Part shown: positions 1 through 64,000 of the stretch, in pieces
Layout: each line of letters begins with the position of its first letter
Position numbering within the stretch: position 1 is the first letter of the stretch
NCBI RefSeq assembly: GCF_900101095.1
Contig: NZ_FNFM01000003.1
Location: forward strand, 124,001 to 188,000
Direction: 5' to 3'
From: Actinopolyspora mzabensis
GTDB lineage: Bacteria > Actinomycetota > Actinomycetes > Mycobacteriales > Pseudonocardiaceae
DNA length: 64,000 nt
Notes under the pieces: model-generated
What the model was told of the DNA's origin: nothing
The model's input: only the letters and a program-made list of their open reading frames with translations
Database searches by the model: none
Program-made: the position numbers and the translations under genes

Positions 1-1
1 C

Positions 2-706
2 GACAACGCCGAAGCCGAACTCACGACCTACCGCCGGTGGGCCGCCGAGGGCAGGGTGGACGGTGTGCTGTTGGTGGATCTGCGTCACGAGGACCCCCGG
101 GTACGGCTCGTACGCGAGCTCGGGTTGTCCGCCGTGCTGCTGGCCGATCCGGTCGGACGGTTGGGTATGCCCTGCGTATGGACCGACGACCGGGGTGTCA
201 TGACCGAAGTGCTCGAACGACTCGTGGCGCTCGGACACCGCAGGATCACACGCGTGGCCGGTCCGGAGGAGTTCGTACACACCGGAATCCGTTCGGAGGC
301 ATTCACCGCGGCGGCGGCACGACTCGGTTTGGACGGTGTCCGGATCGTGCACGCCGACTACACCGACGAGTCCGCCGCGCGTGCCGTTCGTGAGGTGCTC
401 GCCGATCCGGAGGCTCCGAGCGCGTTGGTGTTCGACAACGACGTGATGGCCGTCTCCGCACTGGGGGCCGTGCGGGAGCTGGGACTGTCCGTCCCGGGGG
501 AAGTCTCGCTGGTGGCCTGGGACGATTCCGCGCTGTGTCGGTTGGTCCGGCCCGCGCTGTCGGCGGTGCGCAGACCGATCGCCGAACGAGGGGCCACCGC
601 GGTGCGAACGCTGCTCGAACTGCGTAACGGAGCAACGGTCGGGGAACGACGCACCTCTGATCCGGAGTTCGTCGAGCGGGAGAGCATCGGATTTCACTCG
701 GGGTGA
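2..706 (+). CDS. LacI-family transcriptional regulator, C-terminal part (5' truncated by window edge)
   Basis: The frame is open from base 2, so the DNA-binding helix-turn-helix and hinge lie upstream of the window. What remains is a periplasmic-binding-protein-like effector domain: the VTRVAG-like strand after a GHRRI segment, the ALVFDNDVMAVSAL segment, and the VPGEVSLVAWDDS motif that is typical of LacI/GalR repressors. The end is a normal TGA stop. The gene lies 190 bp upstream of a glycoside hydrolase gene in the same direction, and a perfect inverted repeat sits between them, so it probably controls the adjacent glycoside hydrolases in response to a sugar. The ligand cannot be read from the sequence. 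Confidence 0.9.
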   Translation, partial: DNAEAELTTYRRWAAEGRVDGVLLVDLRHEDPRVRLVRELGLSAVLLADPVGRLGMPCVWTDDRGVMTEVLERLVALGHRRITRVAGPEEFVHTGIRSEAFTAAAARLGLDGVRIVHADYTDESAARAVREVLADPEAPSALVFDNDVMAVSALGAVRELGLSVPGEVSLVAWDDSALCRLVRPALSAVRRPIAERGATAVRTLLELRNGATVGERRTSDPEFVERESIGFHSG

Positions 707-800
707 TCCCGGCACTCGAACACTCATCCGTCCACCCATTCCGGAAGCCGAAGGCCGTGCGGGTCCGTTCTCCGCAGGATTTCACCTTGACTATTAACCG

Positions 801-824
801 CTTAAGTGATCCAATTCACTTAAG
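801..824. promoter_or_regulatory. Inverted repeat upstream of GH5-like gene, candidate LacI-family operator
   Basis: Perfect 8-bp arms CTTAAGTG (801-808) and CACTTAAG (817-824) flank an 8-bp spacer. The site is AT-rich in a GC-rich region and lies about 75 bp before the start of the downstream hydrolase gene and about 95 bp after the end of the LacI-type gene. The position suggests an operator for that regulator. The arm spacing is wider than the usual LacI-family palindrome, so the protein that binds it is an inference. Confidence 0.5.
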
Positions 825-896
825 AGTTTCGGGTGGGTCCGTGGTTCGGATTCCGCGAGCCATATCGATCCGCACACCGTTGATGGGAGCGCACGG

Positions 897-2834
897 ATGC
901 GTCGTGGTTTCGCCTTCGTCGACACGAAGGACGGTCCGGTCAGCTGGTTCGGGGTCAATTTCTGGTCCGCGGCAGGCGGGCCGCGGATGTGGACTCGTTA
1001 CGATCCCGAGTTGGTCCGCGCCGAGCTCGCCGTGCTGCGTGAGCACGGTTTGACGCTGACCAGATCGTTCTTCTTCTGGCCCGACTTCATGCCGGAGCCG
1101 GACCGCATCGACGAGAGCTGTGCCGCCGCCTACGCGGACTTCCTGAACGCACACGTGGAAACGGGGATGCGGACCATTCCGACCTTCCTGGTCGGCCACA
1201 TGTCCGGTGAGAACTTCGACCCGCCCTGGCGCGGGGGACGGGACCTGTACCGGGACGTGTGGTTGCTGGATCGGCAGAGCTGGTTCATCGAACAGCTCAC
1301 CGCGCGCTATGCCGATCACCCGGCGGTGGCTGGCTGGTTGATCAGCAACGAGATGCCGATCTACGGCGAGCCCGCCGATCGGGAGAGCGTGACGGCCTGG
1401 GCAGGCCTGATGGTCCGCTCGGTACGGGCGGGCGGTGGCACCCAGCCCGTTTCCATCGGGGACGGTGCCTGGGGCGCCGAGGTCACCGGAACCGACAACG
1501 GATTCTCGGTGCGTGATCTGGCGTCGTTGACCGATTTCCTCGGCCCGCACGTCTACCGCATGGAGGACGACCGGGGCCGGCAGCACTTCGGGGCAGCCTT
1601 CATCTGTGAGCTCACCACCACGTTGGGCAGTCCCGTGGTGCTGGAGGAGTTCGGGTTGTCCTCGGACTTCGCCTCCGACGAGCACGCGGCGGTCTACTAC
1701 CGGCAGGTGCTGCACAACAGCCTGCTCGCCGGATCCACCGGTTGGATGGCCTGGAACAACACCGATTTCGACGAACTCGCCGGGCAGGACCCCTACCGGC
1801 ATCACCCGTTCGAGCTTCACTTCGGGCTGACCACCTCGCGGCGCGAACCCAAGCCCCAACTGCGCGAGATGGCACGGTTCTCCGAGACTCTCGCCGCCAT
1901 CGACGTGCTCGGGTGTGAGCGGGAAGCGGCGCGGGCGGCGATGATCGTCCCGGAGCACATGGAGGGCGACATCCCGATCAGCGACGGTGATGATGCCCGG
2001 TTCGCGTTCAGCACCCTGCGGCAGGCGTACACCAGCGCGAAGTTGGCCGACCTCCCGATCGGGCTCTGCCGGGAGCGGGACGGTATCGCCGAGGACTGCT
2101 CGCTGTATCTGCTGCCCTCGGCCAAACAACTGACCGCGCCCTCGACGGGCAGGTTGGAGGAGCTCGCGGCCGCGGGGGCCACGGTCTACCTCTCCTACTG
2201 CCACGGAACCGGTTCGTTCCAGCGCGGCCCGTGGATCGCCGGGCTCGACCGGATCTTCGGGGTGAAGCACCAGTTGTGGTACGGCCAGGTGGATCCGATC
2301 GAGCGTGATGAAGTCGAGCTCACCTTCCGGGCGGATTTCGGCTGTCTTGCGGCGGGAACGAAGCTGTCGCTGCCGGTCGCGGGGAATCGGCACAGCCGCG
2401 CCAGGCTGCCGGTGCGGGCCACCGAAGCGGAGATCGTGGCCGTGGATCAGGACGGCGAGCCCGCGGTGCTGCGCAACCGGGTCGGTTTCGGTTGGACGGT
2501 GCTGTGCACCTACCCGATCGAGCACATGGCGGACTGGACACCGGGGGCCAATCCGGATGCCGCGGTAGGGCTCTACGACGCACTGGCCGAGTTCGCCGGG
2601 GTGCGGCGGAGCGTGCGCGTGGCCGATCCGGCGGTGAGCGCGGACGTGCTGCGGCACCGTGACGGTCGACGATTCGTCTTTCTCACCAGCCAGAGCCCGG
2701 AGCCGTTGCGCGTGACCCCGGAAGTGCCGGCTGGTGAACTCACCGGTCTGGACGATGAGAAGCCGGTAAACACCCTCGAACTGCCACCCTACGAAGTTCG
2801 GGTGCTGCGTATCTCGGGTTTCGACGCGGCATGA
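897..2834 (+). CDS. Glycoside hydrolase, GH5/clan A type, cytoplasmic
   Basis: A 645-residue protein with no signal peptide. The N-terminal half is a TIM barrel of the retaining clan GH-A: the acid/base pair is visible as ISNEMP (Asn151-Glu152) and the nucleophile as VLEEFG (around Glu250-Glu251). The part after about residue 340 resembles the accessory domains of beta-galactosidase or beta-mannosidase-like enzymes, including a stretch (VYLSYCHGTG) reminiscent of the amidotransferase-like domain of GH42 relatives. It probably trims beta-linked oligosaccharides imported after extracellular digestion; the exact sugar is not determined. A GGGAG ribosome site precedes the ATG. A secreted GH5 enzyme follows, suggesting a small polysaccharide-use locus under the upstream LacI regulator. 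Confidence 0.8.
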   Translation: MRRGFAFVDTKDGPVSWFGVNFWSAAGGPRMWTRYDPELVRAELAVLREHGLTLTRSFFFWPDFMPEPDRIDESCAAAYADFLNAHVETGMRTIPTFLVGHMSGENFDPPWRGGRDLYRDVWLLDRQSWFIEQLTARYADHPAVAGWLISNEMPIYGEPADRESVTAWAGLMVRSVRAGGGTQPVSIGDGAWGAEVTGTDNGFSVRDLASLTDFLGPHVYRMEDDRGRQHFGAAFICELTTTLGSPVVLEEFGLSSDFASDEHAAVYYRQVLHNSLLAGSTGWMAWNNTDFDELAGQDPYRHHPFELHFGLTTSRREPKPQLREMARFSETLAAIDVLGCEREAARAAMIVPEHMEGDIPISDGDDARFAFSTLRQAYTSAKLADLPIGLCRERDGIAEDCSLYLLPSAKQLTAPSTGRLEELAAAGATVYLSYCHGTGSFQRGPWIAGLDRIFGVKHQLWYGQVDPIERDEVELTFRADFGCLAAGTKLSLPVAGNRHSRARLPVRATEAEIVAVDQDGEPAVLRNRVGFGWTVLCTYPIEHMADWTPGANPDAAVGLYDALAEFAGVRRSVRVADPAVSADVLRHRDGRRFVFLTSQSPEPLRVTPEVPAGELTGLDDEKPVNTLELPPYEVRVLRISGFDAA

Positions 2835-2994
2835 CCTTCGCCGCGTCTCGGTCGGCTCCCGGAATCGACGTTGTCGGCGGGTCGACCAGTCGCGTCGAAC
2901 GGGTACGCCTCGACCGGCGATGCTGCCAGCGGAACGGAGGTGTGGTCGGCGGCGCGACGCAATGGAATGTTCGAGAATGTTTTCGGAGGAAAAC

Positions 2995-4002
2995 ATGAAA
3001 CGACGATTGAGATTACCCGCCGCCGTTCTCACCGTGCTGGCCATGTCGGTGCTGCTGACGCTTTCGCAGCTTTCGTTCGGCACGGCAGGCAAAGCCGCGG
3101 CGGCGACGGGATTCCACGTCGCCAACGGCAGACTGCTCGACGCCAACGGGAACGATTTCGTGATGCGCGGGATCAATCACGCCCACACGTGGTATCCCGA
3201 CGAGACGGATTCGCTGGCCGACATCAAGGCCACCGGCGCCAACACCGTGCGTGTGGTGCTCAGCAGCGGTGACCTCTGGAACCGCAACGACACCGCCGAC
3301 GTGGCTTCCGTGGTCGAGAACTGCGAGAACAACAAGCTGGTCTGCGTGCTGGAGGTGCACGACACCATCGGGTATCCGGAGAAGTCCGGCGCCGTGCCGC
3401 TGTCGCGCGCGGTGGAGTACTGGAACAGTGTCAAGAGCGCGCTGATCAGGGAGGAGGACCACGTCCTCATCAACCTGGGCAACGAGCCCTTCGGCAACAC
3501 CGGTTACGAGGCCTGGACCGAGGACACCTCGAACGCCATCCAGCGGATGCGCGATCTCGGTTTCCAGCACACCCTGATCGCCGACGCCCCGAACTGGGGT
3601 CAGGACTGGACGTACACGATGCGCGACAACGCCGCTTCGGTGTTCCGGGCCGACCCGCTGCGCAACACCGTGTTCTCCGTCCACATGTACGGCGTGTTCG
3701 ACACCGCCACCAAGGTCAGGAACTACCTGAACCACTTCGTCGACGCCGGGCTGCCCATAATGGTCGGTGAGTTCGGGCACCGCCACTCCGACGGTGACCC
3801 GGCCGAGGACGCAGTCATGGCCACCGCCGAGTCGCTCGGGCTCGGCTATATCGGCTGGTCCTGGAGCGGCAACAGCGGTGGGGTCGAGTACCTCGACATG
3901 GTGCAAGACTTCGACCCGAACCAGCTGACCCCGTGGGGCGAGCGCATCATCAACGGCCCCAACGGCATCCGGGAGACCTCCGAGGAGGTCTCGGTGTACT
4001 GA
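2995..4002 (+). CDS. Secreted GH5 endo-beta-mannanase-like enzyme
   Basis: A 335-residue protein. The start at 2995 has a GGAGG site six bases upstream and gives a classic signal peptide (MKRR, hydrophobic core, AAA cleavage near residue 37). The mature part has family GH5 signatures: GNEP with Asn163 and Glu164 as the acid/base site, and VGEFG with Glu259 as nucleophile, plus SVHMYG before the nucleophile. The overall pattern is close to actinobacterial GH5 subfamily 8 beta-mannanases, which cut beta-1,4-mannan; a cellulase cannot be excluded. No carbohydrate-binding module follows the catalytic domain. It follows the intracellular hydrolase by 160 bp and likely provides its oligosaccharides. 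Confidence 0.82.
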   Translation: MKRRLRLPAAVLTVLAMSVLLTLSQLSFGTAGKAAAATGFHVANGRLLDANGNDFVMRGINHAHTWYPDETDSLADIKATGANTVRVVLSSGDLWNRNDTADVASVVENCENNKLVCVLEVHDTIGYPEKSGAVPLSRAVEYWNSVKSALIREEDHVLINLGNEPFGNTGYEAWTEDTSNAIQRMRDLGFQHTLIADAPNWGQDWTYTMRDNAASVFRADPLRNTVFSVHMYGVFDTATKVRNYLNHFVDAGLPIMVGEFGHRHSDGDPAEDAVMATAESLGLGYIGWSWSGNSGGVEYLDMVQDFDPNQLTPWGERIINGPNGIRETSEEVSVY

Positions 4003-4037
4003 TCCGTCCGATGTGAGTTCGAGTCGGGCGCATCCCT

Positions 4038-4072
4038 CCGGCCACGCGGTCGCCCTCGGGCCGCGCGGCCGG
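4038..4072 (+). terminator. Hairpin after the mannanase gene
   Basis: A 12-bp stem (4038-4049 pairing with 4061-4072) with one mismatch and an 11-base loop begins 36 bp after the mannanase stop. There is no T tract, which is common for terminators in high-GC actinobacteria. Confidence 0.5.
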
Positions 4073-4133
4073 ATTCCCGGCTGTCCCGCTGTGTTGCAGA
4101 GCCGTCGTGTCGTGGTTGGCCCCGGCGGGGTGC

Positions 4134-4481
4134 TCAGGCCAGGGTGAACACCGCGCGTTGCGGGTTGTCCAGCCACACGGTGTGGGTTCTCTCCGGGGGC
4201 ACAGTCGGGCCGTAGCGGTTCGGCGGTGGTTTGCCCTGTTCGCACCAGCTCTCGAGCAGCACAGCAGGTGACCCAGGAACGTCACTGCGCCTTCGGCGAG
4301 TTCCGGGAGACCGCGATCGGTGTGACTGGTCATCAATGCTGGTCACGAGACATTCACCGAGTACGCTGCACAACAGTGCCGCGTTGTAGCCGGGCCAGTG
4401 CCTATCTCCAGCATCCGGTCGCCCGGCTTGGCCGAATACGTGACGAGTTGTAGGTAACGATGACGGATAAGACGAATTCAC
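4134..4481 (-). pseudogene. Decayed protein-L-isoaspartate-type O-methyltransferase
   Basis: Read on the minus strand, two frames together give a methyltransferase core. One frame near 4453-4400 reads LQLVTYSAKPGDRMLEIGTG, and after a frame slip the next frame continues with GYNAALLCSVLGE and VTSID, the SAM-binding motif region of PCMT-like enzymes. The same frame ends with GKPPPNRYGPTVPPERTHTVWLD, close to the C-terminus of methyltransferases found with graspetide (TgmC-like) or FxLD lanthipeptide genes. The middle of the enzyme is missing: about 115 codons remain of an expected 350 or more. It is therefore both frameshifted and deleted. No intact precursor or ATP-grasp partner remains nearby. 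Confidence 0.65.
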
Positions 4482-4652
4482 CGAGCTCAGTGGTTGGCGG
4501 ATCTCCAGCTAAAGTCAGAACAATGCCGCGTGCGTCGAGGTCGGTTCCGGTCGAGGCGTGATCGGAGTTCGTGACAGCAAGTTGGGGGAGCGCGATACGG
4601 TGTTGGGGGGTCTCGCCCGCTGTCTGGGGCGCTTTCACCACGTCGCTGCGCG

Positions 4653-5066
4653 GCGGACGATCCGACCCGGCCCGACCTCGACGCCGTCTGGCGTTTCCCG
4701 TCCACCGAGGCCTACCGGGGCCGCTGGCGCGAGTTCGACGACTTCCGCAGGCAGGTTCGGCACGCCTGGCGCGTGGTGGGCTGTTACGACCCGCACGGCG
4801 AGACCGTAGGTTTCGCCCGGGCGTTCTCCGACGGTGTCGCCATGGCCTACCTCGCCGACGTCTACATCGAGACCGCGCACCGCGGTCGGGCCCTCGGCAG
4901 GGGGCTGGTGCACGAGATGATCGACAACGGTCCGGGCAAGAACTTCAAGTGGATGCTGCACACCGACGACGCGCACGAGCTCTACCGCGATTTCGGGTTC
5001 GCCGAACCGAACGCGAGGTACCTGGAGCGCCAGCCCTCGTACCACAGCGGCTCCGGCTCGGTGTGA
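4653..5066 (+). CDS. GNAT family N-acetyltransferase (start unclear)
   Basis: In one frame the sequence reads TRPDLDAVWRFPSTEAYRGRW, then AWRVVGCYDP, FARAFSDGVAMAYLADVYI, and the acetyl-CoA loop HRGRALGRGLVHEMI, ending ELYRDFGFAEPNARYLERQPS. This matches GNAT proteins of about 135-145 residues. The family N-terminus is only a few residues before TRPDLD, but no ATG or GTG lies in that frame there; the frame is open back to 4575 with only a TTG at 4581. The first in-frame GTG (4773) would cut off about 40 conserved residues. Either a rare start codon is used or the start has been lost. Substrate unknown. Confidence 0.6.
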   Translation, partial: ADDPTRPDLDAVWRFPSTEAYRGRWREFDDFRRQVRHAWRVVGCYDPHGETVGFARAFSDGVAMAYLADVYIETAHRGRALGRGLVHEMIDNGPGKNFKWMLHTDDAHELYRDFGFAEPNARYLERQPSYHSGSGSV

Positions 5067-5502
5067 GATCCGGGGCCACAGGTCCGGCTCCACGCCGCGG
5101 CTCTGGCTAACGGCGGCGCGCTCACTGCCATGCCCGCCGATTTCCCGGCAGTGCTGCTGGCCGACGTCACAGGGTGGGGGAGCGAAAGCAGCAGGGCCCC
5201 GCCCTGGTGCCGCGTCCGCTGGACACCGACGCGGAGTACCGCGTGGACACTCCCGGTGAGCGGTCGCACGTCGTGCTGGGTGCCACGGCCGGGCTCGCGC
5301 GTTGGGGCACCGGGCGAGGCGTTCGTGGACCGCGCACACCGAAAACGGTGCGGAGATTCCGAGACTCGGCCGTTGGTCGTGACCGCTCGATCGGACCGGG
5401 GCCGGGCCACGGAGGTGGACGTCTCGCACGTCGCGTCTCCCGCAGGGCCTCGGCCCCGGCGATCCGGTCATCGCAGATGACAGTCTGGCGGCACCTCTCG
5501 AC
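5067..5502. other. 436-bp stretch without a convincing gene
   Basis: Between the GNAT gene and the erm stop no frame has a good ribosome site and a family-like protein. A plus-strand frame near 5210-5300 (LDTDAEYRVDTPGERSHVV) looks protein-like and could be a gene fragment, but it has no recognisable context. Together with the decayed methyltransferase and the start-less GNAT gene it suggests that 4.1-5.5 kb is degenerating DNA. Confidence 0.4.
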
Positions 5503-6345
5503 TCAGCGGTCCCGGTTTCGGCCGCGCCGCTCCGAGTGGGTGTTTCTGCCCGTCCGACGGCGCGACGTTCCCCCGTCGGCCGCCGTGATCCGTTGCCACA
5601 GCGAGGCCCACTGCTCGGCGGTGAGTTCCTTGGGCAGCGATCGGGCCGAGACGTGCTCGAGGCGCAACCACTCCCGCAGGGCGGAGCGGTCGATCCGTCC
5701 GGTGCGTTCGAGGATCTCGCCCAGCCCCCGTCCTCGGCCGGTGTAGACGTCCCTGACGAATCGCCGGTACTCCTCACCCGCTGTGGTGACCAGGGGCACT
5801 TCCCGCCTGCGCATCACGAGCAGGCCGCCGTCGACGGCGGGCACCGGCCGGAAGGCGTGCGCCGGTACCCGCTGTCGCAGGCTGAACTCGTACCAGGGCC
5901 ACCACTGGGCAGTGAGCATCGTGGCTCCGTCCACACCGGCTCTTCTGCGGGCGACTTCCCACTGCACCAGCAGGACCGCTGTTCGCCACTCGTGCCCTCC
6001 CAGCACGCGTTTGAGCACCGCCGTGGTGAGGTGGAACGGCAGGTTGCCGACCAGTACGTGCGGAGTCCTCGGCAGGGTGAAACGCAGGAGGTCGGTGTTG
6101 ACGACGGTGACGTGCTCGGGGGTGCGCCGCCGCAGTCGTCGTGCTCTGCCGGGGTCGAGTTCCACGGCGGTGATCGGCCGACCGAACCGGCCGAGCCGCA
6201 CGGTGACGGCACCGTCACCTGCGGCGAGTTCGACGATCGGTCCGTTCGTTCCGGCGACGAGATTCTCGATCGTGGCGATGACGGACCGGTCGACGAGGAA
6301 GTTCTGGCCGAGCTCGTGCGGCCCGCCAGGGTGGGAATGAGACAT
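5503..6345 (-). CDS. erm: Erm-type 23S rRNA (adenine-N6) methyltransferase
   Basis: A 280-residue protein starting at an ATG. It begins with the Erm/KsgA opening HELGQNFLVDRSVI, followed by the SAM-binding motif VELAAGDGAVT (about residues 38-48), an acidic ribose-binding ELDP, and the catalytic motif GNLPFHLTT (Asn101) in which NLPF replaces the usual NLPY/NIPY. The Arg-rich C-terminal tail is typical of actinomycete Erm proteins such as ErmE. Members dimethylate A2058 of 23S rRNA and give macrolide-lincosamide-streptogramin B resistance. The 155-base leader carries a short peptide and a strong hairpin (see separate entries), suggesting drug-inducible attenuation. The family is clear; the subclass letter is not. 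Confidence 0.93.
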   Translation of the reverse strand: MSHSHPGGPHELGQNFLVDRSVIATIENLVAGTNGPIVELAAGDGAVTVRLGRFGRPITAVELDPGRARRLRRRTPEHVTVVNTDLLRFTLPRTPHVLVGNLPFHLTTAVLKRVLGGHEWRTAVLLVQWEVARRRAGVDGATMLTAQWWPWYEFSLRQRVPAHAFRPVPAVDGGLLVMRRREVPLVTTAGEEYRRFVRDVYTGRGRGLGEILERTGRIDRSALREWLRLEHVSARSLPKELTAEQWASLWQRITAADGGTSRRRTGRNTHSERRGRNRDR

Positions 6346-6444
6346 GGGTGTGCTCCGCGAAGTGAAGAACGGAGCCGGGCAGCCGAGAGCCGCACCGGCG
6401 ATGACTCCGAAGCGCGGCGGAGCTGCGAAAGGTGAAGATCAGCT

Positions 6445-6464
6445 CCCCGCCGTCAGCGGCGGGG
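6445..6464 (-). promoter_or_regulatory. Hairpin in the erm leader, candidate attenuator
   Basis: Perfect 8-bp GC stem CCCCGCCG (6445-6452) and CGGCGGGG (6457-6464) with a 4-base loop TCAG. On the transcript strand the loop holds the TGA stop of the leader peptide and the upstream arm encodes its last codons. A ribosome stalled earlier on the leader would leave the stem free to form or rearrange. The hairpin is about 100 bases before the erm start codon. Confidence 0.6.
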
Positions 6465-6500
6465 CCTCACGTAGAAGGGAGCACTCGCGTTGATACCCAT
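6453..6500 (-). CDS. Candidate erm leader peptide, 15 residues
   Basis: The minus strand reads MGINASAPFYVRPRR then TGA. It ends 107 bases before the erm start. The first three residues MGI match the start of the ErmC leader, and the basic RPRR end resembles the arginine-rich motifs on which macrolide-bound ribosomes stall. There is no Shine-Dalgarno sequence; the ATG lies 8 bases after an extended -10 element, so the transcript would begin at or next to the start codon (leaderless). The stop codon is in the loop of the attenuator hairpin. Reading as a leader is inference from position and architecture. Confidence 0.55.
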   Translation of the reverse strand: MGINASAPFYVRPRR

Positions 6501-6508
6501 CGATGATT

Positions 6509-6517
6509 ACTCTAGCA
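6509..6517 (-). promoter_or_regulatory. Extended -10 promoter element of erm
   Basis: On the minus strand the bases read TGCTAGAGT, that is TGn followed by a -10 hexamer TAGAGT. It lies 8 bases before the leader ATG. No good -35 hexamer is seen at 17 bases, as allowed for extended -10 promoters. Confidence 0.55.
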
Positions 6518-6586
6518 GTGGTGCCGAACCGGCCGAGATGCCACCGTGCGGGGGTTCGCTGGGGCGCTGTGCGAGAGCGGTCGGGT

Positions 6587-7294
6587 TCAGAAAACCAGTC
6601 GTAGCCGTTGCTCCTCGAGGTCGTAGCGTAGCTCGTGCGCGCTGTCGCGTATGCCGGAAACGATGGTTTCCACCACTTCGTCGATGTCGGCGGGCGGAGG
6701 CATGCGCGGTGGTGTTCCGCTCAGCGCGCGATCCACCAGGCCGGTTTCCATGTGCGGGGGTCGGATGTCGAACACATCGACACCACGTCTGCGCATTTCC
6801 CGCCGTGTGGCGGTCAGCCACGCCGACAGTGCCGCTTTGCTGGCCGAGTAGTCGGCCATCTCCGCGGTGGGATAGTCGGCCAGTATCGCGGAGATCGCGG
6901 CCAACGTCCCGCCGCTTCGTTCCAGATGGGGCAGTGCCGCACGTGCGAGCACTATCGGCGCGAGTGCGTTGATGGTCAGCAGGTGCTCGGTCACCGCGTC
7001 CTCGGCCTCCGCGGTGCGGCCGAACGCCGCCACGCCCGTGGCGATCAGCACGAGATCCAGTCCCGCCAGCGATTCGGCCGCCGTGTCGACCACTCGGTGA
7101 CAGGAGTCGGTGTCGATCGCTTCGAAGGTCGAGTAGGCAGCGCCGTCGAGCTCCTCCGAAACGGTGGCGAGTTCGTTCCGGTCACGTCCGGCCAGGTAGG
7201 TGCGGGTGCCCGCCTCGTGCAGCTTGTGGGCGAGTTTGCCACCCAGCACCCCACTCGCGCCTACGATCAGCACATTCTTGTTCCGCAATTGCAC
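6587..7294 (-). CDS. Short-chain dehydrogenase/reductase (SDR)
   Basis: A 235-residue protein from a GTG start at 7294, which has GGAG five bases upstream; longer upstream frame lacks family similarity. It has the NAD(P) glycine motif VGASGVLGG near the N-terminus, an NNAG-equivalent IATGVA, the catalytic Ser in ISAIL, and YSASK with Tyr and Lys. The C-terminus is short, as in classical SDRs. Substrate is unknown. It lies directly upstream of erm on the same strand but with its own 3' end before the erm promoter, so cotranscription is possible but not required. Confidence 0.85.
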   Translation of the reverse strand: MQLRNKNVLIVGASGVLGGKLAHKLHEAGTRTYLAGRDRNELATVSEELDGAAYSTFEAIDTDSCHRVVDTAAESLAGLDLVLIATGVAAFGRTAEAEDAVTEHLLTINALAPIVLARAALPHLERSGGTLAAISAILADYPTAEMADYSASKAALSAWLTATRREMRRRGVDVFDIRPPHMETGLVDRALSGTPPRMPPPADIDEVVETIVSGIRDSAHELRYDLEEQRLRLVF

Positions 7295-7823
7295 GTGAAC
7301 TCCGGTTTTTCCGCCGGTGATTGCCCAGGAGAACGTTAACCCAGTCCGCCGTGCCGCGCGATCACCACGGCTCCGCGTGGCGCAGGAAAACTGTCGCCTC
7401 CGGGGCGGCAGCGGCCCTGGTTCCCATGGTGGCGACGTCGTTGACGTAATCGTAAATTTTTCGTATGCGAGAATTTTTCTCGATGGTGACTTTCCGGCAA
7501 TGAGAGGCTGGGATTCCTGAGTGTCGTGATCCGGGCCCCCGAAACGGTGTGAATTCTTTTCGTGTTGTTTTGCGAGGACGAGACGTTCCTGGAGATGGAA
7601 GCATGCCCGAACGAACAAGACATCACCGATCGTGGTCGAAAGTATGCGCTCCGGAACAGACCTCCGAGGGCTGGGGAGCGTGTCCTGCCGGGGCGACTCG
7701 AATCACATTCGTACGACCGGCTGAAACCCGACTGGTTGTTCGTTCCACGGGAATAAAACCTCCTTCACGTTCGCTGTGAAGTTGGCAGTCCTGTCATCTT
7801 CACACCCTGTACGGAAGGTCGTG
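7295..7823. other. 529-bp divergent intergenic region with an AT-rich palindrome
   Basis: This lies between the SDR and the drug exporter, which are divergent. Bases 7440-7490 are strikingly AT-rich for this genome: two near copies of AATTTTTC occur, and CGAGAA-TTT-TTCTCG forms a perfect 6-bp-arm palindrome (7468-7482). A TTGACG hexamer at 7440 could be a -35 element. TTCAC-7-GTGAA (7774-7790) lies about 35 bp before the exporter start and could be an operator. No gene is seen. Confidence 0.5.
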
Positions 7824-9095
7824 ATGGAACGAGTCGCAGAGCACAGCACTTCCACCCCGAACCAGGCGGGTGTGACCGAACCCACCGGGTGGGACAGAAC
7901 CCGGATCATTCTCGTACTGGGCGCCCTGGTTGCCCTGGTTCCGCTGACCATCGACATGTACCTGCCCGCCCTGCCCGACATCGGTGAGAGCCTGGGGGCG
8001 AGTTCCTCGCAGACACAGCTGACGCTGACCGGCACCCTGCTCGGTCTCGGACTCGGCCAGTTGTTCATGGGGCCGTTCTCCGACGCTGTGGGACGCCGGA
8101 TCCCCCTGATCGTGGGAATCTCGTTACACGTCGTGGCCTCGTTGTTGTGCTTGCTCGCCCCGAACATCCTGGTGCTGGGGATCCTTCGGGTGCTGCAGGG
8201 CGCGGGCGGTGCCGCGGCCATGGTCGTCGCGCTGGCCTCGGTCAGCGATCTGTTCACCGGACGTACCGCCGCGACCACGTTGTCCCGGCTGATGCTGGTC
8301 AACGGAGCGGCACCGATCCTGGCGCCGACCCTGGGCGGCGTCATCCTGCTGCAGTTGTCCTGGCGCGGCGTGTTCGCCGTGCTGGCCGTGCTGGGCGTTC
8401 TGCTGTTGGTGCTGGCCTCGCTGGCACTACGCGAGAGCCTGCCGCCCGAGCGCAGGCACAAGGGCGGTATAAAACCGGTGGTGCGCTCCTACCGGGAACT
8501 GCTCACCGATGGTCAGTTCATGGTCATGGTCCTGGTTGCAGCGCTCGGCATGTCCGCGTTGTTCTCCTACATCTCCGGTGCCTCGTTCGTGCTGCAGGAG
8601 CAGTTCGGACTCAACCAGCAGCAGTTCGGCCTGGTATTCGGGCTCGGAGCCCTCATGATCATCGGGGCCACGCAGTTCAACGTCGTGCTGCTGCGCAAGT
8701 TCTCCTCGCAGCAGATCGTGTTCGGCGCGTTGGCCAGCGCCACGACGGCCGGACTCGTGCTGACCCTGTTCACCACCACCGGACTCGGCGGGATCGCCGG
8801 ATTCTTCGTGCCGCTGCTGTTCGTGCTGGGCTCGGTCGGCTTCGTACTGCCGAACGCCCCCGCCCTGGCACTTTCCCGGCACGGTGACTCCGGGGGAACG
8901 GCAGCCGCGCTGTTGGGTGCCGGACAGTTCGGTCTCGGAGCTTTCACCGCCCCAATCGTCGGCCTGCTCGGCAACGACGCCTCCGCGTTGGCGATCGCGA
9001 TGACAGCGGGTGTGCTGATCGCGCTGCTCGCTCTCACCGCCGTGACCATGGCGGGAAACCGTCGCAACGCGGCGGACTCGCGAGCCACTACGTGA
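7824..9095 (+). CDS. Bcr/CflA-type multidrug efflux MFS transporter
   Basis: A 423-residue, 12-helix membrane protein. ATG 7824 follows a GGAAGG site and is preferred to the upstream in-frame ATG at 7776. The first helix carries LVPLTIDMYLPALPDI, the hallmark of the drug:H+ antiporter-1 Bcr/CflA group, and motif A of MFS proteins is seen as GPFSDAVGRRIPLI between helices 2 and 3. Motif C-like GAAPILAPTLGG lies in helix 5. Such proteins export antibiotics such as bicyclomycin, chloramphenicol or sulfonamides; the substrate here is unknown. A hairpin terminator follows. Confidence 0.9.
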   Translation: MERVAEHSTSTPNQAGVTEPTGWDRTRIILVLGALVALVPLTIDMYLPALPDIGESLGASSSQTQLTLTGTLLGLGLGQLFMGPFSDAVGRRIPLIVGISLHVVASLLCLLAPNILVLGILRVLQGAGGAAAMVVALASVSDLFTGRTAATTLSRLMLVNGAAPILAPTLGGVILLQLSWRGVFAVLAVLGVLLLVLASLALRESLPPERRHKGGIKPVVRSYRELLTDGQFMVMVLVAALGMSALFSYISGASFVLQEQFGLNQQQFGLVFGLGALMIIGATQFNVVLLRKFSSQQIVFGALASATTAGLVLTLFTTTGLGGIAGFFVPLLFVLGSVGFVLPNAPALALSRHGDSGGTAAALLGAGQFGLGAFTAPIVGLLGNDASALAIAMTAGVLIALLALTAVTMAGNRRNAADSRATT

Positions 9096-9152
9096 GTCCG
9101 GTTCCGAGGGTCCCCCCGGCTGAGCCCGGCCGGTTCGGCCTCCGAGTCCGCC

Positions 9153-9180
9153 CGGGGCGGTGTCCTATGACGCCGCCCCG
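9153..9180 (+). terminator. Terminator after the Bcr/CflA exporter
   Basis: An 8-bp stem CGGGGCGG (9153-9160) / CCGCCCCG (9173-9180) with a 12-base loop lies 58 bp after the exporter stop and 128 bp before the next gene. Confidence 0.55.
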
Positions 9181-9308
9181 CCGTCGACGCCGCCCGCCGT
9201 GTTTTCCGCGACCGGGAGATCCGGGGTGTTCGAAACGGCCGGGATGCGGCTATCTTCTGCGGAACCCGGAACGGGGTTCGATCTGCTGCACGGCTTTGAG
9301 GGAAACGC

Positions 9309-10601
9309 ATGTCACTGGCGGACAACATCGGCAACATCGGCCGCGCGATCCAGACGCGTATCTACCGAGAAGGGGTTTACGGCCGCAAGCCCCGGGTCCC
9401 GGTCGATCCGCGGCGGCTGAGCCTGGCCGCCCGCTCGGCGATTTCGCGACGGGCCTGGAACTACCTGCAGGGCTCGGCCGGTACGGAAAGTACCGCCTCG
9501 GCCAACAGGGCCGCGTTCGAGCGCCACCGGATCGTCCCCGGCATGCTTCGTGACGTCTCCGCCAGGAATCTCGGGACAGAGCTGTTCGGCCGCGCCGTAC
9601 CCGCCCCGTTGTTCCTCTCTCCCATCGGGGTGCTGGAACTCGTCCATCGCCACGGGGACCTCGCGGTCGCCCGTGCCGCCGCGGCCACCGGTGTTCCCGT
9701 GACGCTGTCCACCCAGGCCTCCTACTCGATGGAGCGGGTCGCCGAGGTCGCCCCGGAGGCCGTCCGTTGGTTCCAGCTGTACTGGAGCAGTGACGACGAC
9801 CTCGTAACCAGCATGCTCCGCCGCGCCGAGGAGTCGGGCTGCGAGGCCATCGTGATCACACTGGACACGCACGTGCTCGGCTGGCGTCCCCGTGATCTCG
9901 ACGCGGGCTTCCTGCCGTTCGCGCACGGTCAGGGCATCGCGCAGTACACCGCGGACCCCGTGTTCGCCTCCCTGGTACGGCGACGTGTCAAGCGTCCGGC
10001 GACTTCCCCCGCTCCCACCCCCACACCACAGGCGCTGCGGGCGTTGTGGTCGATGAGCCGCAGCCACCCCGGCCCGCTGCTCGCCAATCTGCGTTCGCCG
10101 TATCCGCGAGCTGCGGTCGAGACGTTCCTGGACGTGTTCTCCCGGTCCTCGCTGACCTGGCCCGAACTCGACTTCGTCCGACAACGGACCAACCTGCCGA
10201 TCGTGTTGAAGGGCTTGCAGCACGTCGAGGACGCACGGCGTGCCCTCGACGCCGGGGTGGACGGCATCCTCGTGTCCAACCACGGTGGCCGTCAGATCGA
10301 CGGCGCTCTCGGGGCGCTGGACGCCTTGCCCGGAATCGTGGCCGAAGTGGGCGGCCGGATTCCCGTGCTGTTCGACAGTGGGATCCGAACGGGGGCGGAC
10401 GTGTGCAAGGCGCTGGCGCTCGGCGCGACCGCGGCGGGTATCGGCAGGCCCTATGCCTACGGACTGGCCGCGGGCGGTGCCGAGGGGGTACGCACCGTGC
10501 TCGAACACCTGGTGGCCGAGCTCGACATCACCATGGCGCTGGCCGGAGTCGCCGAACCGGCCGAGCTCGACCCCGGGCTGCTGCGATCGGTTCACAGCTG
10601 A
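9309..10601 (+). CDS. FMN-dependent alpha-hydroxy acid oxidase/dehydrogenase
   Basis: A 430-residue TIM-barrel flavoprotein of the glycolate oxidase/lactate dehydrogenase/lactate monooxygenase family. Visible motifs are the FMN-contacting PLFLSPIGVLELVH, TLSTQASYSMERV, WFQLYW, VITLDT, IVLKGL (FMN-contacting Lys) and SNHGGRQIDG, which contains the catalytic His-Gly-Gly-Arg; the C-terminal phosphate-binding part reads VLFDSGIRTGADVCKALALGATAAGIGRPYAYG. The N-terminal extension (about 45 residues) and length fit the lactate 2-monooxygenase-like branch. It oxidises a 2-hydroxy acid, probably L-lactate or a relative, to the keto acid; the electron acceptor is not readable. GAGGG precedes the ATG. 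Confidence 0.9.
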   Translation: MSLADNIGNIGRAIQTRIYREGVYGRKPRVPVDPRRLSLAARSAISRRAWNYLQGSAGTESTASANRAAFERHRIVPGMLRDVSARNLGTELFGRAVPAPLFLSPIGVLELVHRHGDLAVARAAAATGVPVTLSTQASYSMERVAEVAPEAVRWFQLYWSSDDDLVTSMLRRAEESGCEAIVITLDTHVLGWRPRDLDAGFLPFAHGQGIAQYTADPVFASLVRRRVKRPATSPAPTPTPQALRALWSMSRSHPGPLLANLRSPYPRAAVETFLDVFSRSSLTWPELDFVRQRTNLPIVLKGLQHVEDARRALDAGVDGILVSNHGGRQIDGALGALDALPGIVAEVGGRIPVLFDSGIRTGADVCKALALGATAAGIGRPYAYGLAAGGAEGVRTVLEHLVAELDITMALAGVAEPAELDPGLLRSVHS

Positions 10602-10625
10602 GTCCCGCGCTCGGGTCGCACCGGT

Positions 10626-10892
10626 TCAAACGGCGCGCATTGTCCAGTCGTGCAGCCCGATCATCACGGTCGCGAGCGCGACCCCCAGGAAGAAGCCCGC
10701 TCCCTCACCGAGTACCAGGCACAGCAGCGCGCACGCGTAGGAGAAGACGATTATCCCCGTGCGGAGGTTGAATCGTAGTCCGCGCGACGGACGGTAACCG
10801 TCCTTGCTCATGAGTTCGGCCAGGTGTGGGTCGTCACCGCTGAGCTGGTGCTCGATCTCGTCCAGCCTGCGCCGTTCGTACCGATCGAGCAT
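10626..10892 (-). CDS. DUF3040 family membrane protein
   Basis: An 88-residue protein starting at ATG 10892, with a GGGAGG site upstream. The N-terminus LDRYERRRLDEIEHQLSGDDPHLAELM is the DUF3040 signature, followed by two membrane helices. Its role is unknown; the family is restricted to actinobacteria. A second copy is at 25662-25922. It is divergent from the DUF7144 gene and sits at the edge of the stress island. Confidence 0.85.
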   Translation of the reverse strand: MLDRYERRRLDEIEHQLSGDDPHLAELMSKDGYRPSRGLRFNLRTGIIVFSYACALLCLVLGEGAGFFLGVALATVMIGLHDWTMRAV

Positions 10893-11209
10893 GGCCCACC
10901 TCCCAGGCCGTGGTGTCGTCACCGCAAGCATCGTCGTATCCGGTGGCGCTTCCGAAGGGTCTTATGTCATTCGTTCCCGGCTGACGAGGTCACGACACGC
11001 TGTCCGGGGGGCCGCATCACCATTCAGTGATCGTTCATCGCCGTTCCCACGGGACCTTGTGCCCTATGGGCAGTGGTGTGCCCTGCCTAGGCTGAACTCG
11101 TCGAACGGTCGACCGATTCCGTTGCTCGTGGTTCAACGGTGTTCACCCGAGGCCGCTCGACAAAACGAATCCCATTCGCAGGATCCGTTTGAGGGGGGAG
11201 CGTGGACAA
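10893..11209. promoter_or_regulatory. 317-bp divergent promoter region with best DosR-box candidate
   Basis: Region between a DUF3040 and a DUF7144 gene. Bases 11051-11065 read GGGACCTTGTGCCCT, matching 10 of 12 specified positions of the mycobacterial DosR motif GGGACTTNNGNCCCT, and a possible -10 box TAGGCT lies about 20 bp downstream on the plus strand. Just after it GCCC-TAT-GGGC (11061-11071) forms an overlapping palindrome. The assignment depends on the DevR-like regulator at 20551-21198. Confidence 0.45.
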
Positions 11210-11644
11210 ATGGCACACGCCGAGCGCGAAACCGGATCACCGGGCGACCGTTCCCACGGGCTCCTGGCCAGCGGTGTGGAGATGTTCGCCGGCGTGCTGA
11301 TGCTGATCATCGGACTTTTCCACGTCGTCGTCGGCCTCACGGCACTGCTGCAGAGCTCGTTCTACGTGGTTGCCGCGGGTTATTTCTTCGGTGCCGACAT
11401 CACGGTATGGGGATGGGTGCATGTGGCGCTGGGCCTGTTGGTGGGTGCCACCGGGGCGGCACTGCTGTCGCAACAGCGCTGGGCACGCCTCACCGGTATC
11501 ACGATCGTCGCGGTGAGCGCACTGGGCAATTTCCTGTTCATCCCGTTCCAACCGCTGTGGTCGGTACTGATCATCGCGGTGGACGTGGTGGTGATCTGGG
11601 CACTGGCCACCCAGGTGCGCGGACTTCCGGCAACACGTGAGTAA
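11210..11644 (+). CDS. DUF7144-type four-helix membrane protein
   Basis: A 144-residue protein with a hydrophilic N-terminus and four membrane helices; the motif-like parts are GVLMLIIGLFHVVVGLTALL, YFFGADITVWGWVHVALGLLV and ALGNFLFIPFQPLWSVLIIAVDVVVIWAL. It matches the actinobacterial DUF7144 family, of unknown function. ATG 11210 is used here; a TTG at 11189 is in frame but overlaps the G-rich ribosome site. The gene follows the candidate DosR box. Confidence 0.8.
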   Translation: MAHAERETGSPGDRSHGLLASGVEMFAGVLMLIIGLFHVVVGLTALLQSSFYVVAAGYFFGADITVWGWVHVALGLLVGATGAALLSQQRWARLTGITIVAVSALGNFLFIPFQPLWSVLIIAVDVVVIWALATQVRGLPATRE

Positions 11645-11720
11645 TATTCGTAAACCTGGGCGTGGCCTTTCCGTCAACAACTCGATCACTTGTGGTGATA
11701 ACGGTGTGCCCACCATCATG

Positions 11721-11735
11721 GGGACACCGGCCCAC
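11721..11735 (+). promoter_or_regulatory. Weak DosR-box-like site before the DUF1876 gene
   Basis: GGGACACCGGCCCAC matches 8 of 12 specified positions of the DosR motif, about 150 bp before the DUF1876 start. This is a weak match that could be chance in GC-rich DNA. Confidence 0.2.
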
Positions 11736-11886
11736 CACGCGAATGTGATCCCGGTGCTTCCCCCTTTCCGGACAACGGCCGGGCAAGTCGGATGCGATAC
11801 CCGTACAGCATCGGGAGCCGTAGCGCATCGACCGGCGGGGCCGGAAGAAGCGGTTCCGAGCACTCGTGGGCGAAGAGGAGAAAATC

Positions 11887-12156
11887 ATGATTGCCACAGA
11901 GGAATGGTCGGTGACGATTTTCATCGACGAACGCGAGGATCGAACACACGCCGAGGCCAGACTGCACCGGCAGTACCAGCCGGAGGTGCGGGCCAACGGC
12001 CTGGCCCGCCGTAATCCACACGACAGCAACATTCCGCGAATCGGTGCCGAACTCGCCGCCTCGCGTGCGCTGTCACAGCTGGCGCATCAGTTGCTCGACG
12101 CATCCATCGCCGACGTCGAGCAGTCCACCGGTGAACCGGCCTACTTCCACACCTAG
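11887..12156 (+). CDS. DUF1876 protein (Rv1738/Rv2632c family)
   Basis: An 89-residue protein. ATG 11887 follows a GAGGAG site. The signature WSVTIFIDEREDRTHAEARL, GLARRNP, PRIGAELAASRALSQLAHQLLDA defines DUF1876, a small dimeric fold. In Mycobacterium tuberculosis the paralogues Rv1738 and Rv2632c belong to the hypoxia (DosR) or starvation response, and Rv1738 structurally resembles ribosome hibernation factors. The surrounding universal stress genes support the same role here. Confidence 0.88.
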   Translation: MIATEEWSVTIFIDEREDRTHAEARLHRQYQPEVRANGLARRNPHDSNIPRIGAELAASRALSQLAHQLLDASIADVEQSTGEPAYFHT

Positions 12157-12198
12157 GAACGCCGCGGGCACGCCCAGGAACGCTGCGGGGGCGTGTCC
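12157..12198. repeat. Imperfect tandem repeat after the DUF1876 gene
   Basis: Two adjacent near-identical units of about 20 bp (aggaacgccgcgggcacgcc and aggaacgctgcgggggcgtg) directly follow the DUF1876 stop codon. Function unknown. Confidence 0.5.
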
Positions 12199-12368
12199 AG
12201 CCGTTTTCCGCGGTCGCTCGGGTGATGGGGGGCTCCCACCGGTCCTGGCCGAGGTCGGACCGCACACTCGGCTCGGACTGGGAGCGCGTTCCGAGGTAAG
12301 GGCACGGTTGGCCGGGGTGCTGTTCGAACGCGCGGACCGCCGTCACCACACCGGTGCCTGGGCGAACG

Positions 12369-13274
12369 TCAGTGCACCACGGCAACCGGACACTGTGCGT
12401 AGTGCGCGACGGCATAGCTGACCGAGCCGAGCAGGCTCGATCTGATCGGCCCCCTGCCGTGGCTGCCCACGACCAACAGATCGGCCTGCTCCGAGGCCGA
12501 GAACAACGCGTCCGCGGCCCCTTCGTTGGTCACCACCTCGCTCCGCAGCACGACATCCGGATACTTCTCGCGTTGTCCGGCCACCGATTCCGAAAGCACC
12601 CGTTGACAGGTCTCGTCTACCTCTTCCCAGTTGAGTTTGCGGCGGGCGGATACCGACAGGGCGTACTTACGGATCTCGTTCCACGCCAACAGAGCCACCA
12701 GCTCGACCCCGTGGCGGAAGGCGAACTCATAGGCGAAGTCGATGGCCCGCTGGCTACCTCGGGAACCGTCGACCCCCACCACCACTCTGGTGAACTCGGT
12801 CGGGGTGCTGGTGATTCGTTCGTTCTCCTGTTCGCCCCGCACCACAACTACGGGAAGCTCGGCGGTACGAACGAGTTCGGCAGAGGTCGAACCGAGCAGC
12901 ACACGCCAGGGGCGGGTCTGCTCCGGAGCCCCCAGCACCAACATCTCGGCTCCTTCGGCGGACTCGCCGAGAATCTTGGCGGGATGTCCCATCCGTATCG
13001 AGGTGTCTATTGCCAGCTGTGGGAGTTCCGCACTACATTCGGCCACCATCGCACGGAGCTCGTTCTCCGATTCGGTGCGCAGCGGTTCCGACTCCACTGC
13101 CTCACTGGGCAGGTGTATGCGGGTGATCTGTTCCAACGGTACGGGGACGGCGCGGACGATCAACAGCGACCGTTGTCTGCTGGCTGCCTCGAAAGCCGCC
13201 CACCGCACCGTCTGCCGTGAGTGTTCGAGTTCGTCGAACCCGACGACGACCTTGCCGGTTCGCTCCGCGCTCAT
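12369..13274 (-). CDS. Universal stress protein, two USP domains
   Basis: A 301-residue protein from ATG 13274 (GAAGGG nine bases upstream); a longer ATG at 13325 lacks a ribosome site. Domain 1 (about 9-145) begins KVVVGFDELEHS and has a degenerate nucleotide loop LGAPEQTRPWRVLLGS, where the G-x2-G pair is lost. Domain 2 (about 155-300) begins RVVVGVDGSRGSQ and keeps the loop VGSHGRGPIRSSLLGS. Only the second domain is therefore likely to bind ATP in the standard way. Tandem USPs of this kind (for example Rv2623) slow growth in hypoxia in mycobacteria. Confidence 0.92.
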   Translation of the reverse strand: MSAERTGKVVVGFDELEHSRQTVRWAAFEAASRQRSLLIVRAVPVPLEQITRIHLPSEAVESEPLRTESENELRAMVAECSAELPQLAIDTSIRMGHPAKILGESAEGAEMLVLGAPEQTRPWRVLLGSTSAELVRTAELPVVVVRGEQENERITSTPTEFTRVVVGVDGSRGSQRAIDFAYEFAFRHGVELVALLAWNEIRKYALSVSARRKLNWEEVDETCQRVLSESVAGQREKYPDVVLRSEVVTNEGAADALFSASEQADLLVVGSHGRGPIRSSLLGSVSYAVAHYAQCPVAVVH

Positions 13275-13351
13275 CGCTGCCAACCCTTCGAGTTCGCCCG
13301 TCGCGACGATTCGTGCCGAGACCATGATGTCGTTTCACGAGCGATCGAGCA

Positions 13352-13374
13352 GTCCCGTTCCTCGCGAACGGGAC
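13352..13374. terminator. Hairpin between two minus-strand USP genes
   Basis: Perfect 9-bp arms GTCCCGTTC (13352-13360) and GAACGGGAC (13366-13374) with a 5-base loop. It lies about 120 bp after the stop of the upstream single-domain USP gene and about 80 bp before the start of the tandem USP gene. A terminator or a leader hairpin are both possible. Confidence 0.45.
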
Positions 13375-13492
13375 CCCGAACACTTCGAAGGGGGTGAGTG
13401 ACCGTCCATTCGAACTCCGGCCACCGGAGGTGGACCCCCGAAGGAGGTCCCACCGAGTGTGCACAGCGAGGAAGCGAATCGACAGCGCCCTG

Positions 13493-13930
13493 CTATTCGC
13501 TGCGTTCGCGTACCACGACCACCGGACACGGCGCGTGATGTACGCAGTGTTGGCTGACCGACCCCAGCAACGCGCCGGTGAAACCGCCGTGTCCACGACT
13601 GCCCACGACCAGTAGATCGGCGTCCTCGGCCGCATCCAGCAGGGCCCCGGCGGGAATTCCCCGCACTACTCGTTGCCGTATCCCGACATCGACCCCGAGC
13701 TGGCTGACGGCGTCGGCGACCGCCTGCGACAACCGCTGTTCGGCCCGCTGATCGATGTCCTCCTCCGGAATCGGGGCGCCCAGGCCGTAGTAGCTCGGAT
13801 GCGTCCAGGCGATCAACGCGGTGACTTCCGCTCCGCTGTTGGACGCGTAGCGTAGTGCCCAGGACAGTGCTTCTGCCGCGCCCGAGGAGCCGTCCACACC
13901 GACGACCACTCGTTCCTGTTCGGTACTCAT
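13493..13930 (-). CDS. Universal stress protein, single domain
   Basis: A 145-residue protein; ATG 13930 follows a run of G. It begins ERVVVGVDGSSGAAEAL and ends with the ATP-binding loop VGSRGHGGFTGALLGSVSQHCVHHAPCPVVVV. It is very similar to its neighbour at 14006-14458 over the last 40 codons, at the DNA level as well, which suggests duplication. Expected role: cytoplasmic ATP-binding stress factor. Confidence 0.93.
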   Translation of the reverse strand: MSTEQERVVVGVDGSSGAAEALSWALRYASNSGAEVTALIAWTHPSYYGLGAPIPEEDIDQRAEQRLSQAVADAVSQLGVDVGIRQRVVRGIPAGALLDAAEDADLLVVGSRGHGGFTGALLGSVSQHCVHHAPCPVVVVRERSE

Positions 13931-13976
13931 CGCGTCCCCCCATGCCTTCGAGCGGTTTGTCGCTGATCAGGAGCGC

Positions 13977-13991
13977 GGGAACGGTTGCCCT
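13977..13991 (+). promoter_or_regulatory. Weak DosR-box-like site between two USP genes
   Basis: GGGAACGGTTGCCCT matches 8 of 12 specified DosR positions and shares the GGGA-C---TGCCCT frame with the better site at 11051. It lies 47 bp before the start of the USP gene at 13930. Tentative. Confidence 0.25.
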
Positions 13992-14005
13992 GGGTTCATC
14001 GTGTC

Positions 14006-14458
14006 TTATCGGGAGCCGCCGTGCTGGTCAGCCCGTACGACCACGACCGGTGTGCGGGCATGTGCCACGCAGTGTTGGCTGACCGACCCCAGCAACGCGC
14101 CGGTGAAACCGCCGTGTCCACGACTGCCCACCACGAGCAGTGCGGCCGCCGTCTCGTTCGCCACGTCCAGCAGCGCTCTGGCCGGATGCCCCTGGACCAC
14201 CTCGCGGTGCGAGACCACGGAGGTCTCCTCACCGAGGGTTTCCGCGAGCACGGCGTTGAGCGTCCGTGCCGCGTCCCTGTCGAGATCCGCACCGTTCGGT
14301 ACTTCCCAACCGTAGATCGGTGGGTACTCCCAGGCGATCACGGCCGTTATCTCCCCCTCGGTGAGCCGGGCCTGCCGGCCAGCCCAGCGAAGTGCTGCCT
14401 TCGAGGCCGGTGAGCCGTCGACACCGACAGTGATCCGATAGGTGGTTTCCTCAGTCAT
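14006..14458 (-). CDS. Universal stress protein, single domain
   Basis: A 150-residue protein from ATG 14458, preceded by GGAGGGG; a GTG directly before it is the alternative. It opens TYRITVGVDGSPASKAALRWA and carries the complete ATP loop VGSRGHGGFTGALLGSVSQHCVAHA. It is a close paralogue of the next gene downstream (13493-13930), and the shared stretch near the 3' ends (13542-13602 and 14078-14138) is almost identical DNA. Confidence 0.93.
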   Translation of the reverse strand: MTEETTYRITVGVDGSPASKAALRWAGRQARLTEGEITAVIAWEYPPIYGWEVPNGADLDRDAARTLNAVLAETLGEETSVVSHREVVQGHPARALLDVANETAAALLVVGSRGHGGFTGALLGSVSQHCVAHARTPVVVVRADQHGGSR

Positions 14459-14814
14459 CACGCCCCTCCACCTCCACGTTCTCCCGAGCGGAGCGAGCTC
14501 GCATTTCGGTCATGGCGTACCGGGGCGGAGACGCGGGCTGTGAACGGCCCGCCCTCCCGGGCTCAGGAAGAAAACTGCTCCTCCCGGACCCCAACTCACA
14601 CGGATGGAGAGTGAAACGTCTCTGTCCAACCAACAGTGCACGGGGGCACACAGGAAAAAGAGAACAGAGCTGATCCACCCCGGCGAGTCGTGGAGCCGTG
14701 TCGAGCACCGTTCCGGAAGCAGGCGCGGCGGGACCCACGCTCGACACGTCCGAAACGAGCCGGCGGGCTCGTCCGACGCGGGCGATCTGTGCGCTGTTGC
14801 CCGACCATCCGGGT
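14459..14814. other. 356-bp divergent region between two USP genes
   Basis: Divergent promoters for the USP genes at 14458 and 14815 are expected here. I see no convincing DosR box, no RNA gene and no clear terminator. An in-frame GTG at 14698 could extend the right-hand USP by 39 residues, but that extension has no USP similarity. Confidence 0.4.
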
Positions 14815-15696
14815 ATGGCGACTTCACACAACGGCAGGATCGTCGTGGGAACCGACGGCTCGGACTCGGCGGTGCGTGCTGCGCTGTGGGCTGCCGACGA
14901 GGCACGACGTCGCTCGGCCGTGCTGCGGCTGGTGCACGGGTACGCGATGCCGGCAAAAGGGTACCCGCGATTTCTCGTGCCGATGCGTGCCCTTCGCAAC
15001 GGGCTCCGCGCCCAGGCGCGGACAGCGCTGCACACCACGAGCGAGACCGTGCGCGCAGCCGTACCCGCTATCGAGATCGAGACCCGCATAGTCGAGGCTC
15101 CACCGGCCGTTGCGCTGCTTCGGGAGTCCCACGGCTCCCTGCTGACCGTTGTCGGTTCGCGCGGCCTCGGGGGTTTCAGCGGGATGCTGGTCGGTTCGGT
15201 GGCGATGGCACTGGTGGGCCACTCGAGTGTCCCCACAGTGGTGGTACGGGATGAGGATTCGCGCGATCCGGCGCACCGTTCCCTGCCCGTCGTGGTCGGT
15301 GTGGACGGTTCCCCGGCCAGTTCGGCCGCAGTGGCGTTCGCCTTCCAAGAAGCCGCGGCTCGCGGGGTCGCGTTGACCGCCGTGCACGTCGGCAAGGGCG
15401 ACCACGCGTCCCCTTCCGAAACGGAATCGGACCGCGCGCTGCTCTCCGAACGGACCGCCGGGTGGCAGGAAGACTGTCCCGATGTGCCGCTGGAACAGCT
15501 CGTGGTCACCGGGCACGTGGTACGCACCCTGCTCGAGGTCGCCTCCCGCGCTCAGCTGCTCGTGGTGGGCAATCGGGGAACCGGGGGGTTCCACGGGATG
15601 TTGCTCGGCTCGACCAGCCGTTCACTCGTCGTGCACGCGCCCTGCCCGCTGGCAGTGGTAGGCGCCGAGGACGTTACCGGAACAGCCGTCGCCTAG
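14815..15696 (+). CDS. Universal stress protein, two USP domains
   Basis: A 293-residue protein starting at ATG 14815, where USP similarity begins. Both domains retain their ATP loops: VGSRGLGGFSGMLVGSVA in the first and VGNRGTGGFHGMLLGSTS in the second. Each domain opens with VVGTDGSDS or VVGVDGSPA. The gene converges on the flavin-fold gene at 15748, with a shared bidirectional hairpin between them. Confidence 0.93.
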   Translation: MATSHNGRIVVGTDGSDSAVRAALWAADEARRRSAVLRLVHGYAMPAKGYPRFLVPMRALRNGLRAQARTALHTTSETVRAAVPAIEIETRIVEAPPAVALLRESHGSLLTVVGSRGLGGFSGMLVGSVAMALVGHSSVPTVVVRDEDSRDPAHRSLPVVVGVDGSPASSAAVAFAFQEAAARGVALTAVHVGKGDHASPSETESDRALLSERTAGWQEDCPDVPLEQLVVTGHVVRTLLEVASRAQLLVVGNRGTGGFHGMLLGSTSRSLVVHAPCPLAVVGAEDVTGTAVA

Positions 15697-15738
15697 TGGG
15701 ACTCCGGCTGCCACGGCGAGAACACACCGGAACTCGGA

Positions 15739-15755
15739 CGGGCTGCACTAGCCCG
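15739..15755. terminator. Bidirectional hairpin between convergent genes
   Basis: Perfect 6-bp stem CGGGCT / AGCCCG with a 5-base loop, spanning the stop codon of the minus-strand flavin-fold gene and 42 bp beyond the USP stop. Confidence 0.45.
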
Positions 15756-16173
15756 GGGCTTCGCTGGTCACGTGCGGCAGTGCCAGTCGTCGTCCGGTTA
15801 CCATCTCGAACGGTATTCGCAGGAAGTAGTCCCGCAGCGGCACCCAGGAAGATTTGGCCGGATCAGCCAGTGTGACCAGCTGGTCGATGTCTTGGATCCG
15901 TTCGGCGCGCCCGTGGACTATCACGCTCCACCCCGACCGGGTCGCCAGATCGATGTGGTCGGCCTCGAAGGCCACCACGTTCCCGTTGAGTTTGGAGAGG
16001 CTTCCCTCACGGCCGGTGCGGATCACCACGCTCGCGCCGTCCACCACGAAGTTCACGGGTCGAATGGCGGGCAGAGCCTCGTCGGTGAACACCACTCGGC
16101 CCACCTGCGCGGAGGACAGCAGCACGATGCTCTCCCGCGTGGTCAGGGAACGAAGCTCGTTGTGTGTGTTCAT
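15748..16173 (-). CDS. Pyridoxamine 5'-phosphate oxidase-like flavin-binding protein
   Basis: A 141-residue protein from ATG 16173. It has the split-barrel pattern of the PPOX-like family: SSAQVGRVVFTDEALPAIRPVNFVVDGASVVIRTG, then VVAFEADHIDLATRSGWSVIVHGRAERI. Relatives bind FMN, F420 or haem and are common in actinobacterial redox-stress clusters. The enzyme reaction cannot be predicted. It is divergent from the USP at 16351. Confidence 0.85.
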   Translation of the reverse strand: MNTHNELRSLTTRESIVLLSSAQVGRVVFTDEALPAIRPVNFVVDGASVVIRTGREGSLSKLNGNVVAFEADHIDLATRSGWSVIVHGRAERIQDIDQLVTLADPAKSSWVPLRDYFLRIPFEMVTGRRLALPHVTSEAPG

Positions 16174-16242
16174 CGTGGGGATCCCGGTGGTATTCGTCGG
16201 GTTCGTAACGCCAACGGTCCACCAACTCCCCTCCGACACCAC

Positions 16243-16257
16243 AGGGCACAAAGTAAG
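16243..16257 (-). promoter_or_regulatory. Weak DosR-box-like half site before the PPOX-like gene
   Basis: On the minus strand the bases read CTTACTTTGTGCCCT; the part ACTTTGTGCCCT is 11 of 12 identical to the corresponding part of the site at 11051, but the GGG half is missing. It lies 70 bp before the PPOX-like start. Confidence 0.25.
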
Positions 16258-16350
16258 TCATCCGGGGGGTTACCTTCGTGCCGCGAGTCGCCCGTGGTCG
16301 CCGTGCGTGAATGCCACCGGCCGGTCATGCTCGGTCCGGATGGAGGAAGT

Positions 16351-17241
16351 ATGAGCCCGGGCGGCGGAGCGAGCAGGACCGTGGTGGTGGGGGTCGACGG
16401 TTCCGATGCCTCCACCGACGCGGTGCGCTGGGCCGCGTCGGTGGCTTCGTGGCGTAACGCCCGATTGTGGCTGGTGCACGTGTTTCGTCCCGCCGCGGCG
16501 GGCCACCGACCGGAGGAGCACGCCGGGGCCGGAACACCGCACGATGCCGAACACATTCTCTCGTTCGCGGCCTCGGCGGCCGGCGAGATCGTCGCCGACC
16601 TGCCGGTCTCCACCCGAAGCGTGCACGGGCGAGCGGTGCCCGCGCTGCTGGCGGAGACACAGCACGCGGGCCTGCTCGTGCTGGGCGCTTCCGGACGTGG
16701 CGGCTTCGCCGGGATGCTGATCGGCTCGACCGCGGCAGCGGTGCTCAGCAGGGCGGCTTGCCCGGTCGTGGTAGTACGTTCCCGTCCCGGAGCCGAACAC
16801 TTCCCGGCCGAAGGGTCGGTGGTGGTCGGTATCGACGGAAGCCCCATCAGCGAACGAGCGTTGGCCGCCGCGTTCGACTACGCGGCACACTGGCACACCA
16901 CACTGGTGGCGGTGCACGCCTGGAGCGACGTCGAGTACGACACGTCGGCGAGCCCCGATGCCACCGACGAGGGCTACGCCGAGAGCGGGGAGCGGCTGTT
17001 GGCCGAGCGTCTCGCGGGGTGGCGGCAGCGGTATCCCGACGTGAGCGTGCGACGCGTGGTCGGAAAAGACCGTCCTCGACAGCAATTGTTGCGCGGTTCC
17101 GAGACCGCTCGTCTCGTGGTGCTCGGCAGTCGCGGTAGGGGCGGTTTTCGTGGACTGCTGCTCGGTTCCACCAGCCAGGCGTTGATCGAGCACTCCCACT
17201 GCCCGGTACTGGTGATACGTCCCCTGCGGGAGGAGTGGTGA
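16351..17241 (+). CDS. Universal stress protein, two USP domains
   Basis: A 296-residue protein; ATG 16351 directly follows GGAGGAAGT. Two domains open TVVVGVDGSDAS and SVVVGIDGSPIS. Both nucleotide loops are intact: LGASGRGGFAGMLIGSTA and LGSRGRGGFRGLLLGSTS. It starts a run of three plus-strand stress genes, with the Rv1733c-like and CBS genes following at short spacing. Confidence 0.93.
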   Translation: MSPGGGASRTVVVGVDGSDASTDAVRWAASVASWRNARLWLVHVFRPAAAGHRPEEHAGAGTPHDAEHILSFAASAAGEIVADLPVSTRSVHGRAVPALLAETQHAGLLVLGASGRGGFAGMLIGSTAAAVLSRAACPVVVVRSRPGAEHFPAEGSVVVGIDGSPISERALAAAFDYAAHWHTTLVAVHAWSDVEYDTSASPDATDEGYAESGERLLAERLAGWRQRYPDVSVRRVVGKDRPRQQLLRGSETARLVVLGSRGRGGFRGLLLGSTSQALIEHSHCPVLVIRPLREEW

Positions 17242-17287
17242 TCGGAAGTCGTCGGTACTCGCGGATACCCCTGGAGAGGCGGTGAGC

Positions 17288-17893
17288 ATGGGGGAGTGTC
17301 TCCTGCGGTTGCGCCGGTTGCTGCTGCCGGGTGCCAACCCCCTGGCCCGGCCCTCCGACCGGCTCGAAGGAAGAGTGCTGACTCTCGTGCTGTTACTGCC
17401 GCTGGTGGCCACCCCGTTCGCGGTGGCGAGCGGTGCACAGACCTACGGGGAGTGGCTCGGGGTGGCGAGTAGTCAGGCACGGGAGCGGCAGCAGGTCACC
17501 GCGGTGTTGTTGGAAGACGCCGGTCCGCCACCGGCAGCGGTACGTGCCGGTTCCCGACCCAGGGCCGGAGTTCGCGCAACCTGGCAGGCTCCCGACGGCT
17601 CCGCCCGCACCGGAATGGTGGCGGCCCCTGCCGGTTCCCCCGAACGCAGCCGGGTGCGTATCTGGACGGATCGCAGTGGGCGTGCTGTTCCCGCCCCGAT
17701 GACCTCGGCCGCGGCGGTTCGTGAGGCGACGGCGGCCGCGGCGACGCTGTGGCTGACCGTGCTCTTCGGTGCCGTGGGCGGGTTCTGGGTGTTCCGGCGG
17801 TGTCTGGATCGTCTCCGACGGTGTAATTGGCAACGCGAATGGGAACACTTCGAACGCCACTGGAGTGGCTATCGGGACAGCGGTGAGGGATGA
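17288..17893 (+). CDS. Rv1733c-like membrane protein
   Basis: A 201-residue protein (ATG 17288; GTG 17282 is an equally placed alternative). Features: a basic N-terminus ending RPSDRLEGRVL, one membrane helix LVLLLPLVATPFAVASG, an external region of about 100 residues with AVLLEDAG and VRATWQAPDGSARTG, and a second helix near residue 165. This is the layout of the M. tuberculosis Rv1733c family, whose founder is a DosR-regulon membrane antigen of unknown function. It lies 46 bp after the USP stop and 9 bp before the CBS gene, forming an operon. Confidence 0.85.
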   Translation: MGECLLRLRRLLLPGANPLARPSDRLEGRVLTLVLLLPLVATPFAVASGAQTYGEWLGVASSQARERQQVTAVLLEDAGPPPAAVRAGSRPRAGVRATWQAPDGSARTGMVAAPAGSPERSRVRIWTDRSGRAVPAPMTSAAAVREATAAAATLWLTVLFGAVGGFWVFRRCLDRLRRCNWQREWEHFERHWSGYRDSGEG

Positions 17894-17902
17894 GGGACGG
17901 AG

Positions 17903-18514
17903 ATGCGCGTACGAGACGTGATGAGCGAGGTGCCGATCACGGTGCGTACCGACACGTCGGTCAAGACGGCCGCCGCGTTGCTGGTCGAACACGGGCTCAC
18001 CGCGCTTCCGGTGCTCGACGGTGAGGACTACCCGCTCGGCACGGTGACCGAGCTCGATCTCGTACGGGATCGTTTCCCGCGTGATCCGCGATATTCCAAC
18101 GAGGAGCGGGATCGGCCCTCGCCCCCGGAAACGGTGGGAGAGTTGATCACGACCCGAATAACCGGTCTCAACCCCGAAACCGACGTGACCGATCTGGTCA
18201 AGGTGCTGCTGGAAGAACGCGTGCGCAGCGTGGCGGTGATCGACGAACAGCGACTCGTCGGTATGGTCACCGGCCGGGACCTGGTACGGACGCTCGCCAG
18301 GGACGACGATCTGTTGGCTCGCGACATCCGCTACCGGCTCTCCTTCATAGGTGGGCCGCGGCGGTGGAGCATTCGGGTCTCGGAAGGTGTGGCGGTCATC
18401 GTCGACGAGTTCGACAGTCCGGAGGACCGACACGTCGCCCGTGTCCTGGCCGAGAGCGTGCCCGGGGTGTTGCGCGCCAGGTGCAGTGCTGCCGAGTCCA
18501 CCGCGACGGGATGA
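17903..18514 (+). CDS. CBS-domain protein with C-terminal BON-like region
   Basis: A 203-residue protein. Two CBS domains are visible: VRDVMSEVPITVRTDTSVKTAAALLVEHGLTALPVLD (about 3-60) and VGELITTRITGLNPETDVTDLVKVLLEERVRSVAVIDEQRLVGMVTGRDLV (about 76-130). The remaining 70 residues (RWSIRVSEGVAVIVDEFDS) have the look of a BON-type domain. CBS pairs usually sense adenine nucleotides. M. tuberculosis Hrp1 (Rv2626c), a DosR-regulated two-CBS protein, is the nearest functional analogue but lacks the extra domain. It is the last gene of the USP-Rv1733c-CBS operon. Confidence 0.88.
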   Translation: MRVRDVMSEVPITVRTDTSVKTAAALLVEHGLTALPVLDGEDYPLGTVTELDLVRDRFPRDPRYSNEERDRPSPPETVGELITTRITGLNPETDVTDLVKVLLEERVRSVAVIDEQRLVGMVTGRDLVRTLARDDDLLARDIRYRLSFIGGPRRWSIRVSEGVAVIVDEFDSPEDRHVARVLAESVPGVLRARCSAAESTATG

Positions 18515-18528
18515 GGGGACGTTTCCCC
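18515..18528. terminator. Short hairpin between CBS gene and devS-like gene
   Basis: GGGGA-CGTT-TCCCC directly after the CBS stop, between convergent genes. Confidence 0.35.
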
Positions 18529-18562
18529 GGACTCCGCGTGCCGACCGGCTCGTTGCCGCTCC

Positions 18563-20353
<1,791 letters not shown>

Positions 20354-20550
20354 TCACGGTCCGTGCCCGGCAGCGGTGCGGCACCGTCGTATTCCCATCT
20401 GCCCCGAGGCGTTCGTTTCGTATGCGAACGGGACCGACGTCGGACTCGAGGCGAGCACCGGAACACGGTATGTAGCTGGAGACACGGGCAGTCGCCGGGA
20501 ACTCGAACCGTCGCCGGGAACTCCGGCGAAGCGGACTGCCGGCCGCCCCC

Positions 20551-21198
20551 TCAGCGCGGAGTCCCTCGTTGGTCGCGCAAGCGGGTGGCCAGCACGGCCG
20601 CCTGGGTACGACGCTGCAGTCCCAGTTTGGTCAACAGGCGGGAGACGTAGTTCTTGACCGTCTTCTCGGCCAGGTACATGCGTTGCGCGATCTGGCGGTT
20701 GGTCAGTCCCTCCCCGATCAGGTCCAGCAGGACCCGCTCGCGCTCGGACAGCTGGGGGAGCTCCTCCGAACCGCCCCCGCCGCTCCGCAGTTGATTCAAC
20801 AGCGTCCTCGTCGCCCGGCTGTCGAGTATCGAATGTCCCGACCCCACCCGGTGCACGGCCGAGAGCAGTTCGAAGCCCTGCACGTCCTTGATGACGTAGC
20901 CACCGGCTCCGGCCAGAATCGCCTGCAGCATCGCCTCCTCGTCGGTGAACGAAGTCAGCATCAAACAGTTCAGTCCGGGGAGCTTGGAGCGCAGTTCCCG
21001 GCACAGTTCGACTCCGTTGCCATCGGGGAGCCGTACATCCAGTACCGCCAGATCGGGCCGCAGCGCCGGTGCGCGGGCCAGTGCTCGTGCGACAGTGGCC
21101 GCTTCACCGACCACTTTCAGTTCCGGGTCCGATTCCAGCAGATCCGCGACTCCACGCCGGACAACTTCGTGGTTGTCGACCAGAAACACCGTGATCAT
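20551..21198 (-). CDS. devR: DevR/DosR-like response regulator (NarL/LuxR type)
   Basis: A 215-residue regulator. The receiver domain has the phosphorylation Asp54 (VLDVRLPDG), Thr82 and Lys104; the LuxR-type DNA-binding domain near residues 150-205 contains [40 protein letters not shown] with Lys179, Lys182 and Asn183. These numbers coincide exactly with the functional residues known for M. tuberculosis DosR, including the DNA-contacting trio, so orthology and similar DNA recognition are likely. The gene lies upstream of the devS-like kinase on the same strand, separated by 227 bp. Both follow a block of dormancy-type genes. Confidence 0.93.
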
Positions 21199-21917
21199 GC
21201 GATATCACCCCATCGATTTGGCGATCACCGGTGTACGGCGGAGCCCAATGGTGTGTAGGATGCAGCCGATCAGTTTCGTGCGGGTGAGCATTCGTACGGT
21301 TGACTGGCCGACCCGCCATTGGTGCTGCCCGCTGCTGCGGGCTGCTCCGTAGTGAGTAGCACGCGGTTGTGGTTACCACTCTGCGAGGGCGGCTGGGGCC
21401 AGTCAAGGTTTGAGCTCGCGAAACGCGGTACTGGTCAAACAAGGCAAACGTGGCTACCGTGGTAATTCGGGCGCAACACCGGAAGCTTGTGGTCCGGTGT
21501 TTGATCGCATTGTCGGTCCTCGGAGTAATCACGGTGGATGCGGCGGCAACAACAGCAGGGGCGCTACCGCGTTATTTCGCGGTGTGACGGCGCGCGCGTT
21601 TTCCCAAGGTCCTCGCGATCGGCGGTAAACACGCGCTGCGCGCCGTCCGGTGGTTTCGGTTTTTCCGGTCGACGGGGCCTCCCGGTTGATCGGGCGAGGC
21701 GTTGTGAGTCGACACACGCGGCCGGAGCGGAACTGTCGCGGCTGCCACGACGTTGCGGGTGAGGTTGGTCGCCATCCTCGTGACGTCGATGTGAATGGCA
21801 CGTAGCGTCCGTGCGGCCTTTTCACAGCCACGACTTGTGCTCATGCGTGGGCACGAACTCCCGAACAGATCAATCAGGTAGGCACACGACCGCGCCCGAG
21901 AAGAGAGGAGGCGCCAC
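21199..21917. other. 719-bp gene-free region between devR-like and wbl genes
   Basis: No convincing protein is found on either strand; the apparent frames are low-complexity. Structures seen: GCCCGC-TGCT-GCGGGC (about 21327-21342), and a perfect 9-bp-arm hairpin AACACCGGA (21475-21483) / TCCGGTGTT (21493-21501) with a 9-base loop. The stretch is long for this gene-dense region and could hold a long 5' leader of the wbl gene or a small RNA ending at the 21475 hairpin. Confidence 0.4.
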
Positions 21918-22211
21918 ATGATGGACAACACGAATACCGATTGGCAGCACCGCGCGAGCTGCCGTGACGAGGATCCGGAACTGTTCTTCCCGGTATCCGA
22001 GGTGGGGCCGGGCGCGCAGCAGGTGCAGCAGGCCAAGAAAATATGCGCGCAGTGCCCGGTCAGCTCCGAGTGCCTCGCTTACGCGCAGCGTACCGGACTG
22101 GATTTCGGCATTTTCGGTGGGATGACTCCGGAGGAGCGTCGCGAGGCGGGGCGCCGTGCTCGTGGTGCGGCTAGGGGCGTCGATTCCCGCGAGTCCGCCG
22201 CTCGTCGGTGA
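21918..22211 (+). CDS. WhiB-family (Wbl) iron-sulfur transcription factor
   Basis: A 97-residue protein preceded by GAGAGGAGG. The four cluster cysteines are present: Cys in WQHRASCRDEDPELFF, then CAQCPVSSECL giving C-x2-C-x5-C. The G(I/V)FGGMTPEERR turn and a basic, alanine-rich tail complete the Wbl layout. The first half resembles the WhiB1 group, but the tail is longer. Wbl proteins bind a [4Fe-4S] cluster that senses O2 or NO and partner with the principal sigma factor. Its position next to the devR-devS pair makes a role in hypoxia or redox response plausible. Two ATG codons are adjacent; either may be used. Confidence 0.92.
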   Translation: MMDNTNTDWQHRASCRDEDPELFFPVSEVGPGAQQVQQAKKICAQCPVSSECLAYAQRTGLDFGIFGGMTPEERREAGRRARGAARGVDSRESAARR

Positions 22212-22539
22212 ATTGCGGAAAGTCGACGAGGACGTCCTCGCACCCTCCCCGCGTCACGCCGCGGCCCCTCTCCCGGACGTTTCGATCGTGACCGAGGCAT
22301 TTTCCGCGTTTCCCGGTGCGGCTGTGCTCCACCGGAGGAGCCGGAGGGGAGATTTCGCGTCGAATATCCGGGTGGGGCATCCGTCGTGACACTGCCGTAG
22401 CCGACGAACACCTCGAGTGATCGGCTCCGCCGTCGATGAATCTGCCCGCTAGGTTAGGCTAACCTTTGTACTGGTTGGGTGTGGTCGGGTCCGACCCGTC
22501 CACACCGCCACCATCGGCCGCTACAGCGGGAGGACAGGG
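22212..22539. promoter_or_regulatory. 328-bp intergenic region with IdeR/DmdR-type iron box
   Basis: Apart from the iron box at 22449-22467 this region shows no gene. The box lies 73 bp before the lipoprotein start. The rest is GC-rich spacer after the wbl stop. Confidence 0.6.
22449..22467. promoter_or_regulatory. IdeR/DmdR iron box
   Basis: CTAGGTTAGGCTAACCTTT matches 16 of 19 positions of the consensus TTAGGTTAGGCTAACCTAA bound by the iron-dependent repressors IdeR/DmdR1. It would overlap the promoter of the siderophore-binding lipoprotein gene and repress it when iron is plentiful. Confidence 0.9.
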
Positions 22540-23550
22540 GTGCGGAGCAGACTCGGAAACATACGCCGTTTCGGCGGTTTGCTGAGCGTGGTGTTGTTGG
22601 CCACCGTGCTTTCGGCATGTGGCCAGGGGGACCCTTCGGGTGAATCCTCGGACGAAGCCACCGACAACGCGGCCTTCCCGGTTACCTTGTCGAGCAAGTT
22701 CGGCGAGGTCACCGTGCCGGAGAAGCCCGAACGAGTGGTCGCACTCGGCTGGTCGGACGCGGAGACCGCGCTGGATCTGGGCGTGCAACCGGTCGGGGTC
22801 AGCGACTGGCTCGACTTCGGCGGAAACGGGGTAGGCCCCTGGGCGGCGGGAGAGTTCACCGAACCCCCCGAGATGCTGGGAACCAACGAGATCGACTACG
22901 AGAAGGTCGCCTCGCTCGAACCCGACCTCATCCTCAACACCCGCTCGGACGGATCCAGGGAAAAGCACCAGACGCTGTCCAAGATCGCGCCGACGCTCGC
23001 TCCTCCCGCTGACACCGTTCCGTACGGCACCAGTTGGCGCCAACAACTCGACCTGGTTTCCAAGGCGTTGGGCAAGCCCGAGGCGGGGCAGGCGCGGATC
23101 GCCGAGGTGGAGCGGGCGTTCTCCGAGGCGCTGTCCCAATATCCCCAGCTGCAGGACAAGACGGTGGGAGTGGGTGCCTACTACGGTAGCAACCAGTACG
23201 GGGCCTATCTCACCGGTGACTCCCGGGTTCGCTTCATGCGGGAGCTGGGTATGACGAACAAACCCGAGATCGACGAGTTGGGTTCGGGCAGTTTCTACGT
23301 CGACATCTCGCGGGAACGACTCGATGTGCTCAGCGCCGATCTGACAGTGGTTTTCGCGATCAACGGTAGTTCGCAGCAACTGCGGCAGGATCAACTGCTG
23401 GACCGGATCTCCGCCGCCAAGGACGATCGTCTCGTCATTCTGGACGACCCGGATGTCATCAGTGCCTTCTCCAGCGGTTCCGCCAGTGGTATGGAGTACG
23501 CGCTGCAACAGGTCGCTCCGGTCTTCGCCGAGCACGTCGCCGAGTCCTGA
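22540..23550 (+). CDS. Iron-siderophore ABC transporter substrate-binding lipoprotein
   Basis: A 336-residue protein from GTG 22540 with GGAGGA upstream. The N-terminus is a lipoprotein signal with lipobox LSAC (Cys27). The mature part is a FhuD/FepB-type class III binding protein: KFGEVTVPEKPERVVALGWSDAETALDLGVQPVGVSDW, YEKVASLEPDLIL, and a long inter-lobe helix around 170-200. It should capture ferric siderophores outside the membrane and deliver them to an ABC permease, which is not encoded nearby. The iron box upstream supports this assignment. Confidence 0.92.
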   Translation: MRSRLGNIRRFGGLLSVVLLATVLSACGQGDPSGESSDEATDNAAFPVTLSSKFGEVTVPEKPERVVALGWSDAETALDLGVQPVGVSDWLDFGGNGVGPWAAGEFTEPPEMLGTNEIDYEKVASLEPDLILNTRSDGSREKHQTLSKIAPTLAPPADTVPYGTSWRQQLDLVSKALGKPEAGQARIAEVERAFSEALSQYPQLQDKTVGVGAYYGSNQYGAYLTGDSRVRFMRELGMTNKPEIDELGSGSFYVDISRERLDVLSADLTVVFAINGSSQQLRQDQLLDRISAAKDDRLVILDDPDVISAFSSGSASGMEYALQQVAPVFAEHVAES

Positions 23551-23681
23551 GCCGGTTCCCGCCGGTGCGTTCCGACCCCGTGCGCTCGCGGTTGTCCCGG
23601 GCCGCCGTCGGACCCAGACACGGCCCCGGAGGAACCTCGCGCGCATGGAAGATTCACGGCGGACGTGTGGTTGTGCGGGGT

Positions 23682-24620
23682 ATGCGAGCTATTGGAGTTA
23701 CCGAGTTCGGCGGACCCGAGAAGCTGCGTGCCGTGGATGTCGCGCAGCCGAAGCCCGAGCAGGACGAGGTCAGGATTCGGGTGCACGCCGCGGCGGTAAA
23801 TCCGACCGACACCGTGCTGCGCGCGGGCGGCCATCGCACCGAAGGGCTGGAACCGCCCTACATACCGGGTATGGACGCAGCCGGAGTGATCAGTGCGGTG
23901 GGGACCGAGGTGAGCACCTGGCAACCCGGTGACCGCGTCATGGCCGTAGTGGTGCCCGTGGATGAACGGGGCGGTGCCTACGCCGACGAGATCGTGGTTC
24001 CCGAGGACTCCGTGGCGGCCATCCCCGAGGGAGTCGATTTCGCTGCCGCCGCCACACTGCCGATGAACGGGTTGACCGCTCATCTGGCGCTGGAGCAACT
24101 CGCCCTGGCCGAGGGCGAGACCCTGGCTGTCACGGGGGCAGCGGGAGCTTTCGGTGGTTATGTCGTTCAGTTGGCCAAGGACCGCGGGTTGTACGTGATC
24201 GCCGATGCCGCAACCGCCGACGAGCAGCTGGTACGTGATCTCGGTGCCGACGCGGTGGTGCGCCGTGGTGCGGATGTGGCCGAGCGAATTCGTGAACTGG
24301 TACCCGAAGGCGTGGCCGGAGTGGCCGACGGCGCGGTACTCGACGGTGAGGTGGCCCCGGCCATCCGTGACGGTGGTGGTCTCGCCGTGGTGCGCGGCTG
24401 GAACGGCGATCCCGGACGTGACATCCGCGTGCACCGGGTGCTCGTGGTCCATGCCGCCAGGGACCACGTCGCCCTGGACCGGTTGCGTGCGAAAGTCGAG
24501 AGCGGAGTACTCAGTCTCCGAGTCGCGAGCGTCCTACCGGCGGAGCGGGCCGACGAGGCTCATCGCGAGCTGGAGGGTGGTGGAGTGCGGGGACGTCTCG
24601 TGCTCGACTTCGAATCCTGA
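23682..24620 (+). CDS. Zinc-independent NADP-dependent quinone oxidoreductase (MDR family)
   Basis: A 312-residue protein; ATG 23682 begins the family similarity MRAIGVTEFGGPEKLRAVDV. It has the MDR GroES-like fold with AAAVNPTDTVLRAGG, PYIPGMDAAGVI, and the nucleotide motif VTGAAGAFGGYVVQLAKDRG. The catalytic and structural zinc ligands of alcohol dehydrogenases are absent, placing it with quinone reductases. A perfect palindrome follows as probable terminator. Confidence 0.88.
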   Translation: MRAIGVTEFGGPEKLRAVDVAQPKPEQDEVRIRVHAAAVNPTDTVLRAGGHRTEGLEPPYIPGMDAAGVISAVGTEVSTWQPGDRVMAVVVPVDERGGAYADEIVVPEDSVAAIPEGVDFAAAATLPMNGLTAHLALEQLALAEGETLAVTGAAGAFGGYVVQLAKDRGLYVIADAATADEQLVRDLGADAVVRRGADVAERIRELVPEGVAGVADGAVLDGEVAPAIRDGGGLAVVRGWNGDPGRDIRVHRVLVVHAARDHVALDRLRAKVESGVLSLRVASVLPAERADEAHRELEGGGVRGRLVLDFES

Positions 24621-24630
24621 ACGAGCCGTG

Positions 24631-24670
24631 TCCGAAGCTACGACCGGCCGCGGCCGGTCGTAGCTTCGGA
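24631..24670. terminator. Perfect 40-bp palindrome, probable terminator
   Basis: Two 20-base half-sites starting TCCGAAGCTACG are exact reverse complements with no spacer, beginning 11 bp after the quinone oxidoreductase stop. The transcript would form a stem of about 18 pairs with a minimal loop. Confidence 0.7.
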
Positions 24671-24914
24671 TGGTCGCTGATACATTACCGGCAGGGATTC
24701 TCCGGGTATCGAGAACTCGAGTCCGCCCACCCGGAACAGCTCGGTGAGCGACTGTGTCTCGGGAACCGGGTGCGGGAGTCCGGTGGGGTGGTCGATTTCG
24801 CGATGGGGGAGTACCACGGGTAGGTCCGTCGGCTTTCACACCGTGTGATGGTGTGGCGGCTCGGAATGCTTCCGGGGAATCCCGAACGCTGTTCAGAGTT
24901 GATGAAACGAGGTA

Positions 24915-25322
24915 ATGGGTATCAAGGGTGAGGTGATCCGGTTCGACACTTCCCGGGGCTTCGGGTTCGTGTCGCCGGAAAGTGGTGGTGAGGATGTTTT
25001 CGTCCACGTCAACGATCTGCTGGTGGACGAGGGGTTGATTTCTCCGGGCACGACCGTCGAGTTCAACGTCGAGGACGGGGAACGCGGGCTGAAGGCCTCG
25101 GATGTTCGTCTTGCCGGTGGCGCCCGGTCCGCGGGCGGCTCCGGCGGGAAGTCACCGGCCGATTCGGCAGGTGACTCCGACGTCCTCACGCTCGACGAAT
25201 TGTCCGCAGAGATAACCGAGGCACTGTTGGGCGCGGTTCCCACCATGACGGGTGGGCAGGTTCTGCAGGCTCGGCAACGGCTGCTCAAACTGGCCGAAGA
25301 GCACGGTTGGGTCGGACGGTGA
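24915..25322 (+). CDS. Cold-shock domain protein with C-terminal extension
   Basis: A 135-residue protein. Residues 1-66 form a cold-shock domain with RNP1 RGFGFVSP and RNP2 DVFVHV, preceded by GEVIRFD. After a Gly/Ser linker (about 68-85) there is an extra helical segment of about 45 residues (VLTLDELSAEITEALLGAVPTMTGGQVLQARQRLLKLAEEHGW). Classical Csp proteins are only 65-70 residues long, so this is the extended actinobacterial type that may bind nucleic acid as part of a larger complex. ATG follows GAGGTA. A 244-bp upstream region without a gene could contain a long leader. Confidence 0.88.
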   Translation: MGIKGEVIRFDTSRGFGFVSPESGGEDVFVHVNDLLVDEGLISPGTTVEFNVEDGERGLKASDVRLAGGARSAGGSGGKSPADSAGDSDVLTLDELSAEITEALLGAVPTMTGGQVLQARQRLLKLAEEHGWVGR

Positions 25323-25661
25323 CGAGTGCCGACTCCCTGCGGTGAGTCCCTGTCCCCGCGGGATGTCCTTACCGTCCGAACCGTCGCGTGTGTGTCGGTT
25401 CGTGCGGAGGCCCGTAGTTGCCGCTACGTAGTTGCCCCGACGAAGCTTCTCCCGTCGGATACCCGGGCCTGCCCGGGAGCCCGACGGGAGAAGCTTCGTC
25501 GGGTGATCGTCCCGGTTGACCGGGAGGACGAACTGCCACTTCGGCGTGGGAAATTTTCGAAATTTCTTCCCGTGGGAGGACTGGTCGTCCGGCCCCGTCC
25601 GGTGTGACACTACTTACCCCGGAGGACGGCAACGCGGACAGGCAGGCACGGGAGGTTGTCG
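25323..25661. other. 339-bp region with a large inverted repeat and other symmetric elements
   Basis: Contains the 23-bp-arm inverted repeat at 25436-25503, a direct repeat GTAGTTGCC (25414, 25427), an AT-rich partial palindrome GGGAAATTTTCGAAATTTC (25548-25566), and GGAC-TGGTC-GTCC (25578-25590) about 70 bp before the DUF3040 gene. The last resembles a DosR box but with a spacer one base too long. No gene is seen. Confidence 0.5.
25436..25503. terminator. 23-bp perfect inverted repeat, probable terminator of the cold-shock gene
   Basis: Arms at 25436-25458 and 25481-25503 are exact reverse complements, beginning CCCGACGAAGCTTC. The 22-base loop contains CCCGGG twice (CCCGGG-CCTG-CCCGGG), giving a stem with a second hairpin on top. 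Starts 114 bp after the cold-shock stop. Confidence 0.6.
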
Positions 25662-25922
25662 ATGTTGGGCAAGTACGAACGTCGCAGCCTGGAAGAGATC
25701 GAGCACCGGCTGAGCCAGGAAGATCCCGAGTTGGCGCGCGGGCTGGCGCAGGGGAAGCCCAGAACCATTCGACGCAGGTTTCCACCGTTGCTCGTACTGG
25801 CCGCCCTCGTGATGGTGCTTTCGGTGACCCTGCTCGTGCTCGCCGAGTTCGGGTCGGCCGTGCTCGCCGCCGTGCTGGCGGGCGGAGTTCTGACCTTCTG
25901 GCGCTGGCGCAGCCGTTCCTGA
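25662..25922 (+). CDS. DUF3040 family membrane protein, second copy
   Basis: An 86-residue protein from ATG 25662, with GGGAGG six bases upstream. LGKYERRSLEEIEHRLSQEDPELARGL is the same signature as in 10626-10892, followed by two membrane helices and a basic end RWRSRS. Function unknown. Confidence 0.85.
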   Translation: MLGKYERRSLEEIEHRLSQEDPELARGLAQGKPRTIRRRFPPLLVLAALVMVLSVTLLVLAEFGSAVLAAVLAGGVLTFWRWRSRS

Positions 25923-26120
25923 ACCGCATTCTCGGCTGTGTTGGCGCGTAGCGTCATCGCGGTGGCGAGTGGAGCCGTTTCCGGTGTATTCGCGCGTTCT
26001 GCCGTGCGGACGAGGTGCACGAATCACGACGGAATCTTCCCCGATCCCGCGGGCACCCTTTGGTGCTCCTCGCCACGCACCGGAACTGCGTGAACCATTT
26101 TCTCTTGTCATCATGGCGAC

Positions 26121-27626
26121 ATGCTGTGCCTGGTAACCGGTGCCACGGGGTACATCGGTGGTCGGCTCGTGCCGCGCCTGCTGGCCGAGGGGCATCGAGT
26201 CCGCTGTCTCGTGCGCGATCCGGACAAGCTCCGCGACGTTCCCTGGGCCGACCGGATCGAGGTCGTTCGCGGCGACGTGCTGGATCCGGACAGCATGCGC
26301 GCCGCTTGTCACGGTGTCGACGTGCTCTATTACCTGGTGCACTCGATGTCCGGTGCCGGTTTCGTCGAACGCGACCGCCGGGGCGCTTCGGAGACCGGGC
26401 GAGTGGCCGCTGAGGCAGGCGTTTCCCGGATCGTGTATCTCGGTGGGCTGCACCCTACCGATCGCGGCGAACTCTCCGAACACCTCGGTTCCCGGGTCGA
26501 GGTCGGAAACATCTTTCTCGCGGGGCCCGTACCGGCCGTCGTGCTGCAAGCCGCTGTCGTGCTGGGCTCCGGATCGGCCAGTTTCGAGATGCTGCGATAC
26601 CTCACCGAACGGTTGCCGGTGATGGTCACACCACAATGGGTACGAAACCGGGTTCAACCCATCGCGATTCGGGATCTGCTGCACTACCTGGTTCGTGCCG
26701 CCGAAATCCCGGAGCCGCTCAATCGGACCTTCGACCTCGGTGGGCCGGAGATCCTCACCTACGAGCAGATGATGCGGCGCTACGCGGCGGTCGCGGGGCT
26801 GCCGCGCCGCGTGATGCTGCCGGTGAGCGTGCTTTCACCACGGCTGAGCTCGCACTGGATCAACATAGTCACTCCCGTGCCCAAATCGATCGGTGCTCCG
26901 CTGATCGACTCGCTGGTGCACGAGGCGGTGTGTACCGAGCACGACATCGACGCCTACGTCGCCAGACCCGAGCAGGGACTGCTCTCGTACGAACAGGCCG
27001 TGCGCCTGGCCCTGGCCCGGGTTCGCAACGGACAGGTGGATACCCGCTGGTCCGATGCATCGGGGGACAGACCCTCGGATCCGTTGCCCTCCGATCCGCA
27101 GTGGGCGGGTGGTAGTGCCTACCGCGATGTGCGGGTCCGTCGGACATCGGCCGCGCCGAAAACCGTCTGGCGAGTCATCGAAAGCATCGGAGGTCGCAAC
27201 GGCTGGTACTCCATGCCACTGGCATGGGCGGCACGAGGCTGGGTCGATCGTCTGGTGGGAGGTGTGGGGCTTCGGAGAGGACGGCGTGACGCCCACGAAC
27301 TCCGAACCGGCGACGCGCTGGACTGGTGGCGAGTGGAGCAACTCGACGACGGCAGGCTGCTGCGGCTGCGTGCCGAGATGAAACTACCCGGACGTGCCTG
27401 GCTCGAACTGGGCGTCCATCCGGACACGGGCTCGGGATCCGTGTACCGGCAGCGGGCCGTGTTCGTGCCCCGTGGGCTCTTCGGCCATCTCTACTGGTGG
27501 GCCGTCGCCCCGTTCCACGGGGCCGTCTTCGGGGGCATGGCACGCAACATCGTCCGCGAGGCGGAGCGGTCGGCCGGACGGTACCGTGCCGCGGAGGGGT
27601 CTTCCGGGTACCACAAACCCGGATGA
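26121..27626 (+). CDS. NAD(P)-binding SDR fused to a DUF2867 domain
   Basis: A 501-residue protein. Residues 1-about 300 form an extended/atypical SDR with the NAD(P) motif VTGATGYIGGRLVPRLL, LVRDP, and YYLVHSM, similar to NmrA/complex-I-chaperone-like proteins. Residues about 335-490 form a DUF2867 domain: WRVIESIGGRNGWYSMPLAWAARGWVDRLVGGVGLRRGRRD and GALFRQRAVF-like strands, ending in FGGMARNI. The fusion is standard in actinobacteria. It may act on a quinone or lipid-like ligand, but no reaction is known. No clear ribosome site precedes ATG 26121. Confidence 0.85.
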   Translation: MLCLVTGATGYIGGRLVPRLLAEGHRVRCLVRDPDKLRDVPWADRIEVVRGDVLDPDSMRAACHGVDVLYYLVHSMSGAGFVERDRRGASETGRVAAEAGVSRIVYLGGLHPTDRGELSEHLGSRVEVGNIFLAGPVPAVVLQAAVVLGSGSASFEMLRYLTERLPVMVTPQWVRNRVQPIAIRDLLHYLVRAAEIPEPLNRTFDLGGPEILTYEQMMRRYAAVAGLPRRVMLPVSVLSPRLSSHWINIVTPVPKSIGAPLIDSLVHEAVCTEHDIDAYVARPEQGLLSYEQAVRLALARVRNGQVDTRWSDASGDRPSDPLPSDPQWAGGSAYRDVRVRRTSAAPKTVWRVIESIGGRNGWYSMPLAWAARGWVDRLVGGVGLRRGRRDAHELRTGDALDWWRVEQLDDGRLLRLRAEMKLPGRAWLELGVHPDTGSGSVYRQRAVFVPRGLFGHLYWWAVAPFHGAVFGGMARNIVREAERSAGRYRAAEGSSGYHKPG

Positions 27627-27631
27627 GTCCG

Positions 27632-28051
27632 TTACGACTCGCACCAACCGTGGGGCAGCTCGGTCATGCCGGATACCGAACGACACCAGACGTAGACCCA
27701 GCAGCGGCGCTGATCCCGGAGTGTGAGGACGCGGCGGAGGTATTCCGGACCTTCGTAGCGGTCCAGGACGGACAGTGACCGCTCCGGTTCCCGCAGTACG
27801 TAGACCTCGGCGGGGATTCCCTCGCTCGCCGCGGGAACCGAGTCGGTGGGGATGAAAGCCGGATAGCCCTGTCCGGTGTCGTAGAGCCGTCCCGCGAGCA
27901 GGGTGTCGTTCTCCCGCCGGCTCGCCAGGGATCTCATGAGATCGCCTGCCGGGCCCGTGCTGCGCAAGGTGCCGTAAACCGCGACCCGCCACGGTCGTTG
28001 TTCGTCGTGCGGTCGCGGGACGGTCGTGTGCGTCGTTCCCACAGGGCTCAC
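27632..28051 (-). CDS. Gamma-glutamylcyclotransferase-fold (AIG2-like) protein
   Basis: A 139-residue protein converging on the SDR-DUF2867 gene with a 5-bp gap. VAVYGTLR near residue 24 is the substrate-cradle motif of the GGCT fold, followed by GRLYDTGQGYPAF, AEVYVL and LDRYEGPEYLRR, where Glu in YEG is the expected catalytic residue. Members release 5-oxoproline from gamma-glutamyl amines or act on related amides. The start is a GTG; a second GTG nine bases later is possible. Confidence 0.8.
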   Translation of the reverse strand: MSPVGTTHTTVPRPHDEQRPWRVAVYGTLRSTGPAGDLMRSLASRRENDTLLAGRLYDTGQGYPAFIPTDSVPAASEGIPAEVYVLREPERSLSVLDRYEGPEYLRRVLTLRDQRRCWVYVWCRSVSGMTELPHGWCES

Positions 28052-28171
28052 TCGATACGGTCGTCCAGCCCCACAAGCCCGGGATTCGGTAGGGAATTCC
28101 CGGGCCGAGCCTCCCCGGTGATCACCGCCCCCGTACGTCGCCGGACCGCGTACCAGCGGGGAGTCACCGAG

Positions 28172-28693
28172 CTACTGCGAACCGGGGTCGGGGTCGCGCT
28201 TGCTCAGCCCCGAGAGCAGCCGTTCCATCACCTGGGGATCGACGTCGTCGGGGAGTTCCTCCGACTGTTCGGAGGCGTTGGAACGTTTCGGCTCCCGACG
28301 GGGGAGTGGAACGTCCGAAGCACGCATCCCCTGCGGCAGTTCCAGTTCGCACCAGACGATGCGTCCTCGGCCCTCGGGTGAGACCACACCGGTGTGCACA
28401 CCCGCGAGATTCGACGAGACAGCGGGAGGCAGCACACTCTGGTCGTCCTCGACCTCGATCACCAGATTGTTGCCGTGAATCCGCAGCCGGACCGAGACGA
28501 AACCCGGTGACTGCGAATCCGAGTGCTCGACGACGGCGGACACGAGCCGGGTAGCCGCCGCTGTCGCCTCGTCGGTCATCGGGCGCAGGGACCACTCGCT
28601 CAGGGTGAAACGGACGAACATGTCGGTGCAGTTCACGGCGCTTTGCAGCGCGACGAGCCGAAGGTCGTCGGTCTGCGCGGTCTCGGTATCCAC
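28172..28693 (-). CDS. Degenerate HATPase-like (anti-sigma kinase-type) protein
   Basis: A 173-residue protein from GTG 28693 preceded by GGAAGG. Residues 10-115 have the order of an RsbW/HATPase_c_2 domain: MFVRFTLSEWSLRP, then a helix ATRLVSAVVEHSDSQSP in the N-box position, and VRLRIHGNNLVIEVEDDQSVLPP in the G1 position. The ATP-coordinating Asn of the N box is not seen and the glycine-rich lid is weak, so ATP binding is doubtful. The tail is charged. Such proteins are common in Streptomyces relatives near stress regulators. Confidence 0.6.
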   Translation of the reverse strand: MDTETAQTDDLRLVALQSAVNCTDMFVRFTLSEWSLRPMTDEATAAATRLVSAVVEHSDSQSPGFVSVRLRIHGNNLVIEVEDDQSVLPPAVSSNLAGVHTGVVSPEGRGRIVWCELELPQGMRASDVPLPRREPKRSNASEQSEELPDDVDPQVMERLLSGLSKRDPDPGSQ

Positions 28694-29156
28694 CTCGGTC
28701 CTTCCATCGTCGGCGTCGTAGCCGGTAACCGAAAGGTCACGTGTTGTCCAACCGGATCCTCTGCGGCTGTGGCTCGGCCCACGAACCAGTTGTCACTTCG
28801 CACCGGAGGTACGTGACGGTGCTGCCGACAGCGGTACGTACACCCGGCTGGACTGTCCCGCGTTGGCGTTCGCGCCTACCGAGTGGGACCGCGGTAACGC
28901 AACGTCCATTCGCGTGATACTTCGAATGTTCGCATATTCATGGTCACCGACCGAATCGTACCCGCCGGCCACCGAGTAGCTCCGTAGCTGTTCGGTGCGG
29001 CGTGTCGCGGCTCAAGCACGAGTTCCCCCGCTGGCGTGTTTCGCCTCACAGTCGCATCCTCGAGGGGACCGAGGAGGGCAACGTTCGCCCAATCTTCTCG
29101 GGCGACACGATCGGATAACTCCAGTCAGCCGTTGTCCAGCAGTGGGGAGCGGACAC
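28694..29156. other. 463-bp divergent intergenic region
   Basis: Lies between the HATPase-like gene and the LigD polymerase-type gene, which point away from each other. It becomes less GC-rich near 28915-28960. An upstream in-frame extension of the LigD-like frame reaches 28995 but has no family similarity. No RNA or gene recognised. Confidence 0.4.
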
Positions 29157-30077
29157 TTGAACGTCTCGTTCGACGTCGACGGTAGGTCGATCAGCGTTTC
29201 CCGCCCCGGGAAGGTGCTCTTTCCCGTCGACGGGATCACCAAGCAGCGGATCGTCTCCTACTACCGCGAGGTGGCTCCGGCGATGTTGCCCCACCTGCGC
29301 GACCGACCGATGGTCATGGAGCGGTTCCCGGACGGCATCGACGGTGAACGCATCGTGCAGCACAACGTGCCGGACTTCTTTCCCGAGTGGATCCCCCGCG
29401 TCCGGGTGGCCAAGAAGAGCGGTGGGCACAACGAACTCGCGGTGTGTGGCGACACTCCGACACTGCTCTACCTCGCCGGGCAGGCCTGCCTTACCCCTCA
29501 CCCGTGGTTGTCCAACCGGGAGTACCCCGCGGTGCCGGATCGGCTGGTGTTCGATCTCGATCCCTCGGTCGATGAGCCCGATTCGCTGCGCACCGCTGTT
29601 CGGCTGGTCGGCGAGACCCTGGAGGAGCTCGGGCTCGTCCCGTTCCCGATGACCACCGGCTCCCGGGGGTTTCACGTGGTCACCCCGATACGCGGCGAGC
29701 ACTCGTTCGACGAGTCGCACGAGCTGGCCTTCGGCGTCGCCCGGCTGCTGGCGGCACGTCTGCCCGCGACGCTGACCGTCGAGCAACGCAAGAAGGAACG
29801 AGGCGAACGCGTTTTCGTCGACTATCTACGCAACGGCTACGCCCAGACCGCGGTAGCGCCGTACGCGGTGCGTGCTCGCACCGGTGCACCGGTCGCCGCT
29901 CCGCTGTGGTGGTCGGAGCTGGATTCGATCGGCCCGGCCTCGTTCACCATCCACGAGATGCCCGCGCGGTTGCGTGCCTACGGCGACCCGTGGGAGGAGT
30001 TCGCCGACAGCGCCCGGTCGGCCGCGCATGCCCGGAGCCGGTTGTCCCGGCTGCGGGAGGGCACACCGGGCAGGTGA
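29157..30077 (+). CDS. Stand-alone LigD polymerase-domain protein (NHEJ primase-polymerase)
   Basis: A 306-residue protein from TTG 29157, which has GGGGAG seven bases upstream; GTG 29142 is the alternative. It is an archaeo-eukaryotic primase-type polymerase of the LigD PolDom family: VSRPGKVLFPVDGITKQRIVSYY at the N-terminus, the metal-binding DLDP motif (LVFDLDPS), the TTGSRGFHVVTP nucleotide motif, and VFVDYLRN. It fills in or primes DNA ends in non-homologous end joining. No ligase or phosphoesterase domain is fused. Ku is encoded at 33986-35038, separated by a USP and a Clp ATPase gene. Confidence 0.9.
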   Translation: MNVSFDVDGRSISVSRPGKVLFPVDGITKQRIVSYYREVAPAMLPHLRDRPMVMERFPDGIDGERIVQHNVPDFFPEWIPRVRVAKKSGGHNELAVCGDTPTLLYLAGQACLTPHPWLSNREYPAVPDRLVFDLDPSVDEPDSLRTAVRLVGETLEELGLVPFPMTTGSRGFHVVTPIRGEHSFDESHELAFGVARLLAARLPATLTVEQRKKERGERVFVDYLRNGYAQTAVAPYAVRARTGAPVAAPLWWSELDSIGPASFTIHEMPARLRAYGDPWEEFADSARSAAHARSRLSRLREGTPGR

Positions 30078-30275
30078 CCCGCCCGTCGTCCCACCGGAAC
30101 GGTGCGTACTCGTGCGACGAACTTCGGGAGGCGGTGGGCCCGCGGATCGCTGCGGCCCGGTGCGGCAGGTGTCATGGTTGGTTCCGGGCGCTGCTCCTGG
30201 CAGCCCTGCGAACTCGGGACGCCGCGCCGACACGCACCTCCGCCCGGACCGATGCCATGACCACCGGAGTGAGAC

Positions 30276-31163
30276 ATGTCTACCATCGCGAAACCGATTC
30301 TGGTCGGAATCGACGGTTCTCCCACCGCTTTCGAAGCCGTTCGCTGGGCGGCTCGCGAGGCAGCCCACCGTTCGGCACCGTTGCGCTTGGTGCACGCCGA
30401 CGTCTCGGCCACGGGCTATGTTCCCGACACGTTGGGAACCTCCACACCGGAACCCACCAACGAGACGGCACGGGAATTCGTCAGCGACTGGCTGCGCGAC
30501 GCTCGGGAAATCGCGGCCGCCGAGGATCCGGAACTCGTGGTGGACACGGCCGTGCGTAGCGGATCCGCCCGCACCGTGTTGCTGGACGAGTCCAGCACTG
30601 CACGGCTGGTCGTGGTCGGCAGCCGTGGTCTCGGCAGTTTCAGCGGCGTGATACTGGGCTCGGTGGCGATCGCGTTGACGCACCACGGGCAGTGTCCGGT
30701 GGCGGTGGTGCGGGAGCCCGACGAGGGAGCGGAACCCGCCGAGCTCCCCGTCGTCGTCGGCGTGGACGGTTCCGGTCCCGGTGAGCTCGCGCTGCGGTGG
30801 GCGTTCGACATGGCCGCGTCCCGCTCGACCGGGATCATGGCGGTGCATGCCTGGCACGACCTGGTTGTGGGGGAGCTGTGGACCCGTGCGCAGGCGGACA
30901 AGACCTGGGAATCCGTTCGCGCCGACGAGCAGCGGCTGCTCGCCGAAGTGCTGGCGGGTTGGCGGGAGGAATATCCCGACGTGCCGGTGCACGAAATCGT
31001 CGGTTACGGCAAACCCGCGCGGCTGCTGTTGGAACAGGCCGACAACGCTCAACTGGTGGTGGTGGGGGCACGTGGTCGCGGTGGGTTGGCGGGGCTGTTG
31101 CTGGGCTCGACCAGCCAGACCCTGCTGCACCACGCGCCCTGCCCGGTCATCGTCGCTCGCTGA
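30276..31163 (+). CDS. Universal stress protein, two USP domains
   Basis: A 295-residue protein; ATG 30276 follows GGAGTGAGAC. The domains open ILVGIDGSPTA and VVVGVDGSGPG and have loops VGSRGLGSFSGVILGSVA and VGARGRGGLAGLLLGSTS, both able to bind nucleotide. It is the sixth USP gene of the window, about 9 kb from the main stress island. Confidence 0.93.
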   Translation: MSTIAKPILVGIDGSPTAFEAVRWAAREAAHRSAPLRLVHADVSATGYVPDTLGTSTPEPTNETAREFVSDWLRDAREIAAAEDPELVVDTAVRSGSARTVLLDESSTARLVVVGSRGLGSFSGVILGSVAIALTHHGQCPVAVVREPDEGAEPAELPVVVGVDGSGPGELALRWAFDMAASRSTGIMAVHAWHDLVVGELWTRAQADKTWESVRADEQRLLAEVLAGWREEYPDVPVHEIVGYGKPARLLLEQADNAQLVVVGARGRGGLAGLLLGSTSQTLLHHAPCPVIVAR

Positions 31164-31180
31164 GAGCCCTCCCGGGCCGG

Positions 31181-31228
31181 ATAACCGGGCTGCGACATAA
31201 CCGGGCTGCGACATAACCGGGCTGCGAC
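31181..31228. repeat. Three tandem copies of a 16-bp unit
   Basis: ATAACCGGGCTGCGAC occurs three times without gap at 31181, 31197 and 31213, right after the USP stop codon and before a terminator hairpin. Copy number likely varies between strains. Confidence 0.9.
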
Positions 31229-31234
31229 ACGAAC

Positions 31235-31264
31235 GGGCGGCGACTCCGGATGGAATCGCCGCCC
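31235..31264. terminator. Bidirectional terminator between USP and clp genes
   Basis: Perfect 9-bp stem GGGCGGCGA (31235-31243) / TCGCCGCCC (31256-31264) with a 12-base loop between convergent genes. Confidence 0.65.
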
Positions 31265-31341
31265 CCGTTACTCGGTACCGGCCCTGCGGAGGGGCCGGGG
31301 TGTCGCTTCACCCGCCGAGAGCCTCACCGGCGGACTTCCGG

Positions 31342-33873
31342 TCAGACGGAGGCCTCCGCAGGTTGCGGTTGCACCGAGAACCGCAGTCGGTCCTGGTCGG
31401 CCCCGACAACCACGCGTTGACCCTGGGCGAGTTCTCCGTCCAGCAGCAGGTCCGAGATCGAGTCGTCCACTTCGCGCTGGATGGTCCGCCGTAGCGGGCG
31501 GGCCCCGTAATCGGGCTGATGCCCGTGCTCGGTCAGCCAGTCCACCGCGTCCGATTCGAACGTGATGTCGATCCCCTGTGCCTGCAGTCGTTGTTTGGTC
31601 TCGTCCAACAACAGCTCGGTTATGCTGCGCAGCTGGTCCGACTCCAGTCTGCGGAACACCACGATCTCGTCGATCCGGTTGAGGAACTCGGGGCGGAACG
31701 AGTCACGCAGCCGGACCATCAACCGGTCCCGTGCCGCCTCGGTGGTCTGTTCCTCCTCCCTGGTGCTGAACCCGAGCACGCCGGAACGATTGGAGATGAT
31801 GTCCGAACCCAGGTTGCTGGTCATGATCAGCACCGTGTTCCGAAAGTCCACCGTGCGCCCTTGGCCGTCGGTGAGGCGGCCGTCCTCCATGACCTGCAGC
31901 AGGATGTTGAAAACGTCGGTGTGCGCCTTCTCGATCTCATCGAGCAGCACCACGGAGTAGGGCCTGCGCCGGACTTCCTCGGTGAGCTGACCCGCCTCGC
32001 CGTAACCGACGTACCCCGGGGGAGCGCCGACCATCCGACTGGCGGTGTGCGCCTCCTGGTACTCGCTCATGTCCAGCCGGACCATCCGGTCCTGGTCACC
32101 GAACAGCGATTCGGCAAGAGCCCGGGCCAGCTCGGTCTTGCCGACCCCGGTCGGCCCCAGGAACAGGAAAGTGCCGACCGGCCGGTTCGGGTCTCCCATG
32201 CCGGTTCGGGAACGGCGTACCGCGCGGGAGACCGCGTGAACGGCTTCGTCCTGACCGACGACCCGGTGATGCAGCTGTTCCTCCAGCCGCATCAGCCTGC
32301 CCTTCTCCTCCTCGGTCAGCTGGGTGACCGGGATTCCGGTGGCTCGGGAGACGACCTCTGCTATGTCCGTCGACCCGACCTCCGGGATCCCGTCGGGGCT
32401 GTGCCGCTGCTGCCGGATCCTGTTCTGCACCTGGTTGATCTCGTCCCGCAGCTGCGAAGCCTGCTCGTAGTTCTCGTTCGTGACCGCCTGAGCCTTGTCC
32501 CTGCTGAGCTGTTCGGCCTGTTCCTCCAGCTCGCGGACATCGGTCGTGGGAGTACGGGTGCGCAGACGTTTGCGTGCCCCGGCCTGATCGAGCAGGTCGA
32601 TGGCCTTGTCCGGCAGGTAGCGGTCCGCGACGTAGCGGTCGGAGAGCTCTGCGGCGGCGTTGATCGCCTCGTCGCTGAACCGCACCTGGTGGTGCGCCTC
32701 GTAGCGGTCCCGCAGCCCCCGCATGATCTGGACCGTGTCCTCGACACTGGGTTCGGCGACGTCGATGCGTTGGAAGCGACGTTCCAGCGCGGCGTCCTTC
32801 TCGATGTTCTTGCGGTACTCGTCCAGTGTCGTGGCCCCGACCACGTGCAGATCGCCCCGGGCCAGCCTCGGTTTGAGCATGTTGCCGGCGTCCACGGCAC
32901 CTTCTGATCCGCCCGCGCCGACGACGGTGTGCAGTTCGTCGATGAAGATGATCAGCTGCTCGCTCTGCTGGCTGATCTCCTCGATGATCTTGTTCATCCG
33001 TTCCTCGAAGTCGCCCCGGTAGCGGGTACCGGCGACCACACCGGAGACGTCGAGCTGCACCACTCGCTTGTTCGCCAGCACGTCGGGAACCTCGCCGTCG
33101 ACGATGCGCTGCGCGATTCCCTCCATGACCGAGGTCTTGCCGACGCCCGCCTCGCCGATGAGCGCGGGGTTGTTCTTCGTTCGGCGCGAGAGCACTTCCA
33201 CGGTCTGCTCGATCTCCGATTCGCGACCGATCACCGGGTCCAGCCCGCCCTCGCGGGCTCGTGCGGTCAGGTCCTGGCCGTATTCGTCCAGCGTGGGGGT
33301 CGGGCTGTGGTGCTGGGCCTCGGGGGTTTGCTGCCCACCGCCGGCGCCCCGGGCCGGCGGCCCGCTCTGCAGCGCTTCCAGGGTCACGTGGGCCGCCGCG
33401 AGCATCTGGCCCGCCGTGGATTCCTGGTTCGCCGCCAGCGCGAGCAGCAGGTGATCCGGGCCGATGTAGGACGAGCCCACCGCGCGGGCCACTCGGTGCG
33501 CGTCCAGCAGTGCCCGCTTGGCCGCCGGAGTCAGCATGGGGGGTTGGTCGGTGCTCTCGGTCCGCGGCAGCTGCTGCTCGATGCTCTGGGCGATCGCGGC
33601 GGGGTCCGCGCCTGCCCGTTCGAGCATCGAACGCGTCGTCTCGGTCTGGCTCGCCGCCCACAGCAGGTGGTGCGCGTCCAGGTCGTGACCGCCGCGTTCG
33701 GCCGTGAACCGCGCGGCGGCTGCCATCAGTTCCTGGGCCTGGTGGGTCATCAGGCGGGTGATGTCGACGCGCTGCACCGGTCGGGGAGTGTTGCCCTGTC
33801 CGCCGAGAAACCGGGCGAGGAAGTCGTCGAACGGACTCGAACCGGGCCCACCGGAACCGAAGAAGTTGTTCAT
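31342..33873 (-). CDS. ClpC-type AAA+ ATPase (Clp protease ATP-binding subunit)
   Basis: An 843-residue Hsp100 protein from ATG 33873 (GAGAGAGG upstream). Order: a variable N-terminus [20 protein letters not shown], a double Clp N-domain (about 45-180), AAA1 with Walker [10 protein letters not shown] and Walker B IIFIDELH, a UVR-type motif [16 protein letters not shown] between the two AAA modules, and AAA2 with GPTGVGKTE and [11 protein letters not shown]. The loop [12 protein letters not shown] contains the LGF tripeptide by which ClpC docks to ClpP. The glycine-rich start differs from the housekeeping ClpC, so this is probably a second, stress-linked unfoldase. An HspR-type element lies upstream. 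Confidence 0.92.
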
Positions 33874-33945
33874 CACTACCTCTCTCGTTCGCACGCTTCG
33901 TTGCGGATCGCGTCTCGTACAACATGAGCGACGCCGATCGGCATT

Positions 33946-33966
33946 CCTGAGTCGGTTTCGCTCAAG
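33946..33966 (-). promoter_or_regulatory. HAIR-like element (HspR operator) upstream of clp
   Basis: CCTGAGT-N7-GCTCAAG matches the HspR-associated inverted repeat CTTGAGT-N7-ACTCAAG at 12 of 14 positions with exact spacing. It lies 73-93 bp before the clp start. An additional half site ACTCAAG is at 33984-33990. Confidence 0.65.
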
Positions 33967-33985
33967 GCTAACGCATTCATCGGAC

Positions 33986-35038
33986 TCAAGGTGATCCACC
34001 TCCTTGACCTCGGCCGCGTCTTCGCGGTTTCTTCCCGGCGGGTTCGTTCTCCGGTTGTCTGCTCCGGTGCACACCCGGCGATTCGGTGATCGCCCTCTCC
34101 AACTGGGCCCGGTTGAGCTTGGATCTGCCCCGGATGTCGAGTTCGCGCGCACGTCGTCGCAGCTCGTCACGGCTCAACGTGGAAACCGACTCGGCATCCC
34201 GTCGATCCGGGGGTGTGTTGCCGCGGGAGGACTCCGCGGTGTTCCCCGGAGAACCCGTTCCGGCGCGGACTCGGGCGGTGCTGCGACGCAGCGCATCGGC
34301 CAGGTCAACGGGCTCGGGCGGTTCGGTTCGCTCGGAGACGGCGCGGTTCGCGCGCCCCGCCGCCTTGTCCTCGAGCAATCGCTCGATCCGTGCGGTGTGC
34401 GTGTCGTAGTGCTCCGCGGGCCGCCACGGGGTGCTCATCGACCTGATGAGGTCTCCGGCCAGTCGCAACTCCCGCGAGTCGTAGCGCTCGTCTTCGGAGG
34501 TGTGCTCGAGCACGTTCGCGGGATCGCGTATCTCTTCGAGGAAGAACAGGGTGTGCAGCACCAGCACGTCGTCCTCCGGACGTACGGCCGTCAGGTACTC
34601 CCTCCCCCGGAACACGAAGGTGGCGATCCCCACCCGCCCGGTTTCGGACATCGCGCGGCGCAACAGGGCGTAGGCGCGCGCGTTCCTCCGGTCGGCCGGA
34701 GCGAGCCAGTACGACTTCTGGAAGTGCACGGGGTCGATCTCGGAGAGGTCGACGAACTCGTCGACCTCGATCGTTCCGGAACGCTCCGGCGCGACTTCGT
34801 CGAGTTCGTGCTGTTCGACCGTGACCAGAACGCCGTCGATCTCCCGCCCCCTGACGACCTCGTCGCCCTCCAGCTCCTTGCCCGTGCGCTCGTTGATCCT
34901 GCGATAGCGCACCCTGTCCGAGGTTCCCCGCTCGTACTGGTTGAAACGGATACCGTGCTCCTCGGTGGCGCTGTACAGCCCGACGGGGATGGTGACCAGA
35001 CCGAACTTGAGCGATCCCGCCCAGATCTTGTGCGGCAT
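33986..35038 (-). CDS. ku: Ku protein, bacterial non-homologous end joining
   Basis: A 350-residue protein from ATG 35038 with GGAGGAAACC upstream. Ku core (about 1-260): MPHKIWAGSLKFGLVTIPVGLYSATEE, RYRRINERTGKELEGDEVVRGREIDG, FYWLAP-like QKSYWLAPADRRNARAYALL, and TLFFLEEIRDPA. It forms a ring around DNA ends. The C-terminal 90 residues contain a SAP-like helix pair (LSRDELRRRARELDIRGRSKLNRAQLERAI) and a Lys/Arg-rich tail, typical of extended actinobacterial Ku that binds DNA more strongly and recruits LigD. Its stop lies within the clp promoter region. Confidence 0.95.
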   Translation of the reverse strand: MPHKIWAGSLKFGLVTIPVGLYSATEEHGIRFNQYERGTSDRVRYRRINERTGKELEGDEVVRGREIDGVLVTVEQHELDEVAPERSGTIEVDEFVDLSEIDPVHFQKSYWLAPADRRNARAYALLRRAMSETGRVGIATFVFRGREYLTAVRPEDDVLVLHTLFFLEEIRDPANVLEHTSEDERYDSRELRLAGDLIRSMSTPWRPAEHYDTHTARIERLLEDKAAGRANRAVSERTEPPEPVDLADALRRSTARVRAGTGSPGNTAESSRGNTPPDRRDAESVSTLSRDELRRRARELDIRGRSKLNRAQLERAITESPGVHRSRQPENEPAGKKPRRRGRGQGGGSP

Positions 35039-35233
35039 GGTTTCCTCCTCACCCGGCCGGTGACCCTGCAAACACGCGCCGCCACTGAAAACACGCGCCG
35101 CCCCTGCGCGCTGGATGCCCAGCCGGTGCGGCCCGGCAAACCTCTTCGGGTGGCTCCTCGCTCGGCCCGGCCGGAGAGCGACCGTCCGGTGGCCAACCGC
35201 GAGCAGGAGGATCCTCCTCCCGGGTGGGAGCGT

Positions 35234-36997
35234 TCAGCGCACTCGGTGGGTTCCGTCCGGGAGGCGTCGGGTGTAGCCCTCGCGGGCGAGCCGCTCCAGC
35301 AGCGGGACGACCACGCGGCGACTCGTGCCCAGTGCCTCCCGCGCCCCGCTCGGGGTGAACGGTTCCGAAAGTCCGGCCAACACGTCCCGGGCCCGCTGCA
35401 GCGCTCCCGGCAGCAGGTAGATTCCCTCGGCGATCCGAAGCAGTTGCCCGGCCTTGTTCGCCACGCCGAGTTGTTCGGCGTCCAGCCCGAGTTCGCGGAG
35501 TTCTTCCGCGGTGGGCGCGTCGAAGGGGTGTTCGGCCAGTCGAGCACGGATCGCGGCCACGCCCCGCCGCACGTGCTCGCTCAGCTCGGGACCTTGCAGC
35601 CGCAGCCTGCCGTTGCCCGTCCGGATCCCGGCGGCAGTGGCCGAGTCCAGCACCAGCGCCAGCAACGAGGTGTGGGGCAGGCACAGTTGTCGCACTGCCT
35701 CGTGCTCGGAGAGACCGTCGGCCATCGGGTCCTCCCGGTGGAGCCGTTCGAGGAGCTCGACGAGTCGTGCCGCGTACTCGTCCCGGGCGGCCGGTTCCAG
35801 CAGCCAGTCCCCGGTCACCAGGGCGTGTGGGGGAGGGGAGGCCCCCATCACGCGCAGCTCCGAGGCGCGGATCGCGCGGTTTCTCGCGAGCAGTTCCGCA
35901 CCGGCGGGCTGTTGTCCCGTGCGCTCCAGTTCGCGAGCGCGGTCGGCGGCAGCGCCCCGGCGGCGCAGCTCCGGTGGGCACACGTCGAGCACGTGCACCC
36001 CGGTGGGGATCAGGTGCTGTCCGGCGTCCCGCAGTAGCGCGTTGTCCCCGATCCGCAGTGGCAGCTCCGCTCGCAGCGACAACCGGGCGGTGTCGGCTCC
36101 CAGCGGTCGCAGCCGCGCTCCGGTGGTGGTCGCACCGATGTGCATGCCGAGTTCGCCTGGCAGTTCGCCCGCTCCCCGGTCTCGCAGCCGCACGTCCACG
36201 AGATCGGTGCTCCGCCAGGCTCCCGGTGTCAGCAGCGCGTCTCCCCGGGCTAGCTCTCCGGCGTGCGCGCCGCGCAGGTTCAACGCGACCCGCGCCGTCG
36301 CGCGGACCGTTTCGTGCTCCTCGCCGAGGCTCTGCAGCCCCCGGATCGTCACGCGTTTCCCGGTTCCGGCCACCTCGAGCTGGTCGCCTCTGCTAAGCGT
36401 GCCCGCCGACAGCGTCGCGGTCACCACCGTGCCCGCTCCACGAATGCTGAAGCAGCGGTCCAGCCAGAGCCGCACGTCGGCGGTGGGATCCGGATTCGGC
36501 AGCTCACCCGCGAGCTCCTCCAGTTTCCCGGTGAGTTCGGGCAAGCCGTCCCCGGTGGTCCCGCTGACCACCACCTCGGGAACTCCCGACAGCGAGCTGT
36601 CGGACAGCCGCCGCCGCGTCTGTTCCAACGCGGGGAGCGGGTCGGCGAGATCGCCACGCGTGATCGCCAGCACTCCCCGCCGCACGCGCAGCGCGTGCAG
36701 GGCCTGGAGGTGTTCGTCCGACTGCGGCATCCACCCCTCGTCGGCGGCCACCACGAACAGCACGCCCGCGACCTCGCCCACCCCCGCCAGCATGTTGCGC
36801 ACGAACCGCTGATGGCCCGGCACGTCGACGAACGCCATCACCTCGCCACCGGGCAGGGTTGTCCACGCGAATCCCAGGTCGATGGTCAGCCCGCGACGTC
36901 GCTCCTCGTCCCACCTGTCCGGATCGGTGCCGGTCAGGGCTTTGATGAGTGTGGATTTGCCGTGGTCCACGTGGCCTGCTGTGGCGATCACGTGCAT
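35234..36997 (-). CDS. selB: Selenocysteine-specific elongation factor SelB
   Basis: A 587-residue translational GTPase. It begins MHVIATAGHVDHGKSTLIKALTG (G1), has RRRGLTIDLGFAW (G2), FVDVPGHQRF (G3) and ITRGDLAD in the NKxD position (G4, here as TRGD). EF-Tu-like domains 2 and 3 follow, and the C-terminal 240 residues are winged helices (ending REGYTRRLPDGTHRVR) that bind the SECIS hairpin. It brings Sec-tRNA to UGA codons. The start overlaps the selA stop by ten bases, so the two are translationally coupled. Confidence 0.95.
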   Translation of the reverse strand: MHVIATAGHVDHGKSTLIKALTGTDPDRWDEERRRGLTIDLGFAWTTLPGGEVMAFVDVPGHQRFVRNMLAGVGEVAGVLFVVAADEGWMPQSDEHLQALHALRVRRGVLAITRGDLADPLPALEQTRRRLSDSSLSGVPEVVVSGTTGDGLPELTGKLEELAGELPNPDPTADVRLWLDRCFSIRGAGTVVTATLSAGTLSRGDQLEVAGTGKRVTIRGLQSLGEEHETVRATARVALNLRGAHAGELARGDALLTPGAWRSTDLVDVRLRDRGAGELPGELGMHIGATTTGARLRPLGADTARLSLRAELPLRIGDNALLRDAGQHLIPTGVHVLDVCPPELRRRGAAADRARELERTGQQPAGAELLARNRAIRASELRVMGASPPPHALVTGDWLLEPAARDEYAARLVELLERLHREDPMADGLSEHEAVRQLCLPHTSLLALVLDSATAAGIRTGNGRLRLQGPELSEHVRRGVAAIRARLAEHPFDAPTAEELRELGLDAEQLGVANKAGQLLRIAEGIYLLPGALQRARDVLAGLSEPFTPSGAREALGTSRRVVVPLLERLAREGYTRRLPDGTHRVR

Positions 36998-38313
36998 GAC
37001 GCGCCTCCCACGGCCGAATCCGTCGCCGGCGCACTCCGGCGGATCGTCTCGGTCAGCTCCGCGTCCCGCTCCGGCTCCAGCGCGAACAGGTCGACCAGGC
37101 AGTTTCCCCGTTCGACCCTGGTCAATACCGGCGGCACATTGTGGCGGAGCCGTTCGGAGCAGTGCTCGGGCAGCACGACGGCCGCGCTGGGCAGCTTCAC
37201 TCCCGGTGCTCCACCACCACCGATACCCGCGGTGGTGTCCGCCGTCGTCGCCGCCACACCCGCCGCCCGCGCCGACTCCGCGATCCGTTCGGCACGGGCC
37301 CGCAGTTCCCGCTGGGAGCATTCCAGCGCACGCGCGGTCGGAGTGGGAGGTCCGCACAGCGTGGCGTGCAGTGCGGCCAGGGTGAGCTTGTCGGGACGCA
37401 GCGCACGGGCCAGTGGATGCTTCCGGAGCTTGTCGACGATGGCTGCCTTGCCGAGCAGCAGCCCGGCCTGTGGACCGCCGAGCAGCTTGTCGCAGCTGGC
37501 CACCACCAGGTCCGCCCCCGCCCGCAGTGCGCCGCGCGCGTCGGGTTCGTCCGGCAGCCTCGGGTGCGGTTCCAGCAGTCCGGATCCGATGTCGACGACC
37601 AGTGGCGCGTCCAGAGCACCGAGTTCGCCCGGCGCGACCGAGGAGGTGAACCCGCTGATCACGAAGTTGGAGGGGTGAACCTTGAGGACGAATCCGGTTT
37701 CCGCCCCGATCGCCGCTCGGTAGTCGGCGAGCTCGACGCGGTTGGTCGTGCCGACCTCGCGCAGCCGCGCGCCGGTGGAGCACAGCAGGTCGGGGATACG
37801 GAATCCGGCGCCGATCTCGACCATCTCGCCGCGCGCCAGCATGATCTCACGGCCCGCGGCCAGGGCGGTGGCGGCCAGCGTGAGGGCGGCCGCCCCGTTG
37901 CCCACCACGTGTGCGCTCTCCGCCTCGGGGACCGCGTCGAGCAGGCCGCGCGTGACGCTCGCCCCACGACGGCCACGCTGACCGGTGTGGAGATCCAGCT
38001 CGACGTCGCAGGTTCCCGCGGCTTCCCGCAGGGCCAGCACCGCGGCATCCGAGAGGGGAGCGCGGCCCAGGTTGGTGTGCAGCAGTACGCCCGTGGCGTT
38101 GAGCACCGGGCGCAGACCCCCGGTCGCGGTGGGCAGGTTCGCCGCCGTTTCCGTGATCACCTGATCGGCGGGGATCTCACGGGCCCGCGCGCGTCGCTGT
38201 GCGTCGTGGACCACGCGTTTCACCCGCTGTCGCCCGAAGCGTTCGACGGCCGCGGCTATGCGGGGCTCGCTGAGGACCCGGTCCGTGGCCGGGATGTTCC
38301 GCCGCTCGTCCAC
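36988..38313 (-). CDS. selA: L-seryl-tRNA(Sec) selenium transferase SelA
   Basis: A 441-residue PLP enzyme. The N-terminal helical region that binds tRNA-Sec (about 1-60) is followed by LNATGVLLHTNLGRAPLS, VELDLHTGQRGRRGA, VVGNGAAALTLA, and the PLP lysine Lys276 in SCDKLLGGPQAG. It converts Ser-tRNA-Sec to Sec-tRNA-Sec with selenophosphate. A GTG start is used without a strong ribosome site. It is first in the selA-selB pair. Confidence 0.95.
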   Translation of the reverse strand: MDERRNIPATDRVLSEPRIAAAVERFGRQRVKRVVHDAQRRARAREIPADQVITETAANLPTATGGLRPVLNATGVLLHTNLGRAPLSDAAVLALREAAGTCDVELDLHTGQRGRRGASVTRGLLDAVPEAESAHVVGNGAAALTLAATALAAGREIMLARGEMVEIGAGFRIPDLLCSTGARLREVGTTNRVELADYRAAIGAETGFVLKVHPSNFVISGFTSSVAPGELGALDAPLVVDIGSGLLEPHPRLPDEPDARGALRAGADLVVASCDKLLGGPQAGLLLGKAAIVDKLRKHPLARALRPDKLTLAALHATLCGPPTPTARALECSQRELRARAERIAESARAAGVAATTADTTAGIGGGGAPGVKLPSAAVVLPEHCSERLRHNVPPVLTRVERGNCLVDLFALEPERDAELTETIRRSAPATDSAVGGASCT

Positions 38314-38496
38314 GTTCGTGACGATACGCAGCGGGAGAGCGTTCGTTCGGCTCCGTACGCTGGCACGTCGGACGTATTTTTCGATTGAATACCTCTGTTG
38401 TTTCAGTGTTGACCGAAATTAATCCAAAACTCAAACCTCTGCGCCCCATCAACTCAACAGATGATTCGCAAGGACGTGCCCGTGCACAATCGAGTC

Positions 38497-39084
38497 ATGA
38501 CCGAACGGAAACCGCCGGGGACGGACTTCGAGACCTGGATCGACCGTCAGGTCCGTACGGCCAGGGAGCGCGGGGATTTCGACGACCTGCCCGGAACCGG
38601 CAAGCCGCTGCCCGATCTCGGCAACGAGAGCGAACTGTCCTGGGTCAAGAAGTACGTCGAGCGGGAGGGGCTGTCCACCGAGGCGCTGCTGCCGCCCGCC
38701 GTGCAGTTGCGCAAGGAGATCGACCGGCTCCCGGAGACCGTGGCCGAGCTGCGTTCCGAGCAGGCGGTGCGCGAGCAGGTCGGTGAGCTCAACCTGCGTA
38801 TCGCCGAGTGGCTGCGGGCTCCCAGCGGTCCACGCGTCAAGGTCGCGCCCGTGGATGCGGATGAGGTCGTGCGCCGCTGGCGGGAGCGACGTGCAACCGC
38901 GGCCGAAGCCGAGGACACGGTCTCGACCGAGCATGCCCACGCCGACGAGAGTGCCGAACCCGGCCCGAGCGGACGCGGTGCTCGTTCCGGCGGGCCGCGC
39001 ACCTGGTGGCGCAGGCTGGTGCGTGGCGGAGGCGGACGGGAATCGAACCCGCCTGACCGAGTTGCTCGGCCACGTCGGTTTTGA
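38497..39084 (+). CDS. DUF1992 protein whose 3' end overlaps tRNA-Sec
   Basis: A 195-residue protein from ATG 38497. Residues 8-110 form the DUF1992 (DnaJC28-like) domain: FETWIDRQVRTARERGDFDDLPGTGKPLPDL and KKYVEREGLSTEALLPPAVQLRKEIDRLPETV. The C-terminal 85 residues are not conserved. The last 20 codons run antisense through the tRNA-Sec gene and give the typical antisense-tRNA string GRESNPPD. Function of the domain is unknown in bacteria. Confidence 0.82.
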   Translation: MTERKPPGTDFETWIDRQVRTARERGDFDDLPGTGKPLPDLGNESELSWVKKYVEREGLSTEALLPPAVQLRKEIDRLPETVAELRSEQAVREQVGELNLRIAEWLRAPSGPRVKVAPVDADEVVRRWRERRATAAEAEDTVSTEHAHADESAEPGPSGRGARSGGPRTWWRRLVRGGGGRESNPPDRVARPRRF

Positions 39085-39119
39085 AGACCGCGGGGGCCAC
39101 CAGGCACCCTTACGCCTCC
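39024..39119 (-). tRNA. selC: Selenocysteine tRNA, tRNA-Sec(UCA)
   Basis: A 96-base tRNA on the minus strand, beginning GGAGGCG and ending CGCCTCC-G-CCA with an encoded CCA. The anticodon loop CTTCAAA holds TCA (39080 region), flanked by CGGT/ACCG. The extra arm is long, GGCCGAG-CAA-CTCGGTC, as in tRNA-Sec, and the T loop is TTCGATT. The long acceptor helix would have eight pairs with a mismatch at the last one. It lies between selB-selA and selD, which settles its identity. Confidence 0.95.
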
Positions 39120-39180
39120 AGTGCCGTCATCCCGCGTGTTGTGCCATGCCGTCGGCCGTCCGGTGGACTAGCTTCGGGGC

Positions 39181-40194
39181 ATGACCGATGCCGGGACCGT
39201 CACGACCGAAAACTACCGCCTGACACGGTACGCGCACGGTGGTGGGTGTGCTTGCAAGATCCCCGCGGGCGAGCTGGAGTCCATGGTCGCCGGTGCCGGG
39301 ATCTCCGGCGGCGCCCCGGCGGGCGGTGAGGTGCTGATCGGTGCCGGTGACGACGCCGCCGTGGTGCGGTTGCACGGCGACACCGCGATCGTGGCCACGA
39401 CGGACTTCTTCACCCCCGTGGTCGACGATCCCTACGACTGGGGCCGGATCGCGGCTGCCAACGCGCTGTCCGACGTGTACGCGATGGGGGCACGCCCGCT
39501 GGTGGCGTTGAACCTGCTCGGTTGGCCACGTGAGTCGCTGCCGATGGAGCTGGCCGAACGGGTGCTGCGCGGTGGCGCGGATGTCGCGGAACTGGCGGGA
39601 TGCCCGGTAGGAGGTGGCCACAGCCTCGACGATCCCGAGCCGAAGTACGGTATGGCCGTGACGGGCACGGCCGCTGCCACTCGGCTGCTGCGCGAAGACG
39701 CCGGAACCCCCGGTGCTCCGCTGTCGTTGACCAAACCGCTCGGCATCGGGGTGCTCAACACCCGGCACAAGGCCACCGGAGAGGTTTTCCCGCAGGCGAT
39801 CGAGGCGATGACCACCCTCAACGACACGGCCTCGCGGGACGCTCTGGCGGTGGGTGCCGAGTGCGCCACCGACGTCACCGGATTCGGGCTGCTCGGGCAC
39901 CTGCGCGAACTCACCCGTGCCAGCGGTGTTTCCGCGGTGCTGGACTCGAGCGCCGTTCCCTACCTGGAGGGGGCGCGCGAGGCGGTCCGGGACGGGTACG
40001 TCAGCGGGGGGACACGTCGCAATCTGCGCTGGGTGGGCGAGTGCACCGATCTCTCCCGTGTGGACGAGGACGAAGCGCTGCTGCTGGCCGACGCGCAGAC
40101 CTCGGGGGGACTGCTCGTCGCGGGGGAGCTGCCGAACGCCCCGGTGATCGGCCGGCTGATCACCGCCGAGGAGAACGCCATCACGGTTCGCTGA
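39181..40194 (+). CDS. selD: Selenophosphate synthase SelD (Cys form)
   Basis: A 337-residue protein starting with ATG 61 bp from the divergent tRNA-Sec. The catalytic loop is HGGGCACKIP: Cys23 stands where many SelD proteins have Sec or Cys (E. coli Cys17) and Lys26 corresponds to the essential Lys20. Further motifs are GAGDDAAV, TTDFFTPVVDDPYDWGRIAAANALSDVYAMGARP (ATP and metal site) and ATDVTGFGLLGHL. It makes selenophosphate from selenide and ATP. Because it has Cys, it does not need its own product to be made. Confidence 0.96.
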   Translation: MTDAGTVTTENYRLTRYAHGGGCACKIPAGELESMVAGAGISGGAPAGGEVLIGAGDDAAVVRLHGDTAIVATTDFFTPVVDDPYDWGRIAAANALSDVYAMGARPLVALNLLGWPRESLPMELAERVLRGGADVAELAGCPVGGGHSLDDPEPKYGMAVTGTAAATRLLREDAGTPGAPLSLTKPLGIGVLNTRHKATGEVFPQAIEAMTTLNDTASRDALAVGAECATDVTGFGLLGHLRELTRASGVSAVLDSSAVPYLEGAREAVRDGYVSGGTRRNLRWVGECTDLSRVDEDEALLLADAQTSGGLLVAGELPNAPVIGRLITAEENAITVR

Positions 40195-40271
40195 GCGCGC
40201 GCCTGTCCGCTCCACCGCGCGTGAACACGTAGTGGCGGCCCGCCTGCGGAGGCAGTCGCTCAGTCCGCGGA

Positions 40272-40913
40272 TCACTTACCGGTGACCTGGCAGAGCCCCT
40301 CGTTGGTGCTGTTGAGCACGTCCACCAGGATCTGGCGCAACGTGGTGCCGTCCCGCCGGGTAAGCCAGGCGTGCATCGCCGAACCGAAGCACGAGACCAT
40401 GGTCATCGACCAGGCGCCGGGGCGCGGGTCGCAGCTGGGATCGGTTCCGGTGTGCTCGGCGACCAGCTCGGTCATGTCCTGCATCCAGCGCTGCCGCATC
40501 AGATGCATCTCGTACTGACCGGTGGACTCCAGGACTTGCAGCAGTTCGGCACGCATCAGGTGTTGTTCGCGGTCTGCCTCCATGCGGTCGGCCGCGTCGA
40601 GCATCGCCGCGGCCATGGCGCGCATGGGGTGTTCCTCGGAGCCGCGCGCGTTCAGCGCCTCGCGCACGTACTCGAGCTCGTTGCCGAGGTCGCCGAAGAG
40701 CACCGCGTCCTTGCTGGGGAAGTACCGGAAGAACGTCCTGGGGGCGATGTCGGCGGCACGGGCTATCTGTTCCACGGTCGTGGCCTCGAATCCCTGTTCC
40801 CGGAACAGTTCCAGGGCCGCCGACTCGATGCCCGCTCGGGTCCTGGCCGCCTTGACGGCTCGTCTGCCCTGGCCCTCCGTTTCGTCGATCGAACCCACCG
40901 CAACGCTGGTCAT
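40272..40913 (-). CDS. TetR-family regulator of the adjacent exporter
   Basis: A 213-residue protein from ATG 40913 (GAGG upstream); a TTG 36 bases earlier is possible. The N-terminal helix-turn-helix reads SAALELFREQGFEATTVEQIARAADIAPRTFFRYFPSKDAVLF. The C-terminal part is a ligand-binding domain with an MftR/TetR_C-like pattern. It is divergent from an EmrB/QacA-type exporter; a 16-bp palindrome between them is the likely operator. Confidence 0.92.
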   Translation of the reverse strand: MTSVAVGSIDETEGQGRRAVKAARTRAGIESAALELFREQGFEATTVEQIARAADIAPRTFFRYFPSKDAVLFGDLGNELEYVREALNARGSEEHPMRAMAAAMLDAADRMEADREQHLMRAELLQVLESTGQYEMHLMRQRWMQDMTELVAEHTGTDPSCDPRPGAWSMTMVSCFGSAMHAWLTRRDGTTLRQILVDVLNSTNEGLCQVTGK

Positions 40914-40958
40914 GGCCTCAGGTTCCTCGAAAGCGGAGTTCGGCGTCAACTGTGCCCG

Positions 40959-40995
40959 TTGTCACCGATGACAAATGGCAGTACTGCCATATTCT
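40959..40995 (+). promoter_or_regulatory. TetR operator within the exporter promoter
   Basis: ATGGCAGTACTGCCAT (40975-40990) is a perfect 16-bp palindrome. It sits between a -35-like ATGACA (40968-40973) and a -10-like TATTCT (40990-40995), so bound repressor would block RNA polymerase. A second symmetric element TTGTCA-CCGA-TGACAA (40959-40974) adjoins it. Confidence 0.7.
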
Positions 40996-41017
40996 GGTGC
41001 GGGGAAAGGAGACACGC

Positions 41018-42724
41018 ATGTCCGACGGTCACGCCCGCCACGGGGCGGCGGGTGCTGCAACGACACCCGACAAAGGAGAGGAGGGTGCCCTGGCGGAGGG
41101 CATCGACGTGCGGGTCTACCGCCGCAGGTGGGCGACCCTGCTCGTGCTGTGTCTGGCCTTGTCGGCCACGATGCTCGCGAACACCTCGCTCAGCGTCGCG
41201 TTACCCCAGCTCTCTCGCGCGCTGGGAGCCTCCACCTCGGCGCAGCAGTGGTTCTCGGACGCCTACGCCTTGGTGTTCGCCGGCCTGCTGTTCACCACCT
41301 CCTCGATAGCGGACCGCTACGGGCGCAAGTGGATGCTGCAGGCCGGGATGGTGCTGTTCGGCCTGGTGTCGGTCTACGTGTGGCTGTTCGTGGGGTCCAG
41401 CACCGAGATGATCGCCGCACGGGCGCTGCTGGGTGTGGGCGGCGCCATGATCATGCCGGTGACGCTGTCCATTCTGACCAGTGTCTTCCCCAGCGGGGAG
41501 CGCACCAAGGCGGTCGGTATCTGGGCCGCCGTTTCCGGCGCGGGCAGCGCCGCGGGGCCGGTTATCGCCGGGGTGCTGTTGCAGTACTTCTCCTGGGAAT
41601 CGGTGTTCGTGATCAACGTGCCGGTGGTGATCGTCGGTGTGATCGCCGGTATCCGCTACATCCCGTCGCACACCGGCACCGAAGGGGGGCACGGCGGGCT
41701 CGACCTGCTGGGGGCGCTGCTGTCCACCGCCGGGATCACGATCGCGGTCTACGCGCTGATCGAGGCGCAGTACGTCGGCTGGTTGTCACCCCGCACGTTG
41801 TCCCTGGTGGCCCTGGGGCTGGTGTTGTTGGCGTTGTTCGCGCTGTGGGAGCGCCGGGTGGCCGATCCGATGCTGGATGTTCGGCTGTTCCGCAACCGTG
41901 GTTTCTCCGCGTCGGCGGTGGCGTTGACGCTGGTGTTCTTCGCGATGATCGGTGTGTTCTTCGCGCTGAGCCAGACCCTGCAGCTCGTGTTCGGCTACTC
42001 GCCGCTGATGGCTTCCACCGCGATGCTGCCGATGTCGGTGATGATGATGCTCATCGCTCCGCAGGTTTCCAGGATCGTGGACAGGTTCGGCCCGCGTGAC
42101 ACCATTTCCGTCGGACTTTTGCTGGCGGCGTTGGGCATGGTGGGGCTGAGCACCCTCGGCGTGGATTCCGGGTACTGGCAGATCCTGCTGCCGCTGTCGT
42201 GCACGGCGGCGGGTATGTCGCTTGCGATGGCTCCGGCCACCGATCAGCTGATGGCCAACGTGCCCCGTGAGCGCGCGGGGATGGGTTCGGCCACCAACGA
42301 CGTCACCCGCGAGGTGGGGGCGTCGTTGGGTGTGGCCGTGCTGGGCAGCGTGCTGGGAGGTAGCTATGCCGCCCGGATCTCGGACTCGCTGACCGGGCTG
42401 CCCGAGCGGGTGCGGCAGACCGCCGAGGAGTCGCTGCCCGGCGGCATGATGGTCGCCGAGTCGTTGGGCGCGCGGGGGGAGCGGCTCGCCCGCGAGGTGT
42501 CGGTGGCCTGGATGGACGCCTCGCAGACCGCGTACCTGGCCGCTGCGGGGCTGATCGCGGTGGCAGCGCTGGTGGCGTGGTTCTTCCTGCCCGGCAGGAC
42601 GCAACGCACCGAGGTGCGGGCCTCCTCGGGAACCGAGCGGGGTGCGGCCGAGGAGCCGGACAGGGCCACCGAGAAGCCTGGCAGCGCCACCGAGAGGTCC
42701 GACACGGCTGTCACCGAGCAGTGA
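41018..42724 (+). CDS. EmrB/QacA-type 14-helix drug efflux MFS transporter
   Basis: A 568-residue membrane protein from ATG 41018 with GGAAAGGAG upstream. The first helix contains LSATMLANTSLSVALPQL (motif D1 region of DHA2 proteins), motif A is SSIADRYGRKWML, and motif C is GAGSAAGPVIAGVLL in helix 5. The central loop and 14 predicted helices fit the QacA/EmrB group, which export cationic dyes and antibiotics by proton antiport. The Glu/Thr-rich C-terminal tail of about 45 residues is cytoplasmic. Regulated by the divergent TetR. Confidence 0.92.
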   Translation: MSDGHARHGAAGAATTPDKGEEGALAEGIDVRVYRRRWATLLVLCLALSATMLANTSLSVALPQLSRALGASTSAQQWFSDAYALVFAGLLFTTSSIADRYGRKWMLQAGMVLFGLVSVYVWLFVGSSTEMIAARALLGVGGAMIMPVTLSILTSVFPSGERTKAVGIWAAVSGAGSAAGPVIAGVLLQYFSWESVFVINVPVVIVGVIAGIRYIPSHTGTEGGHGGLDLLGALLSTAGITIAVYALIEAQYVGWLSPRTLSLVALGLVLLALFALWERRVADPMLDVRLFRNRGFSASAVALTLVFFAMIGVFFALSQTLQLVFGYSPLMASTAMLPMSVMMMLIAPQVSRIVDRFGPRDTISVGLLLAALGMVGLSTLGVDSGYWQILLPLSCTAAGMSLAMAPATDQLMANVPRERAGMGSATNDVTREVGASLGVAVLGSVLGGSYAARISDSLTGLPERVRQTAEESLPGGMMVAESLGARGERLAREVSVAWMDASQTAYLAAAGLIAVAALVAWFFLPGRTQRTEVRASSGTERGAAEEPDRATEKPGSATERSDTAVTEQ

Positions 42725-42777
42725 GCCCGCTCGTTCAGTGACCGCCGTGCCGGGGTGGTGGTCGCGGTCGGGGTGTC

Positions 42778-42850
42778 GATTTCGCGCGAAATCTACGTCG
42801 TGCTGGAGGCACCGCCCCCACCGGCGCGGCGATTTCGCGCGAAATCGCCG
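42778..42850. repeat. Paired palindromes GATTTCGCGCGAAATC
   Basis: The 16-bp perfect palindrome GATTTCGCGCGAAATC occurs at 42778-42793 and at 42831-42846, 53 bp apart. The second copy extends to a 24-bp perfect palindrome (42827-42850). They lie between the exporter stop and the stop of the convergent DUF397 gene. They may act as terminators for both directions or as protein-binding sites. Confidence 0.75.
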
Positions 42851-42852
42851 GT

Positions 42853-43044
42853 TCAGTTCCCGGCGTGGTCCTGGGCGAGACTGCGCAGGAAGTCGTTCCA
42901 CCGGGCGCGGGGGAACAGCAGTGAGTCGCCGTGCGGGCGTTTGGAGTCCCGCGCGGCGACCCCGTGCTCGGTGGCGGCGATCTCCACGCAGTTCGCCTGG
43001 CTACTGCTTCGACTGCTCTTGCGCCAGTGCTTCACGGATGCCAC
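42853..43044 (-). CDS. DUF397 protein
   Basis: A 63-residue protein from GTG 43044; its GGAG ribosome site overlaps the end of the XRE gene. WRKSSRSSSQANCVEIA and RDSKRPHGDSLLFPRARWNDFL are the DUF397 signature. DUF397 genes almost always follow an XRE/DUF5753 regulator, as here; the pair probably works as a two-part regulatory switch in actinomycete development or metabolism. Confidence 0.9.
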   Translation of the reverse strand: MASVKHWRKSSRSSSQANCVEIAATEHGVAARDSKRPHGDSLLFPRARWNDFLRSLAQDHAGN

Positions 43045-43048
43045 GGAC

Positions 43049-43915
43049 TCACTCCTTCTCGTGCTCGGCCGGTTCGTCGGCGAGGCGCGCGATGATCTCG
43101 CTGGAATCATCCGGGGAGAACGCGAGTTCGCGCAACCGCCACAGGGAGCGTTCCGCGGCGTCGACGTGCTCGGGCTGCTCCAGGAACGCGCTGTTGCCCC
43201 GGTGCTCCAGATACACCAGGTTCGGCTGCTTCGGGAAGTCCAGCAGCACGAACGGCCCCTCCATGCCGGGATGGATGCCCGCACGCTGCGGCACCATCCG
43301 GACGGTGACGTTCGGCCGCAGGTTGCTCTCCGCCAGGCGCAGCAGCTGCCGCCGCATCACGCCGGGGTCGGCGGTCGGGCGGCGCAGCACCGGTTCGTCC
43401 AGCAGCACCTCCAACCGTGGTGCGCGGCTGCCGAGCAGCACGGTCTGCCTGCCGATGCGGGCCTCGACCAGCCGTCGCACCTCGCGCTCCGGCAGCTCGT
43501 GGGTGGTGCCCCGGATGACCGCCTCGGCGTACTCGTCGGTCTGCAGTAGTCCTGGGATGAATTGTGTTTCCCAGCCGTGGATCGCGGTGGCCTCGGACTC
43601 GAACCGCATCAGGTCCTGCCACATCGCGGGAAGCGCGGCGTGCTGCACCTGCCACCAGTTGCGATCGGTGCCGTTGCGCACCAATGCCAGGATCTCCTCG
43701 CGCCGCTGGGTGGGCACGCGGTAGAGCCCCAGCAACGCCGCGACGTCGTCGGCGGCCAGGCCGCGAGTCCCCGTCTCCATCCGGCTGAGCTTGCTCATCG
43801 AGATGCCCAGCGACCTCGACACCTCGGCGGCGCTGAACCCGTTGCGGTCCCGCAGTTCCCGCAACTCGCCGGAGACCCGTCTGACTCGTGCCGGGATCCC
43901 GCTGCGTCGTTCCAT
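43049..43915 (-). CDS. XRE helix-turn-helix regulator with DUF5753 domain
   Basis: A 288-residue protein from ATG 43915 with GAAGGG upstream. HTH at about 15-60: ELRELRDRNGFSAAEVSRSLGISMSKLSRMETGTRGL. The DUF5753 part has QFIPGLLQTDEYAEAV, RQTVLLGSRAPRLEVLLDEPVLRR and GPFVLLDFP, with YLEH near the end. It is translationally linked with the DUF397 gene. A palindrome TTGACC-AGT-GGTCAA (43962-43976) lies 47 bp upstream of its start. Confidence 0.93.
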   Translation of the reverse strand: MERRSGIPARVRRVSGELRELRDRNGFSAAEVSRSLGISMSKLSRMETGTRGLAADDVAALLGLYRVPTQRREEILALVRNGTDRNWWQVQHAALPAMWQDLMRFESEATAIHGWETQFIPGLLQTDEYAEAVIRGTTHELPEREVRRLVEARIGRQTVLLGSRAPRLEVLLDEPVLRRPTADPGVMRRQLLRLAESNLRPNVTVRMVPQRAGIHPGMEGPFVLLDFPKQPNLVYLEHRGNSAFLEQPEHVDAAERSLWRLRELAFSPDDSSEIIARLADEPAEHEKE

Positions 43916-43961
43916 GCTCGACCCTTCCTCACTGGTCACTGTTCGCTCGCACCCTGACCGG

Positions 43962-43976
43962 TTGACCAGTGGTCAA
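43962..43976. promoter_or_regulatory. Palindrome upstream of the XRE regulator gene
   Basis: Perfect 6-bp arms TTGACC and GGTCAA with a 3-base spacer, in the divergent region between the XRE regulator and the small hypothetical gene. Likely an operator, possibly for autoregulation. Confidence 0.45.
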
Positions 43977-44041
43977 GGAAGTGAGATCACGCGAAAGTGT
44001 CGTTGCGTGACCGTTGGGGAGCCGTCGAACCTTCCCTCGAC

Positions 44042-44311
44042 ATGATCGATTCGGTAGTCGTCACGTTCGGGAGGGCGCAGATGCGCGCGCAGTGGTTGGT
44101 CGAGGCGGGCAGCGGTACGGCAGCGGTGTACCTGAGCATGCCGGGCCTGCACGAACTGGAGATCCGGCAGGACGAGAACGTGCTGCGGGTGGACAGCGAC
44201 CAACTGCGACAGCTGTTGGACACGCTGTTCTGGCTGGACGAACTCCACGGCGCTGGCCTGCAGGAAGCCGCCGTCAACCTGTCCGAGCAGGCGGTCGTCA
44301 GGAGTGTTTGA
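44042..44311 (+). CDS. Hypothetical protein, 89 residues
   Basis: Small acidic protein starting at ATG 44042 or at an upstream GTG in the same frame. It reads VVVTFGRAQMRAQWLVEAGSGTAAVYLSMPGLHELEIRQDENVLRVDSDQLRQLLDTLFWL. It has no signal peptide, membrane helix or family I can name. It is divergent from the XRE/DUF397 pair, whose partner genes are often small and uncharacterised, so it may be the target of that regulator. Confidence 0.55.
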   Translation: MIDSVVVTFGRAQMRAQWLVEAGSGTAAVYLSMPGLHELEIRQDENVLRVDSDQLRQLLDTLFWLDELHGAGLQEAAVNLSEQAVVRSV

Positions 44312-44416
44312 TCGCTGTTCGCCACCCGCTCGATCTCGGTACTTCCGGAACGCGAGTAGCGGGGAGAGCGTCCTGATCGAGCCGTTACCGGAGACGGAGC
44401 GGGCAAGTTCGAGGTC

Positions 44417-45199
44417 TCACTCCGGCGCGATGCTCCTGGCGAGGTCGCGTACCCGCTCCGCCAACCGGTTCCGGTCGATCGGGGCGAAGGTGATCCACGC
44501 CCGCCCGCTGCGGAGGGTTTCCTCCATCAGGTACCAACCCCTGGTGGTGGCGAAGCAGTTGGTCACCACCGGGGCCCTGGAACGGTTGCCGCGCCGGTCC
44601 ATCCGCGCGGCTCCGAACTGGGCGTAGCCCACGCGTTCACCGCCCGCCATGTCGACCAGAGCGCTCGCGTCGTCGCGCCGCACTCCGCGGCGCAGCAGCG
44701 CCTCGCGCATCGCCCGATCGGAGTCACCGGCATCTGCCGCCGCCGCGTCGAGCTGGTCACTGGGCACCGACACCGCCTTACCCGGGCCGGGGTTCAGCTC
44801 GGGGAGCACCCCCACCACGGCCCGGTGCGGCGCGTCGTCGGTGCGCAGCTGGCGCAGGCGCACCACGCCGTCCTCCCGGACGGCCAGCGCCGAGCTGGCC
44901 GGGCCGTTCGCGGCCAACGCCGTCCGACGGTGCTCGCCCTCCTCGGACAGATAGCGATACACCAGGTCGAAGGAGTCACGGTAGCGGTCCAACGGGAAGA
45001 ACACCCCGGAGACGGCGTCCTCGGCGTCCCGGTTGCCGAAGCCGATCCGGCGCAGCTCCTCCCAGCTCCGCCGTTCGACATCACGCCGCTCCGATTCGGT
45101 GAGCCCTTCGGGCAGCACGTTCAGCAGGAGCGGTTTCGTGCCGAGCCGGAAGTGTTGCCAGGCGAGGTGGAACGCCTGTTCGGAAAGTTCGATGTTCAC
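44417..45199 (-). CDS. ESX secretion-associated EspG-like protein
   Basis: A 260-residue protein from GTG 45199 after a GGGGCAAGG site. The N-terminus VNIELSEQAFHLAWQHFRLGTKPLLLNV and the middle part RTALAANGPASSALAVREDGVVRLRQL match the EspG family, cytoplasmic chaperones that bind PE-PPE-type substrates of type VII secretion. It is last in a four-gene minus-strand cluster after the PPE-like gene, its probable client. Confidence 0.85.
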   Translation of the reverse strand: MNIELSEQAFHLAWQHFRLGTKPLLLNVLPEGLTESERRDVERRSWEELRRIGFGNRDAEDAVSGVFFPLDRYRDSFDLVYRYLSEEGEHRRTALAANGPASSALAVREDGVVRLRQLRTDDAPHRAVVGVLPELNPGPGKAVSVPSDQLDAAAADAGDSDRAMREALLRRGVRRDDASALVDMAGGERVGYAQFGAARMDRRGNRSRAPVVTNCFATTRGWYLMEETLRSGRAWITFAPIDRNRLAERVRDLARSIAPE

Positions 45200-45301
45200 C
45201 CTTGCCCCCGAAAGATCGCGACGCCGGAATTCCTCCCGGCGCCGCGACACACGTTGCTGGATCCGACGCGACGGTGCTCGACAGCCCGAGCGGAAACCTG
45301 A

Positions 45302-46561
45302 TCAGTCCTCGCCGATCACCGGTGGAGCGACGCGCGGCAGGTCACCGTCGAAGTAGCCGTAGTCACCGACGAGGTAACTCGGCGTCTCGTGCTCCTCGTC
45401 CTCCTCGCCCTGCTGGCCACGACCACGCGGCGCACCCGCCATACCACCGCGAGCGTTCCCCGCTCCGGAGGAGGCGCCGCTCGTCGCGGCGGAAGCGGTG
45501 GACGGGCGCGCGAGCCCCGACTGCCCACCCGGGCCGAGGGAACGGCCGCCGAGACCGGCGGAACCCCGGCCACCCGCTCCGGAACCGGTTGCACTGCCCG
45601 AGCCGCCCGCGAGCGAACCGAGACCGCGTATCGGGATCCGGCTGCCGGGAGCGCGTCCGGTCCCGCCCGCGACGCCGGAACCACCCGGCGTGCGACCGTT
45701 GCCCGAACCACCTCCGGCGCCGCCGCCCGGAGCGCCGGACTGCCCCGGCCGATATCCGGGGGAGCCGCCTTCCGGCGGGCGCTGCCACGCGGATTGACTG
45801 CCCGCGGGCTGGTTGATCCCCGAACCGCCCCGGCCCGCCGACTGGCCCGAAGTGCCGTTGCCTGCCGTGCCGGTGCCGTGCGCGCCGCCCGAAGTGTCCA
45901 GCGAGCCGCTCCAGGAGCTGCGGGTGCCCGCGGCAGCGCCGCTGCCCATGCCCCGGGAAGTGGCGAAGCCACCGACCTCGGGGTTCGATCCGGAGCGCAC
46001 GCCGGTTTCGACGCCGCCCGGCGGGGGAGCGGTGAACGTCGGGGTCGCGCTGACGGTGCTCTGCGAGGCGGTGTCGTAGGATTTGAACGCCGTGACCGCG
46101 TCCTGCCGCAGCTTCTCGTTGTGCGCCAACGCCTGCTCGTTGTCGGTCTTGCCGCCGGTGAGGCCTGCCCAGGCCTGCCCGAGGAAGTTCTCCTCCGGGA
46201 CGGGCTTCTCCTCGGACGCGGCGGGAACGGAGGAGTACACCCTGCTGAAGGCCTGGCCCTGCTCCTCCAGCCGCACCGCCTCGGCCGTGGCGTTGTCGGC
46301 CGCGACCTCGGTCCACAGCACCACCGGCGACATGGCGCTCTGCATGGCCTCCTGGCCCTTGGACTGGTTCACGGCCCCGGCCCGCTTCAGCCTGTCCTTG
46401 ATCTCGGTGGCCAGCTCGCGCATGTACCGCTCCTCGGCACGCCAGCGGCTGCTCTTCTCGTGGAGCGCCTCGGCTCCCTTACCGCTGTTGACCCAGGAGC
46501 GCATCTGCTCCAGCTGCGCCCCGTCGAGATTGGACGGCGGCAGCGTGCGTCTGTCCCCCAT
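45302..46561 (-). CDS. PPE/WXG100-like type VII substrate with Gly-rich tail
   Basis: A 419-residue protein; ATG 46561 follows GGGGAG. Residues 1-about 165 are helical (LEQMRSWVNSGKGAEALHEKSSRWRAEERYMRELATEIKDRL and VNQSKGQEAMQSAMSPVVLWTEVA), the layout of actinomycete PPE-like proteins. Then comes a Pro/Thr linker and about 200 residues of Gly/Ser/Ala low complexity, and a conserved end TPSYLVGDYGYFDGDLPRVAPPVIGED. It is probably exported by an ESX system encoded elsewhere, with the downstream EspG as chaperone. Confidence 0.8.
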   Translation of the reverse strand: MGDRRTLPPSNLDGAQLEQMRSWVNSGKGAEALHEKSSRWRAEERYMRELATEIKDRLKRAGAVNQSKGQEAMQSAMSPVVLWTEVAADNATAEAVRLEEQGQAFSRVYSSVPAASEEKPVPEENFLGQAWAGLTGGKTDNEQALAHNEKLRQDAVTAFKSYDTASQSTVSATPTFTAPPPGGVETGVRSGSNPEVGGFATSRGMGSGAAAGTRSSWSGSLDTSGGAHGTGTAGNGTSGQSAGRGGSGINQPAGSQSAWQRPPEGGSPGYRPGQSGAPGGGAGGGSGNGRTPGGSGVAGGTGRAPGSRIPIRGLGSLAGGSGSATGSGAGGRGSAGLGGRSLGPGGQSGLARPSTASAATSGASSGAGNARGGMAGAPRGRGQQGEEDEEHETPSYLVGDYGYFDGDLPRVAPPVIGED

Positions 46562-46576
46562 GATTCTGAGCTCCCC

Positions 46577-47167
46577 TCAGGCTTCGGGCAGGTTCTTGAT
46601 CGCGGCTTCGGCGAACTTGGTGAAAATCGGGCACGGATCGGGGCGGTTCTCGCCAGGCCGTACTTGGCCGTTGACCAGTAGAAAACCGTCTTCAGCGACA
46701 TCGACAGCGATGTAGCAACCGATTCCACTTATATTTGCCGCGTAAGCAGGGTAATTATTGATTTCTGTTTTTTCGCCGCCGGGATGCGTCTCTATAGCCT
46801 CTGAGATGGTTCGTTCGAAGTCAGGTGCCACAAATACTCGCCATCCTGAATTGGACCCTGCTTTCCCTTTTTGGTAGCTGCACCCTTGCTGTCCCTCTGA
46901 TGTGCGAGGGTAAGGAGTCCGGTCGGTACCGAGCTTCAGTGCCTGTTGCTTCGTGATGACGGTGCAGGGGTCGGCGATGTCGAGGGATTTGGCGGGTGCG
47001 GTGCGTTCCGGCAGACTCACCCCGGCGCCGCCGCTGGTGCTGGTGGGTGCGCTCGTGCCGGTGTCGGTGGTTTCTTGCGCCGCTTGGCCGGTCTGACCAC
47101 CGCTACATCCGGCGAGCAGCAGCAGTCCGGCTGCCAGGGAGATTCCCGTGGTGACGGTGTTACGCAT
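46577..47167 (-). CDS. DUF3558 lipoprotein
   Basis: A 196-residue lipoprotein: signal MRNTVTTGISLAAGLLLLAGC with the lipobox Cys21, then a Thr/Ser-rich linker and the DUF3558 domain (DPCTVITKQQALKLG, GCSYQKG, VFVAPDF, YPAYAANISGIGCYIAVDV). Four cysteines in the mature part probably form disulfides. The family often sits beside ESX substrates. The DNA between about 46700 and 46930 uses many A/T-ending codons, unlike its neighbours. The start overlaps the upstream gene by eight bases. Confidence 0.85.
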   Translation of the reverse strand: MRNTVTTGISLAAGLLLLAGCSGGQTGQAAQETTDTGTSAPTSTSGGAGVSLPERTAPAKSLDIADPCTVITKQQALKLGTDRTPYPRTSEGQQGCSYQKGKAGSNSGWRVFVAPDFERTISEAIETHPGGEKTEINNYPAYAANISGIGCYIAVDVAEDGFLLVNGQVRPGENRPDPCPIFTKFAEAAIKNLPEA

Positions 47168-47711
47168 TCCGCATCTCCCGGTCGAAGTTGTCGGCGGCGT
47201 TGGCGTCGTCGGTGCGGGTCTGTTCTGCGCTGGAGCGCAGGCTCGCGGCGGTGTCGTTGAACACCTTCGCGAGTTTCAGGTAGTTGGGCATGTACGAGCG
47301 GTCGTCCCCGGAAGCGACTTCGCCGTGAATCGAAGCGGCACCGGTACTGACTGGGTCGGTGCCTGGCGCAGGGACCATCCCCAGATTTTGAACATCTACC
47401 GACCTTTCTTCCAATTCTTGTGCTTTCTCCTCGAAGAAACCCGCCAGCGCGTCGACCTCGTCGGGGTCGACGACCATGCGCGTGTTGTCGCTGATGGCCT
47501 GGGCCAGTTCCGCCTTGGTGCTGGCGCGTTCCTTGATCCGCGCGATGTCGGCGATCTCCTCGGCGAGTCCGGGGCCGGGGAACAGCATGCTGGTGGCCAC
47601 GTCCTGCATCTCGGCGTCCAGCGCCGCCTGGTCCGCGGCGTCCATTCCCGATTGGCCGCCGGCCTCGTTCGTTCCCCCCGCGTTCGACTGGCTGTTCTCC
47701 TCGTCGGCCAC
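47160..47711 (-). CDS. Type VII-linked helical protein (WXG100/EspC-like)
   Basis: A 183-residue protein from GTG 47711, directly after a GGGGGAA site; a GTG at 47729 is the alternative. After an acidic, disordered N-terminus it is mainly helical, with KAELAQAISDNTRMVVDPDEVDALAGFFEEKAQELEER resembling the EspC/DUF2580-like proteins found with PE/PPE-type genes. Ends in a predicted helix LRSSAEQTRTDDANAADNFDREMR. First gene of the type VII cluster, overlapping the lipoprotein gene. Confidence 0.65.
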   Translation of the reverse strand: MADEENSQSNAGGTNEAGGQSGMDAADQAALDAEMQDVATSMLFPGPGLAEEIADIARIKERASTKAELAQAISDNTRMVVDPDEVDALAGFFEEKAQELEERSVDVQNLGMVPAPGTDPVSTGAASIHGEVASGDDRSYMPNYLKLAKVFNDTAASLRSSAEQTRTDDANAADNFDREMRNA

Positions 47712-47963
47712 GCTTCCCCCTGTACTCACTCGGTCGTGCGATGCTCTCGCCCGGCGGCATGATCACTTGCCCATCCGGAACTTACCGCACCGCGCATCCC
47801 GCGTGGGCCGGGTTCAGTACATCCGGCGAAGCGAGCCGTGCTCTTCATACGTCCGTGCGAGCGGAGCGTCATCGGACCAGCGCCGGGCACAGCGCTCGCG
47901 GTTGCGCCGGCTTCTCGTCGGGCGCAGCATCGGCGGCAACGTGTCGGGAGTTGGTGATCGGCT

Positions 47964-50900
47964 ATGCGGGAATGGCTGCGCTGGCCCGTGCTGCGCCAGT
48001 TGACGGGGTCCGACCCGCTCGGTCGTGGCCGGGCGGCCCGTTCCGCCGAGACCGACCGCGAGTACGCCCGCACCGAGGACGCCGAGGCGGTGGTCGGGTC
48101 GGTGTGCCCTTACTGCGCCGTGGGCTGTGCCCAGCGCGTGTACGTGCGGGACGGCGCCGTCACCCAGATCGAAGGCGATCCCGACTCCCCGGTGAGCCGG
48201 GGCAGGCTCTGTCCGAAGGGTTCGGCCAGCCGCTCGTTGGTGACCTCGCCTGATAGGCAGACGAGGGTCGCCTATCGGCGACCGTACGGCACCGAGTGGG
48301 AGGAACTGGATCTCGACACCGCGGTCGACATGATCGCCGACCGGGTGATCCGCACCCGGGACGAGACCTGGCAGGAGACCGATTCGGACGGTACGCGGCT
48401 GCGTCGAACCATGGGAATCGCGAGCCTGGGCGGGGCCACGCTGGACAATGAGGAAAACTACCTCATGAAGAAGCTCTACACCGCCCTCGGCGCCATCCAG
48501 ATCGAGAACCAGGCCCGCATTTGACACTCCTCCACGGTTCCCGGTCTGGGAACCTCGTTCGGCCGTGGTGGGGCCACAACCTTCCAGCAGGACCTCCGTA
48601 ACTCCGATTGCATCGTGATTCAGGGGTCCAACATGGCCGAAGCACACCCGGTCGGCTTTCAGTGGGTGATGGAAGCCAAACGGCGCGGGGCGAAGATCAT
48701 CCACGTCGACCCCCGGTTCACCCGCACCTCGGCGATGGCCGACACTTTCGTCCCGCTGCGCGCGGGCAGCGACATCGCCTTTCTCGGTGGGCTGATCAAC
48801 CACGTGCTGCGGGGTGGGCACTACTTCCACGAGTACGTGGCCGCCTACACCAACGCGGCCACGATCGTCGACGAGTCCTTCGCCGACACCGAGGATCTCG
48901 ACGGGGTGTTCTCCGGCTTCACCGGAAGTGGTTACGACGAGACCAGCTGGTACTACCAGGGAGCGCGGGTCAACCCGGCCGCGGGCGAGCGCGACCAGTG
49001 GCACGACGTTTTCGGTTCACCCGAGCACGACCGAGCCACCTCGGAGGAGGAGTCGGCGCGTCGTGCGGAGCCGGAGACGGACCCGAGCCTGACCCACCCC
49101 CGGTGCGTGTTCCAGATCCTCAAGCGCCACTTCGCCCGCTACACCCCGGAGCTCGTGGAGCAGCTGTGCGGGATCGACCAGGAGCGTTTCCACGAGGTGG
49201 CCGAGGCGCTGGTCGCCAACTCGGGAAGGGAGCGCACCACCGCCTTCGCCTACGCGGTGGGCTGGACCCACCACACGGTGGGGGTGCAGTACATCCGGGC
49301 CGCCTCGATCCTGCAGTTGCTGCTCGGCAACATCGGCAGACCCGGCGGTGGGATTCTCGCGCTGCGCGGCCACGCCAGCATCCAGGGTTCGACCGACATC
49401 CCCACGCTGTTCGACCTGCTGCCCGGCTACATCCCGATGCCGCGAGCACACCCGAACCTCTCGCTGGACGAGTTCGTGGCCACCAACGCCGCCGACAAGG
49501 GGTACTGGGGCAACATCCGCGACTACGTCGTCAGCCTGCTCAAAGCCTGGTGGGGTGAGTACGCCACCGCCGAGAACGATTTCCGGTTCGATCATCTGCC
49601 CAGGCTCACCGGCGACCACGGCACTTTCCAGACCGTGATCGACCAGATCGAGGGGAGGGTGCGTGGCTACTTCGTCGTCGGCGAGAACCCGGCCGTGGGC
49701 ACCGCCAACGCGCACCAGCAGCGCATGGGGCTGGCGAATCTGGACTGGCTGGTGGTGCGCGATCTGAACATGATCGAGACGGCCACGTTCTGGCGGAATG
49801 GTCCGGAGATCGAGAACGGCGAGACGAGTCCCTCCGAGATCGGCACCGAGGTGTTCTTCCTGCCCGCCGCAGCGCACACCGAGAAGGACGGTACCTTCAC
49901 CAACACCCAGCGCATGCTGCAGTGGCACCACAAGGCGGTCGAACCGCTCGACGACCAGCGCAGCGACCTGTGGTTCTTCTACCACCTGGGGCTGCGGATC
50001 AAGTCCAAACTCGCGGCCCGACGATTCGAACGGGACGCGCGACAGCGGGAACGCGACCGCCCCGTGCTGGAGCTGACCTGGGACTACCCCACCGAAGGGG
50101 ATCTCGCCGAACCGAGTGCGGACGCCGTGCTCCGCGAGATCAACGGCACCGATGCCGAGGGGCGGGCACTGTCCTCCTACACCCGGCTGCGCTCCGACGG
50201 TTCCACACGTGCGGGGTGCTGGATCTACTGCGGCGTCTACGCGGGTGAGATCAATCGGGCCGCACGGCGTGAACCGGGGGAGCAGCAGTCCTGGGTGGCT
50301 CCCGAGTGGGGCTGGTCCTGGCCCGCCAACCGGCGGATCCTGTACAACCGCGCCGCCGCCGACCCCGCGGGCGCGCCGTGGAGCGAGCGCAAGGCTTACG
50401 TGTGGTGGGACGCCGAACAGCGGCGCTGGACCGGCCACGACGTGCCCGACGTCGACGTGGCCAAGCCTCCCGATTACGAGCCCGCCGCCGACGCGCACGG
50501 TCCCGACGCGCTGCGCGGCACCGATCCCTTCATCATGCAGGGTGACGGGCTCGGCTGGCTGTACGCCCCCGCGGGGTTGCACGACGGGCCGCTGCCCACC
50601 CACTACGAACCACAGGAATCACCACTGCGCAATACGCTGCATGCCACGCAGCGCAACCCGGCGCGGCGGCTTTACCACCGCCCGGAGAACCGATACCAAC
50701 CCAGCGGTGCCGAACCGGGAGCGGAGGTGTTCCCGTACGTGTTCACCACGTTCCGACTCACCGAGCACCACACGGCCGGTGGAATGAGCCGGTGGCTGCC
50801 ACACCTGGCCGAGCTGGCGCCCGCGATGTTCGTCGAGCTCTCCCCTGAGCTGGCCGTGGAGCGGGGACTGCGGCATCTCGGCTGGGCCACGGTGATCACC

Positions 50901-51287
50901 GCGCGCGGAGCGATCGAGGGACGCGTGCTGGTCACACCACGTATCCGGCCGTTGCGTTCGAACGGCAGGACGCTGCACCAGATCGGCATCCCGTGGCACT
51001 GGGGACCCAACGGGTTGACCACTGGTGACGCCGCCAACGAGTTGCTCAACGTCGCGTTGGACCCCACTGTGCACATCATGGAGACCAAGGCGGGAGCCTG
51101 CGACATCCGCCCCGGCAGGAGACCACGGGGGGTGGAGCTGCACAGGTTGATCGCCACCTACCGCGCTCGTGCGGGAATCACCGAGCACACCGGCGGCGAC
51201 GCTCCGCCCCCGGATAACGGGCTGCCGGAGAACGGTACGCGTCCCTCGGGAACGGACACGGTCGACGGAGGTGAGGATGAGTCCTGA
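47964..51287 (+). CDS. fdhA: Formate dehydrogenase catalytic subunit, selenoprotein (TGA read as Sec187)
   Basis: The frame from ATG 47964 meets TGA at 48522-48524 and continues without another stop to 51287, giving 1107 residues with selenocysteine at 187. Around the TGA the protein reads NQARI-Sec-HSSTVPGLGTSFGRGG, the active-site motif of molybdenum/tungsten formate dehydrogenases (Sec then catalytic His). The N-terminal [4Fe-4S] ligands are Cys48, Cys51, Cys55 and Cys83 (CPYCAVGC and GRLCPKG). The middle binds the bis-MGD cofactor (MQGSNMAEAHP-like segment, GGATLDNEENY), and the C-terminal domain (IRPLRSNGRTLHQIGIPWHWG) completes the DMSO-reductase fold. No Tat signal is evident, so the enzyme may be cytoplasmic. 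It oxidises formate to CO2. First of three overlapping genes. Confidence 0.95.
48522..48567 (+). promoter_or_regulatory. Bacterial SECIS element of fdhA
   Basis: Directly after TGA, a helix forms between CTCCTCCACGG (48527-48537) and CCGTGGTGGGG downstream, topped by a perfect 7-bp hairpin GGTTCCC (48536-48542) / GGGAACC (48548-48554) with loop GGTCT. The loop sequence and its distance of 18 bases from the UGA are the same as in the E. coli fdhF SECIS that SelB recognises. The two helix options share bases, so one of them dominates. Confidence 0.85.
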
Positions 51288-52287
51288 CAGGCCGTCCGAG
51301 CACCCGCTCTTCGAGCTCGAACGCTCGATGCGAACCGGCGAGCACGCCCGGGAAACGGCACCGGAACCAGCGGTGGGGTCCTCGAACGGTAACCGACTCA
51401 GCGGCCCGTTGGCAGATCCCAGCGCCGAGGCGGGCTATTCGGAGCAGCATCCCGATCGGATGGGGTTTTTCACCGACACCAGCGTGTGCATCGGGTGCAA
51501 GGCCTGCGAGGTCGCCTGCAAGGAGTGGAACCTGCTGGAAGAGGACGGGCTGGAACTTACCGGCATGTCCTACGACAACACCACCGACCTCGGAGCCACC
51601 ACCTGGCGGCACGTGGCATTCGTCGAACAGCGCATCGACCTCTCCACGCGCGCCCGCGTGGATATCGGAATGCCCGGGATGGGGCCCCCGGAAACGGCCA
51701 CGGAAGAGGTCGCGGGCTCCGAGGTGCGGTGGCTGATGTCCTCCGACGTCTGCAAGCACTGCACGCACGCCGCCTGCCTGGACGTGTGTCCGACGGGAGC
51801 GTTGATCCGCAGCGAGTACGGCACGGTCGTGGTGCAGGACGACGTGTGCAACGGATGTGGTTACTGCGTCCCGGCCTGTCCCTACGGAGTGATCGACATC
51901 CATCCCGAGAACGGCGGCGCGTTCAAGTGCACCCTGTGCCAGGACCGACTCGGCTCGGGAATGACCCCGGCCTGTGCCACCGCCTGTCCCACCGAGTCCA
52001 TCCAGTACGGTCCGCTCGACCAGTTGCGGGAGCGGGCCGAGCAACGCCTCGAACAGCTGCACGAGCAGGGAATCACCGAGGCCCGGCTCTACGGGCAGGA
52101 CCCCACCGACGGTGTGGGAGGTGACGGAGCCTTCTTCCTGCTGCTGGACGAACCCGAAGTGTACGGGCTGCCACCCGATCCGGTGGTCACCACCAGGGAT
52201 CTGCCCGCCATGGCCTGCTACGCCCTGGCCGCGGCCGCCACGGCGGCCGTGACCATCGCGAGCTGTTTCCTGGGAGGACGGCGTTGA
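51277..52287 (+). CDS. fdhB: Formate dehydrogenase iron-sulfur subunit
   Basis: A 336-residue protein; ATG 51277 overlaps the fdhA end by 11 bases. After an 60-residue N-terminal extension it has four ferredoxin-type cysteine groups: CIGCKACEVACKEWN, CKHCTHAACLDVCPTGAL, CNGCGYCVPACPYGV and CTLCQDRLGSGMTPACATACPTE. These hold four [4Fe-4S] clusters that pass electrons from the catalytic subunit to the membrane subunit, as in FdnH/FdoH. Near the C-terminus ACYALAAAATAAVTIASCFLGG forms a membrane anchor. Confidence 0.95.
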   Translation: MSPDRPSEHPLFELERSMRTGEHARETAPEPAVGSSNGNRLSGPLADPSAEAGYSEQHPDRMGFFTDTSVCIGCKACEVACKEWNLLEEDGLELTGMSYDNTTDLGATTWRHVAFVEQRIDLSTRARVDIGMPGMGPPETATEEVAGSEVRWLMSSDVCKHCTHAACLDVCPTGALIRSEYGTVVVQDDVCNGCGYCVPACPYGVIDIHPENGGAFKCTLCQDRLGSGMTPACATACPTESIQYGPLDQLRERAEQRLEQLHEQGITEARLYGQDPTDGVGGDGAFFLLLDEPEVYGLPPDPVVTTRDLPAMACYALAAAATAAVTIASCFLGGRR

Positions 52288-53231
52288 CCGGAAACGAACC
52301 CGCCGGGGCGACGGGAGCAGGCGCCGCCGAGGAGGCCGACGGGGAACGGGCGACCTTCCGGTCCTACTACGGCAGACCGATCATCAAGGAACCGACCTGG
52401 AAGGTTCCCGACGTGCCCGCCTACCTCTATCTGGGAGGCATGGCGGGCGCCTCGTCCGTCATGGGGGCACTCGCCCAGCTGCGTGGGTATTCCCGGCTGC
52501 GCCGGGTCGGGCTGCTCTGCGTGGCGGGAGGTTCCGGCGCCAGCGTGCTGGCGCTCATTCACGATCTCGGTCGGCCGTTGCGGTTTTTGAACATGTTGCG
52601 CGTGTTCAAACCCACCTCGCCGTTGAGCGTGGGATCCTGGATCCTCGCCCCGTTCTCCGCGCTCAGCGGCGCGGCCGCTGTCTTCGAGTTCACCGAGGTC
52701 GCCCGTCCGCTCGGCAACGCGGCAGCGTGGTGTGCGGCCTTGCTGGCCCCGGCCATGACGACCTACACCGCTGTGCTGCTCGCGGACACGGCGGTGCCGG
52801 GATGGCACGAGACGCGCCGTGAACTTCCCTTCGTGTTCGCCTTCAGCTCGGTCTCGGCGGCAGGCTCGCTGGGAACGATGTTGGCGCCACGCGCGGAGGC
52901 CGGGCCCGCGCGGCGCATGGCCCTGGTGGGCTCCCTCGGTGAACTCGTGGCGAGCCGCGTGCTGGAACACCGGGCGGGCAGAATCGCCGAGGTGTACCGC
53001 TCGGGTCGGGCGGGAAGCACGCTACGGGCGGCCCGGATCATGGCAACGGGGTGCGCTGTCGGTGCCGTGTTCGCCCGGCGCGGCACGAGCGCGGCGATTC
53101 TGGCCGGTCTCTGCGGTACGGCAGCCTCGATCGCCACTCGCTACGGAGTGTTCGAAGCCGGGCGGGAGTCCGCCCGCGATCCCTACTACACGGTGGTGCC
53201 GCAGCGGGAGGCTCGCCAGGTGGAGGAATGA
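52284..53231 (+). CDS. NrfD-type membrane subunit of formate dehydrogenase
   Basis: A 315-residue membrane protein starting at TTG 52284, overlapping the fdhB stop by four bases. After a hydrophilic N-terminus (YYGRPIIKEPTWKVPDVPAYLYLGGMAGASS, the NrfD opening) come about eight helices, with HDLGRPLRFLNMLRVFKPTSPLSVGSWIL typical of NrfD/PsrC quinone-binding proteins. It takes electrons from FdhB to menaquinone. In this group NrfD replaces the cytochrome b subunit of E. coli enzymes. Confidence 0.92.
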   Translation: MTGNEPAGATGAGAAEEADGERATFRSYYGRPIIKEPTWKVPDVPAYLYLGGMAGASSVMGALAQLRGYSRLRRVGLLCVAGGSGASVLALIHDLGRPLRFLNMLRVFKPTSPLSVGSWILAPFSALSGAAAVFEFTEVARPLGNAAAWCAALLAPAMTTYTAVLLADTAVPGWHETRRELPFVFAFSSVSAAGSLGTMLAPRAEAGPARRMALVGSLGELVASRVLEHRAGRIAEVYRSGRAGSTLRAARIMATGCAVGAVFARRGTSAAILAGLCGTAASIATRYGVFEAGRESARDPYYTVVPQREARQVEE

Positions 53232-53382
53232 GCTCCCGTGTGGTTCCGGCCTGCCCGGTAATCCGGATTGCGCTGCGAGACCGACTGAGATACCGGAGGA
53301 TGGGACGGGCAGTCACAGCCGTCCCGCCGCTGGACTCCGCTCCGACGGCCGCGGCGGGCCGCCAGCGAGGGAGGCGGACACC

Positions 53383-54375
53383 ATGCCGAGTACGCCCAGC
53401 GGATTACACCATGTGACCGCGATCGCTACGGATCCGCAGCGTAACGCGGACTTCTACCGCACCGCGCTGGGGCTGCGCCTGGTCAAACGCACCGTCAACT
53501 TCGATGCCCCGGACACCTACCACCTGTACTTCGGGGGTGAGTCGGGCCAACCGGGGACACTGATCACCTTTTTCCCGTGGCCGAGCGCGCCTCGCGGGCG
53601 GCGCGGGGCGGGGCAGACCACCACCGTCGCCTTCTCCGTGCCGCAGCACTCGCTGGGGTGGTGGCAGCAGCATCTCGACGGGCTCGAGGTGAACGTGGGG
53701 GCGCCCACCACCCGGTCCAGTGAGGAAACCCTCACGGTCGCCGATCCGGACGGGCTGCTGGTCGAGCTGGTGGGCCACCCGGAGGCGGACTCCCGCGCGC
53801 CGTGGGAGGACGGTCCCATTCCACCGGAATACGCCATCCGGGGACTTCACTCGGTCACCGTGACGGAAATAGGGCATGAGCACACCGCTGAACTGTTGAC
53901 CGAAACAATGGGTTTTCGGTTGGTGGAGGAGTCCGGGGCGCGGTTCCGGTTCGTCACGGGGTCAGGTGGTTCCGGGGCGATGGTGGACGTGCTGTGCAGT
54001 CCGGAAGCACCGCTGGGCATGGTCGCCGCCGGAACGGTGCACCACATCGCCTGGCGGGTCCCTGACGATGCCGAACAGGTCGACTGGCGGAACACACTGC
54101 TGGATCAGGGACTGGACGTGACGCCGGTGCTGGACCGGCGGTACTTCCACTCCATCTACTTCCGCGAACCCGGCGGGGTGCTGTTCGAGATCGCCACCGA
54201 CCCGCCGGGTTTCACCATCGACGAGCCGTTGCTGGAGTTGGGCAGGGCACTGAAGTTGCCTCCCTGGCTGGAACCGTCCAGGGCCGAGATCGAGCAGGTG
54301 CTGCCCACGCTCAGAGTTCCCTCACCGGACGAGGAGATCACGTTCACTCCGCCGCCGGTGGAGCGTACGAGGTGA
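53383..54375 (+). CDS. VOC-family ring-cleaving dioxygenase-like protein
   Basis: A 330-residue protein; ATG 53383 follows GGGAGG. Two VOC modules: GLHHVTAIATDPQRNADFYRTALGLRLVKRTVNFD, DTYHLYFGGESGQPGTLITFFPW in the first, and IRGLHSVTVTEIGHEHTAEL, VHHIAWRVPD, HSIYFREPGGVLFEIATDPPGF in the second. The His and Glu metal ligands (HHV, HHIAW, FEIATD) are visible. This is the LinE/PcpA-like or glyoxalase-type family often called ring-cleaving dioxygenase, also linked to quinone/diamide stress. Substrate not readable. Confidence 0.88.
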   Translation: MPSTPSGLHHVTAIATDPQRNADFYRTALGLRLVKRTVNFDAPDTYHLYFGGESGQPGTLITFFPWPSAPRGRRGAGQTTTVAFSVPQHSLGWWQQHLDGLEVNVGAPTTRSSEETLTVADPDGLLVELVGHPEADSRAPWEDGPIPPEYAIRGLHSVTVTEIGHEHTAELLTETMGFRLVEESGARFRFVTGSGGSGAMVDVLCSPEAPLGMVAAGTVHHIAWRVPDDAEQVDWRNTLLDQGLDVTPVLDRRYFHSIYFREPGGVLFEIATDPPGFTIDEPLLELGRALKLPPWLEPSRAEIEQVLPTLRVPSPDEEITFTPPPVERTR

Positions 54376-54514
54376 GTCATCGGAAGGTCTCGGGACGGAG
54401 GACACGGGGGACCCGAGCCGGAGCCGTGTCCCGGGTTCCTGGGGCGTTCGCACGCCCCGCGGGCGCTTCGAACGAACCGCATGCGGGCCGGAGGGCCGTT
54501 TTCAGGGGGAGGCG

Positions 54515-55459
54515 ATGGCCGGTTCGAACACGGAAACCGAACGGGGACTGCGATGGCCCGAACTGCGGGTCGACGACTGGAACGACACCCGTGAGACCTT
54601 GCACATGTGGTTACAGCTGGTCGGGAAGATCAAACTGGCCTGCGAACCGATGATCAACCACTGGTGGCAGGTGCCGCTCTACGTCTCGGCTCGCGGTCTG
54701 AGCACCGGCTCGATCCCGTACCACGACGAGGTGTTCGACATGGAGTTCGACTTCCACGAGCACCGGTTGCTGATCCGCCGCAGTGACGGTGGGCGACGCG
54801 AGATCGCTCTCATCCCCAGGACCGTTGCCGATTTCTACCACGAGACGATGGCGGCGCTGGACGAGCTGGGAATACGGCTCACGGTGAGCCGCACACCGAA
54901 CGAGGTCGTGCGGGCCCTGCCTTTCGACACCGACACCGAGCACGCCTCCTACGAGCCGGAAAAGGCGTGGTTGTTCTGGCGCCAGTTGTTGGGTGCCCAC
55001 CGGGTCTTCAGTGATTTCCGGTCGAGTTTCATCGGCAAGGTGAGCCCGGTGCACCTCTTCTGGGGAGCTATGGATCTGGCCGTGACCCGTTTCTCCGGGC
55101 GTGCGGCACCTCGCCATCCGGGTGGGGCGCCCAACTGTGGTGACTGGGTCATGGTCGAGGGGTATTCGCACGAGCTCAGCAGCTGCGGATTCTGGCCGGG
55201 TGGAGGCGCCGAGGGCGCGTTCTACTCCTACGCTTACCCGGAGCCACCGGGATTCGACCGGTACCCGGTCGGTCCGGCGGGGGCCTATTACGAGCAGGGC
55301 GAGTTCCTGTTGCCCTACGAGGAGGTCCGAACCGCGTCCTCGCCGGATCGGCTCCTGACGGAGTTCCTGCGCACCACCTATGAAGCCGCCGCCGAATGCG
55401 GTGGCTGGGATCGCCGGGAGTTGGAGGACGACCCGAAACGACGAGCTGCACCGCGGTGA
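54515..55459 (+). CDS. DUF5996 family protein
   Basis: A 314-residue cytoplasmic protein with GGGGGAGG upstream of ATG. WPELRVDDWNDTRETLHMWLQLVGKIKLACEPMINHWWQVPLYVSARGLSTG is the DUF5996 opening, and a later SVH-type segment VHLFWGAMDLAVTRFSGR and YSHELSSCGFWPGG follow. No function is known. No obvious partnership with the flanking VOC genes beyond same direction. Confidence 0.87.
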   Translation: MAGSNTETERGLRWPELRVDDWNDTRETLHMWLQLVGKIKLACEPMINHWWQVPLYVSARGLSTGSIPYHDEVFDMEFDFHEHRLLIRRSDGGRREIALIPRTVADFYHETMAALDELGIRLTVSRTPNEVVRALPFDTDTEHASYEPEKAWLFWRQLLGAHRVFSDFRSSFIGKVSPVHLFWGAMDLAVTRFSGRAAPRHPGGAPNCGDWVMVEGYSHELSSCGFWPGGGAEGAFYSYAYPEPPGFDRYPVGPAGAYYEQGEFLLPYEEVRTASSPDRLLTEFLRTTYEAAAECGGWDRRELEDDPKRRAAPR

Positions 55460-55519
55460 TTCAGGTTTCCCGCACTGCCTGACTTTCGATACCGAACTCA
55501 GGGAACGAATGAGGTGACT

Positions 55520-55966
55520 ATGAGTGTCCAGGAGTTCCCGGCGCCGAGCGAGGGAATGCTGCTGACCCATTTTCTCACGGTCCGCGACGTGAGCCGGTCG
55601 CGTGCCTTCTACCGGGACGTCGTCGGCGGCCGGGTGATACTCGAGGAGAACCCGTGTACGTTGCGTGTGGCCAACAGCTGGCTGATCATGAATCCCGGAG
55701 GTGGCCCCACTCCCGACAAGCCGGAGACCACGTTGCGTCCCCCGGCAGAGGGGGATCCGGTGTCCTGCTTCCTCAACATACGCGTCGCCGACATCTGGGC
55801 CGTTTATCGTGAATGGAGCGCCAACGGCGCCGAATTCCTGACACCTCCGGTGGATCGTGGGGCCGAGTTGCGCTGTTACCTGCGTGACCCCGACGGTTAC
55901 CTCATCGAGGTCGGTCAGGCTACGGGAATGCTTCAGGGGAGATTCGCCGAGCCCCCACCGACGTGA
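55520..55966 (+). CDS. VOC family protein, single domain
   Basis: A 148-residue glyoxalase-fold protein from ATG 55520 (GAGG seven bases upstream; GTG 55514 is alternative). LTHFLTVRDVSRSRAFYRDVVGGRVI, LRVANSWLIMNPGGG, and CYLRDPDGYLIEVGQATG mark the fold and one Glu metal ligand; the N-terminal His is in LTHFLT. Reaction unknown. Confidence 0.88.
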   Translation: MSVQEFPAPSEGMLLTHFLTVRDVSRSRAFYRDVVGGRVILEENPCTLRVANSWLIMNPGGGPTPDKPETTLRPPAEGDPVSCFLNIRVADIWAVYREWSANGAEFLTPPVDRGAELRCYLRDPDGYLIEVGQATGMLQGRFAEPPPT

Positions 55967-55985
55967 TCGGTTTCGCGGGGAGTCG

Positions 55986-56078
55986 TTACCTGCGCCTGTC
56001 GATGTGGATGTCCCAAACCGTCCACCCGATTCCCAGCGCGACGAAACCCGACAGCAACAGCAGCACGATCATTTCCAT
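55986..56078 (-). CDS. 30-residue single-span membrane peptide
   Basis: A short frame on the minus strand from ATG 56078 to TAA 55986. The start has a perfect ribosome site AGGAGG five bases upstream. It reads MEMIVLLLLSGFVALGIGWTV... then a charged end WDIHIDRRR, that is one membrane helix with a positive cytoplasmic tail. It fits the many small actinomycete membrane peptides that are usually unannotated. It converges on the VOC gene. Function unknown. Confidence 0.65.
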   Translation of the reverse strand: MEMIVLLLLSGFVALGIGWTVWDIHIDRRR

Positions 56079-56553
56079 CGGTGCCTCCTCGGCATGCTGA
56101 TGCGCACGCGGCGATCCGGCCGCTCTCCAGTGGATTTTCTCGCCGATGGTTTCAGCGTGTTTCACTCACTCGTTCGAGTCAAGTGGATATCATTCAGGTG
56201 TTCGTGTCCGTGTTGAACCGTTGTTCGGTTTCTGCTACTGGGGGTTATTTCGAGATGTTCCGGAAAGTTGGAACGGTGGCGCGATCACCCGTTGAATGCG
56301 AACAGCAAACTGCTGGTTTTCATGTTCTGCTCACGTGCGGTTGCTGTGTTGTGTGGTGTCATTCTTTCGGGGGTTATATGTGACAGGAATGAGTGTCGAC
56401 TCCAGGTGTCGGCGATTCGGAGTAAACTGTGGTCGAGAGTTCTCCAGTGGTGAGATCGAAACGATCTCCGAAACGGATTCGGAAAGTGTGCGAGAGCTGA
56501 CTCCGAAGCCGCCCGTAATAGGTGTGAGCGCGCGAAAACGGACACGATGAATC
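56079..56553. other. 475-bp lower-GC region upstream of the murT operon
   Basis: Noticeably richer in A/T than its surroundings and without a good gene. A perfect palindrome GAGATCG-AAA-CGATCTC (56452-56468) lies 85 bp before the next gene; GTTCC-8-GGAAC (about 56259-56276) is a second symmetric site. TAAACT at 56423-56428 could be a -10 box for the murT operon. Confidence 0.45.
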
Positions 56554-56811
56554 ATGTTCGCAGAACAGTTGCCCTGGCTCGCGGGGCCACTACAGCTGGC
56601 CGTCGCCTTACCCCGGGAATGGGTCGGGGTCGCTGCCGTCGCTGTGGGAACGACACTGGCCGCGTTTTCCGGCCTCCGGTTCTTCCTCACCCGATCAGTG
56701 GCGAACGATCGCGCTGACGAGGACAGTGAGACGAAGTCACGAAGCCCGTCCCGCCATCGGATCACGGTGCTGCCCGCAGTCAGCCGCGTCGAGGAAAGGA
56801 CCGGTCGATGA
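56554..56811 (+). CDS. Small one-helix protein coupled to murT
   Basis: An 85-residue protein. Its stop overlaps the murT start in ATGA, which argues for a real gene in the same operon even though its own ribosome site is weak. It has an amphipathic start MFAEQLPWLAGPLQLAVALP, a membrane segment VAAVAVGTTLAAFSGLRFFL and a charged tail. Function unknown; it might anchor or modulate the MurT-GatD enzyme. Confidence 0.6.
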   Translation: MFAEQLPWLAGPLQLAVALPREWVGVAAVAVGTTLAAFSGLRFFLTRSVANDRADEDSETKSRSPSRHRITVLPAVSRVEERTGR

Positions 56812-58175
56812 CGAACACGACCCGCCGGAGCGAGCGAAGCCAACCCACGGGTCCACCGCCCCAGGAGGCACCGTCTCCGTCGGAGTCCGGACAGCGTTGG
56901 CGAGTGGTCTCCGCACGGGGTGCGCGGCGGGCGGATGTTCTCTCCCGAGTACGCACCGGCACGGCGCTGGCTGCGGGAAGACTCGCCACGAGCGCATCCA
57001 GGAGCCTGCGTCTGGGAAGCGGCGGCATCATCGGCGGCCGAGTGGCCCTGGCCCTGCAACCGGATCTGCTCACTCGGCTGGTGGTGGACAAACGAATCGT
57101 GGTGATCACCGGAACCAACGGCAAGACCACCACCACCCACATGGTCGCGCAGGCACTGCGCGCCGGTGGGGCCTCGGTCAGCAACGCCACCGGGGCCAAC
57201 ATGCTCGACGGCCACGTCGCCGCCCTGATGGCCGAGCCACGAGCCCCCTACGCCGCCTTGGAGGTCGACGAGCTGCACCTGGCCCAGCTGACCGACCGAT
57301 TCCAGCCCTCGGTGATTCTGCTGCTCAACCTCAGCCGTGACCAGCTCGACCGTGTCGGGGAGATTCGCAGCGTGGAGGCCAGCCTGCGTCGCGCGCTGCG
57401 GCAGGCGCCGGGCGCACGGGTGGTCGCCAACGCCGACGATCCCAACATCGTCTCGGTAGCGGCCGACCATCCCCACGTGACCTGGGTATCGGGCGGCTGC
57501 CGCTGGAAGCACGACGCGCTCAACTGCCCCAGGTGTGGTGCCTTCCTCGGCGAACTCGACGAGGCATGGGAGTGCGTGTGCGGGTTGCGCAGGCCCAACG
57601 CCGACTGGAAGGTCGATGTGGGTGGGCTCACCGCCCCGGACGGCACGAGCGAGCGGCTGTCCCTACCGCTGCCCGGCCAGGTCAATCGGGTCAACGCCAC
57701 TTTCGCGCTCGCGGCCACCACGGCGTTGGACATACCGCGTACCGAGGCGCTCGACCACATCCGTCGACTGCGTGATGCAAGCGGGCGATACGAGCACACG
57801 AGCATGGCCGGACACGACGTGCGGCTGCTGCTGGCGAAGAACCCGGCCAGCTGGCTCGAGATGCTCGACCTGGTGGCCGAGAACGATCGCCCGCTGATCC
57901 TGGTCGTCAACAGCAGGCAGGCCGACGGACACGACGTCTCCTGGTTGTGGGACATCGAGTTCGAACGGTTGGTGGGCAGGAACGTCGTCGTCACGGGGGA
58001 GCGCGCGCTGGATCTGGCGGTGCGACTGCGTTACGCCGAAGTGAAGTGCGAAATCGCCACGAACGTGCAGCGAGCACTGCACAGTGTCACCATCGGGAGC
58101 TCGGCCGACTCGGTCGAGATCATCGCCAACTACACCGCTTTCCGGGATCTGTTCGCGAAGAGGCAACAACATTGA
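56808..58175 (+). CDS. murT: Lipid II isoglutaminyl synthase, MurT subunit
   Basis: A 455-residue Mur ligase homologue. The ATP loop is VVITGTNGKTTTTHMVAQ, the Mur middle domain has LEVDELHLAQL and LLLNLSRDQLDR, and a C-terminal DUF1727 domain includes the VNSRQADGHDVSWLWDIEFE motif. A zinc ribbon typical of MurT is present: CPRCGAFLGELDEAWECVCG. With GatD it amidates the D-Glu of lipid II to D-isoglutamine, needed for cross-linking. The first 45 residues are a poorly conserved tail. The next gene overlaps by four bases. Confidence 0.93.
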   Translation: MTNTTRRSERSQPTGPPPQEAPSPSESGQRWRVVSARGARRADVLSRVRTGTALAAGRLATSASRSLRLGSGGIIGGRVALALQPDLLTRLVVDKRIVVITGTNGKTTTTHMVAQALRAGGASVSNATGANMLDGHVAALMAEPRAPYAALEVDELHLAQLTDRFQPSVILLLNLSRDQLDRVGEIRSVEASLRRALRQAPGARVVANADDPNIVSVAADHPHVTWVSGGCRWKHDALNCPRCGAFLGELDEAWECVCGLRRPNADWKVDVGGLTAPDGTSERLSLPLPGQVNRVNATFALAATTALDIPRTEALDHIRRLRDASGRYEHTSMAGHDVRLLLAKNPASWLEMLDLVAENDRPLILVVNSRQADGHDVSWLWDIEFERLVGRNVVVTGERALDLAVRLRYAEVKCEIATNVQRALHSVTIGSSADSVEIIANYTAFRDLFAKRQQH

Positions 58176-58888
58176 TCGAGGATTCGGCGATCCGCATCGC
58201 ACTCGTGGTGCCCGACCTGCTCGGCACCTACGGGGACCGCGGCAACGCCCTGGTACTCGCGCAACGACTGCGCTGGAGAGGTTATCGCGCCGAGATCGTG
58301 ACCGTGTTGTCCTCGGCCGAGACCCTGCCCGACTCCTGCGACATCTATCTGCTCGGTGGGGGTGAGGACGTCGCGCAACAGGCCGCGGTGAACTTCCTGG
58401 CACGCGGTGACGCTCTGCGGCGGGCCGTGGACGCGGGGGCGGTCGTGTTCGGGGTCTGTGGCGGGTTGCAGGTGCTGGGCACCAGCTTCACCACCGGTGA
58501 CGGCGCTACCCAGCACGGACTGGGACTCATCGACATCTCCACCGCGCCCGGTCCGAACCGGGCCATCGGTGAACTCAGCACGCGCTCCGAGGAAGACGGT
58601 CTGGGGCTGCTCACCGGCTTCGAGAACCACCTCGGCAGGAGCACGGTCGGTCCGGCGGCCCGCCCGCTGGGGCGTGTGCTGCACGGCATCGGCAACGGTT
58701 CCGAGGACACCGAGGGGGCCGTCAGCGGGCGCGTGGTGTGCACCTATTTGCACGGCCCGGCGCTGGCGCGGAATCCGGCGTTGGCGGACACGATGCTGTC
58801 CTGGGCGGTAGGGGAGTCGTTGCCCGAACTTGCTCCCTTCCCGGAACTCACCGAGCTGCGGACCGAACGGGCGCGAGCCGCCGGGTGA
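58172..58888 (+). CDS. gatD: Lipid II isoglutaminyl synthase, GatD glutaminase subunit
   Basis: A 238-residue class I glutamine amidotransferase from TTG 58172. The catalytic Cys96 lies in VVFGVCGGLQVLG and the His194 in TYLHGPALARNP. LVVPDLLGTYGDRGNALVLAQRL is the conserved GatD opening. It supplies ammonia from glutamine to MurT. The ATP-dependent cobyric acid synthase-like fold is shared, but size and context identify GatD. Confidence 0.94.
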   Translation: MIEDSAIRIALVVPDLLGTYGDRGNALVLAQRLRWRGYRAEIVTVLSSAETLPDSCDIYLLGGGEDVAQQAAVNFLARGDALRRAVDAGAVVFGVCGGLQVLGTSFTTGDGATQHGLGLIDISTAPGPNRAIGELSTRSEEDGLGLLTGFENHLGRSTVGPAARPLGRVLHGIGNGSEDTEGAVSGRVVCTYLHGPALARNPALADTMLSWAVGESLPELAPFPELTELRTERARAAG

Positions 58889-59348
58889 CCGCTCGCGCCG
58901 TGCCGTCCGGACAGCTCGGCAGGCTGCGCGCTGACCGCGGAACACGATTCCACCGGGGTCAGCCGACGTTGACGGGTCCCTGCTCGGCGTGGACGTCGCG
59001 CGATGTCGACCTGTTGCGGACGAGGGAAGGAAGGCGCACCCGGCCAGCCCGAGCGGGACGAGCGTGGCCGGCCCATCGGCACGGCCGTGCCCCGCCCATG
59101 ATCCCCACCATCGGTCCGTTGCGGCTGCTTACCAGTAACCCCGCACTGGCGATCGCGGCGGCATAGGCCCCGTGGTGACCATGTGGCGGTAGGTGACACG
59201 CACGGTGTTCGGAACTGGACCGATTCGATCCGTCGGCGAGCGCATTCCGAAGGTCGACATGGCGTCGCGCGCCGGGACCTCGGCCACGGATACGGGCAGG
59301 CATGGTCCAGGCAACCCCTTGATCAGCTCTTGGGAGTCGCTCCGCAGG
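58889..59348. other. 460-bp region without a recognisable gene
   Basis: Lies between convergent gatD and murJ. Frames on both strands are low-complexity. A minus-strand frame near 59110-59200 (AAIASAGLLVSSRNGPMVGIMGG) has some protein character and may be a remnant. No tRNA, repeat or clear terminator. Confidence 0.4.
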
Positions 59349-60983
59349 TCACACCCGGTTCAGCAGTCCACGTAGTCGTTGTCGGACGATGGTCATCTCC
59401 GGTATCGGCAACAACAGCATCAGCCCGAAGCCGAGGCCGAGCACGAGCGTGCCGCGTACCCCCAGGCCCACCCAGGCCGTGGCCACGTCACCGAATCCGT
59501 GCAGACTCCCTCCCAGCCAGTGCCAGACGGCGAACGCGCATCCGCATCCCACCGCCGAGGCCAGCAGGGCCCACCCGATACCGACCAGAGTTCGTCCGGT
59601 CTGTATCCGTCCGAGTCGGGTGTGCAACCACCACTGGCCCACCGCGGCGCCCACGAGAAAGCTCAACGACATGGCCAGGGTCACGCCGATCACCAGGTCG
59701 CGCGGATCCAACCACATCAGCAGCGTGTAGCACACGGCGGTGCGGAACACGACCATGATCACGTTGATCAGCATCGGTGTTCGGGCGTCCTTCATCGCGT
59801 AGAACGCCCGCAGCTGCAGCATCGTGATCGAGAACGGCACGATTCCGGCCGCTGCCACGCCGAGCGTGACCCCGAGCCGGTCCGCGGCACCGACACTGCC
59901 CTGACCGAGCGAGAAGAACGCCACCCCGATACCGGATCCCGCCGTGAGCATGAACGCGCTCACCGGCATCAGCAGGATCGCGCTCAACCGCGATCCCAAC
60001 CCCACGTCGCGGACGAAACCCTCGGTGTCCCCCTCCGCTATCGAACGGCTGATTCGCGGCATCAGCGCCTGCAGCAGTGAGACCCCCAGCACCCCGTAGG
60101 GAACCTGCGAGAGCAGCCACGCGTAGTGGAACGTCGCCACACTGCCCGACGTGCCCTGCCCGGCCACTCGGATGGTCACGATCATGCCGATCTGGCTGAT
60201 CACGGTGTAGAGCACCACCCAGCCCGCGAGCGAACCGAACTCCGCCAGTCGCCGGTCCCAGCCCCACCGCCAGCGGAACCGGAACCCGGTTCGACGCAGC
60301 GAGAGCACCATCACCGCGCTCTGCGTCGCGATCCCGAGCATCGTGCCCAGCCCCAGGATCAACAGCTTCGCCTGTCCCATCCGCACCGGATCGGCCGAGA
60401 TCTCGCCGGGAGTCACCGCGTACAGGCTCACCGTGGCGGTGATCACCAGGTTGTTCATCACCGGCGCCCACGCGGGTGGGCCGAACACCTGGCGCACGTT
60501 GAGGATGGCCATCAGCAGCGCCGACAGGCCGTAGAACACGATCCCAGGAAGTAGCAGATAGGCGAAGGCCGTGGTCAACTCGCTGTTGGCGCGGGTGTGC
60601 GAGCCGAGATACAGCTCGGTCAGCAGCGGAGCCCCCAGCACTGCCAGTGTCGTTGCCGCCACCAGCAGGATCACACCCATCGTGATCATCCACTGCGCGT
60701 AGGACTCGCCCTCCTCCTCGCTGTTCTGCCGCGCGCTCACCAGCAGTGGCACGGCCACGCTCGTGAGCACTCCCCCGAGGAGCAACTCGTTGACCACGGT
60801 GGGCAGGGTGTTGGCCACGGTGTAGGAGTCGTTGATCATTCCCAGGCCGAGCACCCACACCAGCAACACCTTGGCGAACAGGCCGCTGATCCTGCTGGCC
60901 ATGGTGGCCACGGCCATGGCGCCGCTGGCGCTGCCCAGCGACGGCGTTCGCGCGCGTGTCGGACGCTGGCGCTGCTCGACCAC
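59349..60983 (-). CDS. murJ: Lipid II flippase MurJ (MviN family)
   Basis: A 544-residue protein from GTG 60983 with GGGGGAAC upstream. About 14 helices of the MOP superfamily; the start SGAMAVATMASRISGLFAKVLLVWVLG and FSLGQGSVGAADRLGVTLGVAAAGIVPFSITMLQLRAFYAMKDARTPMLINV (the RAFYA-KD-TP motif) are MurJ/MviN signatures. It moves lipid II across the membrane; unlike mycobacterial MurJ there is no C-terminal pseudokinase domain. Its proximity to murT-gatD makes a cell-wall cluster. Confidence 0.92.
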   Translation of the reverse strand: MVEQRQRPTRARTPSLGSASGAMAVATMASRISGLFAKVLLVWVLGLGMINDSYTVANTLPTVVNELLLGGVLTSVAVPLLVSARQNSEEEGESYAQWMITMGVILLVAATTLAVLGAPLLTELYLGSHTRANSELTTAFAYLLLPGIVFYGLSALLMAILNVRQVFGPPAWAPVMNNLVITATVSLYAVTPGEISADPVRMGQAKLLILGLGTMLGIATQSAVMVLSLRRTGFRFRWRWGWDRRLAEFGSLAGWVVLYTVISQIGMIVTIRVAGQGTSGSVATFHYAWLLSQVPYGVLGVSLLQALMPRISRSIAEGDTEGFVRDVGLGSRLSAILLMPVSAFMLTAGSGIGVAFFSLGQGSVGAADRLGVTLGVAAAGIVPFSITMLQLRAFYAMKDARTPMLINVIMVVFRTAVCYTLLMWLDPRDLVIGVTLAMSLSFLVGAAVGQWWLHTRLGRIQTGRTLVGIGWALLASAVGCGCAFAVWHWLGGSLHGFGDVATAWVGLGVRGTLVLGLGFGLMLLLPIPEMTIVRQRLRGLLNRV

Positions 60984-61185
60984 GGAAGTTCCCCCTGGCT
61001 GAAATACGGCTGCTCAGACCCCGCCGAATCCGGTTGGTTAAACGGTAACGAAGCACTGCCCCGACCGCGGGTTCGAAAACGCTCAACCACATGATTCCGG
61101 TGGAAAACTTCCGGTGCGAGCCTGGCCTTTCGGGCGCATACTGACCTGTCCGGGGGAGTCGTGCCGGCTCGACAGGGGAGGTGTG

Positions 61186-61581
61186 ATGGGCGGTTCTCCG
61201 GTGTTTTCCGAAGATCTTCCGGCAGAGGTGCGGGTATTGGACAGTTGGCGCCGCGCCGGGGTGGATTGCGCGGTGGGGGAGTTGCGCGGGTTGTTCTACG
61301 GCTTCGCGCGGTTGGCGGGCCCCTCCAGCGGCTGGAGTCGTTATCGCCCCGGGCGGGTGAGCCGCGGCGGTGGTGAGGCACTCGCCCCCGAGAAGCTGGG
61401 AAACTGGGTGGTGCTGGAGTTCGGCCCGAGCGAGCGATTCTGGTCCCAGGAGGTGCGCGCCCGGTTTCTCGGAGGAACCGGTGAACTGTCCGGGATGGAG
61501 CGGTGGGGCTGGGCCTGGGGGCTGAGCCGCATCCACCAGGAGGTCGACGAGTTCGTCGACGCGCAGCTCAGCCGTGGTTAG
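61186..61581 (+). CDS. Hypothetical protein, 131 residues
   Basis: A small protein from ATG 61186 preceded by GGGGAGGTGTG, an excellent ribosome site. It reads PAEVRVLDSWRRAGVDCAVGELRGLFYGFARLAG and SPSERFWSQEVRARFLG-like segments, with no signal or membrane helix. I do not recognise a family. It is divergent from murJ with about 200 bp between the starts. Confidence 0.6.
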   Translation: MGGSPVFSEDLPAEVRVLDSWRRAGVDCAVGELRGLFYGFARLAGPSSGWSRYRPGRVSRGGGEALAPEKLGNWVVLEFGPSERFWSQEVRARFLGGTGELSGMERWGWAWGLSRIHQEVDEFVDAQLSRG

Positions 61582-61686
61582 TGCGGTCCGGTCTCGAAGC
61601 TCTGGAGCTGCTGGACGAACTCACGCACCGATACCGAGAGGCTCCACGAGAAATCGACGAATCGCACCACCGCGGCTCACGGTGCA

Positions 61687-62607
61687 TCACGAGGACATGT
61701 CCGTCCAGCTGCCCGGGCGATACCAGCCACGTTCGTATAGCCACACCAGGCCGACCACTGCCAGATTGACCGCGGCGAGGATCAGGTAGGACGGTCCACC
61801 CGCACCCACCGATCTTTCGTACGCGGACGTGCCACCGTCGGCGAACAGCGAATTGAGCAGCGTGACCACGACGTTGTTGCAGACGTGGAACGCGATCGGC
61901 GCTTCGAGACCCCGGCTGAGCACCGCCATCAGGCCAGTACAGACACCGACGACGGTGAAATAACCCAACAGCCACGGATCGGCCGAGCCGTGGATGAGCG
62001 CGAACACGAGGCTCGACCCCACCAGCCCGGTGAGCAGTGCCCAACGTGTTGCTGGCACCCAGGACGCGATCGCAGGCAGCATCGTGCCTCGGAAGATGAG
62101 TTCCTCACCGGCGGCCTGCAGCGGCGTGGTCAGCACGATGACGAGGAGAAGCGCCCCCGTGGTACTGGTGATCCCGAAACCGGTCCAGCCGGTGTCGGCC
62201 GGAGCGACGAGCGCCACCAGTGCGACACCCGCGGCGACCAGCAGAGTGGAGCTGCCGGAATACACTCTCCAACGTCGGGAGTCCAGCCGTCGCGAGGAGC
62301 TCAGGAGGCTGCGCCAGGGCACCTCGGCGAGCCGTGCCACGAATGACACGGCCAACAAGCCTGTCACCGCTACGCTCAGGTTGTTCGCCAGAAGCGTCAG
62401 TGGCGTCATCTCGTTCGTGAGCGGATCGTCCCTGCCCTCGATCATCGCAGCCACGTAGTAGAACACGATCTGCAGCAGGACCATGGCCACCGGTAGCAAC
62501 GCGACGATCACCAGGGGTTTCCACCAGTTCATCCGGAGATGGGCGCCGAACGGCCGGGATGTGTCGATCGGCGCCGGAGTGGAGGTGTCGAGGGGACGAG
62601 TAGGCAT
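61687..62607 (-). CDS. CPBP family intramembrane metalloprotease
   Basis: A 306-residue, about eight-helix membrane protein. The CPBP/Rce1-type motifs are EELIFRG with Glu168-Glu169 and Arg173, a second His in ALIHGS (His206), and HVCNN with His241 and Asn244-Asn245. Members cleave prenylated or other membrane substrates or act in bacteriocin immunity. The hydrophilic N-terminus of about 28 residues is typical. Confidence 0.9.
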   Translation of the reverse strand: MPTRPLDTSTPAPIDTSRPFGAHLRMNWWKPLVIVALLPVAMVLLQIVFYYVAAMIEGRDDPLTNEMTPLTLLANNLSVAVTGLLAVSFVARLAEVPWRSLLSSSRRLDSRRWRVYSGSSTLLVAAGVALVALVAPADTGWTGFGITSTTGALLLVIVLTTPLQAAGEELIFRGTMLPAIASWVPATRWALLTGLVGSSLVFALIHGSADPWLLGYFTVVGVCTGLMAVLSRGLEAPIAFHVCNNVVVTLLNSLFADGGTSAYERSVGAGGPSYLILAAVNLAVVGLVWLYERGWYRPGSWTDMSS

Positions 62608-62658
62608 CGCGCGCTCCTGGGGAGTTTGTGGTCGGCGAGAGAGGGCGGCGCTTCGAGA

Positions 62659-63312
62659 TCAGTTCGCCGCACCGTCGAGCAGCCAGTGGTATCGCAGGCG
62701 GAGGGCTCGTTCCGTGCCGGCTACCGCGGCCGAGACGCCGAGCGTGAGGTTGAGCCACAGCGGCGGTCGGATCGGGGATTCGAAGCTTCCGAAGCGCTGG
62801 GCTACGGGTGGGATCTGCGAAACCGGTTCGGCGATCTGCAGGAGGAGCAGGAAGGCGCCGATCAGGAGCAGGACCAGCGAGAGGAGACCGATACCGCGGC
62901 TGATCACGGGATGTTTTCGGGCCAGGCGTGCTCGGCGTCCTTCTGCCGATCGGGGGTCGGGGACGAGTTGTCTCTCGGTGCCGTCGGCGCTCACGTAGTG
63001 ACAGCGCTTGATCCCGAAACCGCTCATCGCCACCTCGATCGTGCCGCCCTCGACGGGAAACGCGGCAGGGAGCTTCGAGACGGCGTACTGCCGATCGTCG
63101 AGGTAGAGCTGCGCCTCGACCTCCCCGGAACCCTGGTTCTGCCAGTGCCGCACGTCGACCGCGTAGTCCACGTGAGCTCCTGCGGGGCGCGGCAGACGGA
63201 CTCGGAACAGAGCGCGCCCCGGCAGCTGCCACCAGCGGAAGCGTTGCAGTGCTCGACCGTCACCCTCGCGCACACGTCTCGCGGCACGTCGACGTCGCCA
63301 CTCCTTGAACAC
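62659..63312 (-). CDS. Membrane protein of unknown function next to TetR
   Basis: A 217-residue protein from GTG 63312 with GAGAGG upstream. A cytoplasmic beta-rich region (VDYAVDVRHWQNQGSGEVEAQLYLDDRQYAVSKLPAAFPVEGGTIEVAMSGFGIKRCHYV) is followed by HPVISRGIGLLSLVLLLIGAFLLLLQIAEPV and a second helix near the C-terminus. I do not recognise the family. It is divergent from the TetR gene at 63420, whose operators lie in its promoter. Confidence 0.7.
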   Translation of the reverse strand: MFKEWRRRRAARRVREGDGRALQRFRWWQLPGRALFRVRLPRPAGAHVDYAVDVRHWQNQGSGEVEAQLYLDDRQYAVSKLPAAFPVEGGTIEVAMSGFGIKRCHYVSADGTERQLVPDPRSAEGRRARLARKHPVISRGIGLLSLVLLLIGAFLLLLQIAEPVSQIPPVAQRFGSFESPIRPPLWLNLTLGVSAAVAGTERALRLRYHWLLDGAAN

Positions 63313-63344
63313 GAACACCTCTCGAGTCCTCTTGGTGGGATGCT

Positions 63345-63361
63345 CCAACACACCGTGTTGG
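63345..63361. promoter_or_regulatory. TetR operator candidate 1
   Basis: CCAACACACCGTGTTGG has perfect 7-bp arms around a 3-base centre. It is 12/17 identical to the second site 32 bp away and lies 33 bp upstream of the minus-strand membrane protein gene. Confidence 0.6.
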
Positions 63362-63376
63362 TCTACCGAAGTCACG

Positions 63377-63393
63377 CTAGCACAGCGTGCTAG
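63377..63393. promoter_or_regulatory. TetR operator candidate 2
   Basis: CTAGCACAGCGTGCTAG has perfect 7-bp arms around a 3-base centre, 27 bp before the TetR start. With site 1 it shares the core CnAnCACAnCGTGnTnG. Centres are 32 bp apart, close to three helical turns, so two dimers could bind one face of the DNA. Confidence 0.65.
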
Positions 63394-63419
63394 TACAGTG
63401 TGTCGGAGGAGGTTGAACA

Positions 63420-64000
63420 GTGACAGCGGACGAGCAGAACATGAGTTCAAGGGACAGGATCATCGCGGCGGGCGCGGTGATGCTCGGTGAGGACGCGGGG
63501 GCACGGCTCAGCGTGCGCGCGGTGGCGGAGCGGGCCGGTGTCAGCACCGGCTCGCTCCGCCATCACTTTCCGACGCAGCGTGCGTTGCAGGACGCGGTGC
63601 TCGCACGCGTCTACGACGAGGTGGTCTCGGACGACCGGATCCACGACCGGACCGTCCCGGCCAGGGAACGGCTGATCGACTGCCTGCGGCTCGTGCTGAC
63701 CCCCACGGTCGGCGAACAGGCACGGCAGGCCTGGCTCACGGTCTTCCGGACATTCCTCGTCCCCGAGCAGACCGACGAGATCCGCGCGGCGTACCTGGGA
63801 ATGGAGCGTGAGGGTCAGCGTCGTGTGGAGTACTGGTTGAGCGTCCTGGTCGAGGAGGGCGCGCTCGCCGACGGCGACAACACTCGACGCGCCAGGTTTC
63901 TCTGCACCGTCCTCAATGGCCTGTCGGTCGAGCGGGCGTTCCCGGCCGAGGAATCGATTCTGCGGTCCGAGGCCGAGACGCTGCACACCGCGGTCGATTG
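63420..64000 (+). CDS. TetR-family regulator, N-terminal part (runs off the window)
   Basis: Starts at GTG 63420 with GGAGGAGG nine bases upstream; the frame is still open at the window end (193 codons seen). The HTH reads AAGAVMLGEDAGARLSVRAVAERAGVSTGSLRHHFPTQRALQDAVLARV. It is divergent from a membrane protein gene and has two candidate operators between, suggesting it represses that gene and itself. Confidence 0.9.
   Translation, partial: MTADEQNMSSRDRIIAAGAVMLGEDAGARLSVRAVAERAGVSTGSLRHHFPTQRALQDAVLARVYDEVVSDDRIHDRTVPARERLIDCLRLVLTPTVGEQARQAWLTVFRTFLVPEQTDEIRAAYLGMEREGQRRVEYWLSVLVEEGALADGDNTRRARFLCTVLNGLSVERAFPAEESILRSEAETLHTAVD

Follow-up and report, generated by a model that had tools for sequence, protein, structure and literature searches.

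Sec-decoding genes and the formate dehydrogenase operon

The window, the whole 64,000-nucleotide stretch of Actinopolyspora mzabensis DNA that was analysed, contains a cluster of selenocysteine (Sec) genes and, 7.8 kb from selD, the formate dehydrogenase operon fdhABC. On the minus strand, selB (35234..36997) encodes the Sec-specific elongation factor, with a TIGR00475 score of 258 bits against a cut-off of 242 and the SelB winged helix (PF09107) at its C-terminus in the profile search. The corresponding open frame of 849 aa (35234-37783) is over-long, since the SelB match begins only at its residue 265; an ATG at 36997, read from the sequence and overlapping the selA stop by 10 bp, gives a protein of 587 aa. 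The selA gene (36988..38313, minus strand; 441 aa) encodes L-seryl-tRNA(Sec) selenium transferase (TIGR00474, 393 bits; PF03841). The tRNA-Sec gene (selC; 39024..39119, minus strand), with anticodon UCA and its GCCA 3' end encoded in the DNA, was found both by ARAGORN and by Rfam RF01852, where it scored 78.1 bits and ranked first of seven matches genome-wide, the next being a 71-nt match of 50.8 bits. On the plus strand, selD (39181..40194; 337 aa) encodes selenide water dikinase (TIGR00476, 374 bits), and its motif HGGGCACK, which we take to be the active-site motif, reads Cys rather than Sec.

All four components of the bacterial Sec-decoding trait (SelA, SelB, tRNA-Sec and SelD) are therefore present, and SerRS was matched on another contig of the genome (TIGR00414, 429 bits). 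These curated family matches and the two tRNA searches bear out the preliminary description, which had placed selA-selB, a tRNA-Sec(UCA) to be checked by a tRNA search, and selD together as a Sec-insertion set complete except for SerRS.

The fdhA gene (47964..51287, plus strand) encodes the alpha subunit, 1107 aa with a predicted Sec187. Its product scored 1920.7 bits against NF041513 (actinobacterial formate dehydrogenase; cut-off 1400 bits) and was aligned with the solved enzymes 1h0h and 9qm0; the Desulfovibrio alpha subunits (1h0h, 9qm0 and 8cm4) and E. coli FdnG (1kqf) are nearly full-length homologues. It lies at the distance from selD that the preliminary description stated, and is followed by fdhB and an NrfD-like fdhC. 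For the 4Fe-4S subunit gene fdhB (51277..52287, plus strand; 336 aa), the most likely start is the ATG at 51277, preceded by GGAGGTGAGG; it was read from the sequence and overlaps the fdhA stop. FdhB matched Fer4_11 and carries a hydrophobic stretch near its C-terminus; its TIGR01582 score of 178 bits, obtained with a longer frame from 51169, lies below the cut-off of 335. The membrane subunit gene fdhC (52284..53231, plus strand; 315 aa) exceeded the cut-offs of PF14589 and PF03916. When the N-terminus of FdhA is read by eye, no twin-arginine signal peptide is obvious, in contrast to the Desulfovibrio and E. coli enzymes, and the gamma subunit is NrfD-like instead of the cytochrome b of the E. 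coli-type FDH-N. FdhD is encoded elsewhere in the genome. Besides fdhA, one other TGA-bridged coding frame was seen in the window, at 10628 on the minus strand.

The in-frame UGA and the downstream hairpin

The fdhA gene forms a single frame with stops solely at codons 187 and 1108. Frame reading and homologue comparison identified the first of these (48522..48524, plus strand) as the putative Sec codon. It aligns with the X of 'QARIxHS' in Desulfovibrio gigas FDH 1h0h, presumably Sec, in agreement with the earlier assignment of an in-frame TGA to the catalytic position. The read-through protein matched the best 80 named relatives over nearly its full length, with 66-80% identity in the best segment, and codon 187 is a stop in 79 of these 80 (76 TGA and 3 TAG), the remaining one having TGC. 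Moreover, FdhA with an in-frame TGA was found in all eight genomes of the genus, the window genome included.

A lone stop in a frame of 1107 codons is what a single point change would be expected to leave, as in a pseudogene or a Cys codon (TGC/TGT) misread as TGA. A sequencing error at 48522-48524, which the preliminary description had named among the results that would refute its reading, is nevertheless very unlikely because TGA recurs in the 8/8 genus genomes and at the same codon in 76/80 named relatives. In addition, the Sec machinery lies in the same locus, and the window fdhA has a full downstream hairpin that is missing from the ten Cys homologues examined. We therefore consider a pseudogene or misread codon highly improbable. 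The earlier claim that an automatic gene caller would split fdhA is right where the caller does not handle recoding. Among three actinobacterial plasmid records compared, however, those of Arthrobacter (L130) and Tsukamurella (L132) have a single CDS across the TGA, the third having no gene table at fdhA.

Sec would not be needed if the UGA were read through by ordinary suppression, with Trp inserted for instance, or if translation restarted downstream of it, and a restart-type GTG does lie downstream at 48615. However, a protein restarted there would lack the Fe4S4 domain as well as the beginning of the molybdopterin domain. Suppression is opposed by the codon itself: across the 93 sequences examined it is always TGA, TAG or a Cys codon and never Trp. 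It is also opposed by the tRNA-Sec(CUA) published for Geodermatophilaceae (PMC5330540). Decoding without Sec thus appears barely credible, and decoding of codon 187 as Sec is the preferred reading.

A putative bacterial SECIS hairpin (48536..48554, plus strand), with stem GGUUCCC/GGGAACC and loop GGUCU, was identified by conservation and by contrast with Cys-coded genes; it lies downstream of the UGA and has a G in its apical loop, the two features looked for in a SECIS element. All six inner pairs are formed in 83/83 stop-coded FdhA homologues (window included), among them all four TAG-coded rows, and in 0/10 Cys-coded homologues, which form three or four. Similarly, 83/83 stop-coded but 0/10 Cys-coded sequences have GGT or AGT as their loop codon. 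With its TGA and all six inner pairs, the window fdhA does not fall into the Cys-containing class. The outermost pair does not form in 28 of the 56 distinct rows. Covariation analysis revealed one covarying pair, between the third positions of a Val codon and a Gly codon, with 24 cells changed on both sides (shuffle mean 3.0; reached by 0/500 shuffles). The covariation comes from this one pair; the number of pairs with changes on both sides was reached by 275/500 shuffles. Fold stability was discarded as evidence: the hairpin by itself was no stabler than shuffles (z -0.89, 36/200 as good), neither the 39-nt nor the 51-nt stretch showed excess stability, and the 51-nt stretch folds otherwise, retaining just part of the hairpin. 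The case for the hairpin therefore rests on conservation and the contrast with Cys genes, and this 83-versus-10 contrast suggests that the actinobacterial hairpin is selected at the RNA level.

Distribution, known systems and proposed function

TGA-coded FdhA was found in 42 of the 79 family genomes sampled; across the order, 259 of 397 genomes have an FdhA above the NF041513 cut-off, some of them Cys- or TAG-coded. The spread in actinobacteria is thus patchy, as had been proposed, but common. By a score-and-coverage count, in which 10 of 46 SelB assignments lie below the curated cut-off, SelB was present in 41/42 family genomes with TGA-FdhA versus 5/37 others (Fisher p about 1e-15, genomes being counted regardless of kinship); by the curated cut-off alone the counts were 33/42 versus 3/37. 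In the one TGA-FdhA genome without a scoring SelB (G366), the first search gave an EF-Tu-like match only, and later SelA and SelB pieces were found in one open frame, with residues 119-587 of SelB matching a stretch that is partly N. We set aside the idea that SelA and SelB are fused, or SelB lost, in this genome, since the run of N leaves the stretch unreadable. The truncated sel genes at two other loci (L021 and L033) likewise lie on contigs interrupted by runs of 100 N.

We also considered whether the Sec and fdh genes were acquired recently by horizontal transfer. An Arthrobacter plasmid typed as conjugative carries the full fdhABC-selD-tRNA-Sec-selAB set, and transfers among actinobacteria are listed in PMC5029168. 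However, FdhA and, by the score-and-coverage count, SelB occur in 8/8 genus genomes (seven above the curated cut-off), and the order tRNA-Sec/selD/MFS/fdh is conserved in Actinopolyspora mortivallis (L007), Halosaccharopolyspora (L008) and Saccharopolyspora (L009); selA was not found in the flank of the Halosaccharopolyspora locus. Judged by gene presence and order, recent acquisition rather than inheritance as a block is unlikely.

The window holds a typical Sec-FDH system of a kind already known and common in actinobacteria. It is ordinary because a similar, selenium-dependent operon has been published for Actinomycetospora and because more than half of the sampled family genomes carry TGA-FdhA. 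According to the 2020 study (PMC7176365), FDH1 of Actinomycetospora chiangmaiensis (FdhA1B1C1, SelA, SelB) is likewise a three-subunit enzyme with a Sec-containing alpha subunit (1078 aa) and clustered SelA/SelB; formate removal required selenite, and the authors sought SECIS elements with bSECISearch. That strain has three Sec-FDHs and SelD apart, whereas the window genome gave one NF041513 match with TGA, and its selD and tRNA-Sec lie near selA with fdh at a distance. The FdhA of Geodermatophilaceae is the same protein with the same hairpin but has TAG-coded Sec (Mukai 2016, as cited in PMC5330540).

Directly observed are the set of genes, the conservation of codon and hairpin, and the co-occurrence with SelB. 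Together with the family matches, they support the earlier interpretation of a complete Sec machinery with a Sec-FdhA operon, and the window almost certainly encodes a working Sec-decoding system serving a Mo (or W) formate dehydrogenase of an Actinopolyspora-like actinobacterium. We infer that Sec is incorporated in this strain as follows: SerRS would charge tRNA-Sec with serine, SelA would convert the Ser-charged tRNA to Sec-tRNA using selenophosphate from SelD, and SelB would bring Sec-tRNA to the ribosome at UGA 48522, where its binding to the GGUCU-loop hairpin just downstream would allow UGA187 to be decoded as Sec. Sec187 would then serve as a metal ligand of FdhA, and FdhA, FdhB and the NrfD-like FdhC would oxidise formate and pass electrons to the membrane; the metal, the reaction direction and the electron acceptor are all part of this prediction.

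A candidate membrane selenoprotein in related genomes

Retention of SelB without Sec-FdhA leads one to expect another selenoprotein in the genomes concerned. As a by-product of comparing relatives, a membrane-type protein of ~235 aa, not found in the window genome, turned up in all five family genomes that have SelB and lack Sec-FdhA; its gene contains an in-frame TGA followed by a hairpin like that of fdhA. Nonomuraea gerenzanensis is among the carriers of this family. The site, in the motif SGS(T/S/V)-Sec-(S/T)xNSA, is TGA-coded in 16/16 members covering it, with no Cys form seen, and a GGUCU-type hairpin loop lies about 32 nt downstream of the TGA. Covariation in this hairpin was not significant (score reached by 35/500 shuffles; percentage paired by 245/500). 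The protein gave no consistent Pfam or NCBIfam match, SoxE_N appearing at 0.00095 in 1/15 members. In 6/15 cases the gene directly adjoins genes for a thioredoxin-like protein and a Cys-rich protein whose start resembles a Tat signal; a methylamine-dehydrogenase identity of these neighbours, guessed from gene order and motifs, found no support in Pfam and PDB searches. It is probable that the Sec machinery of these relatives also serves this undescribed candidate family.

The window fdhA shows clearly how a selenoprotein gene can stay hidden. If the candidate is correct, the ~235-aa family would explain why sampled genomes retain SelB without Sec-FdhA and would add a selenoprotein for which no Cys form has been seen. 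It may also, as a guess from its neighbours, point to a role for selenium in the membrane thiol chemistry of actinobacteria.

Selenocysteine locus and the in-frame TGA of fdhA

On the minus strand of the window, selA (36988-38313) overlaps at its end with selB (35234-36997); the gene for tRNA-Sec, with anticodon UCA (39024-39119), lies upstream of selA, and selD (39181-40194) is divergent from selAB. The formate dehydrogenase alpha subunit gene fdhA (47964-51287) is followed by fdhB and the NrfD-like fdhC. The protein genes were assigned using NCBIfam and Pfam and the tRNA using ARAGORN and Rfam; the coordinates of the preliminary description proved correct overall, except for an over-long SelB frame that started too far upstream. 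The 7.8-kb gap between selD and fdhA encodes an MFS transporter, a helix-turn-helix DUF5753 protein, an EspG-like protein, and a DUF3558 protein. SerRS and FdhD are encoded elsewhere in the A. mzabensis genome, outside the Sec locus. The roles of SelA, SelB, tRNA-Sec, and SelD are established in the E. coli system, and the FdhA–FdhB–NrfD layout suggests that formate oxidation would pass electrons into the membrane. A DnaJ-C28-domain protein (PF09350; 38497-39084, plus strand) is encoded between selA and tRNA-Sec on the opposite strand, and its frame overlaps the tRNA-Sec gene by 61 bp in antisense.

The fdhA frame is open across the TGA at 48522-48524, with stops at codons 187 and 1108 only. 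Among the named relatives, the closest FdhA was that of Actinopolyspora mortivallis (80% identity). One in-frame TGA was present in FdhA in all eight Actinopolyspora genomes searched, including that of the window, a count of TGA within the FdhA frame and not necessarily at the same codon in every genome. At the Sec site, the best 80 named FdhA relatives carried TGA in 76 cases, TAG in three (Geodermatophilus and Blastococcus), and TGC in one (Actinoalloteichus). Moreover, codon 187 aligns with the X in QARIxHS of the Desulfovibrio gigas enzyme (1h0h), which we take to be Sec. Judged from these sequences, the fdhA TGA is a codon rather than a sequencing error. A second TGA-bridged frame at position 10628 (minus strand) showed coding-like codon use on both sides and is possibly two genes in one frame.

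FdhA genes with TAG replacing TGA, and with the same hairpin as the window fdhA (described below), were observed in three Geodermatophilus and Blastococcus loci (L077, L081, and L084) and in L105, from a family denoted f16, matching the UAG-Sec code described in PMC5330540. No tRNA-Sec was found in the fetched flanks of L077, L081, and L084.

Conservation of the fdhA hairpin

With the T of TGA taken as base 1, the stem opens at base 15, and the hairpin reads GGUUCCC-GGUCU-GGGAACC (48536-48554). When the window was aligned with 59 of the 80 named loci, giving 56 distinct rows, the third base of the Val codon paired with that of the Gly codon (U-A, C-G, U-G, G-C, or G-U) in 55 rows, and the single exception was the Cys-coded gene. 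A set of 93 sequences was then assembled from the window, the 80 named loci, and 12 sequences from further genomes, which include nine stop-free FdhA among the matches listed. All six inner pairs formed in 79/79 TGA rows and 4/4 TAG rows versus 0/10 Cys rows, which formed three or four, and the loop codon was GGT or AGT in 83/83 stop-coded rows versus 0/10 Cys rows; the numbers of independent rows are lower, because two Cys rows (L074 and L095) are identical over the printed stretch and the 80 loci and 12 further rows may overlap. The stability of the fold was no greater than that of shuffled sequences.

Sec machinery and FdhA among relatives

FdhA was matched (E ≤ 1e-100) in 46 of 79 sampled Pseudonocardiaceae genomes, window included, with TGA in 42 and stop-free in four; the 42 include one FdhA split over two contigs and below the cut-off (G294) and one broken in two that additionally shows a TAG (G350). 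Since EF-Tu too matches the SelB model TIGR00475 (EF-Tu-like matches reached at most 215 bits), we called SelB by our own criterion, namely at least 232 bits, or a score over the cut-off together with neighbours. SelB was thus called in 46 genomes, and in 36 its score also exceeded the curated cut-off. It was present in 41/42 genomes with TGA-coded FdhA, 1/4 with stop-free FdhA, and 4/33 without FdhA (Fisher p about 1e-15, treating genomes as independent despite kinship). The curated cut-off alone gave SelB in 33/42 TGA genomes versus 3/37 others. In G366, the sole TGA genome where no SelB scored, SelA, tRNA-Sec, and SelB residues 119–587 are present, and that stretch partly reads N.

The Sec-dependent system of the window is a further example of an already known kind. 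PMC7176365 describes Actinomycetospora Sec-formate dehydrogenases, one in a similar cluster, with selenite required for formate removal and the proteins reported by proteomics. PMC5029168 ranks FdhA first among bacterial selenoproteins, with 822 organisms, and sel genes near fdhA are described both there and in PMC1794560. In our data, an FdhA exceeded the NF041513 cut-off in 259 of 397 Mycobacteriales genomes, and in 52 of the 80 named loci the fetched flank (up to 10 kb, shorter on small contigs) held one or more sel genes, with all four present in 25. In two plasmid-borne TGA relatives, fdhA is annotated as one gene, not split as expected from a caller without recoding; a third plasmid record, when opened, had no gene table across that stretch.

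Arthrobacter sp. YA7-1 plasmid pYA7-1a, typed as conjugative, carries a complete fdhABC-selD-tRNA-Sec-selA-selB set adjoining a Tn3-family transposase, and the Sec trait is possibly mobile there. Saccharomonospora halophila 8 is listed in PMC5029168 with SelD but no other selenium genes; its contig (L033) holds tRNA-Sec, a SelB piece, and a TGA-coded FdhA with hairpin, and runs of 100 N may explain the miss.

A candidate membrane selenoprotein

Five family genomes have SelB without Sec-FdhA (G111, G132, G192, G334, and G385, the last with a Cys-FdhA). TGA-bridged frames within about 19 kb around the sel genes gave matches in two of them, and inspection for the motif revealed the same protein in two more. 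When a profile of it was run against the 397 genomes (E ≤ 1e-12), 14 had a match, among them all five, and SelA was present in 14/14; the A. mzabensis genome gave no match. Members lie at L136:14018-14728, L135:4128-4820 (minus strand), L137:17041-17724, and L138:16598-17281, and in L139-L153 and L155, all fetched loci of relatives.

The protein, of about 235 residues, carries the motif SGS(T/S/V)-Sec-(S/T)xNSA and is, judging by its hydrophobic sequence, a putative membrane protein. TGA occupied the site in all 15 profile matches covering it, a partial sixteenth match leaving it uncovered, and Nonomuraea gerenzanensis adds one TGA-coded member from one of two places in its genome; no Cys form was seen at the thresholds used among the 16 site-covering members. 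Mean pairwise identity among 15 members was 37% before the TGA and 44% after it, rising to 66% and 63% over the ten flanking residues on either side, and the TGA site was the sole all-Cys/Sec column. Seven of the 15 have no start codon within 19 codons after the TGA, which speaks against translation restart. The loop of the hairpin lies at base 36 from the T of TGA and reads GGUCU or, in variant form, GGUCC, AGGUU, CGGGC, or GGGGC, and 88.6% of cells pair versus at most 55% when slid; covariation was not significant, and the outermost pair fails in 10/15 members.

Just upstream in L136 lie genes for a thioredoxin/MauD-like protein with CPLC, labelled from sequence without a Pfam match, and a Cys-rich protein whose start is arginine-rich and Tat-like (12881-13504 and 13476-14015). 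Both were found in the fetched flank (E ≤ 1e-30) in 6/15 loci (L139, L140, and L143-L146) and lie about 3 kb from the candidate in L137; matches were weak in L149-L152 and absent from the flanks of L142, L147, L148, and L153.

Pfam and NCBIfam gave no name for the family, and searches of the openly licensed PubMed Central literature gave no description. Within Pseudonocardiaceae, it occurred in 6/46 SelB genomes versus 0/33 others, and we propose it as a candidate undescribed membrane selenoprotein.
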